Assembly: GCF_910592395.1 (NCBI RefSeq)
Contig: NC_088311.1
Coordinates: forward strand, 14,388,501 to 14,452,500
Reading direction: 5' to 3'
Source of the DNA: Lineus longissimus
Taxonomy: Eukaryota > Nemertea > Pilidiophora > Heteronemertea > Lineidae
Length of the DNA stretch: 64,000 bases
The notes beneath the pieces are model-generated. The model was not told the DNA's origin and did not search any database. It worked only from the letters and a program-made list of their open reading frames with translations. The position numbers were made by a program, and so were the translations under genes. How positions within the stretch are numbered: the stretch's first letter is position 1; each line of letters starts with the position of its first letter. Positions 1 through 64,000 of this stretch are shown here, in pieces.

Positions 1-65
1 AAACATTATTAATTCTAGTAACAATTAATCATAAAAAATCGCCTTACGCAGCTCTAATTAACATA

Positions 66-1014
66 AGACATGTACAAGGAGGATACCGCCGTGACGTCAT
101 ATCACGTGATCACGACCCATATTACTGATCGCTATGGCCAATCAGAATCAGTCTACTGACAGCACCAGCACTGAACACATCTCCACGTCTCACTGTCTGG
201 TGCGCTCCTGTACACAAAAACACCGATAGACATGAAATATTGCTATACCTAGTATGGATTCTTCCTGTGTAAAATAAAATTTACAGAGCAGATTAACTTC
301 CACGAATAAAAAAGACGTTTGCTGGGCCAAAGTGCGGAAATAATGTCTCCGCTAAAATACACTACGAAATACACTAGGCAATGCACTACGCGATACACGG
401 TAGAGATGCAGTTGAGTTTGTTATTGTTTTGACTTAGAAGCCCGCCCATATCATGATATATTCATGTATTCATGAAGTATGAACTCATTTCTGTCCCATA
501 CAGTCAATTTCTCCTTAAATCATCACCGAAACGGCGATATCCGCAGGAAGATTTCGTTCTAGTGTCCGAAAATGCATGATCTTACAGGGGCGCTAACTCG
601 ACAAATAGAGGGGATCTATGGGGATCTATGCGAGTTTTAGGTCCTACAGGTCTCGAACTTGTAAAATCTGTAAACATGCCTCAAAATCCCATTATGATAA
701 TGAAGAGATTGCCCCATATCTGGGAGACTGTTTTGAAACCGTCGCTAATTTTGGAAGATCGGTGCCCGGCTATTTGGTTCTAAAAACCCTATTTTCCCCC
801 ATCAAAACAGCACTTTTCATTATTCAAATGATACTTATTGTCTGAAGACTTATTTCATAGCAGAAAAGTACTAATAACTCTGATTTGATGCGAAAAATCT
901 AACTTTATTTAATGACTTGATTTTCCCTTGGCCGTGGATCGAGTTTGTTTACAATATGCAGCGCCATCTTGGAAAAGCCGTGACGTCACCGCGGTATCCT
1001 CCTTGAGACATGTA
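66..1014. mobile_element. Mutator-like MITE with 9-bp target duplication
   Basis: The element runs 75-1005. Its ends are 25-bp inverted repeats (75-99 and 981-1005) starting CAAGGAGGATACC, with one mismatch. Identical 9-bp flanks AGACATGTA lie at 66-74 and 1006-1014. A 9-bp duplication is typical of Mutator-like elements. No transposase reading frame is present, so it is non-autonomous. The family call rests on duplication length only. Confidence 0.75.
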
Positions 1015-1418
1015 GCACAATATTAGCTTCTGTCTGGTAAGTCACAACATTAAGTTTCAGTACATTCTTCGAGTATTTACAATGACCACTCAAGCGGTGA
1101 CGGAAACAGCTAAACAACAGCCAGCCCGTCTGCTTTGATCAGCATCACGTGACCACCTTGATGACGTCATCTCACGAGAGGCGATGAGGCGCATGGCGGC
1201 TTCGAAGAAAACGTGTACAAAAGAAACGTGAAACATCGGCAATTACGGACGGAATAATTATGTTAACTACCTCATATTTACAACGAACGAACCTAGCAAT
1301 ATGCTCGACGGACTGACATTAAACTTAACACATGGTAACAAGGTAAAACAAAGTTGGAATCTATTTAAATGTCAAAAAATGGTCCAATCAATACTTGCCG
1401 CTTACATCAACAATAACG
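1015..1418. other. intergenic stretch
   Basis: AT-rich sequence between the MITE and the first Polinton A remnant. I see no gene, repeat or RNA structure that I can support. Confidence 0.5.
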
Positions 1419-4322
1419 CTAACATTGTAAAATCCTCACACTATCATGGTACCATGTTTTTTTATCAACCAACGTACTATAGTAGTCGTCAAATGAAATA
1501 CCAGAATCGAACTTAGGATTGGCGTGTTTCCTCATTGCAACGTCGGGGTCTTCCACCAACTCATCATCCTTCCTGTTCCTTATGTTTTCACAGGTTTTTC
1601 CATAAAATACGTTGTTCATTAATTTGAAAAAATCTTTCTCAAAGTCTGTTTTGGCCACCATTCTCTGTTTGGTGTTGAAATCGATTTATTTTCCCAACCA
1701 CTTTTTCTGCTTAAAACTTATGACGTTGTGAATGTTTTTCAACACCATTCCTTGCTCAAGGTAAAATTGTAAAATCCTGCAATGCACCATGTAGTTTGTC
1801 TTATTTTTCTGATTCAAGATAAGTTTTTCAACCTTTGGTCTCTTCTTGTCTCCCAACAAATCCTTCTGGTAGTCACTCAATTCCTCATAGGGAATAAATG
1901 ATGATCCCGGACAATACGGAAAATTCAACGATTTAAACTTTATTTCTTCTGGGTATTCCAGGTCAACTTCAAAATAAAAACCTATCGGAGAATTTTCAGA
2001 AATACTCATTATATTCTCTTCTGTTATTTCGGGTATTTCTTCGTAAACTCTGAAATCAGACTCAGGTTACATTTGTATCATTTGTATCATTTGCGTCGAC
2101 ATACAGAAGTTTATTTTGGTCATCAGCTTCGATATATCTAGTTTCCATCACCCCAGAAATTCCACCTCTTATTGCTTTTTCAGCAGAAAAGAATCAACTT
2201 CAGTTAGTAGATTGAGATTGATGCCTATAAATTTCAGGCCCGCTTGCCAAGTGAGACCAGGAGCGGAATAACAATGACAAGGATCGATTTCAAAATAGTT
2301 TAAATTGACATCTCTAAATTTTTCAAAAAGGTCTGCCAAGAGTAACGCATCAGATTTTAGGTACAAATCTATAAATTTTCCATGGTCCCATCGGGGTTTC
2401 CGATCTTTCGTTTTGAAGTGATCCCAAATCTCTTTTGATTTTTTGATACACCTCCGGAGGTTCCATTCCATTTTTCAAATCGTTAAAAGACATATCTTCT
2501 CTGAGTGTTTCTTCGTTGTAACTTTCTTGTGAGGTGTAAAAAGAATATGGTACAGAACCTTTCTTTCTCAGTAATTTGAAGTCTTCGTTGTCTGGATAAA
2601 ACTTCCTTGTGATTTTGAAATCACAATCTACCATTGATTTTGTTATGTTGTCCAAACCGGATTGTAGAAATCAGAAGGAATCTAAAAACCGAAAACAACC
2701 AAACTGAAAAGAAATATAGTCCTCAGCTGATTTGGGAAGGCGATTCAGTCTGTTACGTTTTGCCTTCTTAGTCAATGTTTTTTTAACCAATGTTTTAATG
2801 AAAAGATGAGAGTCATAGTGACTAAGATTGTGGAAGAAAATCGGTACAAAGTTGGCATGTTTTGCTATGAGGTTACAAAAGTTGTGGGCCGCACCTCTAA
2901 ACTTACCACTGTAATGATCATGATCCCTAACTAATTTTCATTATTCTTATTATCTTTGCCACAATAATAGCAGTTTCGGTTTTTCTTATCCAACTCAAAC
3001 TTTTCCTGTTCTTTGCTAGTCAATTCCATTTCTACTTCTGTATTTAAAAGTTTACCAAATTCATCTTCCTTCTGCATTAACCATTCACAAAACCAATCAA
3101 CCAGATCCTCTCCGCAGTATGAAAAATATGCGTTTTCAAAAAGTTCTGGATAATCTGAACTAATATAACATCCCACAGCAGAGGCTTTTTGGATTTTTAA
3201 TGGTTTGTTTTTTTCTGATCCCTCATCGGTAACTTTTACGAGAATTCCCTCAGAATCTTTTAAGTGTCTGCCGTCGGCATCACTAACGTGCATTTCATGC
3301 GTTACATTATCACCAGTTGCTTCGAAATCGGCGTACACCACGAAATGAATCCTATTTTTAAATGAGTGGTTTTTTAATTTTTGGTTCGCTGATGCGCTTC
3401 CCTTCTTTGGCATTTTGACTTCGCAATAATCTTGTAACCCACATTTCTTTTTGTGATTAACTAGAGTTGCTTCTAGCTCGAAAGCATCCTTACACCTGCT
3501 ACATAAATATTTTTTATGACTGCTATTATTACCGAAAAACACAGATATATTTTTCAGTAGCATATAATGTTCCTGGTAGTACAAAATATCTATCACGTTT
3601 TCATCCTCAAAATTATCAGATAGATAGAGTGGCTCCAAAGTGTAATCTAACATATTATTTAATTGCTTATTAGCCCCCGCTGGTTTCACCAACTCAAAAA
3701 TATTAATTTTCAAATTATTTTCTCTTTCAATTTTTGGCACATCTTTTTTTTACAAATACTGGAAAATTATTTATTTTTATTTTACCTTCATATATCCAGT
3801 AGGAGTTAGCATGGTGATTAATGGTGATTAATTGGTTCGTAACGTGCTGCTAACAAACTCCACAAAAAAAACTTTTTGAGTGTCAGTCCACTTCCTTTAA
3901 AATATCTCTCTTCGATTTGTAGTGTGATGTAATCCAAACAATTTTGTACTGCAACTTCTGGTTTTGATTTTTTTAAAACAACTTCAAAAGGAGATTGAAT
4001 TCTATTAAATATGTCGGTGTTATTCTTTAAAAAAGAAGCTTTAGAGAAGTTAACTTCAACATTAATACTTATCTTAAAATGATAGCTTTTTAGAAGTGAC
4101 AAAATCTCAACAAATTTCTTTCTCTTTGTAATTCGACAAGTCTGTTACTACTTGTGGATGTCTAAATTGCACAGTTACAAAATCTGAAGACAAATGTTTT
4201 TTTTCCTTTCTTCTAAATTTGTTTACTGTTTCTATTCCTTTAATTTTTCCCATTGACAAAAAATCTTCCTTTTTTTCTGTGAGTTGTGAAGTATTAATAG
4301 AGCTGTTAGTAGTTTCTTCCAC
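1419..4322 (-). pseudogene. polB: protein-primed DNA polymerase B, decayed (Polinton A)
   Basis: Broken reading frames on the minus strand match the intact polymerase at 43476-47330 in order. Visible pieces are the start of the exonuclease domain with YADFEAT (about 3330), the CYYCGKD zinc-binding segment (about 2970), the YLKSDALLLADLFEKFRD exonuclease III region (about 2330), VDLEYP (about 1950) and the KLMNNVFYGKTCEN palm motif (about 1600). The last fragment jumps from the finger region directly to a segment near the C-terminus, so the catalytic YTDS-type palm motif is deleted. A further deletion removes a piece near 3870. At least six breaks separate the fragments. The protein would have copied the element's DNA from a protein primer; this copy cannot. 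Confidence 0.88.
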
Positions 4323-4634
4323 TGGAAATTCGTTCTTAATTTGGGGAAGTTCGTTCTGAATTTGGGGAAGTTTGTTTGCTGGAGTGCCAACACGAAGTGT
4401 AGCTAAGCTCGCCCCCGCTGGTGTTACTGTTCTATTTAATTCCTCTGATATTCTTTTGTGTTATTTTTATGTTTTTCAGATTTTAGATGGTGGTTGTAGT
4501 TTTTCTTTGAAAATTCAGAAAGACAATCTCGACAAAATTATTTTTAGGTTGTTACTTTATTTGTTGCATTTAAGATTTTTTTTTCTTAAATTGTTAAAAA
4601 CTTGATAATTCGTCTATTTAAAAAAGTACTATAA

Positions 4635-5005
4635 ATGAAGGGTAAAATAAGTGAAAATAAAGAGGTCGAAAATGTCGAAAATCTATCAAAATTTCTTGAG
4701 GATTCGAACTCAAATTTCAAACCTAAAACACTAAAAAATTATGGCAAACTCGAAGACTTAGAAATTGGTGAAAAATACAAAAAAAAGATATTTGTAAAGT
4801 ACAAAGTAAGTTTGGTGAAAGACTGGAAATTACTCTAGTGTTTTCGAAATTAGGCAGTATTTATGAAATAACAACGAATCTACCAGAACGTTACAACAAG
4901 ATGACGGAATCCCAGAGGAAAATCTTGAAGGGAAATCCTGATATTTACTTTGTTTACAAAGGGGAAAATAAAAACCAACATCATGAAATCTCATTTGCTC
5001 AATAA
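4635..5005 (+). pseudogene. small conserved Polinton protein, frameshifted; possible ssDNA-binding type
   Basis: An ATG in a TATAAATG context opens a 67-codon frame that breaks near 4805 and continues in another frame to a stop at 5003-5005, giving about 120 residues in two frames. The first part ends in a KNYGKLEDLEIGEKY segment; the second begins KFGERLEITL. A short beta-rich pattern of this type (IGEKY, then a K-x-G-E-R-L segment) recurs in mobile-element proteins and could be an OB-fold nucleic-acid binder, but that is a guess. The gene lies between polymerase and penton-like genes. I do not see a homologue in Polinton B or C. Confidence 0.5.
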
Positions 5006-5177
5006 ATCTAAAATTCTTAAAATTAAAAAAATTCTTAAAATTAAAAAAAATTAGAAATTAAAAAAATTAAAATCTCTAAACTTAAAAAAACTTAAAAAAC
5101 AGCGGAGCGCTCGCTTCTTTAGGAGCTCTCCCGAAAAATGAAAAAACTTAAAATTCCATTTAAGGACTGATCTCATC

Positions 5178-5232
5178 AGACTTCGTCCATAACAACAAAG
5201 TTGTGCTTCACCACAAGAGTTTAACTCTATTC
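5178..5232 (-). repeat. chain of mini-hairpins, ancestral-like palindrome site
   Basis: Read on the minus strand, the 3' end of the penton-like pseudogene contains GAGT-TAA-ACTC, then two further small hairpins (TTGTG...CACAA and ACAAC-TTT-GTTGT) and GGAC-GAA-GTCT. The homologous point in Polinton B (48281-48311) has GAGTTAAACTC joined almost directly to GGACGAAGTCT. This makes A's locus a candidate ancestral form of the palindromic repeat amplified in Polinton B. Confidence 0.6.
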
Positions 5233-5934
5233 TTAATTCTAAAGAAACCTATGTTCCTCTGAAATTAATTAGTATACCATTCTCATCAGTGATTTCTAGT
5301 TTTATGTGATTCGTACACTTATTTACCATTTTCTTACAATTTGGTTCGTATCTTGCATCTTTATCTGGTCACCGTCTTCCACAGGTACAATGCAGAAAAT
5401 CGCCGATGGTTTATTGTTTAAGAGTGTCTTACTTTTGTCAACCAAATTAGCTTGTAGGAACAGATATTTCCTGTAAAAATTAAGTGGTTTGATGGAGTAG
5501 TAGTTTCCTTTCTTGGTGAATTTAGTTTGTTTAAAGCCAAACAATTCGTTTACTATTGTAAAATATTCATCCCCAAGATAGGAATCTTTCAGCATAAACA
5601 ACTTGTCCTCAGTAAGTTCAATAATAAGGTAATTGTTATTGTCACAGCTGATGTTAACATGTCCTGAAAGATTTTTGATGTGCTCATTGATGAAGGAGCA
5701 AAGTTCGGATAAACTGAAATGACCATCAAAAGGGACATAGAAAGAGTTGGATGGTTGTCTTGAGTCATTTTTCATTTTTACCAATTCGGTAATACCCGGA
5801 ACGTTATCACCAGTCCACCATGAATTGTAAAAGGTTATCGATTTCAAAGTAATATATTTTATGTCTAATTGGTCTGTTAAGTAGTACTCAAATTTGGCTT
5901 CTTCACAATATCGTTCATTTATTATGAAGTCCAT
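5215..5934 (-). pseudogene. penton-like minor capsid protein (Polinton A)
   Basis: A 203-codon frame starts at 5934 (MDFIINE) and closely matches the gene at 47387-48315. Shared segments are SITFYNSWWTGD, CDNNNY, FGFKQTKFTKKG and NFYRKYLFLQANLVDK. A single-base shift near 5345 ends it at 5323, but homology continues in another frame to about 5215, including an ITDENG...LINFRG segment that marks the C-terminal strand of this family. The product is probably a structural protein of the virion vertex, assigned by its place in Polinton genomes and not by a catalytic motif. The start is preceded by an AATTAGATAGAAATGG context like that of other genes in this family. Confidence 0.75.
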
Positions 5935-5986
5935 TTCTATCTAATTAAACTTAATTATTCGTGTATCTTAAAAAAAAATATTATAA

Positions 5987-6184
5987 ATGGAGGGTGAAAT
6001 AAGTGAAAAAGATCTAAACGACTATTTGAACAGAAATTTCTCAATTGATGATAGAATCCAAACAATCGTGTTAAACAACTATTTGAACAGATATTTCTCA
6101 GCTGAGGATATATTCCACGCATCCGTGATAACCGATAATTTGGACAAATATTTTAACATGGGGTGTCAACTCTCGCTGGATTAA
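5987..6184 (+). CDS. 65-aa hypothetical with internal LN-YF repeats (Polinton A)
   Basis: A short frame begins in a TTATAAATGGAGG context. The protein has three imperfect repeats built on an LNRNFS / LNRYFS / LDKYFN pattern about 25 residues apart. It lies directly before the remnant of the 219-aa membrane protein and may be a fused or truncated N-terminus of it. No function is recognised. It could be a chance frame, but the repeated pattern argues that it was once coding. Confidence 0.4.
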   Translation: MEGEISEKDLNDYLNRNFSIDDRIQTIVLNNYLNRYFSAEDIFHASVITDNLDKYFNMGCQLSLD

Positions 6185-6187
6185 TCA

Positions 6188-6357
6188 TTAATCATAAAAG
6201 AAAAGGAGAAATATATTTCTTTGAAAAATGCCATCAGAAAAAAACAAAGAGATACTCCTTTAGATACTATTGATGTTGAAACCTTAAAACAATCTTTATT
6301 AGAGCAGGGGAAAACAATTGCCAAAACAGGAATGTTGGAAAAAATCAAGTCACAGTA
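6188..6357 (+). pseudogene. C-terminal remnant of the 219-aa membrane/coiled-coil protein (Polinton A)
   Basis: An open stretch without a start codon reads KEKEKYIS..KNAIRKKQR and ends MLEKIKSQ, matching the C-terminal third of the gene at 42538-43197. The hydrophobic N-terminal part is missing. Function unknown; it marks the former position of this gene in Polinton A. Confidence 0.75.
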
Positions 6358-6364
6358 ATTTATG

Positions 6365-6425
6365 TTTACAGTTATTATTCACCAGTAATCCCTTCAGTAA
6401 TACCTTCGGCTCCTTTAGAAGCCAG
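6365..6425. repeat. 65-bp dispersed repeat, copy 1
   Basis: This segment recurs inverted at about 7309-7380 with only a few differences. It carries GGCTCCTTTAGAAGCC, an imperfect hairpin. It lies in the gap between two pseudogenes, whereas the second copy lies inside a gene. Confidence 0.7.
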
Positions 6426-6479
6426 CGCACCTCCCTATTTCGCTTAAATAAATGATTTACTATCCGCTGGCGACAAAAC

Positions 6480-7890
6480 ACAGGAAGACTATTGATAATA
6501 TGACTTTTTTAATTTTGCGGTTTATGTTAGTGATGACGAGTTTTTCAAGATAAAAGAAAGTAATGTATATAACTCCGGGATTTTTACGTTTCAAAAATAG
6601 ATCAGATTGTTTGCGACTGGAAAAAAAACCATTGTCGTTTTACCAGAATCAATTTAACATGGCAGTGTGGTTTGCAACAACCGGCTGTGGGGTTTCGGTT
6701 AATCAACACTTGAATCACAAAATTCCAATGATTAGATAGTTTTATAGATTCCACACATATTACCAGATTTGTAAAATCTTACAGATACCTAGCCCGGGAG
6801 AAATAAATTTTAACGAAACAAATAATGGTATTAACCGCGGAAAGCTGGGAGAGTTGCTGAGCGAGTTTGGTTTAAAAGACGAGTATGATTTTTTCGGTTT
6901 TTGACGGATGGACTTCCTGGAGTGTTCCAGACTATAATCCCAACATCACAGATCCTGGTTACTTCATAAATGACTCAAAAATATTTTTTTCCTGATGCAG
7001 GTTCACGAAAATACAATGCCCCCAAATGTTACTGTAGATTGGGATGCTGGAATGGCTACCTTCAAATATTCAGATAATTTCATCAAGTGGCATGTTAATC
7101 AACATAAAAATGTTTTTGACGTTATCAAACAGAACCACTGTCAAACATATAAAAAATTAATGATTTTTAAGTCATCTGGTTTCTCAAACCCCGGTATCAA
7201 GCGACTTAATGATTCTGTCCGAACATATGTTTACTGCATACCAGGGGCCCAAGCACTCACCAGAATTCCGATTACGGGAGCAACAGGAACTGAATCTGAT
7301 GCCCTGTCGCAGGTGCGCTGGCTTCGAAAGGAGCCGAAGGTATTACTAAAGGGATTACTGGTGAATAATAATTGTAAACATAATTGTAGACTCAATCAAT
7401 AAACACACCGACAATCCTACCTCAATTCAACGGTATCAAAAATCAATTGCCGAAACCCACACCAGATTGGATTATGTAATCGCTCCGGGTTTATACATCG
7501 TTGGGTCCAACATGGTCTTAAAAATTGGGAACATCATGAATTACAACAATGATATTTTGATAGCACCGCAAAAAATGACTATTAGGAAAAATGACATCAA
7601 CCGCAAAAAGAATACTGTACCTCCTTTAATGAAAGGTCCGCCCGTAAAGACTTACAAATTGAAAGCGCACGGAGTGTCGCGAAGCATGGTGGATAAAAAC
7701 ACACCTGAGGAACACAAAGTGAAGTGAAGCTCGCCCCCACTGGAGGAGGAAGTGGCGCGGGAAAAAACATTAAGTAGGGGGATAAAAAAAGATAGTTTTG
7801 TAGATGATCCCAGCAGGAGCTCCACCGATCATGAAAACACTAAATTTGTTTTAGTCGCTGCGGCCAGCTGAGTTGTCTGTTTAATTTGGT
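6480..7890 (+). pseudogene. tail-anchored 489-aa-family protein (Polinton A)
   Basis: Broken frames match the protein at 52689-54158. Pieces in order are TPGFLRFKNRSDCLRLEK, the hallmark QFNMAVWFATTGCGVS (about 6650), NETNNGINRGKLGELLSEFG (about 6820), MQVHENTMPPN (6995), RLNDSVRTYVYCIPGAQALT (about 7200) and RLDYVIAPGLYIVGSNMVL (7467). A hydrophobic tail is readable near 7840-7880 and contains a stop. Several stops and shifts, plus an insertion of a short repeat at 7305-7390, show that it is dead. The family is conserved in all three Polintons here, which argues for a virion or membrane role. I recognise no enzyme motif. Confidence 0.8.
7305..7390. repeat. 65-bp dispersed repeat, copy 2, inside a gene
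   Basis: Inverted copy of 6365-6425, starting GGTGCGCTGGCTTC. It interrupts the tail-anchored protein pseudogene between segments that are contiguous in Polinton B. This is a second short mobile repeat family, different from the one in Polinton B. Confidence 0.7.
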
Positions 7891-7959
7891 ATTTTAACTA
7901 ATCTAAATGGCTGAGTTTGAAGGTGATCCTCCCGAAGGTAATACCGAAGATCAGGTCGG

Positions 7960-9547
7960 GTCGAACTCGAAAACCCAGGTGCACTCTCAATATCGAGTGT
8001 AAGGTACCAAGATGCAATTCGTGAAAAATACTCGGAAAAGCAAGTGTACTCGCTTTCTCGAGTGTTATATCCCGTGAGTCACTGCGCCGATCGCACTTGA
8101 TATACCAGGTATACTCGCGTTATCGAGTTGTTATTAAAGAACACCTGCGGTGCTGATCGTGCACTCGACTGATCGAGTTTGGAAAACCTTGCGAATTCGA
8201 GTATTTTATCCCACCATGCTTTGCAAGAGATAGTTACTTCCGCTCGATTCTCTTAGCAGACGACAATGGCGTGCCAACACGAACAGTGACTGGGGCCTGA
8301 TGAGACGTTTTTAAGTTTCCGTTTCGAGTGTTTTTAATGCCTCAAACGTCTCAGGAGTTTGTTTTTTTTCAAAGACAACTTTTGAACAACAATGTGTAAC
8401 TTAATCTATTCATTTACTTGTATCATATATCTATACAGGATAAGTTATATTGTTAACCTGCTCCTCACCGGACTTCATCTCATTCAGTATCAACCAGTCA
8501 TTACCGACTGCCCATTGTCTCGGCACCTGAAAGAAATAAACAACTGACTGAGACTCGAACCCGAAAATGCCTGAACAAACATTTATTTATGTACCGGTAT
8601 GACACCATTTATTTTCTGATGATTGCATGTGAAACACAGACTTAATTTTCAGCCTGCGAGTAATTCTATGTGACATATTGGAAACGTACTTTACTTCATG
8701 TTCTTGATGGATAAATTATACGTTTTACACAAGTTGACATCGTGATTCGAGAATCATCAAAGGAATAGTCAATTATGGTGCCGAAAAAATGCACAGGGAA
8801 TGCACGTCAGTGCATAATGCATTATCACATCTCTGATGTGCGGTCTAGCTGACTAGAATTGAGATGTCGTTGACGGACCAGTTGGTTTCTGGCAGTTTCC
8901 AGCTCGAGAGGAGTTAAATTTCCCGACTGTGAAGCACTTAAACACCATTGTTCATGTAAAGCATTGTGACAAAACTGTTTAAAATGTCCACTCTGACTTC
9001 TTTTCATCATAATCACATGACAAATACTTCAAGAATCATGAAAGGAATAGTCAATTATGGTGCCGACAAAATGCACAGGGAATGCACGTCAGTGCATAAT
9101 GCATTATCACATGTCCTTTGATGTCCGAATACGGTGCAAAAACAAACCACGTATCAAAATCTTCAACAAAGCCCACTCAAAACACTTTGTCCTTCTACTT
9201 TATACACACACAATGATTCGTATGCTAATAGACAACTTATTTGATATACTTTGTAGCCGTAAAAACTCCTAAATATGGCGAAAAAACACGTTCTTCAAAG
9301 CAAAATATCTCTAGATTCCCACCGTCAATCCGAAATTCCCACGATCAAAATTTCGCGTTCTGTATCTTCTTTGCGCAGGTGGAAGAACGTCATCGGGGAG
9401 TAAACCAATGGAAAGGGGGCTCACAAAGAAGATTCGGCGGCAAAAACTTGCAAACCCAAGTGCAAATAATGAAACTGCGCATGCGCGAACTCGGAAAGTC
9501 GAGTTTAGATGGCGCCACCGCACAAAACCTGGGTTCTCGAGTTCGAC
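7960..9547. mobile_element. 1.6-kb DNA transposon with 21-bp inverted termini
   Basis: Inverted ends GTCGAACTCGAAAACCCAGGT (7960-7980) and its complement (9527-9547) differ at one base. The element splits a Polinton A gene whose halves lie on either side. The interior is rich in short CTCGA/TCGAG motifs. I see no clear transposase. No convincing target duplication was found. Confidence 0.7.
8750..9113. repeat. direct repeat of about 82 bp inside the 7960-9547 transposon
   Basis: Copies at 8750-8832 and 9032-9113 share AATAGTCAATTATGGTGCCG and continue through TGCACGTCAGTGCATAATGC. The latter contains a short palindrome (TGCAC...GTGCA). They are internal to the transposon and 282 bp apart. 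Confidence 0.75.
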
Positions 9548-10453
9548 ATGGGGACTATGACGATGTTATTGATTCTTTATTTAACTATGTTGACGATGAT
9601 GATATAGAATTCATAACAAGTGTTGTATCATATAAACCGTTACCTATGGAGACAAACTTTTCAAATCCAACATCAACAAGAAAATTTAGTAGACGTGCAA
9701 ACGAAAAAGATGGTAGGGATGCTTTAGATGGAACAAAGTGGACTTACACAGATGCTGGTATACGTGAACTTTTGAAATTGAAACCAGAATATAGTGAATT
9801 TTCCAAATCAAATGTTTGTAGAACATGAAGGAAAACCTATCGTTCTAACCAAGCAAAATGGAAAATTTAGTTCGCCTTCTGTCATCAAAAAAGTCTATAA
9901 AATGATCTAGACAAACTCCTAAACACCCCAGATGAAGAAATAGAAATGCAACCCCAACCGGCTGAGTCATCCACATCAACAAATTATAACATGCTGGAAA
10001 CAAACATTGCGGAGGCCATTTTTATAGAGAATAATGTTGATAAACCCGGCAAAACGCTTGATAAGATAATTGATGCAACTGATGAAGAATTGAAAAAATT
10101 TGGGTTTAGTGAAAATGCAATGAGGGAAGTCAGAGCGTTAAAAAAGGCGGGGATGGTTAAGCGGTTGTGAAAATGGAGAAAGATATTCAGATTGAAGACC
10201 TTAAAAACGAGTTTAAAAAAACCACAAATATAATGGAAAACTTAAAAAGAGAATATCAAAAAGGTTGGGATGATGATGCAGAAAAAACACTAACATTAGA
10301 AGAAGGCCTTGAACCAGTTAAAGATGATCTGATTAATGAAAAAGGAGAGCGGATTCAAGAAAAAAATAAGATTGATAAACTCAAAAATGAAATACGTGTA
10401 GTTAAAATAGAAGAGTTATAATAGACAATGAGAGAAAATCACAAACCCAAAGA

Positions 10454-10903
10454 ATGAAACGTTTGGTTACAGATGTTTTGAAAAAACCAGACTCAAATAT
10501 CAGTCTGAAAGATAGATTAAAATTACTCTTCAAATTGGAAGGACTAACTATTGGAGCAGTTGTAACTGCGATAACAATGTTTTTCACAACCTTAGGTCTT
10601 TCTATCAGTAATTCTTTGAGAAAACCTCCCGGACCAACTCCTCCTAAACCCCCAAAACCAGATATCCAAGATCGGGTAAAAAATGGATTAAAGAAATTTG
10701 CTAATTGGTTAAAAGAATTAGCGAAGAAATCGGCTGCAGCTCTGCCAGGAATAATAGGTTCCATCGTGTCATTCATTCTGAAATCAGTTGGGGCAGTTGT
10801 TGGGTTTCTAGCGGAGAATCAGATAATTTTATTGCTCGTTGTTGTGAGTTCAATAATCTATGGAGTAAAAACGTTTAGGGGAAGAAAAAATCTTACTGAA
10901 TAA
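10454..10903 (+). CDS. amphipathic membrane protein, 206-aa family (Polinton A)
   Basis: The frame is intact for 149 residues. It has a basic start (VLKKPDSN..LKDRLKLLF), a first membrane segment (about 35-57), a Pro/Lys-rich spacer, and a C-terminal amphipathic plus hydrophobic region with KELAKKSAAALPGIIGSIVS and a final membrane helix. This AALPGIIGSIVS signature also occurs at 51156-51776 and 57393-57851 and, from memory, is common in invertebrate Polintons. A membrane-active virion protein is plausible but unproven. Its stop overlaps the next start as TAAATG. An upstream coiled coil present in Polinton B is out of frame here. Confidence 0.65.
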   Translation: MKRLVTDVLKKPDSNISLKDRLKLLFKLEGLTIGAVVTAITMFFTTLGLSISNSLRKPPGPTPPKPPKPDIQDRVKNGLKKFANWLKELAKKSAAALPGIIGSIVSFILKSVGAVVGFLAENQIILLLVVVSSIIYGVKTFRGRKNLTE

Positions 10904-12161
10904 ATGGCTACTGGAAAAGTGTTAAACCCTCAAAGAAGCAATCGCGTTCCACTAGGTTTGAAAGCTGAACTCATCATCACGTTATAACTCACAACCCATC
11001 GTCGGCACAACCAAAGGAAACTCTGTATGTGAGGATTCCAAAGTCAAATAATAATACCTTCTTCGTACCTGGTAGTGTTTATCTGTCGGCGGATGTTATT
11101 ATCTCAGGAAACAGCAAAAATTCTGTAGTAAATAATTTGGGGAGAAATCTTATTTCAAAACTGACTGTTAAGTGGGAGACCGAAAACCTTCTCGAAATCG
11201 ATAACTATAATTTGTATGCCACCTACAAAGACATGTGGCTGTCCGATGAGGAGAGAGAAAATCGAGTATTTCAGGGAATCCAAAGCAGTAACCTCAGACA
11301 ACTTAGATCCGGGGCGGCTTTGGTTGATATCGCCGGGGAAACCAGCAATGAGAAGACTTTGAAAGACGTTTTTTACAATAAGTACAAAATCCCAATTGAC
11401 TTTGACTTGCTATCAACCCATGCTTCGTTTTACAAATTTCCCATTCAGGAAGACGTTAGCTTTGGCATGACCTTGGCACCAGAAGAGGATGTAATTTTCA
11501 CAACCACAACTGCGAATATGAATTATCAATTGAAAAATATATGTATGGAATATGACACTGTTACAGATGAACGAGTTGCGGGGAAATTACAAAGTAATTA
11601 TAATAATGATAATAATTATAACTCTGGATTTTTGGTATTTTACGATTGGATAGATCATTTTAAGATAATAAACGTGGAGACAAATGAAACAATAATTAAT
11701 GAAAATATAAATTTTCCAAAAAGATCCATCAAAGGAATTTTGTTACTATTTGTAACCTCACATAACGACGGCGAAAGAGATAGTGAAAAATTCGAAAACC
11801 CGGGAATTTCAAATTTGAAAGTTACGATCGAGGGAGTGACTTATAAAATATACCCCGAAGGAATGAAATTGTTTGATCAATGGGACGAAGCGAAAAAACA
11901 TTTCATGTCCGAAGATATTAAGAAAACACACGACTGTAATTTAACTCTTGAAAAGTAATACGGTGATGAGAACTATTTTGGGTTGTGGCTTGATCTGAGG
12001 ACCACGGAGGACAATAATCTGCTTTGCAAAACACAAAAGATGGAATTCAGTTGGTTATCACAAAAGATGGGACTAAAGGCCCGTACAAAAAGCTCATATT
12101 TATTGTTTCAGACGCAGAGTTAAATGTTCAAAATTCTCAAATCGTGAGTGTAATGAATTAG
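10904..12161 (+). pseudogene. double-jelly-roll major capsid protein, broken (Polinton A)
   Basis: The start at 10904 (MATGKVLN) lies in TAAATGG directly after the preceding stop. Homology to the intact capsid gene at 29678-30934 covers the whole length. A small deletion near 10970 shifts the frame, a long clean stretch follows from 11029 to 11958, a TAA stop interrupts at 11956-11958, and shifted remnants run to a stop at 12159-12161. The segment IPIDFDLLSTHASFYKFPIQEDV matches the region that in Polinton capsids leads into the jelly-roll strands, here read in parts. Identification as capsid comes from gene order and this pattern. The lesions make it non-functional. Confidence 0.8.
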
Positions 12162-12308
12162 GTTAATTTTGTGGTTTATAAATTTATTTATTTATTTATT
12201 TATTTCGTACGAAGTACAATAGACAGTGAGTTAATAGGGTGCATGTACATGTATATTTGTGCAATTACAGGCGTTATAATAAGAACATAGTTATTACATA
12301 CAGTTTAA

Positions 12309-15290
12309 TCAAGTCTCATCTGTACACACTACATTTAGCATCTGCTCCATCTCTGTTTTACTTAGAATAGAATAATCCCAGCGGTCGCGCATTCTCAATA
12401 GGTCCCTAATTACTGGTCCGTTAGGCTCCGTTTCCTCAAATGTCTCCTTCTTTACTGGTAGGTTGTCTATAGTACACTGGAACAAGTCGCATATTTTCAG
12501 CAGATTTCGTGATGCACTCGTTCCGCCCAGAAGAGTCAATTCGACACTTATTGAAACTCTCTTGCTTTCACTGTTCATACAGCTTTTAAAGAATCTCGGA
12601 AATCTCTTAAAAACCTGGATATCGGACTGTTCATCTCTACACATAGACGGCAGCAGTATACAATGGGTTCTTCAGGGTAACCTGAATAACTTTCGAATGC
12701 AATTTCTCCAAGCAGTGTTGAATCTGCTGAATGATCGGTGAGAATAGTCCCATAGAGCGCTACCGTACAATGTCATAACATATGATTTAAACAGCCTGTA
12801 CTTTACTTCGAAATCACAGAAACCGAATAATGATAACAGACAGTTTGTTCGTTTGTACATTTCCGCGATGACATCGTTAATGACGTTATCCTTAACGTCA
12901 ACGCCAACCATGTGTCCTAGGTGTTTTGTGTGGTCTTGGGCAATAATTCTGCCGTTCCATATAATGAATATCTCCTCGTTTGGCTTCTTTATACCGTAGA
13001 AAAGCAAAATGCTCTTTGTGGGATTAAACGTGACATGATACTCCACTGAGAAAGTATCGCATATCTTCAACATTTCCATCAACCCGCTTTTCATTGGAGA
13101 TAGAATGACAATGTCATCGGCGTAGCCAAAGGCCCCCATAAACACGTGACTAACATGACATCCCAGTTTGGAACATTCCAATCGTTGAAGGAGTACATCC
13201 ATATATATACAAAAAAGAATTGGGGATAAAACTCCCCCCTGTTTAATCCCGTTTTTAACACTAATTGGCCTGCTCAGTGCGGTTTTCCACTTTACCCGAC
13301 ACTGTTGAGTCGCGTAAAGTCTAGCAAGAAATCTGGCTATAAGTGGACAACTGACTTTCTTTTTGAGTAGATTAAAAAGTTTGATATATTGGACTCTATC
13401 GAACGCTTTACTAGCGTCTAGGAACATAGCGTACACATTGGACCCATTCTTTCTGAAATAGTCGATAGTTTGTTGCATGGTAAAGGTGCATTGCGTGGTA
13501 GAACCTTTGCTTTTAAAACCGAACTGTAAATCTGATGACTTAAACGTGCCGGGGCACTTCTTAATCACAATGTGGTCGAAAACTTTCCCAAGAATGTTAC
13601 TCAACGTTATACCCCTATAGTTTTCTGAGTCGCTCAAAGACTTTCTAGTGTTTTTAGAAATAGGAATGATAACTGAGTTTTTGAAAGCTTCAGGGACATA
13701 TGAGTGCGTTAGCATACCCGTGAGTAATGCAGCCAGAAGTTCATCTAAGTCTGTAGTGCCATGTATTAAATGATCCGAGAAGAGAATTTTATGCCCTTCA
13801 TGCTTTCCTTTGTTTAAAAGTTTAACCGCACCGCGGACTTCTGCCGGTGTGATCACGTGACTTTTGCAAGCACACTTATTCTGCATACAGCCATTGCCGA
13901 TGTCTCTGTCCAGTGAATTAATCAACTCATTCATTTCTGCCTGGTCGTACCCCACAGACGAATAAAGTTGTTCATATTTGTCAGCGAAACTCTCAGCTAT
14001 TGAATGTTCATCATTGGCATCGTCTACTTTGTTTGGAGTTGGTTTCTTGCCTCCCTTTACTTTGTTTACCATTTTCCAGAAATCTTTATCATCGTGTTGT
14101 AAATGGGCCTCGGCAATATGCATTTGTCTCTGCGCGACGTTCTGTTGTTTTAGTCCTTTTATAGCTAAGTGATATCTAGCTCGGGTTGTTCTCCTAATAT
14201 CAGCAACCACTCCGTTTCGCGGACTCCCGGCATCCTTCCACATGGAGTGCCAGAATATTGCACGTTCGCGCACATCTTTAACGTGATCGTTCCACCCTGG
14301 AATGCCTCTGTTTTGGGTGTCCTTAGGTCGACCTTGAACAGGTAAACATTCTAAACCTGCGTTAACGCATGCTTTAACAATAGAGTCGTGAACGTAGTCG
14401 ATTTCGGCTTTGTGGTCATTACACATGAAGTTCCGACAACCTGACATCCCGATAGGGAGGTCTATTTCGCCCAACTTATTATCTAGACATGTCTTATACG
14501 CTTGAATATCGGTAGCTGAAACCCTATTCCAGTTCACTACCGGTTCATTTCTCACTGCCGCACCATTGTCCTCATAATCAACGCTTAAATCTGTTGTCAG
14601 CATAATTGGGGAGTGATCTGACAGGTTGTCAACCTCGTGACGTACCTCGCATGTTAAAACGTTCGGAACCATATCCTCAGACACGAAAAAGTGATCAATT
14701 TTGGACCGGGCAAAGTTTGCCTTACTTTCAAACGTGTAATCTATATTTGGCCCGCTACTAGCCGAGCTAAGCGACTCGTTACCTATAAAATATTCCAGTA
14801 TTTGGGTATTTCTACTGAATATACGAAGTCTGTCCACATTAAAGTCACCACCGAGAATAATGCTGTTAAAGTTTTCGGTAGCGCATAGTGCGCTCACACT
14901 TTGTAATGTTTCTAGGAATTCATCAACTTTATCTTCGCCAGGCATGTACACATTGATTATCAGACATCTGTGATTGGCATGTTCAGCGATGACCGCACAT
15001 ATTCGCTTTGAATCCATTTTTACTGGAATTACCTGAGCCTTGATACTATTATTCCACAGTATAGCAGCGCCCCCATACGGTCTCCCAACGAGTAACTCCG
15101 TTTCGTTCATACCGGACACCCCATAACAACAACAGTTATCTAGTTCCCTCTCGTATCTATGAAGCCCGTCGCTGAACTGCCAATGCTCTTGTATCAAAAC
15201 AAAGTCACACTTGTCTAGTAATTTTTGGATATAGTTCATCCTACCGGCCCCAAGGCCTTGAGAGTTGTAGCTTGTAACTATCAAGTTCAT
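12309..15290 (-). pseudogene. LINE ORF2: endonuclease and reverse transcriptase, one premature stop
   Basis: The most likely start is the ATG at 15290 (MNLIVTSYNSQGLG), which opens an apurinic-type endonuclease. Visible motifs are QEHW, the GGDFNVD core, KIDHFFVS and LSDHSPI. The reverse transcriptase follows with LSDSENYRGITLSNILGK, FLDASKAFDRV, GIKQGGVLSPILF and the catalytic FGYADDIVIL. An in-frame TGA at about 12672 ends the long frame; the same frame continues past it for about 110 residues to 12309. The enzyme nicks target DNA and reverse transcribes the element's RNA. One nonsense change is the only lesion seen. No RNase H domain is visible. Confidence 0.88.
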
Positions 15291-15333
15291 AACAAACGCA
15301 CAGATCAAAAAGATATTGTTTTTACTGTTATTA

Positions 15334-16716
15334 CTACTTATCATCAACTGGTGGTTGAGTGTTCTTAGGCATCTCTGTTTTTCTGCCCTCCCTTGGAGGT
15401 GGAATATACTTCCGGACACCAACAGCCCGAGGCCACACGGAGTCAACGAACAACTTTGCAAGTTGGTCTTTCGGGACAGTTACTTTAAACGATTTATATT
15501 TAGCATCCTCATGAGAGAGGCAGTTCACATCAAGCGCATTGAAACCATTTTCCGTTAGAAATGTCTCTAGGTCCGCTTCGCTTGTGGCTCTATCGAGCCT
15601 GAAGACGAAGAGATCCCTACCAGGGTCTGGAGCCCCCTTGATTGAACACTTGTCAGATGAGTGTTGGCCGTACACTACACGTCTTCTTTGCTGCTTTTCT
15701 TTTTTCTCAGTTTTCTTATTTTTTACAGTAGTAAATCCTTGAGAATCAACGCTAGTGTTCGAATTCAAAGACGCGTTACTACCCCTTAATTTCGTCACCG
15801 TCGGGGGAGCTAACATGTTTGACCTGCCAGGGCCAGGGCCCCCGCCAGGACGCCTGCCCCTACCATGAGCACCTGATCCCCGTCCTAGGGGTGATGATGG
15901 AGGACAATATTTCGACTTATTTTTGAGGACATCCGAAAAAGAGTTAACTGTCTTTTCGACATTTTTTGAATTATCTGGTATTTTCCAATCCTCATCGTTC
16001 CACGCGTCAATTTTCACATTTGACCAGTCCCCCTTTGCCTCGTCATTCATTAGCTCTCTTAACTCGCTTGAGTTCTGCACTACATTGTTTTGCATGTCGC
16101 GAAGTTTGTCCTCCAGATCAGCAATGCGATCAACAATCGAAATGCTACAAGTTTCCTCAGGCTTCAATCTCGGTATTTTTCCGAGAGACAAAGCGGATAC
16201 GACAATGTCGGGCATTCTCCCTGCCCGGTCTAGTTTATGCAGAGCCGAGATTATATCATTCAAATTAGCCTCACCTTCCGATCGGCCTCCTGTCGTACGG
16301 CGAGCGATGTTCTTTCCCACCAGTTTTTCAGGAACATTATTCCACAAAGCGTTTTTTGCTGCGAGAATTTGCGCATCTAGGAAGAAGCCCATCACCACTG
16401 TCCTTATCTTCCCAACAGTGCCAGACTGCATCGAATATACGATATACGCCAACAACGGATCGCTTATCACATTCCTATGACCCTCCGTGTTGTCACCTCC
16501 ACTTGCGTCATCTGTCGTGTTTACGTTGCTAGTTAATCCGTCAGTGTCAACATTCGTACCCATTTCGACCTCGGCCGATTGGCTTTGTTCATTCTCAGCT
16601 AATCTCACTACTTTGAGGTCTGGACTGGTCGATCCTTCAGCCGGCGAACGCTGATCGCCTTTACATTTACTCCCTGCCTGCGTTTGAAATAAGTCCTCAA
16701 TTGTCGACATGCTCAC
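15334..16716 (-). CDS. LINE ORF1: RNA-binding protein
   Basis: A 460-residue frame ends 43 bp upstream of the ORF2 start. The N-terminal part is acidic and polar. A coiled coil (DRIADLEDKLRDMQ, about 195-225) is followed by a Gly/Pro/Arg-rich stretch (about 280-305) and a C-terminal fold (DLFVFRLDRATSEADLETFL, about 370-445) with the pattern of an RRM-like module seen in ORF1 proteins of CR1-related LINEs. It should coat the element's RNA. The reading frame is intact. Family assignment below superfamily level is uncertain. Confidence 0.75.
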   Translation of the reverse strand: MSMSTIEDLFQTQAGSKCKGDQRSPAEGSTSPDLKVVRLAENEQSQSAEVEMGTNVDTDGLTSNVNTTDDASGGDNTEGHRNVISDPLLAYIVYSMQSGTVGKIRTVVMGFFLDAQILAAKNALWNNVPEKLVGKNIARRTTGGRSEGEANLNDIISALHKLDRAGRMPDIVVSALSLGKIPRLKPEETCSISIVDRIADLEDKLRDMQNNVVQNSSELRELMNDEAKGDWSNVKIDAWNDEDWKIPDNSKNVEKTVNSFSDVLKNKSKYCPPSSPLGRGSGAHGRGRRPGGGPGPGRSNMLAPPTVTKLRGSNASLNSNTSVDSQGFTTVKNKKTEKKEKQQRRRVVYGQHSSDKCSIKGAPDPGRDLFVFRLDRATSEADLETFLTENGFNALDVNCLSHEDAKYKSFKVTVPKDQLAKLFVDSVWPRAVGVRKYIPPPREGRKTEMPKNTQPPVDDK

Positions 16717-17051
16717 TATCCTTTCCGCCCAAGCGTGACGAACTTGGGATTATGTCCCGTACTACTGCGTTCGATCGAAATACACGTACTGGTATACTTG
16801 TGTGTACATATGTACATGCATAGTTCTTGTGGCCGTTTTCAAGAAAAAAAACGGCCAGCTTTCGGCGACGTTTTACAGGATTGGAACCTGATTCTCACGT
16901 CTCTCACCACAGTCTATATTATCTATATGCTGTAACACTCACTTTCTTGATATCGATCAAAGTTCATGCATCTGCATTCCACTTTTTTTCCATCAAAAAC
17001 ACTCGAGCTGAATAAATTCGACCGGCGCCGCCATTCGTCATGTCATAAGCG
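16717..17051. other. LINE 5' region and junction with Polinton A
   Basis: Probable 5' untranslated region of the LINE. It contains a small hairpin TGGCCGTTTT...AAACGGCCA near 16829-16857. I see no gene. The exact LINE/Polinton junction cannot be placed. Confidence 0.45.
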
Positions 17052-17288
17052 ATGGAGACAATTGACAAGAAAGATATTGTGAACACGCTTTATAGAAGTT
17101 TTGTTTTATCTTGAATTACGTTAGGTTACAGCATGGTGATGAGAAGATTTTTAAAAATTAAAATTGGAGATCCCAGCCAGGCCGATATCAATGAGTTTCT
17201 AAAACTTGGTCTGGTAGTTACTCTTGGTAATTTATCTGCGGAATATCTATACGATAATGGTCTCATACCGCGGAACCCAATGAAATAA
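17052..17288 (+). pseudogene. 78-aa small membrane protein (Polinton A), one stop
   Basis: The frame matches the genes at 31014-31250 and 55949-56248. It starts METIDKKDIVNTLY, contains GDPSQADINEFLKLG and ends PRNPMK. An in-frame TGA lies in the hydrophobic segment. The family is short, with one membrane-like helix (LLASTTIGYSMLLKRF in B), always just downstream of the capsid gene. Function unknown; a capsid-associated minor protein is possible. Confidence 0.75.
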
Positions 17289-17360
17289 TCTCTTTGATAA
17301 ATGACATTATCTACTGCGACGTATTCTTTGAGCTTCGCTAGTTCCAGAGGGAGCTGATCA

Positions 17361-17731
17361 TTGTTTATTTACAAACCGTTAAATGCCATTATTTCTGGCT
17401 GCATAAATTGTGGAAAAACTCACTTCATCTAAGATTTGTTGGAGACTTACTACAAAAGGAAATTTTGAAAACATCATTCTGTTTTGCCAAACCTTTGAAC
17501 ACAATGAAACATATAACCGAGATTGAATTTTCAAAGATAAAAATCTCATTATTATTGATCCCAATATTGTTAAGAATAATCTGAATAACTCATTACTGGC
17601 TGCCATGGAAGTTTACAAAGGTTCAAACACACTTTTCATTATTGATGACTGCGCCAATTTGCATGACAGTAAGAGAAAATCAAGCGAACTTTGTAACTTG
17701 GCATTTTCAGGAAGGCATTACGGAATCAGTG
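17361..17731 (+). pseudogene. FtsK/HerA-type packaging ATPase fragment (Polinton A)
   Basis: Broken frames show a Walker A motif (SGCINCGKTHF, about 17395), an ENIILFCQTF segment, a Walker B motif (NTLFIIDDCANL, about 17625) and SSELCNLAFSGRHYG, matching the ATPase at 39269-39889. At least two stops and a shift interrupt it. Homology stops abruptly at about 17731, which is probably the end of the preserved Polinton A sequence. It would have pumped genome DNA into capsids. Confidence 0.8.
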
Positions 17732-17940
17732 GAGTCGGCTGTAGCCATGTAGGTTGTGCATATGCATAGGGCCTTGCACGCAGGCAGGCATGGTCTAGTA
17801 GTCTTGTGTGATGTGTCATATGACTTCGTTCAATGGTTATGACATTTCCACTTGGCACTCAACTAGATGTTCTTGTTAGACAGTTTGCAAAGCAAACCAT
17901 GCTCAACCGCATTGTATTGATAATACACCATGACTTTTTA

Positions 17941-20815
17941 AGGTGCCGAAGATTGAAGAAAGATGCAGTGCCTACCATACCTTCTAAGAACCTTCCCATG
18001 AAGCGTGTATCATCAGAGATGGAGTTCAACTCGAACTCGATCTCTGATGATATAGGTTCATCAGACCCATTCTCGAACTTCGAGAATGGGTCTGATGAAC
18101 CTAGGCCTAGCACAAGCAGTGGTGCTGTTGGTGGAAGATCAGCTTACAAGAAAAGAAAGAGGAAGAGGGTAAGGTTTATGTTCATGTCCTGAAAACATTG
18201 TATTTTGTTGTATGGCCTGCCATGTCTTTCCTCAATTTTAGATAGACATACTTCCTTACACTGCAGTAATGTTTTTTTCTTTCAGTTATTATTGCAGGTA
18301 CTAGATGACAGCAAGCCCGCAGCAACTGATGAGCAGCAAGATTCGCCAAATGAGCCTAACCCAGATCTGGATGTATCAAGTTCTTTACCTGAAGCTGAAG
18401 TCGAGTCACCTCTAATGGTCACACCAATATCTCTGCCACGACTAGAGGCATTTACTCCAGTCATTCCGAGATCAGAGCCAAGATCAAGAGGTAATTGATT
18501 AGACGCCATGACCATACTTTCAAGCGATCATAATACCACCCCTCCACACTACAATTTCTAAACTTCATTTAAATGCCAAGAATATACATGTGTATTATGT
18601 ATACTGGTAGTGGTACATTGGACAGACATCTTTTCGTATTCTTTTTAGGACGCCCTAAAAAGCAGACAACTGTAAGATCGAAAGCAACTGAGTGCAACAT
18701 TGCTGGACTGCCTCCATTGACTCTGTTGCCTTCCAAAGATGCCCAAGTACCAGATGTACCAGATGAAAGTGTAAACATCCAGGGGAACTTGCCGTCTCCA
18801 GCCAAGTTGATTCCATATACCATGCCAGCGGATGTATCTTGGGGAGTGGAGAAGTCTGAAAGTGGGGAGAGCTTCTTTGATGATCCCATTGATGTTGATT
18901 GGGAACCAGAAGAGGAGAAGATTCAAGATTTGTGAGTATTGTTCATTCTTAACCCTTTAGATCCTGGACATTTTTTTTGTGGTTCCTCGTATTTCCCTGG
19001 AGCATTTCAGCAATTTTCACCGAAAAAAGACCCACAAGAGTCCCCCAGTACCAGCCAGCTACTAAACGTGATCATTATTTCATCAATAGACCCCTAACAG
19101 GCCGAAAACCTGCTCAAGTAAAAATGGCGATGGTGTCGCTTGAAATGTGGTACATACTGGCGGCCGGTTAAGCCTGCACCACACGGTGAAAATTTGCGTG
19201 ATGCAAGTGACACGCGTGCATGTTGCGACAGGCAAATTCTCACTGTGTGGGGTCGTTTTTTGCTGCGTATCTTCCCTCGCGAGTCGAGACGCAGCCGATC
19301 TAGCATGTTTGATATTTTCTCGACACGCGAGGAAGTTAATCACCGTGTGGGGGCTACCTGCAGCAATGTTGCGCGAGTTCGACGAATCACAACAAGCAGA
19401 TCGGTCACATGATTTATAGGTCAGTCACATGATACCAAAATGGCAGCGCCCGGGAACTGTCAAATCCTATGAGAAGTATTATTGACCAAGAAGACCAAAT
19501 TGCCCTTATTCTCCTGGGTTACAGCAAGTCTCTGGCCAAGATCGATACTGCGTCGCATTACTGTATCCTGCCTTTGTATCTGCGGCCCCACCATCTCGAG
19601 CAATTCCTGAAATTCCTCGACCCGCACTCTGTGGAACTGGCGATACTTCATGGGGTCCTCCTCCCGCAATTCAGCAATTAGATTTGCATAGGCCCACTTA
19701 ACCTCTCCTCTCTGAATCCATGGCCTTGTCCAAAGACTACGGTCCACGCGGCGCCGCCTCCGCCGCCGCCTCCGACGGAGTAACAGCAGGAGAATAAGGG
19801 CAATGTGGTCTTCTTGGTCCATAATACTTCTCATAGGAGAGACAAGACCACAATTTATTTTTTAAGCCTTTTAGCAGTTAAATTGTCAATGTTTGACCGC
19901 GACGCATCAAAGAACGCGTCAAGTAGTGAAACTGAAATTCGGATATGATATACGGGTTAGTCTTGCGAGTAACTGGTGCGATGGAAATTGGTGATTGACC
20001 ACGAAAATTTTTTTATAATCGACAAATTAGACAGACTTTGATATTTCCACTGTTTTCAGCCAACTGGCAGAAAAAACTCAAAACACGACCCCTATTACCC
20101 AATTAGCAAAATTCGAAATTAATTTTTTCATCAAATAATTTCTTTATATCTGTAGACTTGCCACAGCAAATATTTTTTCAATACCTCTCCAAATATGTAC
20201 TTGAGAGTAAAAAACATGCACTCGTCTAATTGATAGGCCTCGACCCTCCAACCTATGAATATTCATTAGTGGTCTTGTCTCAGGATTTGACAGTTCCCGG
20301 GCGCTGCCATTTTGGTATCATGTGACTGACCTATAAATCATGTGACCGATCTGCTTGTTGTGATTCGTCGAACTCGCGCAACATTGCTGCAGGTAGCCCC
20401 CACACGGTGATTAACTTCCTCGCGTGTCGAGAAAATATCAAACATGCTAGATCGGCTGCGTCTCGACACGCGAGGAAGATACGCAGCAAAAAACGACCCC
20501 ACACAGTGAGAATTTGCCTGTTGCAACGTGCACGCGTGTCACTTGCATCACGCAAATTTCACCGTGTGGTGCGGGCTTTAGGGATATATCGACGAAGTAC
20601 TCCGGACGGATAGGATCTAAAGGGTTAATGACAGTTGTGATAAAAATTATAATAATGGTGTAGGATAATAGTTTTCAGAATAGAACAGTGGTGTCAAACA
20701 AATTCTTTCACATATTACACGGCACACATGGCTGCATAAATAACACGAAGTGAATGTTTGTATATTTCAGGACAATAGATGATGATGGTGGAGGGGAAGA
20801 AGCCAAGGGCAAAAA
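17941..20815 (+). CDS. 5' exons of a transposase-derived gene (THAP-like C-terminal motif, acidic linker)
   Basis: Four exon-like segments have consensus splice sites: about 17941-18168 (donor GTAAGG), 18298-18490 (after TTATTGCAG), 18649-18931 (after TTTTTAG, donor GTGAGT) and 20771-20815 (after TTTCAG, donor GTATG). The first contains RRLKKDAVPTIPSK, resembling the AVPTIF end of THAP zinc fingers. The rest is Ser/Pro/acidic linker, with WGVEKSESGESFFDDPIDVDWEPEEE. The phases of exons 3 and 4 fit. The N-terminal exons are missing, perhaps lost at the Polinton A junction. A Harbinger element sits in the third intron. The 3' exons at 25119-28409 probably belong to the same gene. Confidence 0.5.
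18010..18102. repeat. two adjacent palindromes inside a coding exon
   Basis: 18054-18102 is a 49-base palindrome with two 24-base arms around one central base (arms start AGGTTCATCAGACCCATTCT). Just upstream, TCATCAGAGAT at 18010-18020 pairs with ATCTCTGATGA at 18040-18050. Both are in the exon that encodes an acidic Ser/Asp/Glu segment, so the opposite strand is open too. Confidence 0.85.
19466..19838. repeat. nested inverted repeat in the Harbinger element
   Basis: About 49 bp at 19466-19514 (TATGAGAAGTATTATTGACC) recurs inverted at 19788-19838 with two or three differences. It encloses the transposase fragment. Confidence 0.75.
19520..19834 (-). pseudogene. Harbinger transposase N-terminal fragment
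   Basis: The minus-strand frame reads an Arg-rich run, SLWTRPWIQRGEVKWAYANL, ELREEDPMKYRQFHRV, EEFQELLEMVGPQI, DTVMRRSI and RLAVT. This is the conserved N-terminal region of HARBI1-like transposases. The DDE catalytic part is missing. The poly-Arg tract is coded by a GC-rich repeat. The fragment cannot be active. Confidence 0.75.
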
Positions 20816-21343
20816 GTATGTTAGTGCTGCGGCCAAGGGCTGAAAAAAAGCGACCTAGCGGTAGAACAAAGCGGGACCGGTCCTAAATGAAAGCTATGGA
20901 TGTCTACTAATAGAAAAAATAGGTTGTATAAATCTTAAAGGTGTACAACTATGTGAATTAACCCCTTGTTTGCCACAACAGTTGAAAATTTAGAAAAATT
21001 TAGAAAAATCAAATAATGCCATGAACACTTGTCGTGTGACTGAATAAAGTGGAATAGAACAATAATTGTGATGTTTATCAATGAAGGACATGGCTTGGAC
21101 CCATTTTTAGGGGTTTATTGGATTGACCAGTGCTTTAATATCAAATTTTAACCTTTTTTTTGCCAATTTAGGCCGCTAAAAAAAATATCTTCAGAAAATT
21201 CATACAAAAAAATAAAATTGAAAATATGTTTAGAGAATAATGTTCTTCCGAATACTTGGGACATATCAACAGATTCCAGAAATATCACCAGGGACATCCC
21301 AAGTGGTCTTAAAGAGGCTTAGCGGCCCTTTAATTGTGAATAG
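20816..21343. other. intron sequence
   Basis: AT-rich DNA between a short exon and the next inserted transposon. It contains a short duplication of TTAGAAAAA near 20990-21005. No gene seen. Confidence 0.5.
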
Positions 21344-24300
21344 ACTGTCTATCTCCCGTGCCATCGTTAAAGAATCCAAACAACTTCAAAGATTACGCGC
21401 ATAAGTTTAATGTTGACAATTCAAAATACACTCCATTAGATTACTAGGAACCTTAATTAAAAGACACCATATATAATACTTTGTGATGGAGTAAACCTTT
21501 TCTAATCTTCATGTATATCATGACACTACAATACTTATGAACTGTCAGTAGATCACGCAAAATTGCAAGTTGCATCTTGATCATCTAGATCTGCAGGAGA
21601 AGGCATCGCATTTTGACAGCTGCTACTGCACTCGCATATATCTATGCACCATAGTCCTGCCAGCAAGCAAGTACAGTTGCTGCTGTCTGTGCACTCCCCA
21701 TCTCTACAGTCAAGATGGGTAATGTCCCTTACTTCTGCTGGTGCTGATTCCTGGGTGAACAAGGTTTGGTGAAGTCCACTAGAGTCACGGAACCATCCAC
21801 AGCCAACCGGGTCACCTAGCTCTGGTTTTGGAATGTGACTGCAACGCCAAATCATTGCTTGGTATCTGGCTCTGAGGGCATGCTGATTGAACGCATCTTC
21901 AGTGGGAGGTAGTTGGGTGGCTGATTTGTCGGTTGTAGTAGCGAGCAGATAGCGTAGATCGTTTAATGTCTTGCACTTCTTTGCCTTACTTCCGTACAAG
22001 CCAAGGACTAAACTTTTTGCTGCTTCCATCCACTCAGGAGAACGGATATCGCCCAATCCAACGATTGTGTCACCAGATTCAATCTGTTTGCGGATTGAAG
22101 TATAAACTGTCTTTTTTCCAATGCCAAATATTGAACTGGTGGAGTCGCAACCAGTCAGTGCAGCCATGGGCTGATGGCAAACATTGGCAGAACTTGTCCC
22201 TGAGTGCCACAGCGATGGTATGATTTGGAATGTACCGTTCCCTTGTGATGTATCTACCACTATGGCCTGCATGCATGAATACTTCCTGTCCCAACATTCC
22301 TCTGTTCATGTAATATAGCAATATCACCAGGACATCTGTGTCATCAGTACGAACAATGATCCTTTGGAAAGTGGACGAAAGACTGATAGCGTGCAGTACC
22401 ATTCTTGTGTCAGCCTCTTCCTGCGTGCTGTATAGTTCATGTAAATTCTCAACACCCCCACTTGACACACGTTTGACTTCTTGGCCGTCGTGAAATCCAC
22501 CAGCCACCACAACAGATTTGCCATTTGGAAGTTTGTCTCCTGCATTTGTCATTACGTATTCACTAACGAAGCGTAGGAGGTCCGACTTATTTCCTGATCC
22601 CTTCAGAAACTGTCTGAAATTTGGCACGGTCCGGTTTCCAATGATTTTATGTGTTGGCAAAGTCTCTGTGGCTGTGGCTCCTCGTTGCTGGCGCTCAGCA
22701 GATTTTATGGAAGAGGTGTTATACCTGTCAAACACCAATGACATATTATCAGTGTCCATGAGAGGGTTCCTAAGAATCCTTATCAATCTCTTGAGCACAA
22801 TTTCTGCAAGGTCATTGAATGTTTTGAAGTGGTCCTCATTGAGGGCCTGGACCAGCCCCATCCCATCAATGATGTAGGCTGTCTTTGCGTCTGTCGTGAC
22901 CGGCGGAGGTGCAATAAGTTCTTCACAAACCGACTCCAGCTTAGTAGCCAAATCAGCTTTGTTCGTCTTTCTCAGGGCACCATCATCATGAAAAAGTGAA
23001 GGTGGTACTGCTGCCAGTTCATAGGAAAGGACCATTTTAAAGTCAACATCCCTGTGTTTCGAAACAGCCAACAGTCTTCTGAATAACACCTCTGTATCCA
23101 TGACAATCCTCTTGCCGTTGTTGTCAGTTAGATGCTTTTTCATGTCAGCGAATGTCAATGTTATTTTCCGTGGCACCGCATCCCAAAAGCTCTTCTCTTT
23201 GCCCTCCACTAACCGCCCATTTATGAAGTCCTCATATGCAGCATTTCCCTTTGACGGCAGTGAACTCAAGGATGCCTCTACAGCTGCTGATGCCATTTGT
23301 CCACTCACTATATTAACAAGCTTTTCTGGTACCTCGTCCAGATTGAACGGATCCTGACAGTGATTCAGAATGTATTCCTCAACTGTTCTCACATCATTCA
23401 AGTCCCTGGTCATCCTAGCCTGTCCTAATTCCTCATGCTCCCTGGCCTGATGTTTAGTCAGACACATTGCCTTGTACATTTCAGCATACTATCCCGTGAT
23501 ATGCCTTGTCAGTAACCAGCGTAGAAGGGCTCCCTTGCGCAGTGTGAAGCCTATGACCCCACCATCACTTTTCGCTTCACGATTGATGGTCTGCTCTAAG
23601 GCCTGATCAGTTGGCACACAATTGAAGTGCGCTTCCGTGCTTCTAACTACAAACCCTCCTTTCATGAGATGTTGAAACATGCCTGGTTGTGTTGTCTCCA
23701 GGGACTTCATTTCAAGCACATACCCCGGAGTGTACCTAGCGTAGTTGACTCTCCCAGCTAAATGAAAGAACGGAACTACTTCAAGGACAGCATCAAGATG
23801 GAGTGGGAAATCTGCATCGCGGTCAGCCCTCGTCAAACGTAGCAGTATGTCGCCAGCCTCAAGAAAACTAGCCCAGTATGCGAATGCTGAAGACTGCTTC
23901 CGTCCATGTTCTTTGAACTTTGAGATTGTATCCAATACAGCCGATACTTGCTTCTCCACGTCTTCGAAGATTGCCTTCAGGACAGCACGATCCCTCTCTT
24001 GAAATGCGACGTCAAGATCGTTGATGCGACTTGTCATCTCTTCATCAAGCCATGGCAAGCCATTGGGTTTTGCATACGACTCAGCGGATGTAAGGAAAAG
24101 GTGCATCATGGCTTCATGGACAATCTTCAGTCCCCGGACTCCACGAGCGTAGTGCTTTCCCTGAAGCATCTGTGTTGTAGATGCCGATGCGAACAGACCT
24201 GATGAGGTGAGAATCTCCTGCAGACCCCCATCTCCGAACAGCTTACCGATTGAAGCAATATATGACATGAGAAGATGCATGCCCCCTAGTCTCATTGTAA

Positions 24301-24892
24301 CAAGACCATCTAGTGGTTCTGGTTTGCTCCAAAGAATTTGCTGAGCTTTGCTATAGATTGCCAAGTCCGCTGTCACAAGTTTGAGCAATGTTGTGTAAAT
24401 CGTGGAAATATCAGAAGGTGGAGCATGAATGAAAGGTAGGTACCTAATTGTGGTAACGGGAACGTCTATCTCAGACAGTGAGGCATTGAAACCACCCTTA
24501 TGATGGAACAGATGATGTATCACCTTCTTGTTTCCGTGCCAGCAGCCATATCAAATCTTTCAAGGAAGAAGACATGATATTGTCATTGTCCTTTCTTATG
24601 TAGTAGTGCAGTAGCAGCTGTCAAAATGCGATGCCTTCTCCTGCAGATCTAGAGGATCAAGATGCAACTTAAATTTTGCGTGATCTACTGACAGTTCATA
24701 ATTATTGTAGTGTCATGATATACATGAAGATTAGAAAAGGTTTACTCCATCACAAAGTATTATATATGGTGTCTTTTAATTAAGGTTCCTAGTAATCTAA
24801 TTGAGTGTATTTTGAATTGTCAACATTAAACTTATGTGCGTAATCTTTGAAGTTGTTTGGATTCTTTAACGATGGCACGGGAGATAGACAGT
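21344..24892. mobile_element. DNA transposon with about 289-bp inverted repeats carrying a PIN-like gene
   Basis: Inverted repeats at 21344-21632 and 24605-24892 begin ACTGTCTATCTCCCGTGCCA and are highly similar. One large minus-strand gene lies between them. The left repeat contains the gene's 3' coding end, so the inverted repeat includes coding sequence. No clear target duplication was seen beside the termini. The element lies in an intron of the transposase-derived gene. Confidence 0.7.
21553..24523 (-). pseudogene. large transposon protein with PIN/FEN-nuclease-like motifs, one stop and one frameshift
   Basis: The frame starts at 24523 and covers about 990 residues. An N-terminal helical part contains VTMRLGGMHLLMSYIASIGK and LQGKHYARGVRGLKIVHE. 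The C-terminal half has acidic patches arranged like a PIN/FEN nuclease: YIIDGMGLVQAL, LVFDRYN, STQEEADTRMVLHA, RTDDTDVLVILLYY and LTGCDSTSSIFGIGKKT (a helix-hairpin type DNA-binding turn). A Cys-rich tail ends the protein. A TAG at 23489-23491 interrupts the frame in phase, and one shift near 22200 moves the last 220 residues. Proteins of this kind are widespread as multi-copy genes in fish and invertebrates. A role as transposase is inferred from the inverted repeats. Confidence 0.65.
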
Positions 24893-26169
24893 GGGGCATT
24901 GTGCCAAGTACGGCTCGTATAGTCTTCACGACACAAGAAGGAATGTCTTGATTTTCACAGAACTTGTTCAGGTATTTTAACTATGATTTTATACATTGAT
25001 ATTATCGTACATGCAGTTTGGCAATAACTTACTCCATAATGGCATTATAAGAATTGCCAGTTAGTCCTAAAAAGAATGGTGATACCAATCTGAATCACAT
25101 GACATTGTATTTCTTTAGAGTACAGAGGTCAAGTCCAGCTACCACATGGAGATCGAGGGTTTGAAGAGGTGCCTGAGTAAAGTTGAAGCGGCCCATCCAG
25201 ACTTGACACCATCTTTGACAACTGATGGACACCTTCAGATACAGAAGTGGTTGAGGGAGACGAAGCCAAATGTGACTCATTACCTCGATGTATGGCATGT
25301 CGCAAAAAGTAAGTTGGGTAACTGATATAGATGAACCATTGCATCTTCCTATACTGTAGTTGAGTACAATTTGGAAAATCAACCACAGACCATGTAAGTT
25401 TGTATGGGTTTGGTTGAAGTTTTTTTTAGCCTAAATGCAATAAATTTTTCACACCTAACAGATCTTCAGAAGAAGCTGACAGCCTTAGCCGCCATGAAGA
25501 AGTTTGCCCAGGTTTCAAGGTGGATTCGAGGCATCCTGCATCACTTATACTGGTGTGTGTGACGGTGTGACGGAGAGTTTAAAAGGGGGTACCCTAAAAT
25601 TTGAGTTGTGCCGCACGCGGTCTCTTAGCAACAGGCACCTGGGTGTGGCCTGGTGGGTTCTGGGAAAGACGCGGTGCAGTAGCCATTTTGTTGGGGAAAT
25701 AAACCCGAGTTTCGGGAACCTCTGTCACAAAATTATAAGTTTCTCCCTTCCTTTCTTGCAGGTAAGCTAAACATCTGGGCCAACGTGACAGATAAATGTA
25801 TACATGTATAGTACAAACTGATGCCCAGGTTTTTGGGCAATTTCGTGTTTTTGAACGATATTTGGCAGTTGAAGTGGCGGTGACAATCGCGGTTGGTTGC
25901 CGGCCAGACTTTTCGTGGGTTTTATTCCCGCGCTTTAGTTTCGGCCGATTAAAGTCAGGTTAATCTAAGTAACGCCCACTCTGGAGTGGTTGTGGTTGTT
26001 GATTTGGCCACCCAGAGCTGTGTGTCGTACTCGTATGTCAGATTCATGTGATTTTAGCCATGAATAAGGGTCAGAAAGGGCACAGAGATGGGTCAGCCAG
26101 AGCGCTGTTTAGTTTAACGGATACTCGCCAGGTGGCAGCAGCTGACGGTCAGAGACGTGACAATATTTT

Positions 26170-26525
26170 GAGATGCTGATTGTGTTTGCTACATTTGGCT
26201 GCAATATCTTTTTGTTATTCCTTATAAGTAACTAAGCCAGAGTTAAAGACTTGTGAGTCCAGACTATAAGAGATATTATTGCTAGTTATTTTCATGGTTT
26301 AGACCTGGCTGTGTAGATAAATGTAATGAGTATGATTTCAAGACAAAGAGATGCTGATTGTGTTTGCTACATTTGGCTGCAATATCTTTTTGTTATTCCT
26401 TATAAGTAACTAAGCCAGAGTTAAAGACTTGTGAGTCCAGACTATAAGAGATATTATTGCTAGTTATTTTCATGGTTTAGACCTGGCTGTGTAGATAAAT
26501 GTAATGAGTATGATTTCAAGACAAA
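26170..26525 (+). repeat. 178-bp tandem duplication
   Basis: 26170-26347 (starting GAGATGCTGATTGTGTTTGC) is repeated almost exactly at 26348-26525. No gene is affected. Confidence 0.9.
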
Positions 26526-26775
26526 GAGACTGAATTGGAGTAAACTGTTGAGTAAACTTTGGAACTTTTGGTTCATGTACAAATGTACACTGTGTATAGG
26601 TATAGGACAAGATCACCTAAATTTCTAAGGTGTGGCCAGTTTAGGAATAATTTCCTTCGGCCTGGTTGGTGGGATTAACCCATCATTTTCATGTTTGTAT
26701 ATCAACATGTCTTCGTCTACAACTTGTGTAAGGTGGAGTCACCTCTATGGATTGGACTTGGGGGTCAAGGGTATT

Positions 26776-26871
26776 GATGTCACAAGAAGGGGCGGTTGGG
26801 AATCCAGACTTTGTAGTCTCCGGGATGTCACAAGAAGGGGCGGTTGGGAATCCAGACTTTGTAGTCTCCGG
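26776..26871 (+). repeat. 48-bp tandem duplication
   Basis: 26776-26823 (starting GATGTCACAAGAAGGGGCGG) is repeated at 26824-26871. It lies within the LTR-like insertion. Confidence 0.9.
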
Positions 26872-28409
26872 GGTTTGGCTTCTGCTGGTTGTGCCTTAGA
26901 TTTCCATGGTCTGTTCCATGTCCCTGGGTGGCTCCGACTCCACTGATGCCTTGTTGTGGAAAAATGTGTTTGTTATTACGTTATTCTTGCCTAATCTAGA
27001 TGTAGGCAGTAGCCATTTTGTTGGGAAAATAAACCCGAGTTTCGGGAACCTCTGTCACAAAATTATAAGTTTCTCCCTTCCTTTCTTGCAGCGACAATTC
27101 CCAGTACGTGTATTTTGACCCTGAGTAAGGGCTACATTTGCGGCTGCAAGTGATGGAGATTCAGATATGCTGGAGGCAAAATGGTCTTCAATTGGCAATC
27201 ATTTGGCGGACATCCACAATCATCGCAACCGTATCTTTCCGAAATGTTTGCATGAAAGTATTGTGAGAGATTGGTTTAAGCCAGGTAATTCAAGCTAAAA
27301 TACTTTAAGAATTGACATTATTTTTTTCCTTGCAACATAATTTCGCCAAGGTTACTTGAGGACATCATCGACCACTAGACATATGCTAGCTAGCAGTACA
27401 TCGTACTCTTCATGTAAAATGCCCGCTTTCCTTGTTAAACATCATGCACAATATTTATGCCTATTTCTGTTTCATTAAGGCACTAAAGTTTTTGAGAAGC
27501 TGGTAGACATCCTCTTGTCAAAGACGTTGATCAAGTCTGTGAGGAAGCTTAGTCCAGATGGGCAGACATCTACACTGGAGGGGTACCATGCCACAGTCAT
27601 ACATTTTGCACCAAAAATGTATCACTTTTGATACTTAGGCATGAAGAGCAGGCAAGTCTCACTCACAAAAGTTTTCATGTTTGTCGAGCTTTCAAATTAT
27701 TGTACCCATCAATGTAGTTTTTTAAAGCCTACATAAGCATAAGCATACATAATTATGCCAAACTGAGTGCTCACATTCACATGTTAATATCTTTCTACTT
27801 GTAGGCTACAGTTAGCTGGACTCCACTTCAATGAGAACAGTGGCAGGGACCAAGCCAAACTAAAGAATGGGGAAGAACAATTCAACATTTCATTCCCCAA
27901 ATTCAAGAAGGGAGGATTTTCAGTGAAACGTGTTCTGACCAAGTGCACATTCAGTAAGTCTGTATTATTTTGTTTTCAAAAAATAGGCCAGGTGAAGGAA
28001 TCTATGATGTTCACCTGTGGATGAGTACCATTTCCAAAGTAAAACTACAGGGTGGTCCATGAAAAGTGTCCCTAGCCAGTCTTTCAAGTGAATGGGGAAA
28101 CGCTTCAAAACATCCTGTAATTAGAATGTGCTGGCAGTTTTCAAATGAACACATGTAATTTGAAATATTGACCAGCCCCTTTTCCTAGGTCACCGCTGAC
28201 TAATTGCTGTTCATCACCACAACTGTCTTTTTTCAGACTATGTGACTGAACTTCAGAAAGAGGTGTGCAGAATCATCCGAGCTGGAGAAATCTGTCAGAA
28301 TGAAGAACCCCCACCCCCACTTTCCAGTGCCTTCGAACATCCGGATAAGCAGGAAGCCATCAACAAATACCAGAGTGGAAAACGCTACGTGGAGCATGTG
28401 GGGAAGTAA

Positions 28410-28734
28410 CTTGTGTTGGACTTCTAGATTCCAGTGTAAACTGTATGTGGTGGGAGCCAATTTGGTTTGACGATCATCAAGTTGAAGCTATCACAAATTG
28501 CATCCCCGGGCCCTAGTCATCATTGATTTTGTACGGGTCCTGTTCAACAAACATAACATCACCAGTATTGGCATTTTATATGAGCAATGTATTTAAAATT
28601 TGAAACTTTAAAATTTTGTACAAATGAACAAATACATGCAACTGAACACAATATTTCTTGTTCGTCAATGTCATTGTACTTGTAGTCAGTGTCTAGTCAG
28701 AGTCCCCTTGATGAAAACCTCTGAATTCAGCATC
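28410..28734. other. intergenic stretch between two convergent genes
   Basis: Lies between the 3' end of the transposase-derived gene (plus) and the 3' end of the P2X7-domain gene (minus). No further feature seen. Confidence 0.5.
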
Positions 28735-29100
28735 CTAATCCACGAGTCCGGGGGGCATGAACTGTGCCCTTATCCGACTCACTGCACATGATGGCAAAAC
28801 CACACGGACATCCCGCCCCAGAAACCCCCAACACCACCTCGCTAACTGTCTGTAGCTTATGTGCCGCATCCTCTTCTCATACGGCCCATCATATGCTGCC
28901 CGACCATACTGCTGTCTGTATTGAAGCCAGGCCACCTGCAGGACATGATGGTCCAGGCAAACTGACATGAATCCTGGGCGTTGGATGATACATGTCGTCC
29001 CCTCGGCCTCTATCTCTGGCATCTTGTCTTGGACCCTTTGGATCTCGTGGCAGCACGTACATTCATCCTCTTTTTGCTGGATCTGACAGTTGTCGCAGTG
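28735..29100 (-). pseudogene. P2X7-type C-terminal domain exon, cut by Polinton B
   Basis: The minus-strand frame reads CDNCQIQQKEDECTCCHEI, IQRPGFMSVCLDHHVLQVAW, LQYRQQYG, ISYRQLARWCWGFLGRDVRV and VLPSCAVSRIRAQF before a stop. This is the zinc-binding P2X purinoceptor 7 intracellular (C-terminal) domain, common as a stand-alone multi-copy protein in invertebrates. The exon's first bases lie beyond the Polinton at about 55004-55011, after a TTTCAG splice acceptor, so the insertion fell within the first few codons of this exon. The first exon of the same gene is at 55435-55712. Confidence 0.85.
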
Positions 29101-29311
29101 AGAAAGTGTATATTGCGATGGTAGGAATCTAGGTTATGTTTTAGGCCCTTTTGACCAAAGACCTTACAGGTCTTTTGCCCCAAATAAGCCTACAACCCCC
29201 AAAGAACCATCCACCACAATACACACTTTCTATCATTCATGAGATTCCCAGTGAAGCGTTGCAATGAAATGGTCAATGAAATGGTGAGGGAATACTAGAG
29301 TTCAATGGGTT
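29101..29311 (+). repeat. Polinton B left terminal inverted repeat
   Basis: 211 bp starting AGAAAGTGTATATTGCGATG, complementary to 54793-55003 with one mismatch. The outer AGAAAGTGT motif recurs internally in inverted form (ACACTTTCT near 29223). Confidence 0.97.
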
Positions 29312-29677
29312 GTGCGTAACTGAAATCTTCATTCATCTTGCAGACAACCACTGGTAGGCCCTAGTTGACGACGACTGTGTCCATTCACATGTACCCTGGT
29401 GTGCCCTGGTGACACTGAGTTGTTCAGTTCTTCATGAGCTAGGTGATGACGTCATGGGCGGGAATTTTTGAACTACCGGTAGTCAAAGATACATGTAATT
29501 CTGCTTAAAGGGATTAGATGCGGTGGTTTATCTGTGTAGTAAGGGGAATGATGTACCAGTTTGACACCATGTGGCGCCACCTGTAGTATTTCTATTTACT
29601 GTGGAACCAAGTGGTTTTTAGAGGCCTTAATTTTGCCTGGAAAATGTAACATAATTTTACTAGTAAATAAATAGAAA
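29312..29677. other. Polinton B left subterminal region
   Basis: Non-coding DNA between the terminal repeat and the capsid gene. It must contain whatever drives capsid transcription. The start codon follows an AAATAAATAGAAAATGG context. No other feature seen. Confidence 0.5.
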
Positions 29678-30934
29678 ATGGCAACAGGATATTTATTAAA
29701 TACCGAAAGGGCACATAAGATTCCACTTGGTTTAAAAGCTGAGAGGCAGCATCATATCATTACTCATAACCCCTCATCTGCTAACCCCAAAGAAACACTG
29801 TATGTTAGAATACCGGCATTGCGAGAGAATACATTCTTTGTACCTAAATCTCTTTATCTGTCTGCTGATGTAACCATTTCTGGTGATTCTAAAAATAGTG
29901 TTGTAAATAATCTTGGTAGAAACCTAATCTCAAAAATGGTGGTTAAGTGGGGAACAGAGCAGATATTTGACCTTGACGAATACAGTCATTATTCTACATT
30001 TAAAGATCTGTGGCTAACTGGAGAAGAAAGAAATGATAGAGTTTTTCAGGGTATTCAATCAGAAAATCTTAGAGAATTAAGATCAGGAGTCGCTGAAGCT
30101 GATGTCACTGGAGAAACAGCTAATGAAAAGAATTTAAAGAAAGTGTTTGACAAGAAGTACAAAATACCATTAGATTTTGAATTATTCCATCATCATGCTC
30201 CATTTTACAAGTTTCCAATTCAAGAAGATGTTATCATTGAAATCACATTAGCACCAAAGGAAGAGATCATAGTTACCGCAACCACAGCAAGTATGGGCTA
30301 CAAACTAGAGAATATTTGTTTTGAATATGATACCGTAACCAACAAAATGATTGCTAGTCAATTGAGTAACAAGTACAATTCTGGATTCTCAATATTTTAT
30401 GATTGGGTAGACCATTTTAAGACAGTCAATGTTACTGCTAATGAAACACTAATTAATGAGAACATCAACTTTCCAAGAATGTCTATTAAAGGATTATTAT
30501 TACTATTTGTGTCTGACTATGTAGATGGAGCTAGAGATTCAGAGAAGTTTGAAAACCCTAACATAAGTAAAGTGCAGATCACAATAGAGGGTGTTGCCAA
30601 TCAGGTGTTCCCAGAAGGAATGAGAATGATGGATCAATGGGAGGAGATCAAGAAACATTTTATGTCTGAAGATTTGAAGAAAACTCATGACTGTAACATG
30701 ACCATGGAGAAATACTATGGTGATTCTAATCACTATGGTTTATGGTTGGACCTGAGAACTTCTGAAGATAATCGTCTACACGGATCAGGAAAGAAGCTCC
30801 AGAACACAAAAGATGGTATTCAATTATCTATTACAAAGAAATCTGGAAAGGGACCATACAAAATGCACATATTCGTGGTTTCTGACGCCCAGGTTAACAT
30901 TCAGAATTCTCAGATTGCTTCACTCCAACACTAA
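29678..30934 (+). CDS. double-jelly-roll major capsid protein (hexon-like), Polinton B
   Basis: An intact frame of 418 residues. The start MATGYLLNTERA is conserved in A and C. The segment PLDFELFHHHAPFYKFPIQ, followed by VIIEITLAPKEEI (about 165-205), fits the strand pattern of Polinton/adintovirus hexon-like capsids. FYDWVDHF, INENINFPRMSIKGLLLLF and LWLDLRTSEDNRLHGSG are further conserved blocks. It should form the trimeric capsomer of an icosahedral shell. It is the first gene from the left end, with the 78-aa protein and penton-like gene directly downstream on the same strand. Identification rests on pattern and gene context; a structure prediction would settle it. No mini-palindrome insert is present in this gene. 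Confidence 0.8.
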   Translation: MATGYLLNTERAHKIPLGLKAERQHHIITHNPSSANPKETLYVRIPALRENTFFVPKSLYLSADVTISGDSKNSVVNNLGRNLISKMVVKWGTEQIFDLDEYSHYSTFKDLWLTGEERNDRVFQGIQSENLRELRSGVAEADVTGETANEKNLKKVFDKKYKIPLDFELFHHHAPFYKFPIQEDVIIEITLAPKEEIIVTATTASMGYKLENICFEYDTVTNKMIASQLSNKYNSGFSIFYDWVDHFKTVNVTANETLINENINFPRMSIKGLLLLFVSDYVDGARDSEKFENPNISKVQITIEGVANQVFPEGMRMMDQWEEIKKHFMSEDLKKTHDCNMTMEKYYGDSNHYGLWLDLRTSEDNRLHGSGKKLQNTKDGIQLSITKKSGKGPYKMHIFVVSDAQVNIQNSQIASLQH

Positions 30935-31013
30935 GGTGTTGCAAGAACAAAAGTTCACTCCAACACTGAATACTAGATAAATGAGTTTTACTAGTGATTT
31001 TCTAAGTAATTAA

Positions 31014-31250
31014 ATGGATACACCAGGAAAGAAAGATATCATAAATACACTGTATCAAAGTTTACTGTTGGCATCAACAACAATTGGTTACTCTATGTTA
31101 CTGAAAAGGTTCTTGAGAATCAATATTGGTCCCCCAAGTCAGGCCAACCTAGAGGAAATTCTTAAACTGGGTGGAACTGTAGCTATTAGTAATGGAACAT
31201 TAGAGTACCTTTACGATCAAGGAATCCTACCCAGAAATATTATGAAGTAA
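31014..31250 (+). CDS. 78-aa small membrane protein, Polinton B
   Basis: Starts MDTPGKKDIINTLYQSLLL in an AATTAAATGG context. One hydrophobic helix (about 14-32) is followed by KRFLRINIGPPSQANLEEIL and a conserved tail ending PRNIMK. Homologues follow the capsid gene in Polintons A and C as well, so linkage to the capsid is strong. Function unknown; a minor capsid or membrane component is possible. Confidence 0.75.
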   Translation: MDTPGKKDIINTLYQSLLLASTTIGYSMLLKRFLRINIGPPSQANLEEILKLGGTVAISNGTLEYLYDQGILPRNIMK

Positions 31251-31307
31251 GAATAATTTACTTATTTGATAAAAGGTAAATTTGAAAACGAAAATTTGCT
31301 TAAGTAA

Positions 31308-32126
31308 ATGGTTACTGTAATGAACATAGATTCAAGTGACTATCCAGATCAGAGTTCAAGTGATTTAACAGTCAATCTCAAGACTGAAATTCAGGATGCA
31401 TGTAGCATCACTTTAACTTTTGCAGTAATACCTTGTACATTCTACAACATAAGTGCAGCCAGGGAGAATAACCGAATCAAAGTTAAGGGGTTTGATGTGG
31501 CAGAGATTACGCTACCAGATGGTCTCTATGACCTACAGAGCTTTTCAAAAGTAATTGCGGATAAGTTGAAAGAAAATAGTATGAGTAGAGGTGGTGTCAG
31601 ATTTGACCTTGAAGAACCAACAGGTAAGGCCATCTTACACTTCCTAAAGAGAAAAAATGAGGCGCATTATCAGATCTATTTTCTTGGTAAAAGTAATGAA
31701 TTATTTGGCATGAAATCAGAATGGCCTTACCCTTTAGACAATAAAAGTAAGGATGATGTTGTAAGCGAGAAACCCATCAATTTTAGACCAATTAACCATT
31801 TTGTTTTTCACTGTGACATAATCGAATTTAATAGTGTATTAAGTAATGGTGAAGCATCTGATGTGCTAACCACAAGACCAATAAAGGAAGCTAATTTTGG
31901 AGATTTAATAGCATACATATTTGAGAAACCAATAGCAATTCCCTGTAAACCAAGATTCAATAAGCTGAATATTCGCTTAACTGATGAAAAAGGTGACATC
32001 ATCGATCTTAATGGTCATAATGTACAGTACCAATTGGTATTAACTCGAGCTATGCTCTCAGGGACTGTTAGTGGACCCCCGTTAGGAACCGCACACTCAC
32101 GTGTACCTAATGCTTTAATGCGCTAA
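31308..32126 (+). CDS. penton-like minor capsid protein 1, 3' end replaced by BEL LTR
   Basis: The frame begins MVTVMNIDSSDYPDQSSSDL in a GTAAATGG context. A beta-rich pattern (NRIKVKGFDVAEITLPDGLY, then FGMKSEWPYP) is followed by the family C-terminal strand IRLTDEKGDIIDLNGHNVQY. This arrangement matches penton-like minor capsid proteins of Polintons. A truncated mini-palindrome at 32045-32065 encodes TRAMLSG. The BEL element entered at 32065 and its LTR supplies the last 20 codons, replacing only about six original codons now at 38780-38795. The protein is therefore almost whole. A divergent paralogue lies at 47387-48315. Confidence 0.65.
   Translation: MVTVMNIDSSDYPDQSSSDLTVNLKTEIQDACSITLTFAVIPCTFYNISAARENNRIKVKGFDVAEITLPDGLYDLQSFSKVIADKLKENSMSRGGVRFDLEEPTGKAILHFLKRKNEAHYQIYFLGKSNELFGMKSEWPYPLDNKSKDDVVSEKPINFRPINHFVFHCDIIEFNSVLSNGEASDVLTTRPIKEANFGDLIAYIFEKPIAIPCKPRFNKLNIRLTDEKGDIIDLNGHNVQYQLVLTRAMLSGTVSGPPLGTAHSRVPNALMR
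32045..32065 (+). repeat. mini-palindrome, truncated by BEL insertion
   Basis: CGAGC-TAT-GCTC-TCAGG at the 3' end of the penton-like gene. The GGAC hairpin is interrupted exactly where the BEL element integrated. Confidence 0.8.
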
Positions 32127-32457
32127 GACACTGCATTCACGACAGATCACTGTGTGATGAGGAGATGATTGAACTTTAGATTTTGACCCCTAAACTAGGA
32201 CTAAGGGATATGAAAGGGGCACAAACGTGTGAGTAAGAATCCGTATTTCGCTATCTGTGATTTGGACTATCAGTTTCGATCAGATATTCAGACCAATTGT
32301 TATTTTATGCAGATCAGACCAACGAACCCTACTCGATGATGCCAGAAGCTCAAAGCAGATGTTTATGTTGGACTCGATATTAAAGACCCCACTTTAACAC
32401 ACCTTTTTATCGTCTTCCGTGTGTTCATCCCTGAGTTTGAAGGCTAAGCCACCCACA
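32066..32457 (+). repeat. BEL 5' LTR
   Basis: 392 bp, TGTTAGTGGACC...CCACCCACA, paired with 38383-38774. Confidence 0.95.
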
Positions 32458-32727
32458 CTGATACGTTTAGAAGACGATGAGCAAGCTGACGAAACCAAGA
32501 AGTCTACAGTTTTGATGTAAAAGTACCGTGAGTTAGTCCGATTTCTGAAGATTTCGACATTGCAGTCCCCGATTCCTGGAACCGAGGTTGTTGCTGTATT
32601 GATATTACGTACAACACACTGCCGCGTCATTGAATTTTGTGACCTGGAGACGAGGTTGCCTGCCAGCCACACCTGCAGAGCTACGCCGCTATAACAGTGC
32701 GGCTCCAAAAGGGGATTCCCGTCCAAG

Positions 32728-34281
32728 ATGAGTGGAAAAGAGAATCGAAATACAAGCGCGGGAAATGATGATGGCGCTGAAGATGAGTTCCATTTAGGTG
32801 ACGAACCAAATCAAGATGAGTTTGAAGAGGACGATCAACATCCTAGTGAAGATAGAAGACAGTTAAGGAGTGGTTTCTCAGCCCAGATGAAAGGAGCTGA
32901 GTTGAAGCAGCTCAGTCGTAGCAGATCCGCTTTGACCGGCCGAATTACTGCTAAGAAGAATTGTTTATCAAGACTAATGGAAGGTACCGATACCGATAAG
33001 GTGAAAACAATATTGCGGCAAATGAAAGAGCTGATGGACAAGTTTCTTGGCTGTCATAATGAGTATCAAGCACGACTTCCTGTGAAAGAGAGAGAACGGG
33101 ACCAGGCCTACTGCGACACCAGATTGGACGATTATGAACAGTTTGAAGCCGAAGTCGCGGGTTGGTTGGATACAATGGTAGTCATGGAAACAGAGGGATT
33201 GACTCAACCTGAAACTTCGAGAGGAGTATTTGGCCGAATTGACGTCCGTGCGTCGCCGTTTACACCAGCACATCAGTCAACGAGAATGTCGGATCCGTTA
33301 CCACCAGATCTTACAATGATTTCAAATGTAACACAAGCTACCGAACGAGCACTTTCAGCAATTGCTGACACGCAAAGGGATCTGACGAAACAAATGAGGA
33401 TTCCTAGAGCCGAACCAGAGATATTTGGTGGAGATGAGACCAAGTTCCGTGAGTTCTTCATTGACTTCCAAGAGTACGTAGCTAAATGGACCGACACGGA
33501 CAGAGAGAGGCTAACACAGTTACGAGCATACACGTCAGGAACACCGCATGAATTAGTGCGTGGCTGTGTCCATCTGAGACCTGAAGAAGGGTACGCAGAG
33601 GCTCTTAGACTACTAGAAACAAGATACGGAGCACCGTACGACACCAGCAGAGCATATATCAGGAAAATATCAGCCTGGCCGAAGTTGAGTATGAAGGCTG
33701 CAGAAGATATGGATCGATTTGCGATTTTACTCCGGGATAGCCTAAATGCATTGATTGGACTTGGGCGACTGACTGAACTGGAACATCCGTCCATGATGGC
33801 CCAGATTGTGGATAAACTACCTGACTGCTTAAGATATAAGTGGATTAGGCAGGATACAGAAATTTTTACGAAAACTGGTAATCCGGCTAATTACCAGAAC
33901 TTGGTTAAGTTTATTGAAGCACAGGCCAAGGTAGTTATGAACCCCAGGTATGGCACCAGACAAAGGACCGAAGAGGGACCAAAACCATCTCAAGGAGAAA
34001 GAAAACAAGACAAGTCACGATCAAATCCGGGAAAGCAAGCACCGTCCAAAGCTGCTTTCAGAGTAACATCCAGCAGTGAAAGGTCCAATGACAAGCCAGG
34101 AGAAAGAGAAGATCATTGCAGTTACTGTAAGGAATTGCATAAAATCCAAGATTGTATGAAGCTTAAGAAGTTGCCAAGACCTGAGAGAGGTGAATTTCTG
34201 AAGAAGACCGGGCGTTGTTTTAAGTGCTTGGCCATATTGCTAAAGACCATGGCAATCAGTCAACCAGCCAGACAGTTGTGA
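32728..34281 (+). CDS. gag: BEL gag
   Basis: 517 codons from an ATG after a 270-bp leader. An N-terminal acidic segment and coiled coil are followed by the gag core (FGGDETKFREFFIDFQEY, DRERLTQLRAYTSG, LETRYGAPYDTSRAYI), which matches the BEL/Pao gag domain. A zinc-knuckle region starts HCSYCKELHKIQDC and the second knuckle CFKC is cut by a one-base shift near 34222; the rest of that knuckle is read in the next frame. The product packages the element RNA. The shift may be a mutation or a programmed frameshift site; I cannot tell which. Confidence 0.85.
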   Translation: MSGKENRNTSAGNDDGAEDEFHLGDEPNQDEFEEDDQHPSEDRRQLRSGFSAQMKGAELKQLSRSRSALTGRITAKKNCLSRLMEGTDTDKVKTILRQMKELMDKFLGCHNEYQARLPVKERERDQAYCDTRLDDYEQFEAEVAGWLDTMVVMETEGLTQPETSRGVFGRIDVRASPFTPAHQSTRMSDPLPPDLTMISNVTQATERALSAIADTQRDLTKQMRIPRAEPEIFGGDETKFREFFIDFQEYVAKWTDTDRERLTQLRAYTSGTPHELVRGCVHLRPEEGYAEALRLLETRYGAPYDTSRAYIRKISAWPKLSMKAAEDMDRFAILLRDSLNALIGLGRLTELEHPSMMAQIVDKLPDCLRYKWIRQDTEIFTKTGNPANYQNLVKFIEAQAKVVMNPRYGTRQRTEEGPKPSQGERKQDKSRSNPGKQAPSKAAFRVTSSSERSNDKPGEREDHCSYCKELHKIQDCMKLKKLPRPERGEFLKKTGRCFKCLAILLKTMAISQPARQL

Positions 34282-35009
34282 AACCTGAGACCCCCAGTTC
34301 TGTAAACAAATCAGAAGCTGTAAAGTCAAGAGAAGCCGTGAAAACTGTGAAAACAGAAGAAGTAACTTCAAGAAGAATTGGAACCACTGGGAGAATTGCA
34401 ATGGCAGTCTTACCAGTCAAGCTGAGAAGTTTACATAATGGAGTAGAAGTTACTACGAATGTATTCTTAGACAATGGAGCCGGAGCGAGTTTCATCACTG
34501 ATGGATTGGCGACCAAGATGGGACTTACAGGCCAGTCTGTGAAAGTTGACCTATCCACGATGCTCCAGAGCTGTGCTAGTGTTGATTCAAGAAAAATCCA
34601 GAGACTTGAAGTCAAAGGCCTTTCCAAGGGAGATGAGTGGATCAAATTGAATGAACTCTTCACACACAGTACGATTCCCATCAAGCCTTGGGAGATTCCC
34701 ACAGAGAATGATGTTAGGAAATACCCAGAGTTAAAGAAAGTTGATCTGAAAGTTATCGATCACCCAGTTGAGATACTCTTCGGAGCTAATCAACCAGAAA
34801 TCACACGGCCAGTAGAGGTCATTCCCACAAAAGAAGATGGACCCTACGCTATGCGGACCAAGATCGGCTGGACGCTACTCGGACCTGTTCAGAGGGGCCG
34901 GATGAATATTGCTTCAAAGCCTCTCCACAGACTTACCGTTGAAGAACTGAACAACAACATGAATGCTCACTTCAGCAGAGAATTTGATGACGGACCACAG
35001 GGCGAATAG
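34224..35009 (+). CDS. BEL aspartic protease region of pol
   Basis: In the frame after gag, GHIAKDHG completes the zinc knuckle. An aspartic protease core follows, with FLDNGAGASFITDGLATKMG, DNGA taking the place of the usual DTGA/DSGA, and VEILFGANQPEI near the end. The frame ends at TAG 35007-35009. The reverse transcriptase continues in the same frame after the stop, so one nonsense codon separates them. Confidence 0.8.
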   Translation: MLGHIAKDHGNQSTSQTVVKPETPSSVNKSEAVKSREAVKTVKTEEVTSRRIGTTGRIAMAVLPVKLRSLHNGVEVTTNVFLDNGAGASFITDGLATKMGLTGQSVKVDLSTMLQSCASVDSRKIQRLEVKGLSKGDEWIKLNELFTHSTIPIKPWEIPTENDVRKYPELKKVDLKVIDHPVEILFGANQPEITRPVEVIPTKEDGPYAMRTKIGWTLLGPVQRGRMNIASKPLHRLTVEELNNNMNAHFSREFDDGPQGE

Positions 35010-35015
35010 ATTCGT

Positions 35016-36353
35016 ATGTCCAGAGAGGAAGAACGCTTCATGACTAAGCTGCGAGGAACCACCGCCTACACTGGAGAACGATATCAGGTTCGCTTACCGC
35101 TGAAGGATCAACTTCCAGCAGTTCCAGAGAGCAGACCAATGGCTGAACGTAGATTATCTGCAGTGTTGAAACGAATGAAAAGAGACAAGAACTATGCGAC
35201 TGCTTATCAGAGCCAGATGAATGACCTTAAGAAAAAGAGATACATCGAACGTGTTCCAGAGAATGAACTTGATGTAAAAATCAGATGGTATCTACCACAT
35301 CATGGTGTAATCAGCGAGAGAAAGCAGTCCAAGTTGCGAATCGTGTTTGATGGTTCAGCTGAAATTGATGGAATTTCAATCAACAACCTGTTGATGAAAG
35401 GGCCAGACCTGACAAACAGGCTAGACGGAGTACTACTAAGGTTCAGAGAGTACCCAGTTGCCGTTAGCAGTGACATTCAAGCCATGTTCCACCAGATACA
35501 AGTACCGCCAGAAGATCGAAATTGCTACCGATTTTTATGGGTCGATGACCAAGGCCAGATTGAAGATTGGAGGTGGACAGTACATCCTTTCGGATCGAAA
35601 CCTTCACCAGCCATAGCATGCCATGCGTTGAACCACGGGTTGGAAGAACAGGCTGATGACAGAACAAGAGAGAGTTGTATTGCTGCTAAACAGACATTTT
35701 ACGTTGATGATCATCTCGACAGCTTCATAGACACTGAAAGGGCAGTAAAACACGTTAAATGTGTTGACGAGACATGCCAACGCTCAGGATTCCTGTTGAG
35801 AAAATATGCCAGTAATCATCCAGAGATCATCAACTGTATACCGCAGGATCGCCACGTTGAAATTGGGAGTGAAATTAGCCTAACAGAAGATTGTAAAGAG
35901 ATGCCAACACTTGGTATGAACTGGAAGCCTGAGAGTGACAAGTTGACTTACCGAGCTCCAGATCTTAAGGAAGTTAAAACCAGACCCGAGCTTTTGTCAA
36001 ACATGACGAAGCTGTTTGATTTTTTGGGGTTGGTGTCACCATGGATACTCAACTGTAGATTAATTGTACAGAACCTGTCAAGGCTGAAGCTAAATTCGGA
36101 TGACCCTGTACCAGAAGATGAACTTCGAAAGTGGATCAACTGGAGAGATGGAACTCATGCAGTCACGGAGATAGAGTTTGAGAGATGTGTGACCACTTAT
36201 ACACCTGGACCACACGATGAACATCAGCTACACGTGTTCGGCGATGCATCCGAAAGAGCACATGGTGTAGCAGCTTACATTAGCACCCAGAGTGAGGATG
36301 AGATTGACTCCAAGCTGATCTACGCTAGATCCAGAGTAAATCCGCAAAATTAA
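35016..36353 (+). CDS. BEL reverse transcriptase and RNase H start
   Basis: 446 codons. Visible are YLPHHGVISERKQSKLRIVF, SDIQAMFHQIQVPPEDRN, WTVHPFGSKPSPAIACHALN, the catalytic FYVDDHLDS, the thumb region and the start of RNase H (HVFGDASERAHGVAAYI). The frame ends early at 36353, and homology continues in another frame. It would copy the element RNA into DNA. Confidence 0.9.
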   Translation: MSREEERFMTKLRGTTAYTGERYQVRLPLKDQLPAVPESRPMAERRLSAVLKRMKRDKNYATAYQSQMNDLKKKRYIERVPENELDVKIRWYLPHHGVISERKQSKLRIVFDGSAEIDGISINNLLMKGPDLTNRLDGVLLRFREYPVAVSSDIQAMFHQIQVPPEDRNCYRFLWVDDQGQIEDWRWTVHPFGSKPSPAIACHALNHGLEEQADDRTRESCIAAKQTFYVDDHLDSFIDTERAVKHVKCVDETCQRSGFLLRKYASNHPEIINCIPQDRHVEIGSEISLTEDCKEMPTLGMNWKPESDKLTYRAPDLKEVKTRPELLSNMTKLFDFLGLVSPWILNCRLIVQNLSRLKLNSDDPVPEDELRKWINWRDGTHAVTEIEFERCVTTYTPGPHDEHQLHVFGDASERAHGVAAYISTQSEDEIDSKLIYARSRVNPQN

Positions 36354-38085
36354 TTGGACAGATAGCACGATTGTCCTTGAATACCTCCGAAATGAGACCA
36401 TTCAAACCTCAGTCTTTCTCAGAAACCGAGTTGGGACAATCTTGACTCTCACCAGAGTCGAGGATTGGAGGCATGTACAAGGCAGAGAAAACCCAGCTGA
36501 TATTGCATCAAGGGGCGGGACAGCCCGGGATCTAAGATCAAGCCTATGGCAACATGGGCCAGAGTTCCTGCGACTGCCTGAGGAGATTTCAGTAAATCGC
36601 ATAGAGGGACAATCAGCAGCAGACAAAGGAGCAGATCACACCATTTCAGTACTGAATAGACTATCCGATTGGGAAAGGATCCTAAACCTTGTCCAGTGTA
36701 TGCTGAAGCCTTTCAACCCTGAGGATGAGGTTTCAACAGCTGATGCTAGAATTCATGCCAAGGTTGCAGTCCTGAGAACCATTCAACGAATGTACTACAG
36801 TGCGGAGTTACAGAGTCTGCGTGAGAAATTGACAACTCCAAGATGCAGCAAAATTCGTAAGTTATGCCCAGAGATCGACAAAGATGGCTTACTTCGCGTC
36901 GGGGGAAGATTGAACAACAGTCTGCTACCACATGAGGGAAGACGACCAATCATACTGACAGGTGGAGAGCCATTGGTCCGAAAACTCATCCGCAGGATCC
37001 ATTGGATGGAAGGCCACGTCGGAAGAAATCATGTGGTTTCATCACTGCGAGAACGATACTGGGTCACGGGAGTCACAGTAGCTGTCAAGCAGGTTTTAAA
37101 GGATTGCGTGTTATGCAAGAAATACCAAGCAAGACTCCAGACTCAGAAAATGGGAAACCTACCTATCGACAGAATATCTGCCACAAGAGCTTTCGAGAAT
37201 TCGGGAGTCGACTACTTCGGACCGTTGGAGGTGAAGATATCAGGTCGTTTGTACAAACGGTACGGAGTACTCTTTTCATGCAACTATACTAGAGCCATTC
37301 ACTTGGAGCTGACTCGAAAGTTGGACACTCAGTCGTGTCTCTTGGCAATCAGCCATTTCACGAACCGCCGGGGGAGACCAAGGAAACTCAGATCCGATAA
37401 TGGAAGTAATTTGATTGGAGCTTCCAAGGAGCTGAAACAGGACTTACTTAAATTGAACAAGGAGTTGCGGCTCCAAGAAAAACTAGCAAAGGAGGAGATT
37501 GACTGGGAATTTAACCCCCCTCTTGCAAGTCACTTTGGAGGACACTATGAACGGCAGATAAGATCGGTCAGAAAGATTCTATATGGACTAATGAACAAAC
37601 AACGATTGGATGAGGAGGAGATGCAGACAGTTATGGTGAAAGCAGAGTGGATCATGAATAGCAGACCACTAACCGCATGCAGCGCTGCTGACACTTCGGT
37701 CGTCGCAATAACTCCGAATCATTTAATGGGATTGAACACGGTGGAAACAGACACTAGTGTAACTGAGGAAAGTGACATGTACCGAGGAAGATGGAAACGC
37801 GTGAATTACGTGACTGACCAAATCTGGAAGCAGTTTAACAAACTGTATGTTTTATCATTGCAGGAGCGAAACAAGTGGCAGGATGCAAAATCAGACCTGC
37901 AACAGGACGATATCGTTGTGCTACAGGACACTTCAGTTGGTAGAGCCTATTGGCCAGTTGGTAGGATCGTGAACATTCACAAAGGAAGTGACGGTCATGT
38001 TAGATCATGTGAAGTTCGCACTCAGAATGGAACCTACCGTAGACCAATCACCAAGTTAGCCAAACTGCTGGAAGCAGAGGACTAA
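36354..38085 (+). CDS. BEL RNase H end and integrase
   Basis: The frame is open from 36442 to 38085; the stretch from 36354 joins it by a frameshift. It shows the RNase H end (VQGRENPADIASRG), the HHCC zinc-binding region (HWMEGHVGRNHVV, CVLCKKYQ), and the integrase core with DYFGPL, LRSDNGSNLIGA and HYERQIRSVRK, followed by the C-terminal domain found in BEL/Pao integrases (WPVGRIVNIHKG). It inserts element DNA into host DNA. One shift separates it from the reverse transcriptase. Confidence 0.88.
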
Positions 38086-38382
38086 GTTCAGCTTATGGAA
38101 AGATACAGTGACTTTGTGTAGAATTCGATTACTTCGTTCGTTGCGCTTTAGAACCTAACGTGTACTATCGCATTAATTCTTTGGACTGAAAATTCAAGGA
38201 GTTCTAGTTGTGTTGATGAGCAAAATCAGATGCGCTATTAAGTTCAGGAGATTTCTTTTTCATGTGTTTCATAGTTCGCGTTAATATTCTATTTAGAGGA
38301 CCCGTTAAATATAGTTAGTTACTAGTCTTCGTACACTCTTTTGGACTTGTAAATCCAAACGCAGTCGGATTTAAGGTGCCGG

Positions 38383-38774
38383 TGTTAGTGGACCCCCGTT
38401 AGGAACCGCACACTCACGTGTACGTAATGCTTTAATGCGCTAAGACACTGCATTCACGACAGATCACCGTGTGATGAGGAGATGATTGAACTTTAGATTT
38501 TGACCCCTAAACTAGGACTAAGGGATATGAAAGGGGCACAAACGTGTGAGTAAGAATCCGTATTTCGCTATCTGTGATTTGGACTATCAGTTTCGATCAG
38601 ATATTCAGACCAATTGTTCTTTTATGCAGATCAGACCAACGAACCCTACTCGATGATGCCAGAAGCTCAAAGCAGATGTTTATGTTGGACTCGATATTAA
38701 AGACCCCACTTTAACACACCTTTTTATCGTCTTCCGTGTGTTCATCCCTGAGTTTGAAGGCTAAGCCACCCACA
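38383..38774 (+). repeat. BEL 3' LTR
   Basis: 392 bp, with about three differences from the 5' LTR. The stretch 38086-38382 just upstream is the element's 3' untranslated region and holds no other gene. Confidence 0.95.
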
Positions 38775-38828
38775 GGGACACATCATTTAAATTAACATTT
38801 TCACTGGAATTAAATTGCTGGCATTGGT

Positions 38829-39272
38829 ATGTTATTTGGATCTGCAATAATCAATGGATTAGCATTCACTGGATCCGGTTACCTTTTTAAAAAACTAGAC
38901 AAGAATGGCTATGAGACTGAAATGAAGAGACATAATTTAGCTCAATAGCAATTGCAAAGAGCATCCACAGAATGGGATGAGCATAGGAAAAGTACCATTG
39001 ACTTCGTTAACCTTGAATTAAAGAGAGAAAGAGACGCTTCTATTGATTTTAACAATACTGATTCAGCACTTACTGTTTACAATCATTTACATCCAGAAAG
39101 AACTATTGTACTACCTCAGCGACCACAATTAAGTGATTACTACCAACCTAGTGATGAAATGAAGAAATACGAGTACCTATGGATTATCCTAGGACTTAGT
39201 GGTTTAGGGTTAATAATTTATTATTTTACTAGGGTTAGAAAGACTAAGACCATTGATGAGAAGCGGGACTAA
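38829..39272 (+). pseudogene. conserved Polinton membrane protein, one amber codon
   Basis: The frame starts MLFGSAIINGLAFTGSGYLF and continues through TAG at 38946-38948 in the same phase to 39272, giving 147 codons. A helical middle has QRASTEWDEHRKSTIDFVNL; LSDYYQPSDEMKKYEYLW leads into a C-terminal membrane helix. This N-terminal hydrophobic, central helical and LSDYY plus C-terminal helix pattern recurs in Polintons of many invertebrates as a conserved unknown. It probably is a virion membrane or minor capsid component. It overlaps the convergent ATPase by four bases. Confidence 0.65.
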
Positions 39273-39889
39273 GATTTTTGATGTGAAAGAGTAAATCCAA
39301 ATGGATGTTGTAGTCTAATGATCAGTTTTGATCCTTTTTTCATCTTAAGTTCTTCTATGTAGTACTGTCTTTTCTCCTTAGGAATAACACTGTTTTCTTC
39401 TAAGGCATCTTTCATGGCTGATTCATCCTTATTAAAAAATAATACTAAAATTCTTATGTTCTCTCTGTAGTCCTTGACAACTGAATTGTACTTCTGAACT
39501 AGTAACCAAACAGTGAGATTGTAGTGCCTGCCGGAAAAGGCAAGATTACATAACTCGGACACCTTCTTTTTTGTGTCTCTCAAATTAGCACAGTCATCAA
39601 TGAGGAATAATGTGTTAGAACCAGCAAAGGTCAGAGTAGCAAACTGAAGCACAAGGTCCAAATTACTGGCCACAGCTTCGGGATTAACTATGTAGACGTT
39701 CTTGTCTTGGTAAATCCATTTCCTTTCATATGTCTTATTGTTGAAATATGTTGGACAGAAAATGACTATGTTCTGGAACTTGTGCCGATACTCCTTTTCT
39801 AAGAGGTCAAGGGCAAAATATGTCTTACCACAATTGGTAACACCAGAAATTAACATATTGTGTGGCTCGTAAATAAATACTTCACTCAT
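39269..39889 (-). CDS. FtsK/HerA-type genome-packaging ATPase, Polinton B
   Basis: An intact frame of 206 residues. Walker A is SGVTNCGKTYF (about 15-25); Walker B is NTLFLIDDCANL (about 95-105); SELCNLAFSGRHYNLTVWLL follows as the sensor region. This is the A32-like packaging ATPase of Polintons, which drives DNA into the capsid. It lies opposite to its neighbours; its ATG is only four bases from the integrase ATG. No mini-palindrome insert is present. Confidence 0.9.
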   Translation of the reverse strand: MSEVFIYEPHNMLISGVTNCGKTYFALDLLEKEYRHKFQNIVIFCPTYFNNKTYERKWIYQDKNVYIVNPEAVASNLDLVLQFATLTFAGSNTLFLIDDCANLRDTKKKVSELCNLAFSGRHYNLTVWLLVQKYNSVVKDYRENIRILVLFFNKDESAMKDALEENSVIPKEKRQYYIEELKMKKGSKLIIRLQHPFGFTLSHQKS

Positions 39890-39896
39890 TTAAATG
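39887..39896. promoter_or_regulatory. palindromic divergent start pair CATTTAAATG
   Basis: The ATPase start codon (minus) and the integrase start codon (plus) share the 10-base palindrome CATTTAAATG. There is no room for a promoter between them, so each gene's control sequence must lie in the other gene, or the start context itself is the signal. Confidence 0.6.
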
Positions 39897-41014
39897 GATG
39901 TAAAGGATGACAAACAGCAGTATCTAAGGGATTTGTACTACAACCCCGAGAGTCCCGTGGCTTACAGTTCTTTGAGTAAAATCTGGAAACAGGTCAAGGA
40001 AGATATGACTTCGTCACGAGAGCAGAGCTCAGGAAAACTTATTAAACAAAAAGAAGTGAAAGAATTTCTAGAAACACTACCAACTCACCAACGACACAAA
40101 CCGGCCATTAAGAAATTCACCTTCAGGAAGACAATGGTATCGTACATCGATCAACAATGGCAAGCAGATCTGGTTGACATGCAAAATTTGAGAAACAGAA
40201 TAAGGGTTTCAGATTCATTTTAACAGTCATAGATCTATTTAGTCGTTTTTCTTGGGCTCTAGCAGTTAAGAGTAAGAGGGGAGAAGAAATCAGAGATGCA
40301 TTTAAAGTGATATTTGAGGAAGCAAAACCAACGAAAATCCAGTTTGATGACGGTAAAGAATTTTACAACAAACACTTCAAGGAACTCTTAACAGAAAATG
40401 ACATAGAATGGTTCTCCACAAAATCTGATAAGAAGGCAGCAGTAGTAGAGAGATTCAATAGAACCCTTAAAGAAAAAATGTGGCGTTATTTCACCGCTAA
40501 GGAGACTGACAAGTGGATTGACGTTCTGGATGACCTGGTCAGCGGCTACAATAACACATTTCACTCATCAATAGGTATGAAACCTGTAGACGCCAGAAAG
40601 ATGGAAAACGAAGGAACAGTGTGGTACAATCGTTACGGTCTTCACCTCAAAGAGACATTTGGTGATCCAAAGTACAAAGTAGGTGACAGTGTAAGAATTT
40701 CAAAGTACAAGTCAATTTTCGGTAAAGGTTACATGCCCAACTACACTGAGGAGGTGTTCCAAATCAAACAGATCATCTTTACTCACCCTATCGTCTACAA
40801 GCTTGAGGATTACCACAAAGAAGAAATTCAAGGATATTTCTATGAAGAGGAATTGAGCTATGTTCCTAATCCTGACCAGCTAGAGTACAAGATCGAGAAA
40901 ATCCTAAGGTACAAGACCAGTAAAGGCAAGAAATACGGATTAGTGAAGTGGAAGGGTTACAGTGATAAGTTCAATGAATGGTTACCAGTTTCTGATATCA
41001 AATCATTGAAATGA
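39894..41014 (+). pseudogene. int: Polinton integrase (DDE) with chromodomain, one frameshift
   Basis: The first frame (39894-40223) carries YYNPESPVAYSSLSKIWKQV and DQQWQADLVDM with the first catalytic Asp. A one-base shift near 40195 moves the reading frame; the second frame continues the core with FDDGKEFYNKHF (second Asp) and AAVVERFNRTLKEKMW (catalytic Glu). An SH3-like part (KYKVGDSVRISKYKSIFGKG) and a C-terminal chromodomain (YGLVKWKGYSDKFNEWLP, about 41000) complete it. The chromodomain likely targets integration through histone marks. A diverged mini-palindrome encodes SREQSS at about residue 40. Confidence 0.9.
40007..40030 (-). repeat. diverged mini-palindrome in integrase
   Basis: GACTTCGTC-A-CGAGAGCAGAGCTC: the GAGC hairpin is exact, the GGAC hairpin is damaged. 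It lies in the linker before the catalytic core. Confidence 0.5.
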
Positions 41015-41101
41015 AATAAAGTCTCTAAAGTGACTTAAGTCACAAGAACAAGTTCGAAAAACGTAATTTAAAAAAAAATGTCCTACTAAATAAAGAAAGA
41101 A

Positions 41102-42253
41102 ATGGATGGAGCAATATTTGATAATCAAAATGGTATGATGAATCATAATAATATGATGAATCATGATAATATGATGAATCAAAATATTCAGAAGTTTTTG
41201 TATTATTTGCATCAAAATAATATGTTAAATCAAAATATGATAAATCAGATTATGTTAAATCAAAATATGATAAATCAGTTTATCTTAAATCAGATTATGT
41301 TAAATCAAAACATGGAAAATCAAAACATGGAAAATCAAAATATGATAAATCAGAATAATATGATGAATCAAAACATGGAAAATCAACCTACAATTTATTG
41401 TGTTAAGTGCTGTGAAAAGAAACCTGAAATTAATTTTGAAAAGAACAGGCGTAATAAACTACTTGATTACTGTAAAGAATGTGGTTCAAGTAAAATCAAG
41501 GGATGTAATAAATGTTATGAAATTAAATTACTAAGTGATGGTGAATTTGGTAAAGACGGAAATAGAGGTAACTGCAGATCATGTTTTAATTCATATTACA
41601 AAAAGGATTACCTTGACCAAAATGGTAATAGAGACAGACACAAAATTAGAGTTGGTCTAAACCGCATTTCTAAGGGAGAGTGTAATCGAGCTCTGCTCTC
41701 AGGACGAAGTCCGACCGGTAATTCCTCATTTAATCTAGGATGTACAGACAGTTTCTTCCATCAGTGGTTAGAGTACCAGAGGAGTCTATCTCCAATAGGA
41801 CAAAGTCCCGAGAACAGAGTTCGAATAGAAGAAGAGTTGGATCATGTCTTACCAATCAAGGAATTCAAAGATAAACCTGAACTGTGCTTTGCTTGGTTTA
41901 ACATGAGACCAATGGAAAAGACAGAAAACAGACAGAAGAGTGCTAAAGTAGACTACACACTATTTAAGGATCAATTGGATAGGTCAATGGATTTCATGGT
42001 AAAGATGAGAAGTGAAAACTGGTTTGTCTTTCGAGACCAGGATGTAATACCAGATTGGAAAATAGTGATATCACAGCATTTCGGGGATTATCTTCGTGAT
42101 GAAAATATGATTCTGCTTGATAGATTATCGAATTTAAATAATAACATGAGAATGAACCAGAACATTAACATATGTAGTCAGACAGAAATCATAAACGAGA
42201 TGATTAAGTTGAATAATAGACTTGAAAGAAATTTACTCTTTGCAGTGAATTGA
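41102..42253 (+). CDS. zinc-ribbon HNH nuclease-like protein with Met/Asn repeats, Polinton B
   Basis: 383 residues in an intact frame. Residues 1-98 are a low-complexity run of NQNM and NMMN repeats. Two zinc ribbons follow (YCVKCCEKKP, YCKECGSS; CNKCYE, CRSCFN; about 98-165). The C-terminal part has ELDHVLPIKEF and CFAWFNMRPMEKTENRQKSAK (about 245-285), the pattern of an HNH-type endonuclease with an N-x-x-P and N-x-x-K tail as in virus-encoded HNH proteins. Two mini-palindromes (41686-41714, 41797-41826) lie between the ribbons and the HNH part, in frame. It could cut DNA during recombination or spread of repeats; that is an inference. Confidence 0.7.
   Translation: MDGAIFDNQNGMMNHNNMMNHDNMMNQNIQKFLYYLHQNNMLNQNMINQIMLNQNMINQFILNQIMLNQNMENQNMENQNMINQNNMMNQNMENQPTIYCVKCCEKKPEINFEKNRRNKLLDYCKECGSSKIKGCNKCYEIKLLSDGEFGKDGNRGNCRSCFNSYYKKDYLDQNGNRDRHKIRVGLNRISKGECNRALLSGRSPTGNSSFNLGCTDSFFHQWLEYQRSLSPIGQSPENRVRIEEELDHVLPIKEFKDKPELCFAWFNMRPMEKTENRQKSAKVDYTLFKDQLDRSMDFMVKMRSENWFVFRDQDVIPDWKIVISQHFGDYLRDENMILLDRLSNLNNNMRMNQNINICSQTEIINEMIKLNNRLERNLLFAVN
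41127..41395 (+). repeat. AT-rich short repeats encoding Met/Asn/Gln runs
   Basis: Degenerate 12-21-bp units around ATGTTAAATCAAAATATG and ATGGAAAATCAAAACATG, repeated about 15 times inside the HNH-like gene. Confidence 0.8.
41686..41714 (+). repeat. mini-palindrome in HNH gene
   Basis: GAGC-TCT-GCTC, TCA, GGAC-GAA-GTCC, read as RALLSGRSP. Confidence 0.9.
41797..41826 (-). repeat. mini-palindrome in HNH gene, opposite orientation
   Basis: GGAC-AAA-GTCC, CGA, GAAC-AGA-GTTC, read as GQSPENRVR. Confidence 0.9.
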
Positions 42254-42272
42254 TTTTATTCTACTTAATTAA

Positions 42273-42533
42273 ATGAATAGAACTTGGGGTTACACAAAAC
42301 GACCACGTAATTGGAAAGAAAGATTAGAACGATTTCATAGAGAATTAGAGGCAGAAGTAGAGTCAAAGTTGGAGCCTGGTCCCGAAAAACCTTTAAAACC
42401 TGCTGGGTTAGAAAAACCTGTTGGGTCAGAAAAACCTTTAAAATTTAATGTACTTCAAAAACCTGTAGTGTCTGCAAGATCAACACTAAACACTAGAAAT
42501 GACAGAACAACTGATTCTAGTTTTTCCCACTAA
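42273..42533 (+). CDS. 86-aa hypothetical, Pro/Lys repeats
   Basis: Starts in AATTAAATGA. A basic N-terminus (WGYTKRPRNWKERLERFHRE) is followed by four EKP-L/V-type repeats (PEKPLKPAG, LEKPVG, SEKPLK). No domain is recognised. It lies in a plus-strand run with the HNH and 219-aa genes at 20-bp spacing or less, so probably a real small gene. Confidence 0.55.
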   Translation: MNRTWGYTKRPRNWKERLERFHRELEAEVESKLEPGPEKPLKPAGLEKPVGSEKPLKFNVLQKPVVSARSTLNTRNDRTTDSSFSH

Positions 42534-42537
42534 TTAA

Positions 42538-43197
42538 ATGGATGGAGACAATAAGGTTTATCCAGATTTAAGTAATTTAAACTCTGAAAGTCAATTAAAC
42601 TATGAAAGGTCTGAAAAGCATACAGAAAGTAACCCTCAGGCTTTCAGACTACAACAAATATGTGAGGTTAAGAGTTTCTTAGAAAGCGAGATTGAATTTA
42701 GAAGAAAGATATTTTCAAAGTACAAAAAAGCATTTAGCGTAATTACTGACATTAGCCACTTCCTTAATTTAACTAGCGTAGCAGCCGGATCTGTTGGTGT
42801 TTCCGCTCTAGCTGGTGTCATCACGGCACCGATAGGCTTAGCTTTGGGTGGCGTAACAATAGGTAGTGCCATTATTTCATCAGCCTTAGGCTGGGAGAAA
42901 AAGAATATTCTAAGGAAAATTGAAAAACATGAGAATATCAGAATGTTGGCAATTTCAAAACTGAACACAATCAATGATTTGGTTAGTAAAGCCTTAACCG
43001 ATTCTCACATATCTACAGATGAGTTTACTTTGATTCTCAAGGAGAAGGAGAAATACATTTCGATGAAAAATGCCATTAGGAAAAAACAAAGGGAGGCAAG
43101 TTCAGCTGTTGATGTAGAGTCTTTAAAGAAGACTTTTTTAGAAGAAGGAAAAAAACTAGCACAGACAGAGATGCTAGAAAAACTGAAGTCACAGTAA
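42538..43197 (+). CDS. 219-aa membrane/coiled-coil protein, Polinton B
   Basis: Starts in CTAATTAAATGG, four bases after the previous stop. After a polar N-terminus, a hydrophobic, Gly-rich double helix (AAGSVGVSALAGVITAPIGL, then ALGGVTIGSAIISSALGW, about 82-118) is followed by a long helical C-terminus with KEKEKYISMKNAIRKKQR and MLEKLKSQ. The same C-terminus survives in Polinton A. Glycine-zipper-like membrane segments suggest membrane insertion or disruption; no enzyme motif is seen. Confidence 0.65.
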   Translation: MDGDNKVYPDLSNLNSESQLNYERSEKHTESNPQAFRLQQICEVKSFLESEIEFRRKIFSKYKKAFSVITDISHFLNLTSVAAGSVGVSALAGVITAPIGLALGGVTIGSAIISSALGWEKKNILRKIEKHENIRMLAISKLNTINDLVSKALTDSHISTDEFTLILKEKEKYISMKNAIRKKQREASSAVDVESLKKTFLEEGKKLAQTEMLEKLKSQ

Positions 43198-43210
43198 ATC
43201 AAACAGGACC

Positions 43211-43301
43211 CGGACTACGTCCAGAGAACAACATTCGACTCGAGCTATGCTCTCAAGACGAAGTCGGACTAGGACAAAGTCCAGAGAACAAAGTTCGACT
43301 A
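43211..43301. repeat. cluster of three mini-palindromes, intergenic
   Basis: Three units in alternating orientation between the convergent 219-aa and polymerase genes: GGAC-TAC-GTCC/GAAC-AAC-ATTC, GAGC-TAT-GCTC with a damaged partner, and GGAC-AAA-GTCC/GAAC-AAA-GTTC. Confidence 0.88.
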
Positions 43302-43414
43302 AATAGTCCTAATCCTAATGTGGTGTATCACTATCACTATTATCATTACTTTGGTGTTAGGGATGAATTTCACCAAGTAACACTACCATCAGCACCACCC
43401 TATTCATTAGTTTA

Positions 43415-43475
43415 ATCGAGCTATGCTCTCAGGACAAAGTCCGACTAGGACAAGGTCCAGAGAGCAAAGCTCGAC
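43415..43475. repeat. two mini-palindromes, end of the convergent gap
   Basis: GAGC-TAT-GCTC/GGAC-AAA-GTCC followed by the inverted GGAC-AAG-GTCC/GAGC-AAA-GCTC, ending at the polymerase stop. Confidence 0.88.
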
Positions 43476-46400
43476 TCAAGCGAAGTTTGAATCGCTGTAA
43501 TCTATGTAGCCTTCATAATACATTCCAAATGGTAAGGTGCTTATTCCATCTTCAAGTATGAACCTCTTGTCATCAAAAGGACTGAGGCTTTTTTTGTCAA
43601 CTTCTTCCAAATAGATTTGGTGTTTATCTGATCTTAAGTGTCTCATCTTGTGGTAAAATGACCTACTCTTTTCAAGACAATCAACATAGTCATCAAATGA
43701 GATATTTCTCCTTACTACATTCTTGGCAATACCCTTTAATTTCTTAGAATCGTAATCTTTTGTCCTGTAAGCGTACATCTTACTTCTCAGGGCAATGAAT
43801 TCAGTCATCTCTACTCCTCCTAGCTCATCCTTAAAGTAGCCTGGTACCTTCTTCTTACTGGTATCATAGAGTGTATGATCTTTTGGATAATTACTGAAGT
43901 CAAAATAGTGTTTCAACTCCTTTAAGTCTTTAGTTAAGTCATCAGTATTAATGTTAAGTACAAAGGAATCTGTATATAGATACAGCAGTTCAATATTTTT
44001 CTCACCAAAGTACGGTTGAAGAACTTCATAATAGAATTCATACATTAATAATTTAGACAATTCAAGTACTGAAGCTCCTATGTAGATTGGTTTGTTGAAT
44101 TTCATTGATGTTTTCCTCATGCTAATAGCAGCATTATGTTCGTCAAATACGCATATCGATGAAAACCTGGGATTGGCCATTACATTCCTGGCTCTCTTCC
44201 CGTCCGATACAAATTCAATTTCAACCCTGTTCCTTACATTCTCACAAGTCTTTCCGTAGAACGCATTATTCATGAGCTTAAAATAGTCTTTCTCAAAATC
44301 AGTCTTAGAATCCATACGTCTTTTAGTGTTAAAATCAATGTATGGTGCTAACCACTTTGATTGTTTAAAGCTTATCACTGAATGAACCCTCTTAAGTACC
44401 ATTCCGTGCTTGAGGTAAAATTGTAGCATTCTGTAATGCACTATGTAATTAGTTTTATCCTTTTGTGTTAGTATTAGTTTCTCTACATTTGATCTTTTAT
44501 CATCGCCCAGTAACTCTCTCTGGTAAGGACTTAATTCATCATCTTCAATAAAGAGAGATTCGGGACAGAATGGAAAGTTCCTTGACTTAAATTTAATATT
44601 TCCTGGATACTCCAAATCAACCTCTAAGAAGTAGCCTACTTCACTATCTCTTGGAATTGCCATAATCTGCTCTTTACTGATAACATTCATGTTAAGTCGA
44701 GCTTTGCTCTCGGGACTTTGTCCTAGTCGGACTTTGTCCTGAGAGCATAGCTCGAGTGGATCAATATCTATCATTTCAAAACTACCATAGGGTTGAGGTT
44801 CCATCATGGACCAGCCGTAGAGATTATTTGCGTCTACGTAGAGTAGTTTGTGGTGTTCATCTGCCTTGACATGTCTTGTTCCCATAACACCCGAAATTCC
44901 ACCTCGTATTGCTTTCTCAAAAGTAAGTAAGATGTTGGTATCAGTCAGTAGTTCTAGGTTTATTCCTGTGTACTTCAAACCAGCTTGCCAGGTTAGGCCT
45001 GGTGCCGAGTAACAGTGACATGGATCTATCTGAAAGTAGTTCAAATTGACATCCCTGAATTTCTCAAATAAATCAGCTAAAAGGATCACATCAGATTTGA
45101 GGTAGAGGTCAACGAACTCACCGTGATTCCTGATCTTGAAATGATCCCATATTACCTTAGCCTCATCATAGGCAGAATCAGGTGCCATTTCATTTTTCAA
45201 TTCGTCAAAAAACATAGACTTTTCTAGGTAAGTAACAGTGTAGCTTTCATGTGATGTGTAAAAAGAGTAAGGTACTGAACCCTTCTTCCTCAATAGCTTA
45301 AAGTCAGTGGTATTTGGGAACAGCTGTCTGGTAATTTTAAAATCATCATCCAACATTGATTTGGTTATGTTGTCTAAACTGGACTGCAGGAATCTGTACG
45401 AGTCCAAAAACCTGAAACAACCGAACTGAAATGAAATGTATTCCTCTGATGTTTTGGCAAGTATTTTCAGTTTCTTGTACTTCGGTAGCTTAGTCATTAA
45501 TTCTTTAATAAATAAGTGAGAATCGTAATTACTGAGATTGTGAAAAAACACTGGAACAAACATAGCTTTCTTTTCATTCAAATTACACGAGTTGTGAGCA
45601 GCACCTCGATATCTACCACAGTAGTGATCATGATCCTTGACATTGTCATATCCCAAAGGTTGATTACAATAGTAACAATGTGTTTCTAATTGATATTTAT
45701 GCCAGTCGGACTTCGTCCTGAGAGCAGAGCTCGAGTCTCCATCTGTCATTGTTAGAGGAAAGTTACAGTTCAATAAATTAGAGAATTGTTCTTCCATCCT
45801 GATTAACCAATTACAGAACACATCTACAACATCAGCACCCCTGTGAGACACATACTGGCTACTGTAAAGGTGTGTGTAGTCTGAGTGAACATAAACACCA
45901 ACAGCTGATGCATTTTGTTTAAAAAGTTTTTTAGTGGTAACAGTGGTATCTGTCTGAGGACGAAGTCCGACTCGAGCTCTGCTCTGAGTTGTGTCGGACT
46001 TTGTCCTGAGAGCAGAGCTCGAGTTATCATTGACTGTTGTGCTTATCGCTTCGAAATCAGCATAGATCACAAACGGAACTCTATTTTTGAATGAGTGTTT
46101 TTCAAATTTAATTTGTGACCATTTACTGTTAGGTGGAGGCAAAGTAATCTTACAGTAATCGTGTTCTCCACATTTCTTTTTATGCTTATCTAGTGTTGAC
46201 TTCCTGTAAAAGTAATTCATGCATCTCCTGCAAAGATACACTCTATGAGCTAGTGTCCTGAAGAAAAGATTGATGTCTCTTATGTACATGAAATGGTCCT
46301 TGAAATACAGCAGATCGATGACATCATCATCATCATAATTCTTGGACAGGTAGAGAGGTTCTAGTTTTGCCTCACAGGTGCTCTTAGCCCATTCGTTCTC

Positions 46401-47330
46401 TAACTTGAACACATTAATCTTGAGATTATTATCACTCTCTATCTTAGGAATATCCTTTTGAATACATACAGGAAATGAGTCTATTACGACATCAGTATTT
46501 TGTAGCATATCGGTAGTAATATTTAATGTACTCTCGAGCTCTGCTCTCAGGACAAAGTCCGTCTCTGGATTTTCTTTCAGATATTTAGCGGCCAATAAAG
46601 ACCAGAGAAAACATTTATTGTCATTTGATTCCACATTTATTACTGCTTTTGTTTTAAATGGTAATTTAGTGTAATGACCACCTTTACACCTCTTGTAAGA
46701 ACAGATGGTCATGTTACAAGACTCTATTTTATTTAAAGTAAGTCCAGAACCTTGAAAGTACCTTTCCTCAATCTGTGTCTTAATGTAGTTTAACTGGTTG
46801 GTTATGGCATAAATTGCCTGGTTCCTTGAAATTATGCTTTCCATTGGGGACTGTATGGGGTGTGTCGAACTTTGTTCTCGGGACTTTGTCCGAGTTACAC
46901 TTTCACCCTGACGATCAATGCTCTGCTCTTCGACCAAAGGTCGATCAAACTGAGCAAATACTGATATGCTAATTTTGTGATGGTAATCATTGAGTTGAAA
47001 TAATACCTCCTCTAATTTATCTCTGTATTCATACACTTGTTTAGCTTCTCTGTCAATCTTCAAACTAATGGTGACTACAGGCTTTCCAAATTGTTTTACT
47101 ATTTCTATTCCACTCACTTTCTTTATGCCATCTAGCTCATTTTCCTCAAATGCAAGTTTCTTATCCATAGTTTTAGGGATCAGTGATTGGGCTCGGGGTT
47201 GAGCAAGAGGCACATAATCCGGATTTAATTTACTTAAGTGACCTTTGGTTCTCCTGTGAATAGCCATATTATTGTAGGATATGTACTTGTCACATGTAGT
47301 GCAAAGTATTTTCTGATTCTTATCAGTCAT
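43476..47330 (-). CDS. polB: protein-primed family B DNA polymerase, Polinton B
   Basis: An intact frame of about 1284 residues. I chose the ATG at 47330 (MTDKNQ) because it has the AAATAGAATG context seen at other starts; an upstream ATG at 47363 exists. A C2H2-type finger opens the protein (CTTCDKYISYNNMAIHRRTK). Exonuclease motifs are YADFEAIS (about 425), NLSNYDSHLFIKEL (about 590) and YLKSDVILLADL (about 745), with a zinc/HNH-like insert CYYCNQP...HDHYCGRYRG between. Polymerase motifs are YVDANNLYGWSM (about 833), KLMNNAFYGKTCEN (about 1022) and LYLYTDSFVL (about 1120). It replicates the element from a protein primer. Five sites carry mini-palindromes, all in linkers between motifs. Confidence 0.95.
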   Translation of the reverse strand: MTDKNQKILCTTCDKYISYNNMAIHRRTKGHLSKLNPDYVPLAQPRAQSLIPKTMDKKLAFEENELDGIKKVSGIEIVKQFGKPVVTISLKIDREAKQVYEYRDKLEEVLFQLNDYHHKISISVFAQFDRPLVEEQSIDRQGESVTRTKSREQSSTHPIQSPMESIISRNQAIYAITNQLNYIKTQIEERYFQGSGLTLNKIESCNMTICSYKRCKGGHYTKLPFKTKAVINVESNDNKCFLWSLLAAKYLKENPETDFVLRAELESTLNITTDMLQNTDVVIDSFPVCIQKDIPKIESDNNLKINVFKLENEWAKSTCEAKLEPLYLSKNYDDDDVIDLLYFKDHFMYIRDINLFFRTLAHRVYLCRRCMNYFYRKSTLDKHKKKCGEHDYCKITLPPPNSKWSQIKFEKHSFKNRVPFVIYADFEAISTTVNDNSSSALRTKSDTTQSRARVGLRPQTDTTVTTKKLFKQNASAVGVYVHSDYTHLYSSQYVSHRGADVVDVFCNWLIRMEEQFSNLLNCNFPLTMTDGDSSSALRTKSDWHKYQLETHCYYCNQPLGYDNVKDHDHYCGRYRGAAHNSCNLNEKKAMFVPVFFHNLSNYDSHLFIKELMTKLPKYKKLKILAKTSEEYISFQFGCFRFLDSYRFLQSSLDNITKSMLDDDFKITRQLFPNTTDFKLLRKKGSVPYSFYTSHESYTVTYLEKSMFFDELKNEMAPDSAYDEAKVIWDHFKIRNHGEFVDLYLKSDVILLADLFEKFRDVNLNYFQIDPCHCYSAPGLTWQAGLKYTGINLELLTDTNILLTFEKAIRGGISGVMGTRHVKADEHHKLLYVDANNLYGWSMMEPQPYGSFEMIDIDPLELCSQDKVRLGQSPESKARLNMNVISKEQIMAIPRDSEVGYFLEVDLEYPGNIKFKSRNFPFCPESLFIEDDELSPYQRELLGDDKRSNVEKLILTQKDKTNYIVHYRMLQFYLKHGMVLKRVHSVISFKQSKWLAPYIDFNTKRRMDSKTDFEKDYFKLMNNAFYGKTCENVRNRVEIEFVSDGKRARNVMANPRFSSICVFDEHNAAISMRKTSMKFNKPIYIGASVLELSKLLMYEFYYEVLQPYFGEKNIELLYLYTDSFVLNINTDDLTKDLKELKHYFDFSNYPKDHTLYDTSKKKVPGYFKDELGGVEMTEFIALRSKMYAYRTKDYDSKKLKGIAKNVVRRNISFDDYVDCLEKSRSFYHKMRHLRSDKHQIYLEEVDKKSLSPFDDKRFILEDGISTLPFGMYYEGYIDYSDSNFA
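44697..44757. repeat. two inverted mini-palindromes in polB
   Basis: GAGC-TTT-GCTC/GGAC-TTT-GTCC and the reverse unit, encoding ELCSQDKVRLGQSPESKARL in the linker after the first palm motif. Confidence 0.9.
45704..45736 (-). repeat. mini-palindrome in polB
   Basis: Encodes SSSALRTKSD just before the CYYC zinc-binding insert. Same unit in a different reading frame from the HNH-gene copy. Confidence 0.9.
45952..46025. repeat. two mini-palindromes in polB
   Basis: Opposite orientations, encoding SSSALRTKSD and SRARVGLRPQ in the stretch after the first exonuclease motif. Confidence 0.88.
46534..46562 (+). repeat. mini-palindrome in polB N-terminal region
   Basis: GAGC-TCT-GCTC/GGAC-AAA-GTCC; on the coding strand it reads DFVLRAELES. 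Confidence 0.9.
46864..46895 (-). repeat. mini-palindrome in polB N-terminal region
   Basis: GAAC-TTT-GTTC/GGAC-TTT-GTCC, encoding TRTKSREQSST. A lone small hairpin TCGACCAAAGGTCGA lies nearby at 46930-46944. Confidence 0.88.
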
Positions 47331-47386
47331 TCTATTTATTAGATTAAAATTTATTAAATTCAATGAATCTCTTGAATTAAATAGAA

Positions 47387-48315
47387 ATGGACTTCATAAT
47401 CAATGAACAAGAATGTAATGAAGCCAAATTTGAGTACTACTTAACAGACCAATTAGACATAAAATCCATTACTTTGAAATCGATAACCTTTTACAATTCA
47501 TGGTGGACAGGTGATTTTCTACCAGCGAGTGTCCAAGTATTCATGTTTCTTTACGAAGAGTTTAAACTTAATAATCAACTGAATACAACCATAATAGAAC
47601 AGTGCCTTGAAGTCATTAACCATACATCCGATGCGACGCCAGATGAATTTTGTAAGAATTTTTTACTTAACCCCTCTATTAGAATGATAATAAAAAACAG
47701 ACAATACACATTTCCATACACTCGACATTTTAGTTTAAGTGAGTTTTGTGAGGAATGGCAAACATACATAAAAGAAATGGAATAAACCATGTGAAAATTT
47801 ACTGTGATAACAATAATTACATAACCCTTGAACTTACAGGAGATAAATACTTTTACCTTAATATCACAAACTATGCTATTGTAAATAATACACCAGCTGG
47901 CAAAACATTCTCCTCAAACTTAATCAGTGTGGTGAATGAGTGGTTTGGCTTTAAGCAAACTAAATTCACCAAGAAAGGAAAATACTACTCCACAAGACCA
48001 CTCAACTTTTACAGGAAATATCTATTCCTGCAAGCTAATTTGGTTGACAAAGCTAAGACCCTCTACAACAATAAACCATCTAACATTTTCTGCATCATAC
48101 CTGTAGAAGATGGTGACCAAATAAAAATGCAGCGATACGAACCGAATTGTAAGAAAACGATAAATAAGTGTACTAATCACATAAAATTCGAAATCACTGA
48201 TGAGAATGGTAAGCTAGTTAATTTCAGAGGAACAGATGTTTCTTTAGAGTTAAGAATCGAGCTATGCTCTCAGGACAAAGTCCGAATAGAGTTAAACTCT
48301 CAGGACGAAGTCTGA
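47387..48315 (+). pseudogene. penton-like minor capsid protein 2, one frameshift
   Basis: The start MDFIINEQECNEAKFEYYLT follows AATTAAATAGAAATGG. Conserved blocks are SITFYNSWWTGD, FGFKQTKFTKKG and NFYRKYLFLQANLVDK; the C-terminal strand is ITDENGKLVNFRGTDVSLEL. A one-base shift near 47780 divides it into two open frames. The protein ends in mini-palindrome peptide (IELCSQDKV, then IELNSQDEV). It is closer to the Polinton A gene than to the left-hand penton-like gene. A vertex or minor-capsid role is inferred. It starts divergently from polB. Confidence 0.72.
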
Positions 48316-48346
48316 CTGAGACAAAGTCCAGAGAGCAAAGCTCGAC
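48256..48346. repeat. three mini-palindromes at the 3' end of the penton-like gene
   Basis: GAGC-TAT-GCTC/GGAC-AAA-GTCC, then GAGT-TAA-ACTC/GGAC-GAA-GTCT, then GAC-AAA-GTC/GAGC-AAA-GCTC. The first is a clean insertion compared with Polinton A; the second is the candidate founder. Confidence 0.9.
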
Positions 48347-48358
48347 CACCTGATGAGA

Positions 48359-48925
48359 TCATTCCATTAAAGGAATAGTACATTTCTTCTCTTTAACTAC
48401 AGGTTTAACAAGAGGGTTAATTGATCCCTTCATGACTGCTTCATTCGGACTTTGTCCTGAGAGCATAGCCCGATTAGGACTACGTCCAGAGAACAAAGTT
48501 CGATTCAAGCCTGATCGCTGCTCTTTACTTACTTTTTTAGGAAGTTTCTTAAACATAATGAATGCTGCTAAAATAACGGCACCTAAACCTAGTACATAGA
48601 CATAGGTATTACTACTAGATTCACGCAGTAATACATCAGTATTTTGAGATTGTGGTTCTTCTTCCTCTACTTCTTCTTCCTCCTTTTCCACAACTCTGTT
48701 TTTTGGTGAGGAGTCCTGTACTTTAAATGTCGTCTTATCCTTTTCTATCCTCTTAAATTCCTTAGATCTTCTACCCAGTTCTCTAGACCATGCTAATTGT
48801 TTCTCTGATCGAGGTTTCTTAGACACTGAAACTTTAGTCGAACTTTGTTCTCTGGACGTAGTTCTAGTCGGACTTTGTCCTGAGAGCATAGCTCGAGTAG
48901 TATCAGTTACAGTTTCAAGTTCCAT
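48359..48925 (-). CDS. 188-aa single-pass membrane protein, Polinton B
   Basis: The frame is intact. The N-terminus is largely mini-palindrome peptide (RAMLSGQSPT, SREQSST; residues about 9-30). A basic region (WSRELGRRSKEFKRIEKDK), a Glu-rich run (about 80-92) and a membrane helix (YVLGLGAVILAAFIMF, about 109-124) follow. The C-terminus contains two more palindrome peptides. About a third of the protein is therefore repeat-derived. No homologue was found in A or C. Function unknown. Confidence 0.6.
   Translation of the reverse strand: MELETVTDTTRAMLSGQSPTRTTSREQSSTKVSVSKKPRSEKQLAWSRELGRRSKEFKRIEKDKTTFKVQDSSPKNRVVEKEEEEVEEEEPQSQNTDVLLRESSSNTYVYVLGLGAVILAAFIMFKKLPKKVSKEQRSGLNRTLFSGRSPNRAMLSGQSPNEAVMKGSINPLVKPVVKEKKCTIPLME
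48445..48514. repeat. two mini-palindromes in the 188-aa gene
   Basis: GGAC-TTT-GTCC/GAGC-ATA-GCCC and GGAC-TAC-GTCC/GAAC-AAA-GTTC, encoding NRTLFSGRSPNRAMLSGQSP on the minus strand. Confidence 0.88.
48837..48898 (-). repeat. two mini-palindromes near the start of the 188-aa gene
   Basis: GAAC-TTT-GTTC/GGAC-GTA-GTTC and GGAC-TTT-GTCC/GAGC-ATA-GCTC in opposite orientation. A half unit GAAC-TAT-GTTC lies just upstream at 48948-48958. Confidence 0.85.
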
Positions 48926-48974
48926 TTATCTTGGCCGAATTTAATTCGAACTATGTTCTCATAACCAGGTTAAT

Positions 48975-49847
48975 TTAGTCTTCTTTATCATCACTACCTG
49001 TGATATCTAGACTTTCATCTATTGGTTTGTCACATTCAGAGACAGTCATATTTGGTGTATTCATATTTGATGCAGTCATACTCGATGTATTCATAGATGA
49101 TTCCTCATGACAATGACCTAAAGTAATAAGTGTTGTTGAGGCAAGTGCAGTTAGTGCACCCATTCTCAAACTCAACCATCCAAGCCATTTATCCAACTCG
49201 TTAGTTATCAAATAATCATTTCTAAGATCATGGTAAAGATCATCTTCATCATCTATTGGTAATAACCACCTTGATAATTTAGTGTAAGCTTTAAGTACTG
49301 TCTTACCCAAAGAATCATTAAGTCTGGCAGCCATCTTTGTTTCATACATTCTATGGTGTTTTAAGATTTCTTTTTCAGTCATATTATCTAAGTCATTAAA
49401 AGTTATTTGTTTATTAAGGAAATCCTTGCTTTTACCAGTTGCAATTAAAATTTCTAAGTCTTGTTTGGCTTTAAGGCCACTATCAGTCAAATAGTTCAAA
49501 TTTTGTTGATTGCTACTTGAACCTTGTTGATTGCTACTTGAACCTTGTTGATTGCTAGTCGGACTTTGTCCTGAGAGCGTAGCTCGAGTTGATCCTAGTT
49601 GGCAACTAGAATTGACTATTCCTTGACTAGGAGTAACAAAATTTGAACTATTCAACTGCTTGTTTGAAACGTGTTGATTTGTAGAGCAGTTCTGTTGAAA
49701 GTTAGTTCTGTTTTGTTGGTAACTACCAGTGTTCTGTTGGTTAGAAGCCCCAACTCGAGCTAAGCTCTCAGGACTCATAACACCAATCTGTTTCATCTGT
49801 TGTTCAATCACTGCAGATGTCTGACTATTCATTTGCTGATTATTCAT
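48975..49847 (-). CDS. 290-aa Gln/Asn/Ser-rich protein with one membrane segment
   Basis: Starts in TTTAAATGA. Residues 1-120 are low complexity (NQQNTGSYQQNRTNFQQN, then SSNQQG repeats) and carry two mini-palindrome peptides (ARVGASNQ region; TRATLSGQSPT). A helical central part (GKSKDFLNKQITFNDLDNMT, ILKHHRMYETKMAARLNDSL) leads to a hydrophobic segment (MGALTALASTTLITLG, about 230-246) and a Met/Ser/Asn tail. No homologue seen in A or C. Function unknown; it lies in the minus-strand block with structural-type genes. Confidence 0.6.
   Translation of the reverse strand: MNNQQMNSQTSAVIEQQMKQIGVMSPESLARVGASNQQNTGSYQQNRTNFQQNCSTNQHVSNKQLNSSNFVTPSQGIVNSSCQLGSTRATLSGQSPTSNQQGSSSNQQGSSSNQQNLNYLTDSGLKAKQDLEILIATGKSKDFLNKQITFNDLDNMTEKEILKHHRMYETKMAARLNDSLGKTVLKAYTKLSRWLLPIDDEDDLYHDLRNDYLITNELDKWLGWLSLRMGALTALASTTLITLGHCHEESSMNTSSMTASNMNTPNMTVSECDKPIDESLDITGSDDKED
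49557..49590 (-). repeat. mini-palindrome in the 290-aa gene
   Basis: GGAC-TTT-GTCC/GAGC-GTA-GCTC, encoding TRATLSGQSPT. Two 21-bp direct repeats (TTGTTGATTGCTACTTGAACC) precede it. Confidence 0.88.
49752..49776 (+). repeat. partial mini-palindrome in the 290-aa gene
   Basis: GAGC-TAA-GCTC-TCAGGAC; the second hairpin is truncated. Confidence 0.75.
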
Positions 49848-49898
49848 TTAAAATTATGGAAAAATGACTGTTAAGTGCAAAATGCTGTTTTCACAACT

Positions 49899-51098
49899 TT
49901 ATTGCATCTTAACACTAGCTCGAGCTATGCTCTCAGGACGAAGTCCGGCTCGAGCTATGCTCTCAGGACGAAGTCCGGCTCGAGCTATGCTCTCAGGACG
50001 AAGTCCGGCTCGAGCTATGCTCTCAGGACGAAGTCCGGCTGGTGTAAACTTAATACTACTGATGCAGTTAATGTCTCGACCTGCACTGGCACTCAGTAAA
50101 ACGTCAAACTGCTTGTCAATATCCTGGTCATATTCCTTCTCAACCTTGTAATTCTGGAAGAAAATACTTTGAGTGAAATCATACCATAATCTCTCCAAAT
50201 CATTAACTCGCTCCTTGTTGGTTAAAAAAGGTGTAAATATTACATAATCAATTTTCAGCATTTTAAAGGCTTGGTGTAAAAATACCTTGTAGTTAATGGT
50301 GACCTTGACACCACAGTAATGCAGAAATCTAAGGAAAGCATAGTACACTAGTCTAAGGTCAGTGATATTCTCATCGGTTAATTGCGGTTTACCAATTGCC
50401 CTGTTAATAAATTCAATGGCAAGAAACCAATCATATTCCCCACAGTGAAATTTAAAAAGCATGGCTTCACCATGTAACCCTTGGTTACATAATTTAGAGG
50501 GGAGAGTGTTAATACCCATTTTTAGGGCTGACTGAAGAGTACTTTCATATCTCTGCTTACTAAGACATTTTCTGTGACTTGAAAAGTAGCACTGTAAATA
50601 CCCTTCCACAAAGTCCTTTAAATACTTAACTGCCGATTCGGACAGCCGCCTCCATCCAAGTTTCCTTAGAATACTGTCAAAGTAACGTGTCTTGTTGTCA
50701 ATATTGATCTCAAGAGTTTTAAAATCATCATCGTAAGTAGTCGAATTGCAATTGGTGCAGAATTGATACTTCACAGTTTTAGCTGCGTACCTTGCTGAAT
50801 TCAAGTTTTTTTGATACTCAAAAAGTGTCCACCTTTTACAATTACGGCAGAATTGGGCATTAGTGTTGGTACTGACGTCATATTCTTTCATTCTTGGCAG
50901 GACTACTTTGTGTGTCTCAGTCGGACTTCGTCCTGAGAGCTCTGCTCGAGTCGAGCTTTGCTCTCTGGACTTTGTCCTAGTCGGACTTTGTCCTGAGAGC
51001 AGAGCTCGATCCATAACCCTAGGACGAATGTATCCTTTAAGATTCTCATTGTTCCACTCACTAGAATAATAATCTTTAAATGAGATGTTTTTATTCAT
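49899..51098 (-). CDS. 399-aa zinc-ribbon protein, Polinton B
   Basis: Starts MNKNISFKDYYSSEWNNENL. After a palindrome-derived insert (about 30-60), a zinc ribbon is visible (FCRNCKRWTLFEY...FCTNCNSTTY, about 83-125). A helical region follows (RKLGWRRLSESAVKYLKDF, KCLSKQRYESTLQSALKMGI, LRLVYYAFLRFLHYCGVKVT). A zinc ribbon followed by helical repeats is the layout of TFIIB-like factors, but the match is weak and I offer it only as a hypothesis. The last 40 residues are four copies of a 10-residue palindrome peptide (AGLRPESIAR). No homologue seen in A or C. Confidence 0.6.
   Translation of the reverse strand: MNKNISFKDYYSSEWNNENLKGYIRPRVMDRALLSGQSPTRTKSREQSSTRAELSGRSPTETHKVVLPRMKEYDVSTNTNAQFCRNCKRWTLFEYQKNLNSARYAAKTVKYQFCTNCNSTTYDDDFKTLEINIDNKTRYFDSILRKLGWRRLSESAVKYLKDFVEGYLQCYFSSHRKCLSKQRYESTLQSALKMGINTLPSKLCNQGLHGEAMLFKFHCGEYDWFLAIEFINRAIGKPQLTDENITDLRLVYYAFLRFLHYCGVKVTINYKVFLHQAFKMLKIDYVIFTPFLTNKERVNDLERLWYDFTQSIFFQNYKVEKEYDQDIDKQFDVLLSASAGRDINCISSIKFTPAGLRPESIARAGLRPESIARAGLRPESIARAGLRPESIARASVKMQ
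49921..50040 (+). repeat. four perfect tandem copies of the 30-bp mini-palindrome
   Basis: Four identical 30-bp units, each CGAGCTATGCTCTCAGGACG plus AAGTCCGGCT. Each has two hairpins, GAGC-TAT-GCTC and GGAC-GAA-GTCC, joined by TCA. The array codes for the C-terminus of the 399-aa protein on the minus strand. The length of 30 keeps the frame. This array defines the unit of the whole family. Confidence 0.97.
50919..51009 (-). repeat. three mini-palindromes in the 399-aa gene
   Basis: Units in alternating orientation (GGAC-TTC-GTCC/GAGC-TCT-GCTC; GAGC-TTT-GCTC/GGAC-TTT-GTCC; GGAC-TTT-GTCC/GAGC-AGA-GCTC), encoding RALLSGQSPTRTKSREQSST and following residues. Confidence 0.9.
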
Positions 51099-51155
51099 AT
51101 TTACATGATAATTATTTTTTAAACATTGTTTTGATAGAAGTTCACCTAAGACCTT

Positions 51156-51776
51156 TTATGTTTTTTTACGTGATTTTAAGGCTTTAACACCCTCTATTAA
51201 ACCATAGATTATGGAGCTCACAATAGCAATAACTGCTATGATCAGATGTTCAGCTAGAAAGCCAACAACTGCACCAATTGTTTTCAGGAGAAATGATACG
51301 ATAGAACCGATGATTCCCGGTAAAGCCGCAGCTGATTTCTTGGCTAGTTCTTTTAGCCATTCAGCATACTTCTTGAGACCTTCTTTTACTTTATCTGGTA
51401 TTGATGGTTTTGGTCCTGGTCCAGGTTCTGGTGTAGGTCCAGGAGTTGGGTCTGGTCCTGGAGTTGGGTCTGGTCCTGGAGTTGGTTTTACAGATTTAGT
51501 GGCACCACTTAAAGCACTACTGATACTGAGACCTAGAGTTGTAAATGTCATTACAACAGCTGTTATTATGGCGCTAATAGTTACACCATACGTCTTAAAA
51601 AGTAACTTTATTCTGTCCTTCAGAGGAATAGTTGAATCTGGTTTCTTTAGAACATCAACAATTAAACGTTTAATTCTTCTAGTTTGTGACTCCCTGTCAT
51701 TGTCTAACCTCCATACCTTTGACTGTTCCTCATACAATTTGTCATTTAGTTCATCTATTTGCTTTTTCAACTCCAC
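51156..51776 (-). CDS. 206-aa amphipathic membrane protein, Polinton B
   Basis: The frame is intact. An N-terminal coiled coil (LKKQIDELNDKLYEEQSKVW, about 3-40), a basic segment (VLKKPDSTIPLKDRIKLLF), a membrane helix (about 70-92), a Pro/Gly repeat (PGPDPTPGPDPTPGP, about 97-122), an amphipathic helix (EGLKKYAEWLKELAKKSAAA) and two hydrophobic helices with PGIIGSIVSFLLKTIG. Homologues occur at the same relative place in A and C. The amphipathic helix and membrane helices suggest a membrane-active virion component. No enzyme motif. Confidence 0.7.
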   Translation of the reverse strand: MELKKQIDELNDKLYEEQSKVWRLDNDRESQTRRIKRLIVDVLKKPDSTIPLKDRIKLLFKTYGVTISAIITAVVMTFTTLGLSISSALSGATKSVKPTPGPDPTPGPDPTPGPTPEPGPGPKPSIPDKVKEGLKKYAEWLKELAKKSAAALPGIIGSIVSFLLKTIGAVVGFLAEHLIIAVIAIVSSIIYGLIEGVKALKSRKKT

Positions 51777-51820
51777 TTTATCTTCAGAACCTTCATCTAC
51801 AGACGTTACATAGTCTCTTG

Positions 51821-52678
51821 TTAAATCATGAATTTTTTTTCTAGTTCTTGTATTTGCATGTCCTTATCCCTCTTTACTGCAGCTAGATCATCACCAGCGT
51901 GTTTTAACCCTCTAAGTTCTCTCAAGGCATATTCAGTAAAACCCAGTGATTTAAGTTCATCATCAGTAGCATCTATCAGTTTATCTATTGGTTTGTTTGA
52001 ACTGTTTACCTCCTTAATTACTGCCTGTGTTTCAGGGGTTACTAATGTAGGTTGACTTACTGGTGGGTCAGGTGCAATCATACCTCTAATCATGTCAGCA
52101 AATCTAGTACCAAACTTAGTCTTTAATGTGCCTTCAGCATAGAAGCTTCCATTATCCTTAGTTAAAGGAATATACTTTATCTTTTCTCCTTTATTATTAG
52201 GATATTCAAATAAATTGTTGTTTCCTAGTTTATCTTTTATCAAATCAAGTTCAGAATGTGTCGGATTGTAACAAAGTTTGTTACCTTTGTAACTAATGTG
52301 TGGTGAAAGATTACCCAATTTTTTCTTGTCATAATTCCAGTTTGATCCTCCCAATGCTTTATCAAGTTTATCCTCTATTGTATCGTAACTTAACTCCTTT
52401 TCCATCAATTCAGGGACAATATATCTTACTCTTTCTGGTGTACTGAATGAAGTTTCATCAGTAAGATTTTCACCTCCTGTGTTGTATGTTGTGCCTGGCC
52501 TTTCTGGAGGTATACTGAATGAAGTTTCATCAGTAAGATTTTCATCTCCTGTCATGTATCTTATGCCGTTATCAGTAAAATATTGCATCTCTCTCCAATA
52601 AGGATCAAAATCTTCATGATCAACATCGTATTTAGGTTCGTAATAACCAATATCATAATATTCTAATCCTTCAGCCAT
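51821..52678 (-). CDS. 285-aa acidic protein with C-terminal helical module, Polinton B
   Basis: The frame is intact. Starts MAEGLEYYDIGYY after a short AT-rich leader. The N-terminus is acidic and tyrosine-rich; two copies of ENLTDETSFS lie about 30 residues apart. A middle block has GNKLCYNPTHSELDLIKDKL and IKYIPLTKDNGSFYAEGTLK. The C-terminal module (IDKLIDATDDELKSLGFTEY, ALRELRGLKHAG) resembles an SAP-like or UBA-like small helical fold. Homologues are broken in A and C. It always lies between the tail-anchored protein and the 206-aa protein, so the three probably work together. Confidence 0.65.
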   Translation of the reverse strand: MAEGLEYYDIGYYEPKYDVDHEDFDPYWREMQYFTDNGIRYMTGDENLTDETSFSIPPERPGTTYNTGGENLTDETSFSTPERVRYIVPELMEKELSYDTIEDKLDKALGGSNWNYDKKKLGNLSPHISYKGNKLCYNPTHSELDLIKDKLGNNNLFEYPNNKGEKIKYIPLTKDNGSFYAEGTLKTKFGTRFADMIRGMIAPDPPVSQPTLVTPETQAVIKEVNSSNKPIDKLIDATDDELKSLGFTEYALRELRGLKHAGDDLAAVKRDKDMQIQELEKKFMI

Positions 52679-52688
52679 AATTACTTAT

Positions 52689-54158
52689 TTATCTAACCAC
52701 AAAAACAATCAATGTACCAACAACTGAGTAAAGCATGAATTTAATTGTTTCATGAGTATCATCCACCTTCTCAACTTTGGGGTCAAGTTTAGTAGTAGTA
52801 GGAGTATTCTTTGAGGTTTCAGTTGTTTTTGGTGTAACAACATTACTCTTTGGTGAATGACTGGTCTCGAGCTTTGCTCTCAGGACGAAGTCCGTCTTGA
52901 CAGTACCAACGCTACTCTTAACTCTTATTTTCTTAGAACTATTTCCTTCCATCAGTGGTGGTGGTAAGGTCTTTTTGTGGTTAATGTCATTCTTACCGGG
53001 TTTAGCATTTTTTGGTGCTATTAAAATGTTATTATTGTAGTTATCCAGCTTACCAATAACGAGTACCATATTTGATCCTATGACATACAATCCTGGTGCT
53101 ATTACATAATCTAGTCTTGTATGAGTGTCACTCACTGCTTTTTGGTATCTTTGAATTGAAGTGGGAATATCAGGATGTTGATTAATCGAGTCCTTTAATA
53201 GTTTGTTAAATTCCTTCTGAGCATCCAATTCTGTACCCGGTACTCCAATTATTGGTGTTCTGGTCAACGCCTGAGCACCCAGAATACAGTAAACATATGT
53301 TCTTATTGTGTCATTCAACCTCTCTATTCCAGGATGAGAGAAACCATTTGATTTAAATATCATGAATTGTTGATAGGTTTGACATTCATTTTGTGTAATT
53401 ACATCAAATACATTCTTGTGTTGTTTCACATGATACTTAATGAAGGTATCAGGATATTTGAAATTAGCCATTCCAGCATCCCAGTCTTTACTGAACATCG
53501 GTGGCATTCTATTTTCATGAACTTGCATGAGGAAGAAATTGATTTTAGAATCATTGATGTAATATCCGGGATCAGTTATGTTCGGGTTGTAATCCGGTAC
53601 ACTCCATGACCTCCAACCACCGTTATTTTCAAACACCGAGAAATCGTACTCGTCTTTTAAACCAAATTCACTCAATAACCCTCCTAGTTTCCTACGGTTA
53701 ATGTTATTGTTTGTCTCATTAAAATCACTTTCACCTGGAATTGGTATCTCTAGATTCTTCATGATCTTCAATATTTGATAGTAAACATGAAACCTGTAAA
53801 TTGACCTTAACAATGGGTCACTGTGATTCAAGTGATCGTCTATTGAAATACCACAACCTGTTGTAGCAAACCAAACAGCCATGTTAAATTGGTTCTGGTA
53901 AAACGATAATGGATTCTTTTCCAGTCGCAGACAGTCTTTCTTATTTTTCAGGCTCAAAAACCCAGGTGTTATCTTAGTTTCTTGTAGTCTGAAGAAGTTA
54001 TTAGTATTAACAGTTACTTCTAAATTAAAGAAGTCATAGGTGAATTTACTTTTATGTTGATTTGCTATTGGATAATACTTTATTACTCCAGAAGCTGATG
54101 AATAATTATGTTTGGTTTTAACTTCAGTTTTGGATAATGAAGACAGTAAAAAGGCCAT
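52689..54158 (-). CDS. 489-aa tail-anchored protein, conserved in all three Polintons
   Basis: The frame is intact, starting MAFLLSSLSK in AAATAAATGG. Conserved blocks are ITPGFLSLKNKKDCLRLEK (about 62-80), YQNQFNMAVWFATTGCGIS (about 88-106), NINRRKLGGLLSEFGLKDEY (about 152-172), WSVPDYNPNITDPGYYINDS (about 185-205), MQVHENRMPPMF, RLNDTIRTYVYCILGAQALT, RLDYVIAPGLYVIGSNMVLV (about 350-370) and a C-terminal membrane helix (about 470-488). A Thr/Lys-rich stalk carries one mini-palindrome peptide (DFVLRAKLET). The size, tail anchor and high conservation suggest an outer virion or attachment protein, but no family is recognised. Confidence 0.7.
   Translation of the reverse strand: MAFLLSSLSKTEVKTKHNYSSASGVIKYYPIANQHKSKFTYDFFNLEVTVNTNNFFRLQETKITPGFLSLKNKKDCLRLEKNPLSFYQNQFNMAVWFATTGCGISIDDHLNHSDPLLRSIYRFHVYYQILKIMKNLEIPIPGESDFNETNNNINRRKLGGLLSEFGLKDEYDFSVFENNGGWRSWSVPDYNPNITDPGYYINDSKINFFLMQVHENRMPPMFSKDWDAGMANFKYPDTFIKYHVKQHKNVFDVITQNECQTYQQFMIFKSNGFSHPGIERLNDTIRTYVYCILGAQALTRTPIIGVPGTELDAQKEFNKLLKDSINQHPDIPTSIQRYQKAVSDTHTRLDYVIAPGLYVIGSNMVLVIGKLDNYNNNILIAPKNAKPGKNDINHKKTLPPPLMEGNSSKKIRVKSSVGTVKTDFVLRAKLETSHSPKSNVVTPKTTETSKNTPTTTKLDPKVEKVDDTHETIKFMLYSVVGTLIVFVVR
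52866..52896 (+). repeat. mini-palindrome in the 489-aa gene
   Basis: GAGC-TTT-GCTC/GGAC-GAA-GTCC in the stalk-coding part. Homologues in A and C lack it. Confidence 0.9.
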
Positions 54159-54262
54159 TTATTTTAATGGAATAATCTCACCAGATGGAGAAAGTGTGAC
54201 ATTAACATCATGTCTCCATGGACAGAATAACATTTGCCTTTAAACCATAGTGATATTCAGTT

Positions 54263-54362
54263 GTACAATGGCCATATCAGATGTTGCAGTCATTAATTAT
54301 TTGTGCTTGCAAATTACAATGGCCATATCAGATGTTGCAGTCATTAATTATTTTTGCTTGTC
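54263..54362. repeat. tandem duplication
   Basis: ACAATGGCCATATCAGATGT and the following 28 bp are repeated directly, 52 bp apart. Confidence 0.85.
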
Positions 54363-54378
54363 AAAGACATGAAAAGGC

Positions 54379-54505
54379 CTATTGTGTCTTAATGCGTTTA
54401 TCCGACAGAATTTTCGAAAATATTTTCAGCGCTGAAAATTATTTTTGCGTCGTTAAAATAATTTCTCGAAATTCTGTCGGATAAACGCATTAACGAACAA
54501 TAGAC
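54379..54505. repeat. long imperfect inverted repeat (hairpin)
   Basis: Arms of about 44 bp: CTATTGT..TTAATGCGTTTATCCGACAG and its complement, with small internal differences, around a loop of about 45 bp containing TTTTCAGCGCTGAAAA, itself a palindrome. It may be a MITE or a replication/packaging structure. Confidence 0.8.
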
Positions 54506-54792
54506 CCTTGTAATACTTTGGGACGTGAGTATTGTTTGGTAACATATGTTACCATGTACATGCAGACTCTGTCAACAATATTTTCAATAGATTCAAGCAA
54601 CAATGATTAATCATTGTATCATCTGTCTTGTAGGCCTACAGCATTTATTGGAATACGCTGGGACTGTCAAGATGTGCGAACTTCAAGGGTTCATTTCTCT
54701 GCTATTTTTTAACGGATATTTGCAAATGAGGTATCCTTGGAAAGCTATTGACGTGTACTTTCTGTTGGAATACAGTAAGTCATGATTACATT

Positions 54793-55003
54793 AACCCATT
54801 GAACTCTAGTATTCCCTCACCATTTCATTGACCATTTCATTGCAACGCTTCACTGGGAATCTCATGAATGATAGAAAGTGTGTATTGTGGTGGATGGTTC
54901 TTTGGGGGTTGTAGGCTTATTTGGGGCAAAAGACCTGTAAGGTTTTTGGTCAAAAGGGCCTAAAACATAACCTAGATTCCTACCATCGCAATATACACTT
55001 TCT
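54793..55003 (-). repeat. Polinton B right terminal inverted repeat
   Basis: 211 bp, complementary to 29101-29311 with one mismatch, followed by the target duplication GCAGTG. Confidence 0.97.
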
Positions 55004-55434
55004 GCAGTGGCACCTGAAATGATAGCAATATAGGCCTGTATTTATCATATCAGTGACAGTGACATTGTAGTCATGAGATTAATAAACAGTGTCATGGTAG
55101 TAGTACTTGGTCGACTTTATTCACGAAGTAAGTCCACGCAACGTTAATAAGAGTACACAAATCTTTTGTGAGTTGGGATTGAACAAAAGGACACCCGCAA
55201 ACGGACAATAGCTCATGCACTGCGTAAAGTCAAGAGGCCTTTGTGAATATGGTATACGGTACCGGTAGGCTATAGATAGTTGGCGATGGTACTGGTAGGT
55301 AGGTAGGCTCTTCATTTATAGTGTTCAGTGGGTGACAGTGCTTGAAAATAATGGCCTCCGTCTCCAACATGCTGGGCACGGGTGTCTAGATAAAACAATA
55401 AAACTGTAATATTCCATACCAGTCAAGATTATCT
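55004..55434. other. intron of the P2X7-domain gene
   Basis: Lies between the two exons on the minus strand. It ends in TTTCAG just before the codons interrupted by the Polinton. A diverse AT-rich sequence with short GGTAGGTAGG repeats; no other feature. Confidence 0.6.
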
Positions 55435-55712
55435 CGCCTCGTTGGCCGCTGTTCTTCTTCTGCTACTACAGCTGCCTGCGCCTGTACAATACAGTACATG
55501 CTGATGCTGTACTTCCACTTGTTCAGGTACGGGTTCAAACATGTAGGGTTCTATCGGTCCAGGAACTGGCTCTGGATCCCAACATCGTCGAATAACTCAT
55601 CATCATCACCACTATCGTAATCGGCAGCAAGAAATTGGCTGAGAGCAGACGATGAAGTACTGCAATCGCTACAAATTGATGAAGAATCGCTTTCGCTGTA
55701 TGCATTCGCCAT
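55435..55712 (-). pseudogene. first exon of the P2X7-domain gene
   Basis: The minus-strand ATG at 55712 starts MANAYSESDSSS and a Ser/Asp-rich stretch (DYDSGDDDELFDDV). After a one-base shift near 55580, DPEPVPGPIEPYMFEPVPEQ is read; this EPYMFEP motif is typical of the N-terminus of invertebrate P2X7-domain proteins. The downstream exon starts at 55011 and continues beyond Polinton B at 29100. Frameshift and insertion both disable this copy, which is probably one of several in the genome. Confidence 0.7.
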
Positions 55713-55948
55713 GTTTTGTTTGGTTCTGATATTCCTGAGATGCCTGAGATGACGTCACTTCCTGTCTGGCCGACGAGTGATTTTCGTTTTCGCAGGTGGC
55801 GGGATTTACAATTTACAAAAGCTGATTATGCTGAACCTGCTAAATCAATCATGTTGGGATATCAGTGTATACCTTATTTAGTTAGTAAACTTGCCATTAT
55901 ATAAAAAGAATGGTTTAGAGAAATCAAAAGCCGTTATACCTTTAAATT
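55713..55948. other. upstream region of the P2X7-domain gene and edge of Polinton C
   Basis: Expected promoter region of the minus-strand P2X7-domain gene. The left end of Polinton C is close to 55930, but no terminal repeat was recognised. Confidence 0.4.
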
Positions 55949-56248
55949 CTACTTGATTATGTTTCTGGGTAAAATACCTTGATCGTAAAAGTATTCCAAT
56001 GTTACATTACTGACTGCTACAATTCCGCCAAGTTTAAGAATCTCTTCTAAGTTTGCCTGACTTGGCGGGCCAATGGCAATTCTCAAGAATCTCTTAAGTA
56101 AATATGAGTAACCAATTGTTGCCGTTGACAATAACACACTTTGGTACAGTGTATTGATGATTTCCTTCTTTCCTGGTGTTTCCATTCCTTTAGAATGAAA
56201 TCTATTGATTCCTATTGACTGTAAAAATGATCTTAATGTTGAAGTCAA
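55949..56248 (-). CDS. 78-aa-family small membrane protein (Polinton C)
   Basis: An open frame of 99 codons; the likely start is the internal Met of METPGKKEIINTLYQS (about 56185), matching the B gene. It keeps the hydrophobic helix, GPPSQANLEEILKLGG and the ending PRNIIK. It appears intact, 3' of the capsid remnant. Function unknown. Confidence 0.65.
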   Translation of the reverse strand: MTSTLRSFLQSIGINRFHSKGMETPGKKEIINTLYQSVLLSTATIGYSYLLKRFLRIAIGPPSQANLEEILKLGGIVAVSNVTLEYFYDQGILPRNIIK

Positions 56249-56254
56249 ATGATC

Positions 56255-57387
56255 TTAATGTTGCAAGGAAACAATCTCAATGTTGCAAGGAAACAATCTG
56301 TGAATTTTGAATGTTAACTTGAGCATCAAAACCACAAATATGTGCATTTTGTATGGCCCCTTTCCAGATTCTTTTGTTATCGACAATTGAATACCATCTT
56401 TAGTGTTTTGAAGCTTTTTGCCAGATCCGTGTAATCTATTGTCTTCTGTAGTTCTCAGGTCCAACCAAAGCCCGTAGTTATTCGAGTCTCCATAGTACTT
56501 TTTCATAGACATGTTGCAGTCGTAAGTTTTCTTTAAGTCTTCGGTCATGAAGTGTTTCTTGATCTCCTCCCATTGATCTAGCATTCTCATTCCTTCTGGA
56601 AACACCTGATTAGCAACTCCTTCGATGGTTATTTGCACTTTTGTGATGTTAGAATTTTCAAACTTTTCAGAATCTCTTGAACCATCAGTGTAATCAGAGA
56701 TGAAGAGAAGTAATAGTCCTTTTATGGACATTCGAGGAAAATTGATGTTCTCGTTGATCAGTGTTTCATTGGCCGTTACGTTGACAGTTTTGAAGTGATC
56801 TACCCAGTCGTAATAGATGGAGAAACCTGAATTGTACTTGTTTGTTAGCGTATTGGCTAATCCCTTGTTAGTTACAGTGTCATATTCAAAACTGATATTT
56901 TCAAGTTTGTAATTCATGTTTGCAGTTGTGCTGGTAACGATAATCTCCTCTTTTGGCGCTAACGTAATCTCGATGATCACATCCTCTTGAATTGGAAACT
57001 TGTAAAATGGAGCATAGTTGAAAAATAGTTCAAAATCTAACGGTATCTTGAACTTGGTTCCAAACACTTTCTTCAGTGTTTTCTCATCGCTGGTTTCACC
57101 GGTAACGTCGGCTTCTGCCACACCTGATCTCAACTTCCTAAGATTTTCTGACTGAATATCTTGAAAAACCCTGTCGTTCCGTTCCTCCTGTGTTAACCAC
57201 AGATCTTTAAAAGTCGAATAATGACTGTATTCATTGAGATCAAATATCGTGTGATAATGTGATGATTTCTCTCGGCCTTTAACCCGAGTGGAATCTTTTG
57301 ACTCCTTTCAGTGTTGAGCAGTACTCCAGTTGTCATTCTATTTAATTTACATGAAATTGATTTAATTTTACTTGAAAAATCAATCAT
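56255..57387 (-). pseudogene. major capsid protein with internal deletion (Polinton C)
   Basis: The start (MTTGVLLNTERSQKIPLGLK, about 57336) lies in TTAAATAGAATG. A deletion of roughly 60 codons with a shift removes the region equivalent to residues about 33-93 of the Polinton B capsid. From 57133 the frame is open and highly similar to B to its end, including PLDFELFFNYAPFYKFPIQ and LWLDLRTTEDNRLHGSG. The C-terminus is altered by a further small shift (VVLMLKLTFKI). The gene is inactive. Confidence 0.85.
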
Positions 57388-57392
57388 TGATT

Positions 57393-57851
57393 TTACTTAG
57401 CAGCTTTAACAGCTTTTACACCTTCTATTAAACCATAAATTATGGAGCTAACAACAACAATCACTAGAATGACTAGATGTTCGGCCATGAATCCAACAAC
57501 TGCACCAACTGTTTTCAGGAGAAATGAGACAATAGAACCGATGATTCCAGGTAAAGCCGCAGCTGATTTCTTGGCCAGTTCTTTTAGCCATTCAGCAAAC
57601 TTCTTTAGTCCTTCTTTCACTTTATCTGGAATTGATGGTGGTTTATCCGGAGTTGGTGGAGTAGGAGTTGGAGGTCCTGGTTTAGGTATAGCTATCAAAG
57701 CATTACTGATACCAAGACCTAAAGTGGTCAGTATCATTGTCACTGCAGTGACTATTGCAGAAATTGTAAGGCCTTCAACCTTAAAAAGTAACTTGATTCT
57801 GTCCTTGAGTGGAATCTTTGAATCTGGTTTCTTCAAGACATCAGTGATCAA
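57393..57851 (-). CDS. 206-aa-family amphipathic membrane protein (Polinton C)
   Basis: Open for 152 residues from a Met equal to an internal position in the B protein. It keeps the VLKKPDSKIPLKDRIKLLF segment, a membrane helix, a Pro-rich spacer (PGPPTPTPPTPDKPP), the KELAKKSAAALPGIIGSIVS signature and the last helices. The N-terminal coiled coil is in shifted frames upstream. It lies seven bases or fewer from the capsid start. Confidence 0.6.
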   Translation of the reverse strand: MITDVLKKPDSKIPLKDRIKLLFKVEGLTISAIVTAVTMILTTLGLGISNALIAIPKPGPPTPTPPTPDKPPSIPDKVKEGLKKFAEWLKELAKKSAAALPGIIGSIVSFLLKTVGAVVGFMAEHLVILVIVVVSSIIYGLIEGVKAVKAAK

Positions 57852-59124
57852 ACGTTTCAGTCTTTTTGCACCGCTTTCAGCTTCTCTGTCTGATTCAAAT
57901 ACCTTGCCACGTTATCTATTCAGTTCACTCTATCAATTTCTATTCTTAGCTCTACCTGTTCTCCTCTTAGATCACCCTTTTCGTTAGCATCTTCTTCTAC
58001 AGAGTTAATGAAGTCTCTTTGTAGATTTCTATGTTTTTCTTCTAGGTTAACATATTCTCTTGTTAGATTGCTAAGTTCTTCTTCTAGGCTTTCTATTTTC
58101 ATATTGAGCATATCTCTCTCCATCTTAACTGCTGCAAAATCATCCCCACCGTGTATTAACCCTATAATTTCTCCCAAAGCGTGTTCTGTAAAACCTAATG
58201 CCCTTAATTCTTGATCAGTAGCATCTATGATTTTATCTATGGGTTTAGGTGAAGTGATAATCTCATCAATTACTGCCTGTGTTTCAGGGGATACAGATTT
58301 ATGCCCCCCTCCTGGTGGAGTTGCCTCTGGTGGGCCTGATGAATAACCTTCCATGTTAGTCATTTGAATTGCCTCTGTTGGCCTTGATTCTGGGACAGGT
58401 TCAATCATACCTTCTCATTCATTAACAAAATTAGTACCAAACTTACTCTTTAAAACTGATTTAGCAAAGAAAGCATCATTCTCTTTAGTTAAAGGAATTA
58501 ACTTGGAAACGGTTCCATCCTTATTACGATAGTTAAAAAAAATTTCATTTTCAAATTTATTTTTTATCAAATTAACTTCTTACTTTGATTTCGGATTGTA
58601 ATAAAGTTTGTTTTCATTGTAACAAATGTGTGGTGCAAGATTACTCAATTTGTTCTTGTCATAATTCCTTTTTTTTACCCAATACTTCACACAGTTTATT
58701 TGCTTTACTCAATGCTTTATCAAGTTTATCCTCTACTTCAGTGTAATTTAACTCCTTTCCCATCAATTCAGGGACAATACTTCTTACTCTTTCTGGTTCT
58801 GACATTGGGATATCTAGTGCATAGAATGACCTATTTTCAGTTAAGGTATCACTATTTGCGTTGTAAGTTGCTCCTTAATTAAATGTAGGGTTAATTAATG
58901 ATGTTTCAGCAGTTCTACCACTATTTGGGTTGTAAGTTGATAATTCATTAAGTGATGAGCTACTTGATGATGATTCATCAGTTCCACTATCTGTTTTGTA
59001 AGTTGTGTCAGAACTTGATTCTGAGCTACTTAATGGTGATGTTTCAGTAGAAGAACTACTGTTAATTCTGAAAATTGATGATCACTCAACTCAACCATTT
59101 GAAGATCTTCTGCTCCTTCAGCCA
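57852..59124 (-). pseudogene. 285-aa-family acidic protein (Polinton C)
   Basis: The start MAEGAEDLQM (about 59124) is followed by many stops and shifts. Ser/Thr/Glu-rich repeats at 58900-59060 are degraded. A 162-codon frame (58408-57920) preserves SPETQAVIDEIITSPKPIDK, IDATDQELRALGFTEHALGE and a long charged coiled coil. Clearly a dead copy of the 285-aa gene, with a longer coiled-coil tail than B. Confidence 0.7.
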
Positions 59125-59125
59125 T

Positions 59126-60508
59126 TTACTTTACAGTAATAAGAATTAAACTGCCAACAACAGCATAGAGTAAACACTTGATTGTTTCATGGGTATCATC
59201 AGTCTTATTGGTCACATCAGTATTACTGGACACATCAGTCTTACTGGACACATCAGTCTTACTTGGCACATCAGGCCTACCGGTTGCAGCAGTCTTACTT
59301 GTTACAGCAGTCTTACTTGTCACATCTTTTGGTGTAGTGATATTAGCCTTAACCCTTATCTTCTTAGCAGTTTGACCTTGCATCAATGGAGGAGGCAAGG
59401 TCTTTTCATTGTTAATGTCATTCTTACCAGGCTTCAAATGTTTAGTTGCTATCAGGATATCGTTGTCGTAATTCTCGATCTTACCGATCTTGAGTACCAT
59501 GTCAGACCCTATGATGTACAGGCCTGGGGCAATTACATAGTCTAATCGTGTGTGAGTGTCCGACAGTGCTTTCTGGTATCTAGCAATTGAGGTAGGGATA
59601 TCCACATGCTGTTCAATTGAATCACTTAGAAGTTTGATGAATTCCTTATGTGCGTCTAACTCTGTTCCTGGCTGTCCAGTAATCGGGGTTCTAGTGAGGG
59701 CCTGTGATCCCAGTATGCAGTAAACATAGGTTCTGATGGAATCATTCAATCTTTCTATCCCTGGATTCGAGAAACCTGAGGACTTAAGAGTCATGAATTG
59801 TTGGTATGTTTGGCATGGTTTCTGTTCTATCACATCAAATACATTCTTGTGTTATTCGACGTGCTACTTGATGAAAGTATCTGGATATTTGAAATTAGAC
59901 ATCCCAGCATCCCAATCAGATTTAAACATTGGTGGCATTCTATTCTCGTGAACTTGCATTAAAAAGAAATTGATTTTCGAATCATTGATGTAGTAGCCAG
60001 GATCAATTATGTTTGGGTTGTAATCCGGTACACTCCAGGAAGTCCATCCGTAATTGTTTGCAAACACTGAAAAATCATACTCGTCTTTTAAGCCAAACTC
60101 ACTTAGTAACTCGCCTAGTTTCCTACGGTTAATGTTATTGTTTGTTTCGTTGAAATTGTTTTCTCCCAAAATGGGGATATCAAGGTTCTTCATAATTTTT
60201 CTGATTTGATAGTAAGTGTGGAACCTGTAAAATGATCTGATCATTTGATTGCTGCTGTTCAGGCGCTCGAGTGAAATGCCACATCCAGTTGTCGCGAACC
60301 AGACGGCCATGTTAAACTGATTCTGGTAGAACTTCAGTGGGTTTTTTTCAAGTCTAAGACAATCATATCTGTTTTTCAATTTTAAAAACCCTGGCGTGAT
60401 ATCACTTTCTAGTACTTTGAAAAAGCTGTAAGCAGTAACATAGACATCAAAGTGATAGAAATCAAATGTAATGTTATCCTTATGCTTCGTTGCCAATGGG
60501 TAATACAT
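59126..60508 (-). pseudogene. 489-aa-family tail-anchored protein (Polinton C)
   Basis: Two open pieces (60508-59864 and 59833-59126) cover almost the whole protein except the N-terminal 20 residues. Two in-frame stops near 59850 separate them. QFNMAVWFATTGCGIS, NNINRRKLGELLSEFGLKDE, WSVPDYNPNIIDPGYYINDS, RLDYVIAPGLYIIGSDMVL and the final membrane helix are kept. The stalk has TSKTAV / SSKTDV-type repeats of 8 residues, longer than in B, and no mini-palindrome. Confidence 0.85.
59205..59320. repeat. 24-bp-type tandem repeats in the stalk region
   Basis: About five degenerate units of (A/T)CATCAGT(A/C)TTACTGGACAC code for repeated TSKTDVS-like stalk residues in the Polinton C tail-anchored protein. 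Confidence 0.7.
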
Positions 60509-60519
60509 TTATCTTACTT

Positions 60520-60602
60520 GAATTTTGGTTAGGCCAAAAGTTAGCAGATGGCAGCACTGTTCACTTATTTGGTTAGGCCAAATTTTAGCAGATGGCAGCA
60601 CT
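60520..60602 (+). repeat. direct repeat of about 35 bp
   Basis: TTGGTTAGGCCAAAAGTTAG and the following AGATGGCAGCACTG recur at about 60570-60602. Near the Polinton C edge; it may be a remnant of a repeat border. Confidence 0.7.
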
Positions 60603-61083
60603 GGAGCAATTACTGTTAAAACTGTTAAGTAGGCATAACTGTCATTGCACTAGTAGAAAGGTTCAATAGCCGAGTGGATAAAGCATGGAGCTTCCATACC
60701 TGAGGTTAGGTGTTGGCGTGGGTTCGTTTCCCGGTTAAGGCAACATATGAAGATGGGTTTTAGTTGTGGATAATGGAGTGGGTGTAAACTTATCACAGTG
60801 GGATAAGTCAGTAATAGGGAAAAATTTTAATGTAACAAAGTCAGTAATAGGGAACCTTGTCATTTTATCCATGTTACGTATTTTGGTAGGTTTTGGCATG
60901 ATGACATCAGCTTACCCCCTGTGTTTACAGAAATTATCCATGTTGGGTTTTTGGTAGTGTTTGTGGTGTAAAACTTAGTTTTCTTCCCAAATTTCCATGA
61001 ATAATGATGACAACGAAGTTTTTTCCCCAGGTTTCCAGGAATAGTCGTAGATAGTCGTACATGAGGTTCCCTATTACTGTCTA
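60603..61083. other. intergenic stretch with SINE-like material
   Basis: Contains a tRNA-like head (60663-60750) and the motif GTCAGTAATAGGGAA at 60807 and 60838, with an inverted copy near 61064. This may be a SINE or small transposon. No protein-coding gene. Confidence 0.4.
60663..60750 (+). ncRNA. tRNA-derived element with A- and B-box-like motifs
   Basis: TAGCCGAGTGGATAAAGC resembles the internal A box and GGGTTCGTTTCCCGG the B box, spaced as in a long-variable-arm tRNA. A 5-bp anticodon stem with a 7-base loop cannot be formed cleanly, so it is not a sound tRNA gene. A tRNA-derived SINE head or tRNA pseudogene is more likely. Confidence 0.4.
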
Positions 61084-62655
61084 CTACAAGGTTGTGCAAC
61101 CTTTGTTGCACATTCCTGTACACAGCTCGCTGGACAGGATGTTTTGGCCTGCTTGATTTTGGACCATTTGAACATGTGTCAGAGCCTCCTCTCGCTTTAG
61201 GACCTCGAGAAATTTCCAGAAATTAGGGTGGTATGCCCCGACATCAGACAGAAACTGCCGGTGCCAGCCTTCCACGTGGTTGTTGGTTCTCGGTAGGTTG
61301 TCAAGTGTGCGCTGATGCATATTCAACATTGGTATGGGAAAGTGGGGATTTCTTCTGCCATTGCCATTATCTCGCTCTTCTCCAATGTATGTAGCTTCGA
61401 AATACTGCAGAATAGGAAGAGCATTATCTGGGAGATAATCCTGCAATCCATTGAAACCAGCAATAACATCATCTTCAGGGAGGAATGCAAAGGAAGGAAT
61501 CACACGGAGTTGTAACGCAAACTCTGCATCTGCCTGGTAAGCATTGGCCAATCCTCGGGCTTGAACCTGAAAAAAAATGACATTTCGTACACAACTTTGG
61601 CAAGCAATAAGGGCAAGCAAAATATTTTTAGATTATCGCCCATGGCAATTGTCGGGGCCGCCGGTTAAAAGTTTTAATATTTTATAGAATCGTGGTAAAT
61701 CCGTAAACAATTGCTTTGACTGATAAGTGACGAGTTGAAGAACCTGGAGAATAAAATATACCGGGTACGATTATCAAAAATCAATTAGAAAAAGAATTTG
61801 GGAGGTCATATGACAGACGTTCCAATTTTTGGAATGTTCCAATTTCTTTTGGAACGGCCAAGCATACTGAAATTGGTATGTCTGATTTATTTTGAACTAA
61901 CCAAAATTTCAGGTTTCCCCCCTACTTTGGCATATTTACCTGACGATATACATTTTGAGTCATGTGAAAGAAGCATCCTTTCACCTCCACGTCGGGGAAC
62001 ACGTCCAGTATGGCATTTATGGCTGCCCGTTCGAAGTCAATGAGCACTTCTGTCGGCTGGTGGCCGTTCACCCCACCTGCGATGGCCGACACTTCTTAAA
62101 AACACGCGCATAGGTATCCTGTCTCTTATTGGTGATGAGCGCGTACACACTAGGGAAAACACTTCCATTAGCTGTTAAACTGTGAATGGTGTACAGTTGG
62201 AAAAAGACTTCTGGAACTACTGTTCCGTCGGCAAACCAGCAGAAATCAGACGTTGCAAGGCATTGTTGCCCATCTTCACCCATATAAATGAGTATTCTGT
62301 CAGCTTGTCCTTCACCATTATCAAACCGTAAAAAGATACCATCTCTAGCTGTCATTTGGTACTGTCTGGGGATAATAACATCTGCAGCACTGGCCGGGAC
62401 AGGAGGTTGGTTTCCAGCACGCTGTCTGTTTCGTCGGATATTTCTGCGGACGTTTGTTATGGGTGTCATAGCTCAAGCGGCTGCATCACTCATGTTTTGC
62501 ATTCCTGCTGTAATTATCTGTTGTGGGGTTTCTTCTGTTTCTTCCGCTCTCTGTTTCATATTGCTCCTCACTGTCAGCATTTCAACTCGAGCAGCATCTC
62601 CAGCATGTGTATGGTCGTTCACCCTCTGCACAACCTGGTTGTTCATGATGTGCAA
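61084..62655 (-). pseudogene. MULE transposase (FLYWCH/MULE-type), with intron, stop and frameshift
   Basis: From the 5' side: an N-terminal frame (62655-62473) with EMLTVRSNMKQRAEETEETP, then TGA at about 62473 in phase, then VRRNIRRNRQ and the catalytic start FLRFDNGEGQADRILIYMGE, CWFADGTVVPEVFFQLYTIH and VFPSVYALITNK. After a one-base shift near 62095 comes VLIDFERAAINAILDVFPDV. An intron (about 61572-61935) has GTAAAT and a TTTTTTCAG acceptor. The last exon has LPEDDVIAGFNGLQDYLP and LPRTNNHVEGWHRQFLSDVG. This is the MULE domain. The lesions make it a pseudogene. It could be related to the source of the 75-1005 MITE. Confidence 0.8.
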
Positions 62656-62848
62656 CTTTGCTTTGCACTAACTTCGTCGTCTTTGCTCACATTCCCAACT
62701 TTCCTTCCTCTCGCTTAAATCTTTTTGCTCAACATAACAGAAACCTTCAAAGAGAAGCTTCCTCCCTCCATGACTAGTTGCTATAAACTCCATGACTTAT
62801 TGACACATGCAGAACTGTACTAGTACAAGCTCTAGGGTCGGTCACATG

Positions 62849-63976
62849 TACACTCATGGTCAAAAGTAAATGGACGTCAGTTTGTCTTGAATGTCTCAAA
62901 AACTAGGCTGAGCAGACACATTCACCTAACACCGATTGTAGCAAATGATCTTGGGTATTAAATAATGCTAAAATTTTAAAAATCTGTTTAGTTTTGCCTT
63001 TGATAGGAGAAATTTGGTAAATGTCTCTTTTTCACTACTTCTTTATTAGCAGGAATTCCCCAATAAAAATTACATCCTCCTGTTCGACTCATAAAGGCCT
63101 TTCATAATATATCCAGTTTTTGAAATAATTCAAACTAGAAATGTGGTTTTTGGTCACTTTTACGGTAATGATTTGGATCATGCTTGACACATCTACGACA
63201 TGGTCCCTCCTTATCTATTGAACAGACCTTTTGAGTGAATGAGTGGGCATTGTGTTTTTCATGGCAGGGTGGTCAACATACCTTTTACAAAAGGTGGACA
63301 TTATTATCTAAATTTGAATATTGACAGGCCTATTCAATTATTATTGTGGTGGGTTGTTGATCAATTTGAATGCTTTTAAGAAGTGACTTGTGGTCATGTA
63401 GGCCACTTCATGTCACTTGAATAATTGTGTTGGGATTCCGAGATTAGTAATCTGACCAGTTAACTAAAATGACAACCATGTAACGCAATTGGTAATAGAC
63501 CTGACCATAATCGTTGGGCTTGTGCCTAGTCATTGTGAAACAGACATATCACAATACAAGACAATTGGCATTCATTCACAACCACTTCACTTCATTTGGA
63601 GTTGACAGTGGTTTAATGGGACTATGTCTAAGGTGTCTCCAGTGGGGTAAAAATCATTACCGTAAAAGTGACCAAAAACCACATTTCTAGTTTGAATTAT
63701 TTCAAAAACTGGATATATTATGAAAGGCCTTCATGAGTCGAACATGAGGATGTACTTTTTATTGGGGAATTTCTGCTAATAAAGAAGTAGTGAAAAAGAG
63801 ACGTTTACCAAATTTCTCCTATCAAAGGCAACACTGAACAGATTTTTAAAATTTTAGCATTATTCAATAGCCAAGATCATTTGCTACAATAGGTGTTAGG
63901 TGAATGTGTCTGCTTAGCCTAGTTTTTGAGAAATTCAAGAAAAACTGGTGTCCATTTACTTTTGACCATGAGTGTA
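62849..63976. mobile_element. non-autonomous Tc1/mariner-like element with long inverted repeats
   Basis: The element is 62851-63974 with TA flanks (62849-62850, 63975-63976). Inverted repeats of about 324 bp lie at 62851-63174 and 63651-63974, beginning CACTCATGGTCAAAAGTAAA. The ends resemble Tc1-type termini. The central 480 bp hold no transposase. Confidence 0.85.
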
Positions 63977-64000
63977 CATGTACTAAAAATAGATTCACAG

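Follow-up and report, generated by a model that had tools for sequence, protein, structure and literature searches.

A 27-bp double-hairpin unit, probably an ultra-short mobile element, in a Polinton lineage of Lineus longissimus

The double-hairpin unit that is dispersed through one Polinton of Lineus longissimus, here called Polinton B, is very probably a non-autonomous, ultra-short mobile element that inserts into Polinton DNA. At 27 bp it is unusually short for a mobile element. A preliminary description of the window (the whole 64,000-nt stretch analysed here) had called the family mobile-looking, and strong support for this comes from clean empty sites, 3-bp duplications, private insertions and identical cores at many sites.

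Form and distribution of the unit

Comparison of about a dozen sister Polintons defines the core of the unit as 27 bp, C-GARC-NNN-GYTC-TCN-GGAC-NNN-GTCC-G/T, with ends that are 5-bp imperfect inverted repeats (CGRRC). Each core contains two adjacent triloop hairpins, as is characteristic of the double-hairpin and GC-cluster class. The double hairpin was correctly recognised at the outset; the 26-30-bp unit proposed with it resolves into a core of 27 bp, to which a 3-bp target duplication is added at most sites. A covariance model run on the whole window gave 33 matches with E<0.01, all of them at 32046-52894 within Polinton B, and none in the remainder of the window, Polintons A and C included. 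With up to four mismatches to GARCNNNGYTCTCNGGACNNNGTCC, 32 units (23 exact) were found between 40006 and 52869; a further unit at 32047, with five mismatches, is interrupted by a BEL/Pao element; at 45951-45986 there are two weak matches to half a unit (E 0.59 and 0.09). With these included, the total for the window comes to about 34 copies spread over about 21 sites (Table 1), in good agreement with the about 34 copies at about 20 loci, in Polinton B only and not dispersed in Polintons A and C, that had been described. Three Markov copies of the window, taken together, contained no match with fewer than four mismatches, and an Rfam scan of 29000-55100 returned none at the gathering score.

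Both orientations occur, in genic as well as intergenic DNA, as had also been noted, and 17 of the 21 sites lie within ORFs, which is the expectation at a coding share of 82%. Insertions would be tolerated within genes because core and duplication amount to ten codons, and the polymerase ORF remains open despite repeated insertions of this length. One might read the many units inside open ORFs as a ten-residue peptide module under protein-level selection. Such a module is extremely improbable, being contradicted by frame use: several frames and two orientations yield unrelated peptides, and several units lie beyond the listed ORFs.

In the whole genome the two main unit forms have 1,920 and 515 exact copies and reversed-pattern controls none, and all five isolated copies that were checked lie in Polinton-like sequence. 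In the sample examined, confinement to one Polinton lineage holds. IMG/VR, from which records near the source genome may be omitted, yielded neither an exact unit nor a relative of the polymerase encoded by Polinton B; in 257 Gb of prokaryote contigs a slightly looser pattern had eight scattered matches, presumably by chance.

Table 1. Polinton B and the units and other features located in it (sister copies by L number)
Feature	Position	Strand	Remarks
Polinton B (carrier)	29101..55003	.	211-nt TIRs 29101-29311 / 54793-55003, 100% identical; flanked by 6-bp direct repeat GCAGTG
Degenerate unit, split by BEL/Pao LTR retrotransposon	32046..32067	+	Covariance model, Pfam
BEL/Pao LTR retrotransposon in Polinton B	32066 to about 38772		5-bp duplication GGGAC
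Unit, second stem TGAC/GTCA	40005..40031	-	
Unit inside ORF 41102-42253	41687..41713	+	Empty in L032, L035, L037, L038, L041, L048
Old unit, GAAC/GTTC subfamily	41797..41823	-	Matching place also filled in more distant Polinton pieces L060, L061
Three-unit array (-,+,-)	43211..43297	.	30 bp per step
Two units, adjoining targets AAT and ACT	43417..43473	.	Empty in L035
DNA polymerase B ORF, 1295 aa	43476..47363	-	Open through several units
Two units (+,-) within DNA polymerase ORF	44698..44754	.	Empty in L035, L038; single unit in L036, L042, L048, L050
Unit within polymerase ORF	45707..45733	-	AGT duplication; 8 copies empty
One full unit and rearranged half units	45951..46021	.	Target TGT, right flank AGT
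Unit within polymerase ORF	46535..46561	+	Flanks TCT
Unit within polymerase ORF	46866..46892	+	Target TGT; right flank AGT here, GGT in the other 5 filled copies
Unit, then chimeric unit on resident GAGTTAAACTC, then reversed unit	48258..48344	.	First unit: AAT duplication, Polinton A empty
Two units	48446..48502	-	ATT duplication; empty in L035
Two units (+,-)	48839..48895	.	AGT duplication; empty in L035, L036, L044
Diverged unit, 4 mismatches	48947..48973	+	
Unit	49560..49586	-	AGT duplication; empty in 6 copies (L034, L035, L036, L044, L049, L050)
Decayed unit	49756..49782	+	Intact in L035 and L044, flanks ACT/ACT
Four identical tandem units, GCT in between	49921..50037	+	1 to 7 near-identical units in other copies
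Three-unit array (-,+,-)	50922..51008	.	
Unit, left flank TCT	52868..52894	+	Filled in 9/9 copies covering the site

Empty sites, target triplets and the manner of insertion

Sister Polintons are polymorphic for the presence and absence of units at homologous sites, and filled and empty alleles differ by a clean 30-bp step consisting of the core and a second copy of a 3-bp target that ends in T; between alleles with no, one and two units the length differences are exactly 30 and 60 bp. An empty allele is known for 16 sites, at 12 of which the target triplet is exactly duplicated in at least one filled allele, whereas by the commonest allele the outer flanks match at only nine. The triplets are mostly ANT, and among the G-ended units of the whole genome no triplet pair begins with C. 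Flanks of 3 bp are identical in 171 of 265 units, a count of units that are not independent since Polinton copies share sites, and flanks of 4 to 7 bp in none. A test per site on the commonest allele finds matching flanks at 15 of 27 (shuffle mean 2.9, maximum 9 in 10,000), the 27 "sites" counting the GCT array twice (49916, 50042) and lumping two neighbouring sites at 46481. The comparison of filled with empty alleles leaves out those of L036, L042, L046 and L048 at 45945, which were mis-anchored. Moreover, one single identical core is present at nine sites and has AAT, ACT or GCT on either side at eight of them. Since the matching flanks of an identical core are specific to the site, the triplet must be part of the target. 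As most sites are common to many copies, recent activity is indicated only by three insertions, at 40198, 40515 and 43930, each confined to a single sampled copy (of 11, 12 and 13 copies, respectively).

Thirteen of the 33 units follow the preceding one at exactly 30 bp (random maximum 3 in 5,000). The GCT array with its 1 to 7 near-identical units and the half-unit deletions that are observed among alleles are reminiscent of ordinary minisatellite growth combined with recombination between arrays. We nevertheless consider this origin very unlikely: lone units are scattered over sites that are not homologous, their targets are duplicated and the corresponding empty alleles are clean, and adjacent units of an array frequently belong to different subfamilies and orientations. 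Slippage alone, be it of a microsatellite or a minisatellite, is contradicted by the private insertions and by dispersed single ones with target duplications.

How, then, does the duplication arise? Its length is fixed at 3 bp for most sites, and we lean towards a 3-nt staggered cut rather than template switching as its cause. An enzyme supplied in trans, encoded by the Polinton or by the host, would cut the target with a 3-nt stagger, insertion would take place on replicating Polinton DNA with the core folded into single-stranded or cruciform hairpins, and filling of the gaps would duplicate the target. Three TGT sites deviate, however. Four of the 16 sites lack an exact duplication in any allele, and three of these have TGT targets with AGT or GGT as right flank, which counts against the staggered cut since a simple cut of this kind does not predict them. 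We also weighed a mechanism in which, during strand-displacement synthesis, 2-3 bp of microhomology (NT or NNT) allow the growing strand to switch to another unit, copy it including the triplet on its right, and return to the original template. It would make a transposase unnecessary and still leave the unit mobile. RGT to the right of TGT targets at three sites, arrays at two of these that read TGT/AGT/GGT and one site at which units of different subfamilies substitute for each other all speak for such switching; then again, one and the same core bears AAT, ACT or GCT according to site, so that at most sites the triplet is set by the target. On balance we regard template switching as possible but rather doubtful.

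As to the enzyme that a staggered cut would call for, Pfam recognised no transposase or other mobilising enzyme in the scanned ORFs of Polinton B, all outside 39894-40306. Residues 560-607 of the polymerase ORF have a sub-threshold match to Endonuclease_7, and a PDB search with the polymerase produced just three weak matches (two zinc-finger-like, one La protein). A tentative further reading is that the element parasitises a virus-like transposon, moving only on replicating Polinton DNA and borrowing the Polinton replication machinery; one candidate for opening and inserting the hairpins would be the polymerase polypeptide, which weakly matches endonuclease VII. If true, it would be a hyperparasite cut down to a bare structural signal.

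Stem pairing among units and in resident copies

The preliminary description had proposed a statistical test of stem covariation beside the covariance-model search, and both bear it out in that the family is real and pairing exceeds that of shuffles: all 100 distinct units yield 51 compensated cells, against a mean of 11.3 and a maximum of 21 in 2,000 shuffles. In a second count, made on 65 hand-picked units, four of the five measures concur; the remaining one, the variety of pair types, was 12 versus 10.2, a value reached in 61 of 500 shuffles. The two 4-bp stems are paired in 96.5% of cells, the outer C-G pair in only 55% of units. Hybrids of the G-T kind number 12 genome-wide, against the 1,920 and 515 copies of the paired forms, and the A-C hybrid GAAC..GCTC is absent from the 309 units of the fetched sample. 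One of the three initial examples of covariation, GAGT/ACTC, has to be withdrawn as a variant stem, since at its position (48288) GAGTTAAACTC is already present at the same place in unit-free Polinton A and is thus pre-existing Polinton sequence.

The covariation had been taken to argue for selection on structure. This holds only in part. The covariation is real, yet small stem changes that arose in place within resident units have no compensating partner; compensated changes are confined to alleles that carry at least three differences and look as though exchanged for another subfamily. Nor do resident stems appear to be selected, for they diverge by 2.7% (45/1664 positions) against 3.0% in the flanks (451/14996), a comparison with which weak stem constraint remains compatible because the flanks are largely coding. 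These observations also bear on the notion that the units are functional Polinton sites under selection, such as packaging signals, transcript ends or protein-binding dyads. Perfect dyads, strong covariation, numerous copies per Polinton and old sites held in common would suit such sites, which we judge improbable all the same: stems diverge as fast as flanks, small changes go uncompensated, the share of sites in ORFs is no different from expectation, and Polintons A and C do without units. A resident function in RNA or DNA is rejected for these reasons. Structure seems to matter for spreading rather than in residence. If pairing of the hairpins is a requirement for mobilisation, only pairing cores would spread and resident copies would drift afterwards.

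Related elements and implications

MITEs are non-autonomous and come with a target duplication, as does the unit; they differ in that the unit is far shorter, with no autonomous partner among the scanned Polinton B ORFs, and we know of no MITE as short as 27 bp. In behaviour the unit appears closest to the GC clusters of yeast mitochondria, tandem arrays of which were reportedly described by Weiller et al. in 1989, and to fungal mitochondrial double-hairpin elements, for which a paper by Paquin et al. (2000) is cited. Yeast GC clusters such as GC42 are likewise short, palindromic and polymorphic for presence, flanked by short direct repeats (AG or ACT), and able to merge and shuffle (PMC4478555). 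However, they are mitochondrial and GC42 measures 42 nt, whereas the unit has 27 bp with two triloop hairpins and sits in nuclear Polintons, often within coding sequence; the window lies on a contig from a genome of 391 Mb. The fungal elements share paired adjacent hairpins, multiple copies and near-identical copies that vary in the loop, but are mitochondrial and, among the species covered by PMC10085805, mostly intergenic or in rRNA genes, and their likeness to the unit is one of description. Scattered hairpin-forming repeats in an animal host are also found in sponge mtDNA, there in large intergenic regions (PMC2800124). Rickettsia palindromic elements lie in frame within many genes; they differ in being about 150 bp long and on a bacterial chromosome (PMC10969869), and membership of their class, with its conserved peptide, is rejected for a 27-bp unit inserted in several frames and both orientations.

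Ultra-short palindromic mobile elements have been known from mitochondria, where, according to PMC4478555, their manner of spread is unsettled. Covarying stems alone do not imply a function in place, which calls for caution when covariation in repeats is read. Similar behaviour is now seen in nuclear virus-like transposons, where copies number in the thousands, empty sites are clean and the target follows a rule, so that its mechanism becomes testable via insertion counts.

Double-hairpin units in Polinton B and its relatives

The unit consists of a 27-bp core with the consensus C-GARC-NNN-GYTC-TCN-GGAC-NNN-GTCC-G/T, to which a duplicated 3-bp target is added at most sites. Its 25-base motif occurs in the window 23 times exactly and 32 times with up to four mismatches, and three Markov copies of the window gave no match below four mismatches. 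A covariance model returned 33 matches (E<0.01), every one between 32046 and 52894, which bears out the preliminary description in confining the window's copies to Polinton B. Genome-wide (391 Mb in 30 contigs), the two main forms, GAGC/GCTC and GAAC/GTTC, have 958+962 and 261+254 exact matches, respectively, and reversed-pattern controls for both had none.

Copy locations come from the first 100 positions listed in each of the genome-wide searches, and twenty 10-kb stretches were taken where these listed copies clustered. All twenty contain relatives of Polinton B (about 82-99% identity in matches of more than 250 columns), in which units are for the most part placed at shared sites. Five further matches, isolated-looking in the list for one contig, C1 (L051, L060-L063), are all embedded in sequence that matches Polintons or placed between such stretches (about 70-89% identity in the longer ones). 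The proposed count inside and outside Polintons, made on this sample, thus found only Polinton-related places: no copy outside Polintons occurs in the twenty clustered stretches and five isolated-looking matches, the two main forms totalling 2,435 exact copies genome-wide.

Polinton B encodes a packaging-type ATPase, a chromodomain protein and polymerase B (Pfam), with a weak, sub-threshold capsid match. A LINE-type reverse transcriptase and a BEL/Pao element were also detected, and their presence suggests an animal genome. The BEL/Pao LTRs are identical at 393 of 400 compared positions, the final mismatches lying at the LTR end, and the element inserted within a double-hairpin unit that was degenerate beforehand. 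Polintons A and B share one gene region at 86-92% identity (5216-5949 and 47372-48270) but their remaining matched regions at only about 65-79%, as if by recent exchange or strong conservation.

ORFs make up about 82% of Polinton B when the BEL/Pao insert is left out, and 17 of the 21 unit sites start within them; as first described, units lie both in and between genes and in both orientations. They are read in differing frames, and the frame is kept because core and duplication together equal ten codons. Residues 560-607 of the polymerase, a stretch that adjoins the unit at 45707, match Endonuclease_7 below threshold (21.4 bits, cut-off 23.6).

Features of the window and unit sites in copies of Polinton B (L-numbers, fetched genome stretches with relatives of Polinton B)
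Feature	Position	Details	Duplication or flanking triplet
Polinton B	29101-55003	211-nt terminal inverted repeats	6 bp, GCAGTG
BEL/Pao LTR retrotransposon	32066-38772	LTRs about 390 bp	5 bp, GGGAC
Polymerase B ORF	43476-47363	1295 codons, open throughout, several units inside	
Coding tandem repeats	41119-41386	in ORF 41102-42253; 15 and 18 bp, AATATGATAAATCAA type	
Large inverted repeat	62844-63981	364-nt arms, 93% complementary, 410 nt between arms	
Private unit	40198	L038, 1 of 11 copies	AAT
Private unit	40515	L035, 1 of 12 copies	GAT
Private unit	43930	L044, 1 of 13 copies	AGT
Sites with exact duplication	40198, 40515, 41682, 43412, 43930, 44693, 45702, 48253, 48441, 48834, 49513, 51054		

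Insertion with target duplication

The unit was inserted, at most sites, with its target duplicated. Of 11 copies aligned at site 44693, two are empty and read TTAAGTGGATC, four have a single plain 27-bp core with AGT on either side, a shortened hybrid core occupies one, and the remaining four, the window among them, have two cores and three AGTs. Site 48834 is empty in three copies; it carries a single core in seven and two cores in three more, again including the window. An empty allele is known for 16 sites, that of 48253 being supplied by Polinton A, and at 12 of these one or more filled alleles show the triplet duplicated exactly. A stricter count, by commonest allele and outer flanks, leaves nine of 16, with 41682, 43412 and 48253 lost.

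The duplication would arise if a putative enzyme made a staggered cut in Polinton DNA and the gaps were then filled. Members of the Endonuclease_7 family include cruciform-cutting nucleases, and the Endonuclease_7-like match of the polymerase is for this reason a candidate, and no more, for the enzyme. Template switching is a serious alternative to the staggered cut and is favoured by three of the four sites that are without exact duplication (43759, 45945 and 46861), all of which have TGT targets with AGT or GGT as the right-hand triplet. The fourth, 39253, has a step of 29 bp or involves single-hairpin repeats. Single-hairpin derivatives, CGGACACAGTCCTGAT, are found at this site in one to three copies in L033, L037, L038, L041 and L047, and none in the window.

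Identical 3-bp flanks surround 171 of 265 units (up to two mismatches), which share sites between copies and are not independent; identical flanks of 1 and 2 bp number 33 and 16, those of 4-7 bp zero. By site (commonest allele), 15 of 27 match, one array being entered twice in both numbers, against a mean of 2.9 and a maximum of 9 in 10,000 shuffles. The triplet follows the target, since the most widespread core occupies nine sites and is bordered at eight of them, in one or more copies, by AAT, ACT or GCT on both sides. Identical cores stand at many sites, and NNT is preferred: T immediately precedes the core in 263 of the 265 units. C-first triplets on both sides are absent genome-wide for the G-ended form searched (GARC/GYTC).

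Neighbouring units form arrays. Thirteen of the 33 window units begin exactly 30 bp past the preceding one, whereas random placement yields 0.05 such steps on average and never more than 3 in 5,000 trials. Three of these steps come from the GCT array at 49916, which holds one to seven near-identical units in other copies and looks as if grown by slippage. Outside this array, adjacent units are often unlike in orientation and subfamily, which points to repeated insertion next to an old unit.

Covariation of the stems

Covariation of the stems had been taken as a sign of selection on structure. Compensation indeed exceeds that obtained by shuffling, with 51 compensated cells against 11.3 expected in 100 distinct units, and 24 against 3.5 with the most variable pair left out. 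In 65 hand-picked units 92% of cells are paired as opposed to 27-44% in slid controls; the outer C-G pair is formed in only 55% of them, and their number of pair types is unexceptional (equalled in 61 of 500 shuffles). At the main variable pair, the G-T hybrid was counted 12 times in the whole genome. However, small stem changes in place do not follow this pattern: in alleles with one or two differences they are unpaired only. Double stem changes are confined to alleles with at least three differences and a core resembling another subfamily, and two of them yield A-G, which is no pair. Orthologous units differ from the window at 45/1664 stem (2.7%), 451/14996 flank (3.0%) and 42/624 loop positions (6.7%). 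At so low a divergence, slow compensation in place may still occur. On the simplest reading, pairing counts at the moment of copying or insertion of the unit.

Relation to known hairpin elements

Among the matches listed for open-access Polinton literature on hairpins or palindromes, no such element appears by title or abstract start. Hairpin-forming repeats are present in sponge mitochondria, according to PMC2800124, and PMC10969869 describes in-frame insertion of RPEs into bacterial genes. For two fission yeasts, PMC10085805 reports DHE copies of which some are unlike in one loop only. PMC4478555 gives AG or ACT as flanks of yeast GC clusters, whose amplification mechanism is discussed there as unsettled. 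The unit behaves much as the GC clusters and double-hairpin elements of mitochondria do, a likeness of action and not of demonstrated kinship; whereas these are mitochondrial, the 27-bp unit resides in nuclear Polintons.
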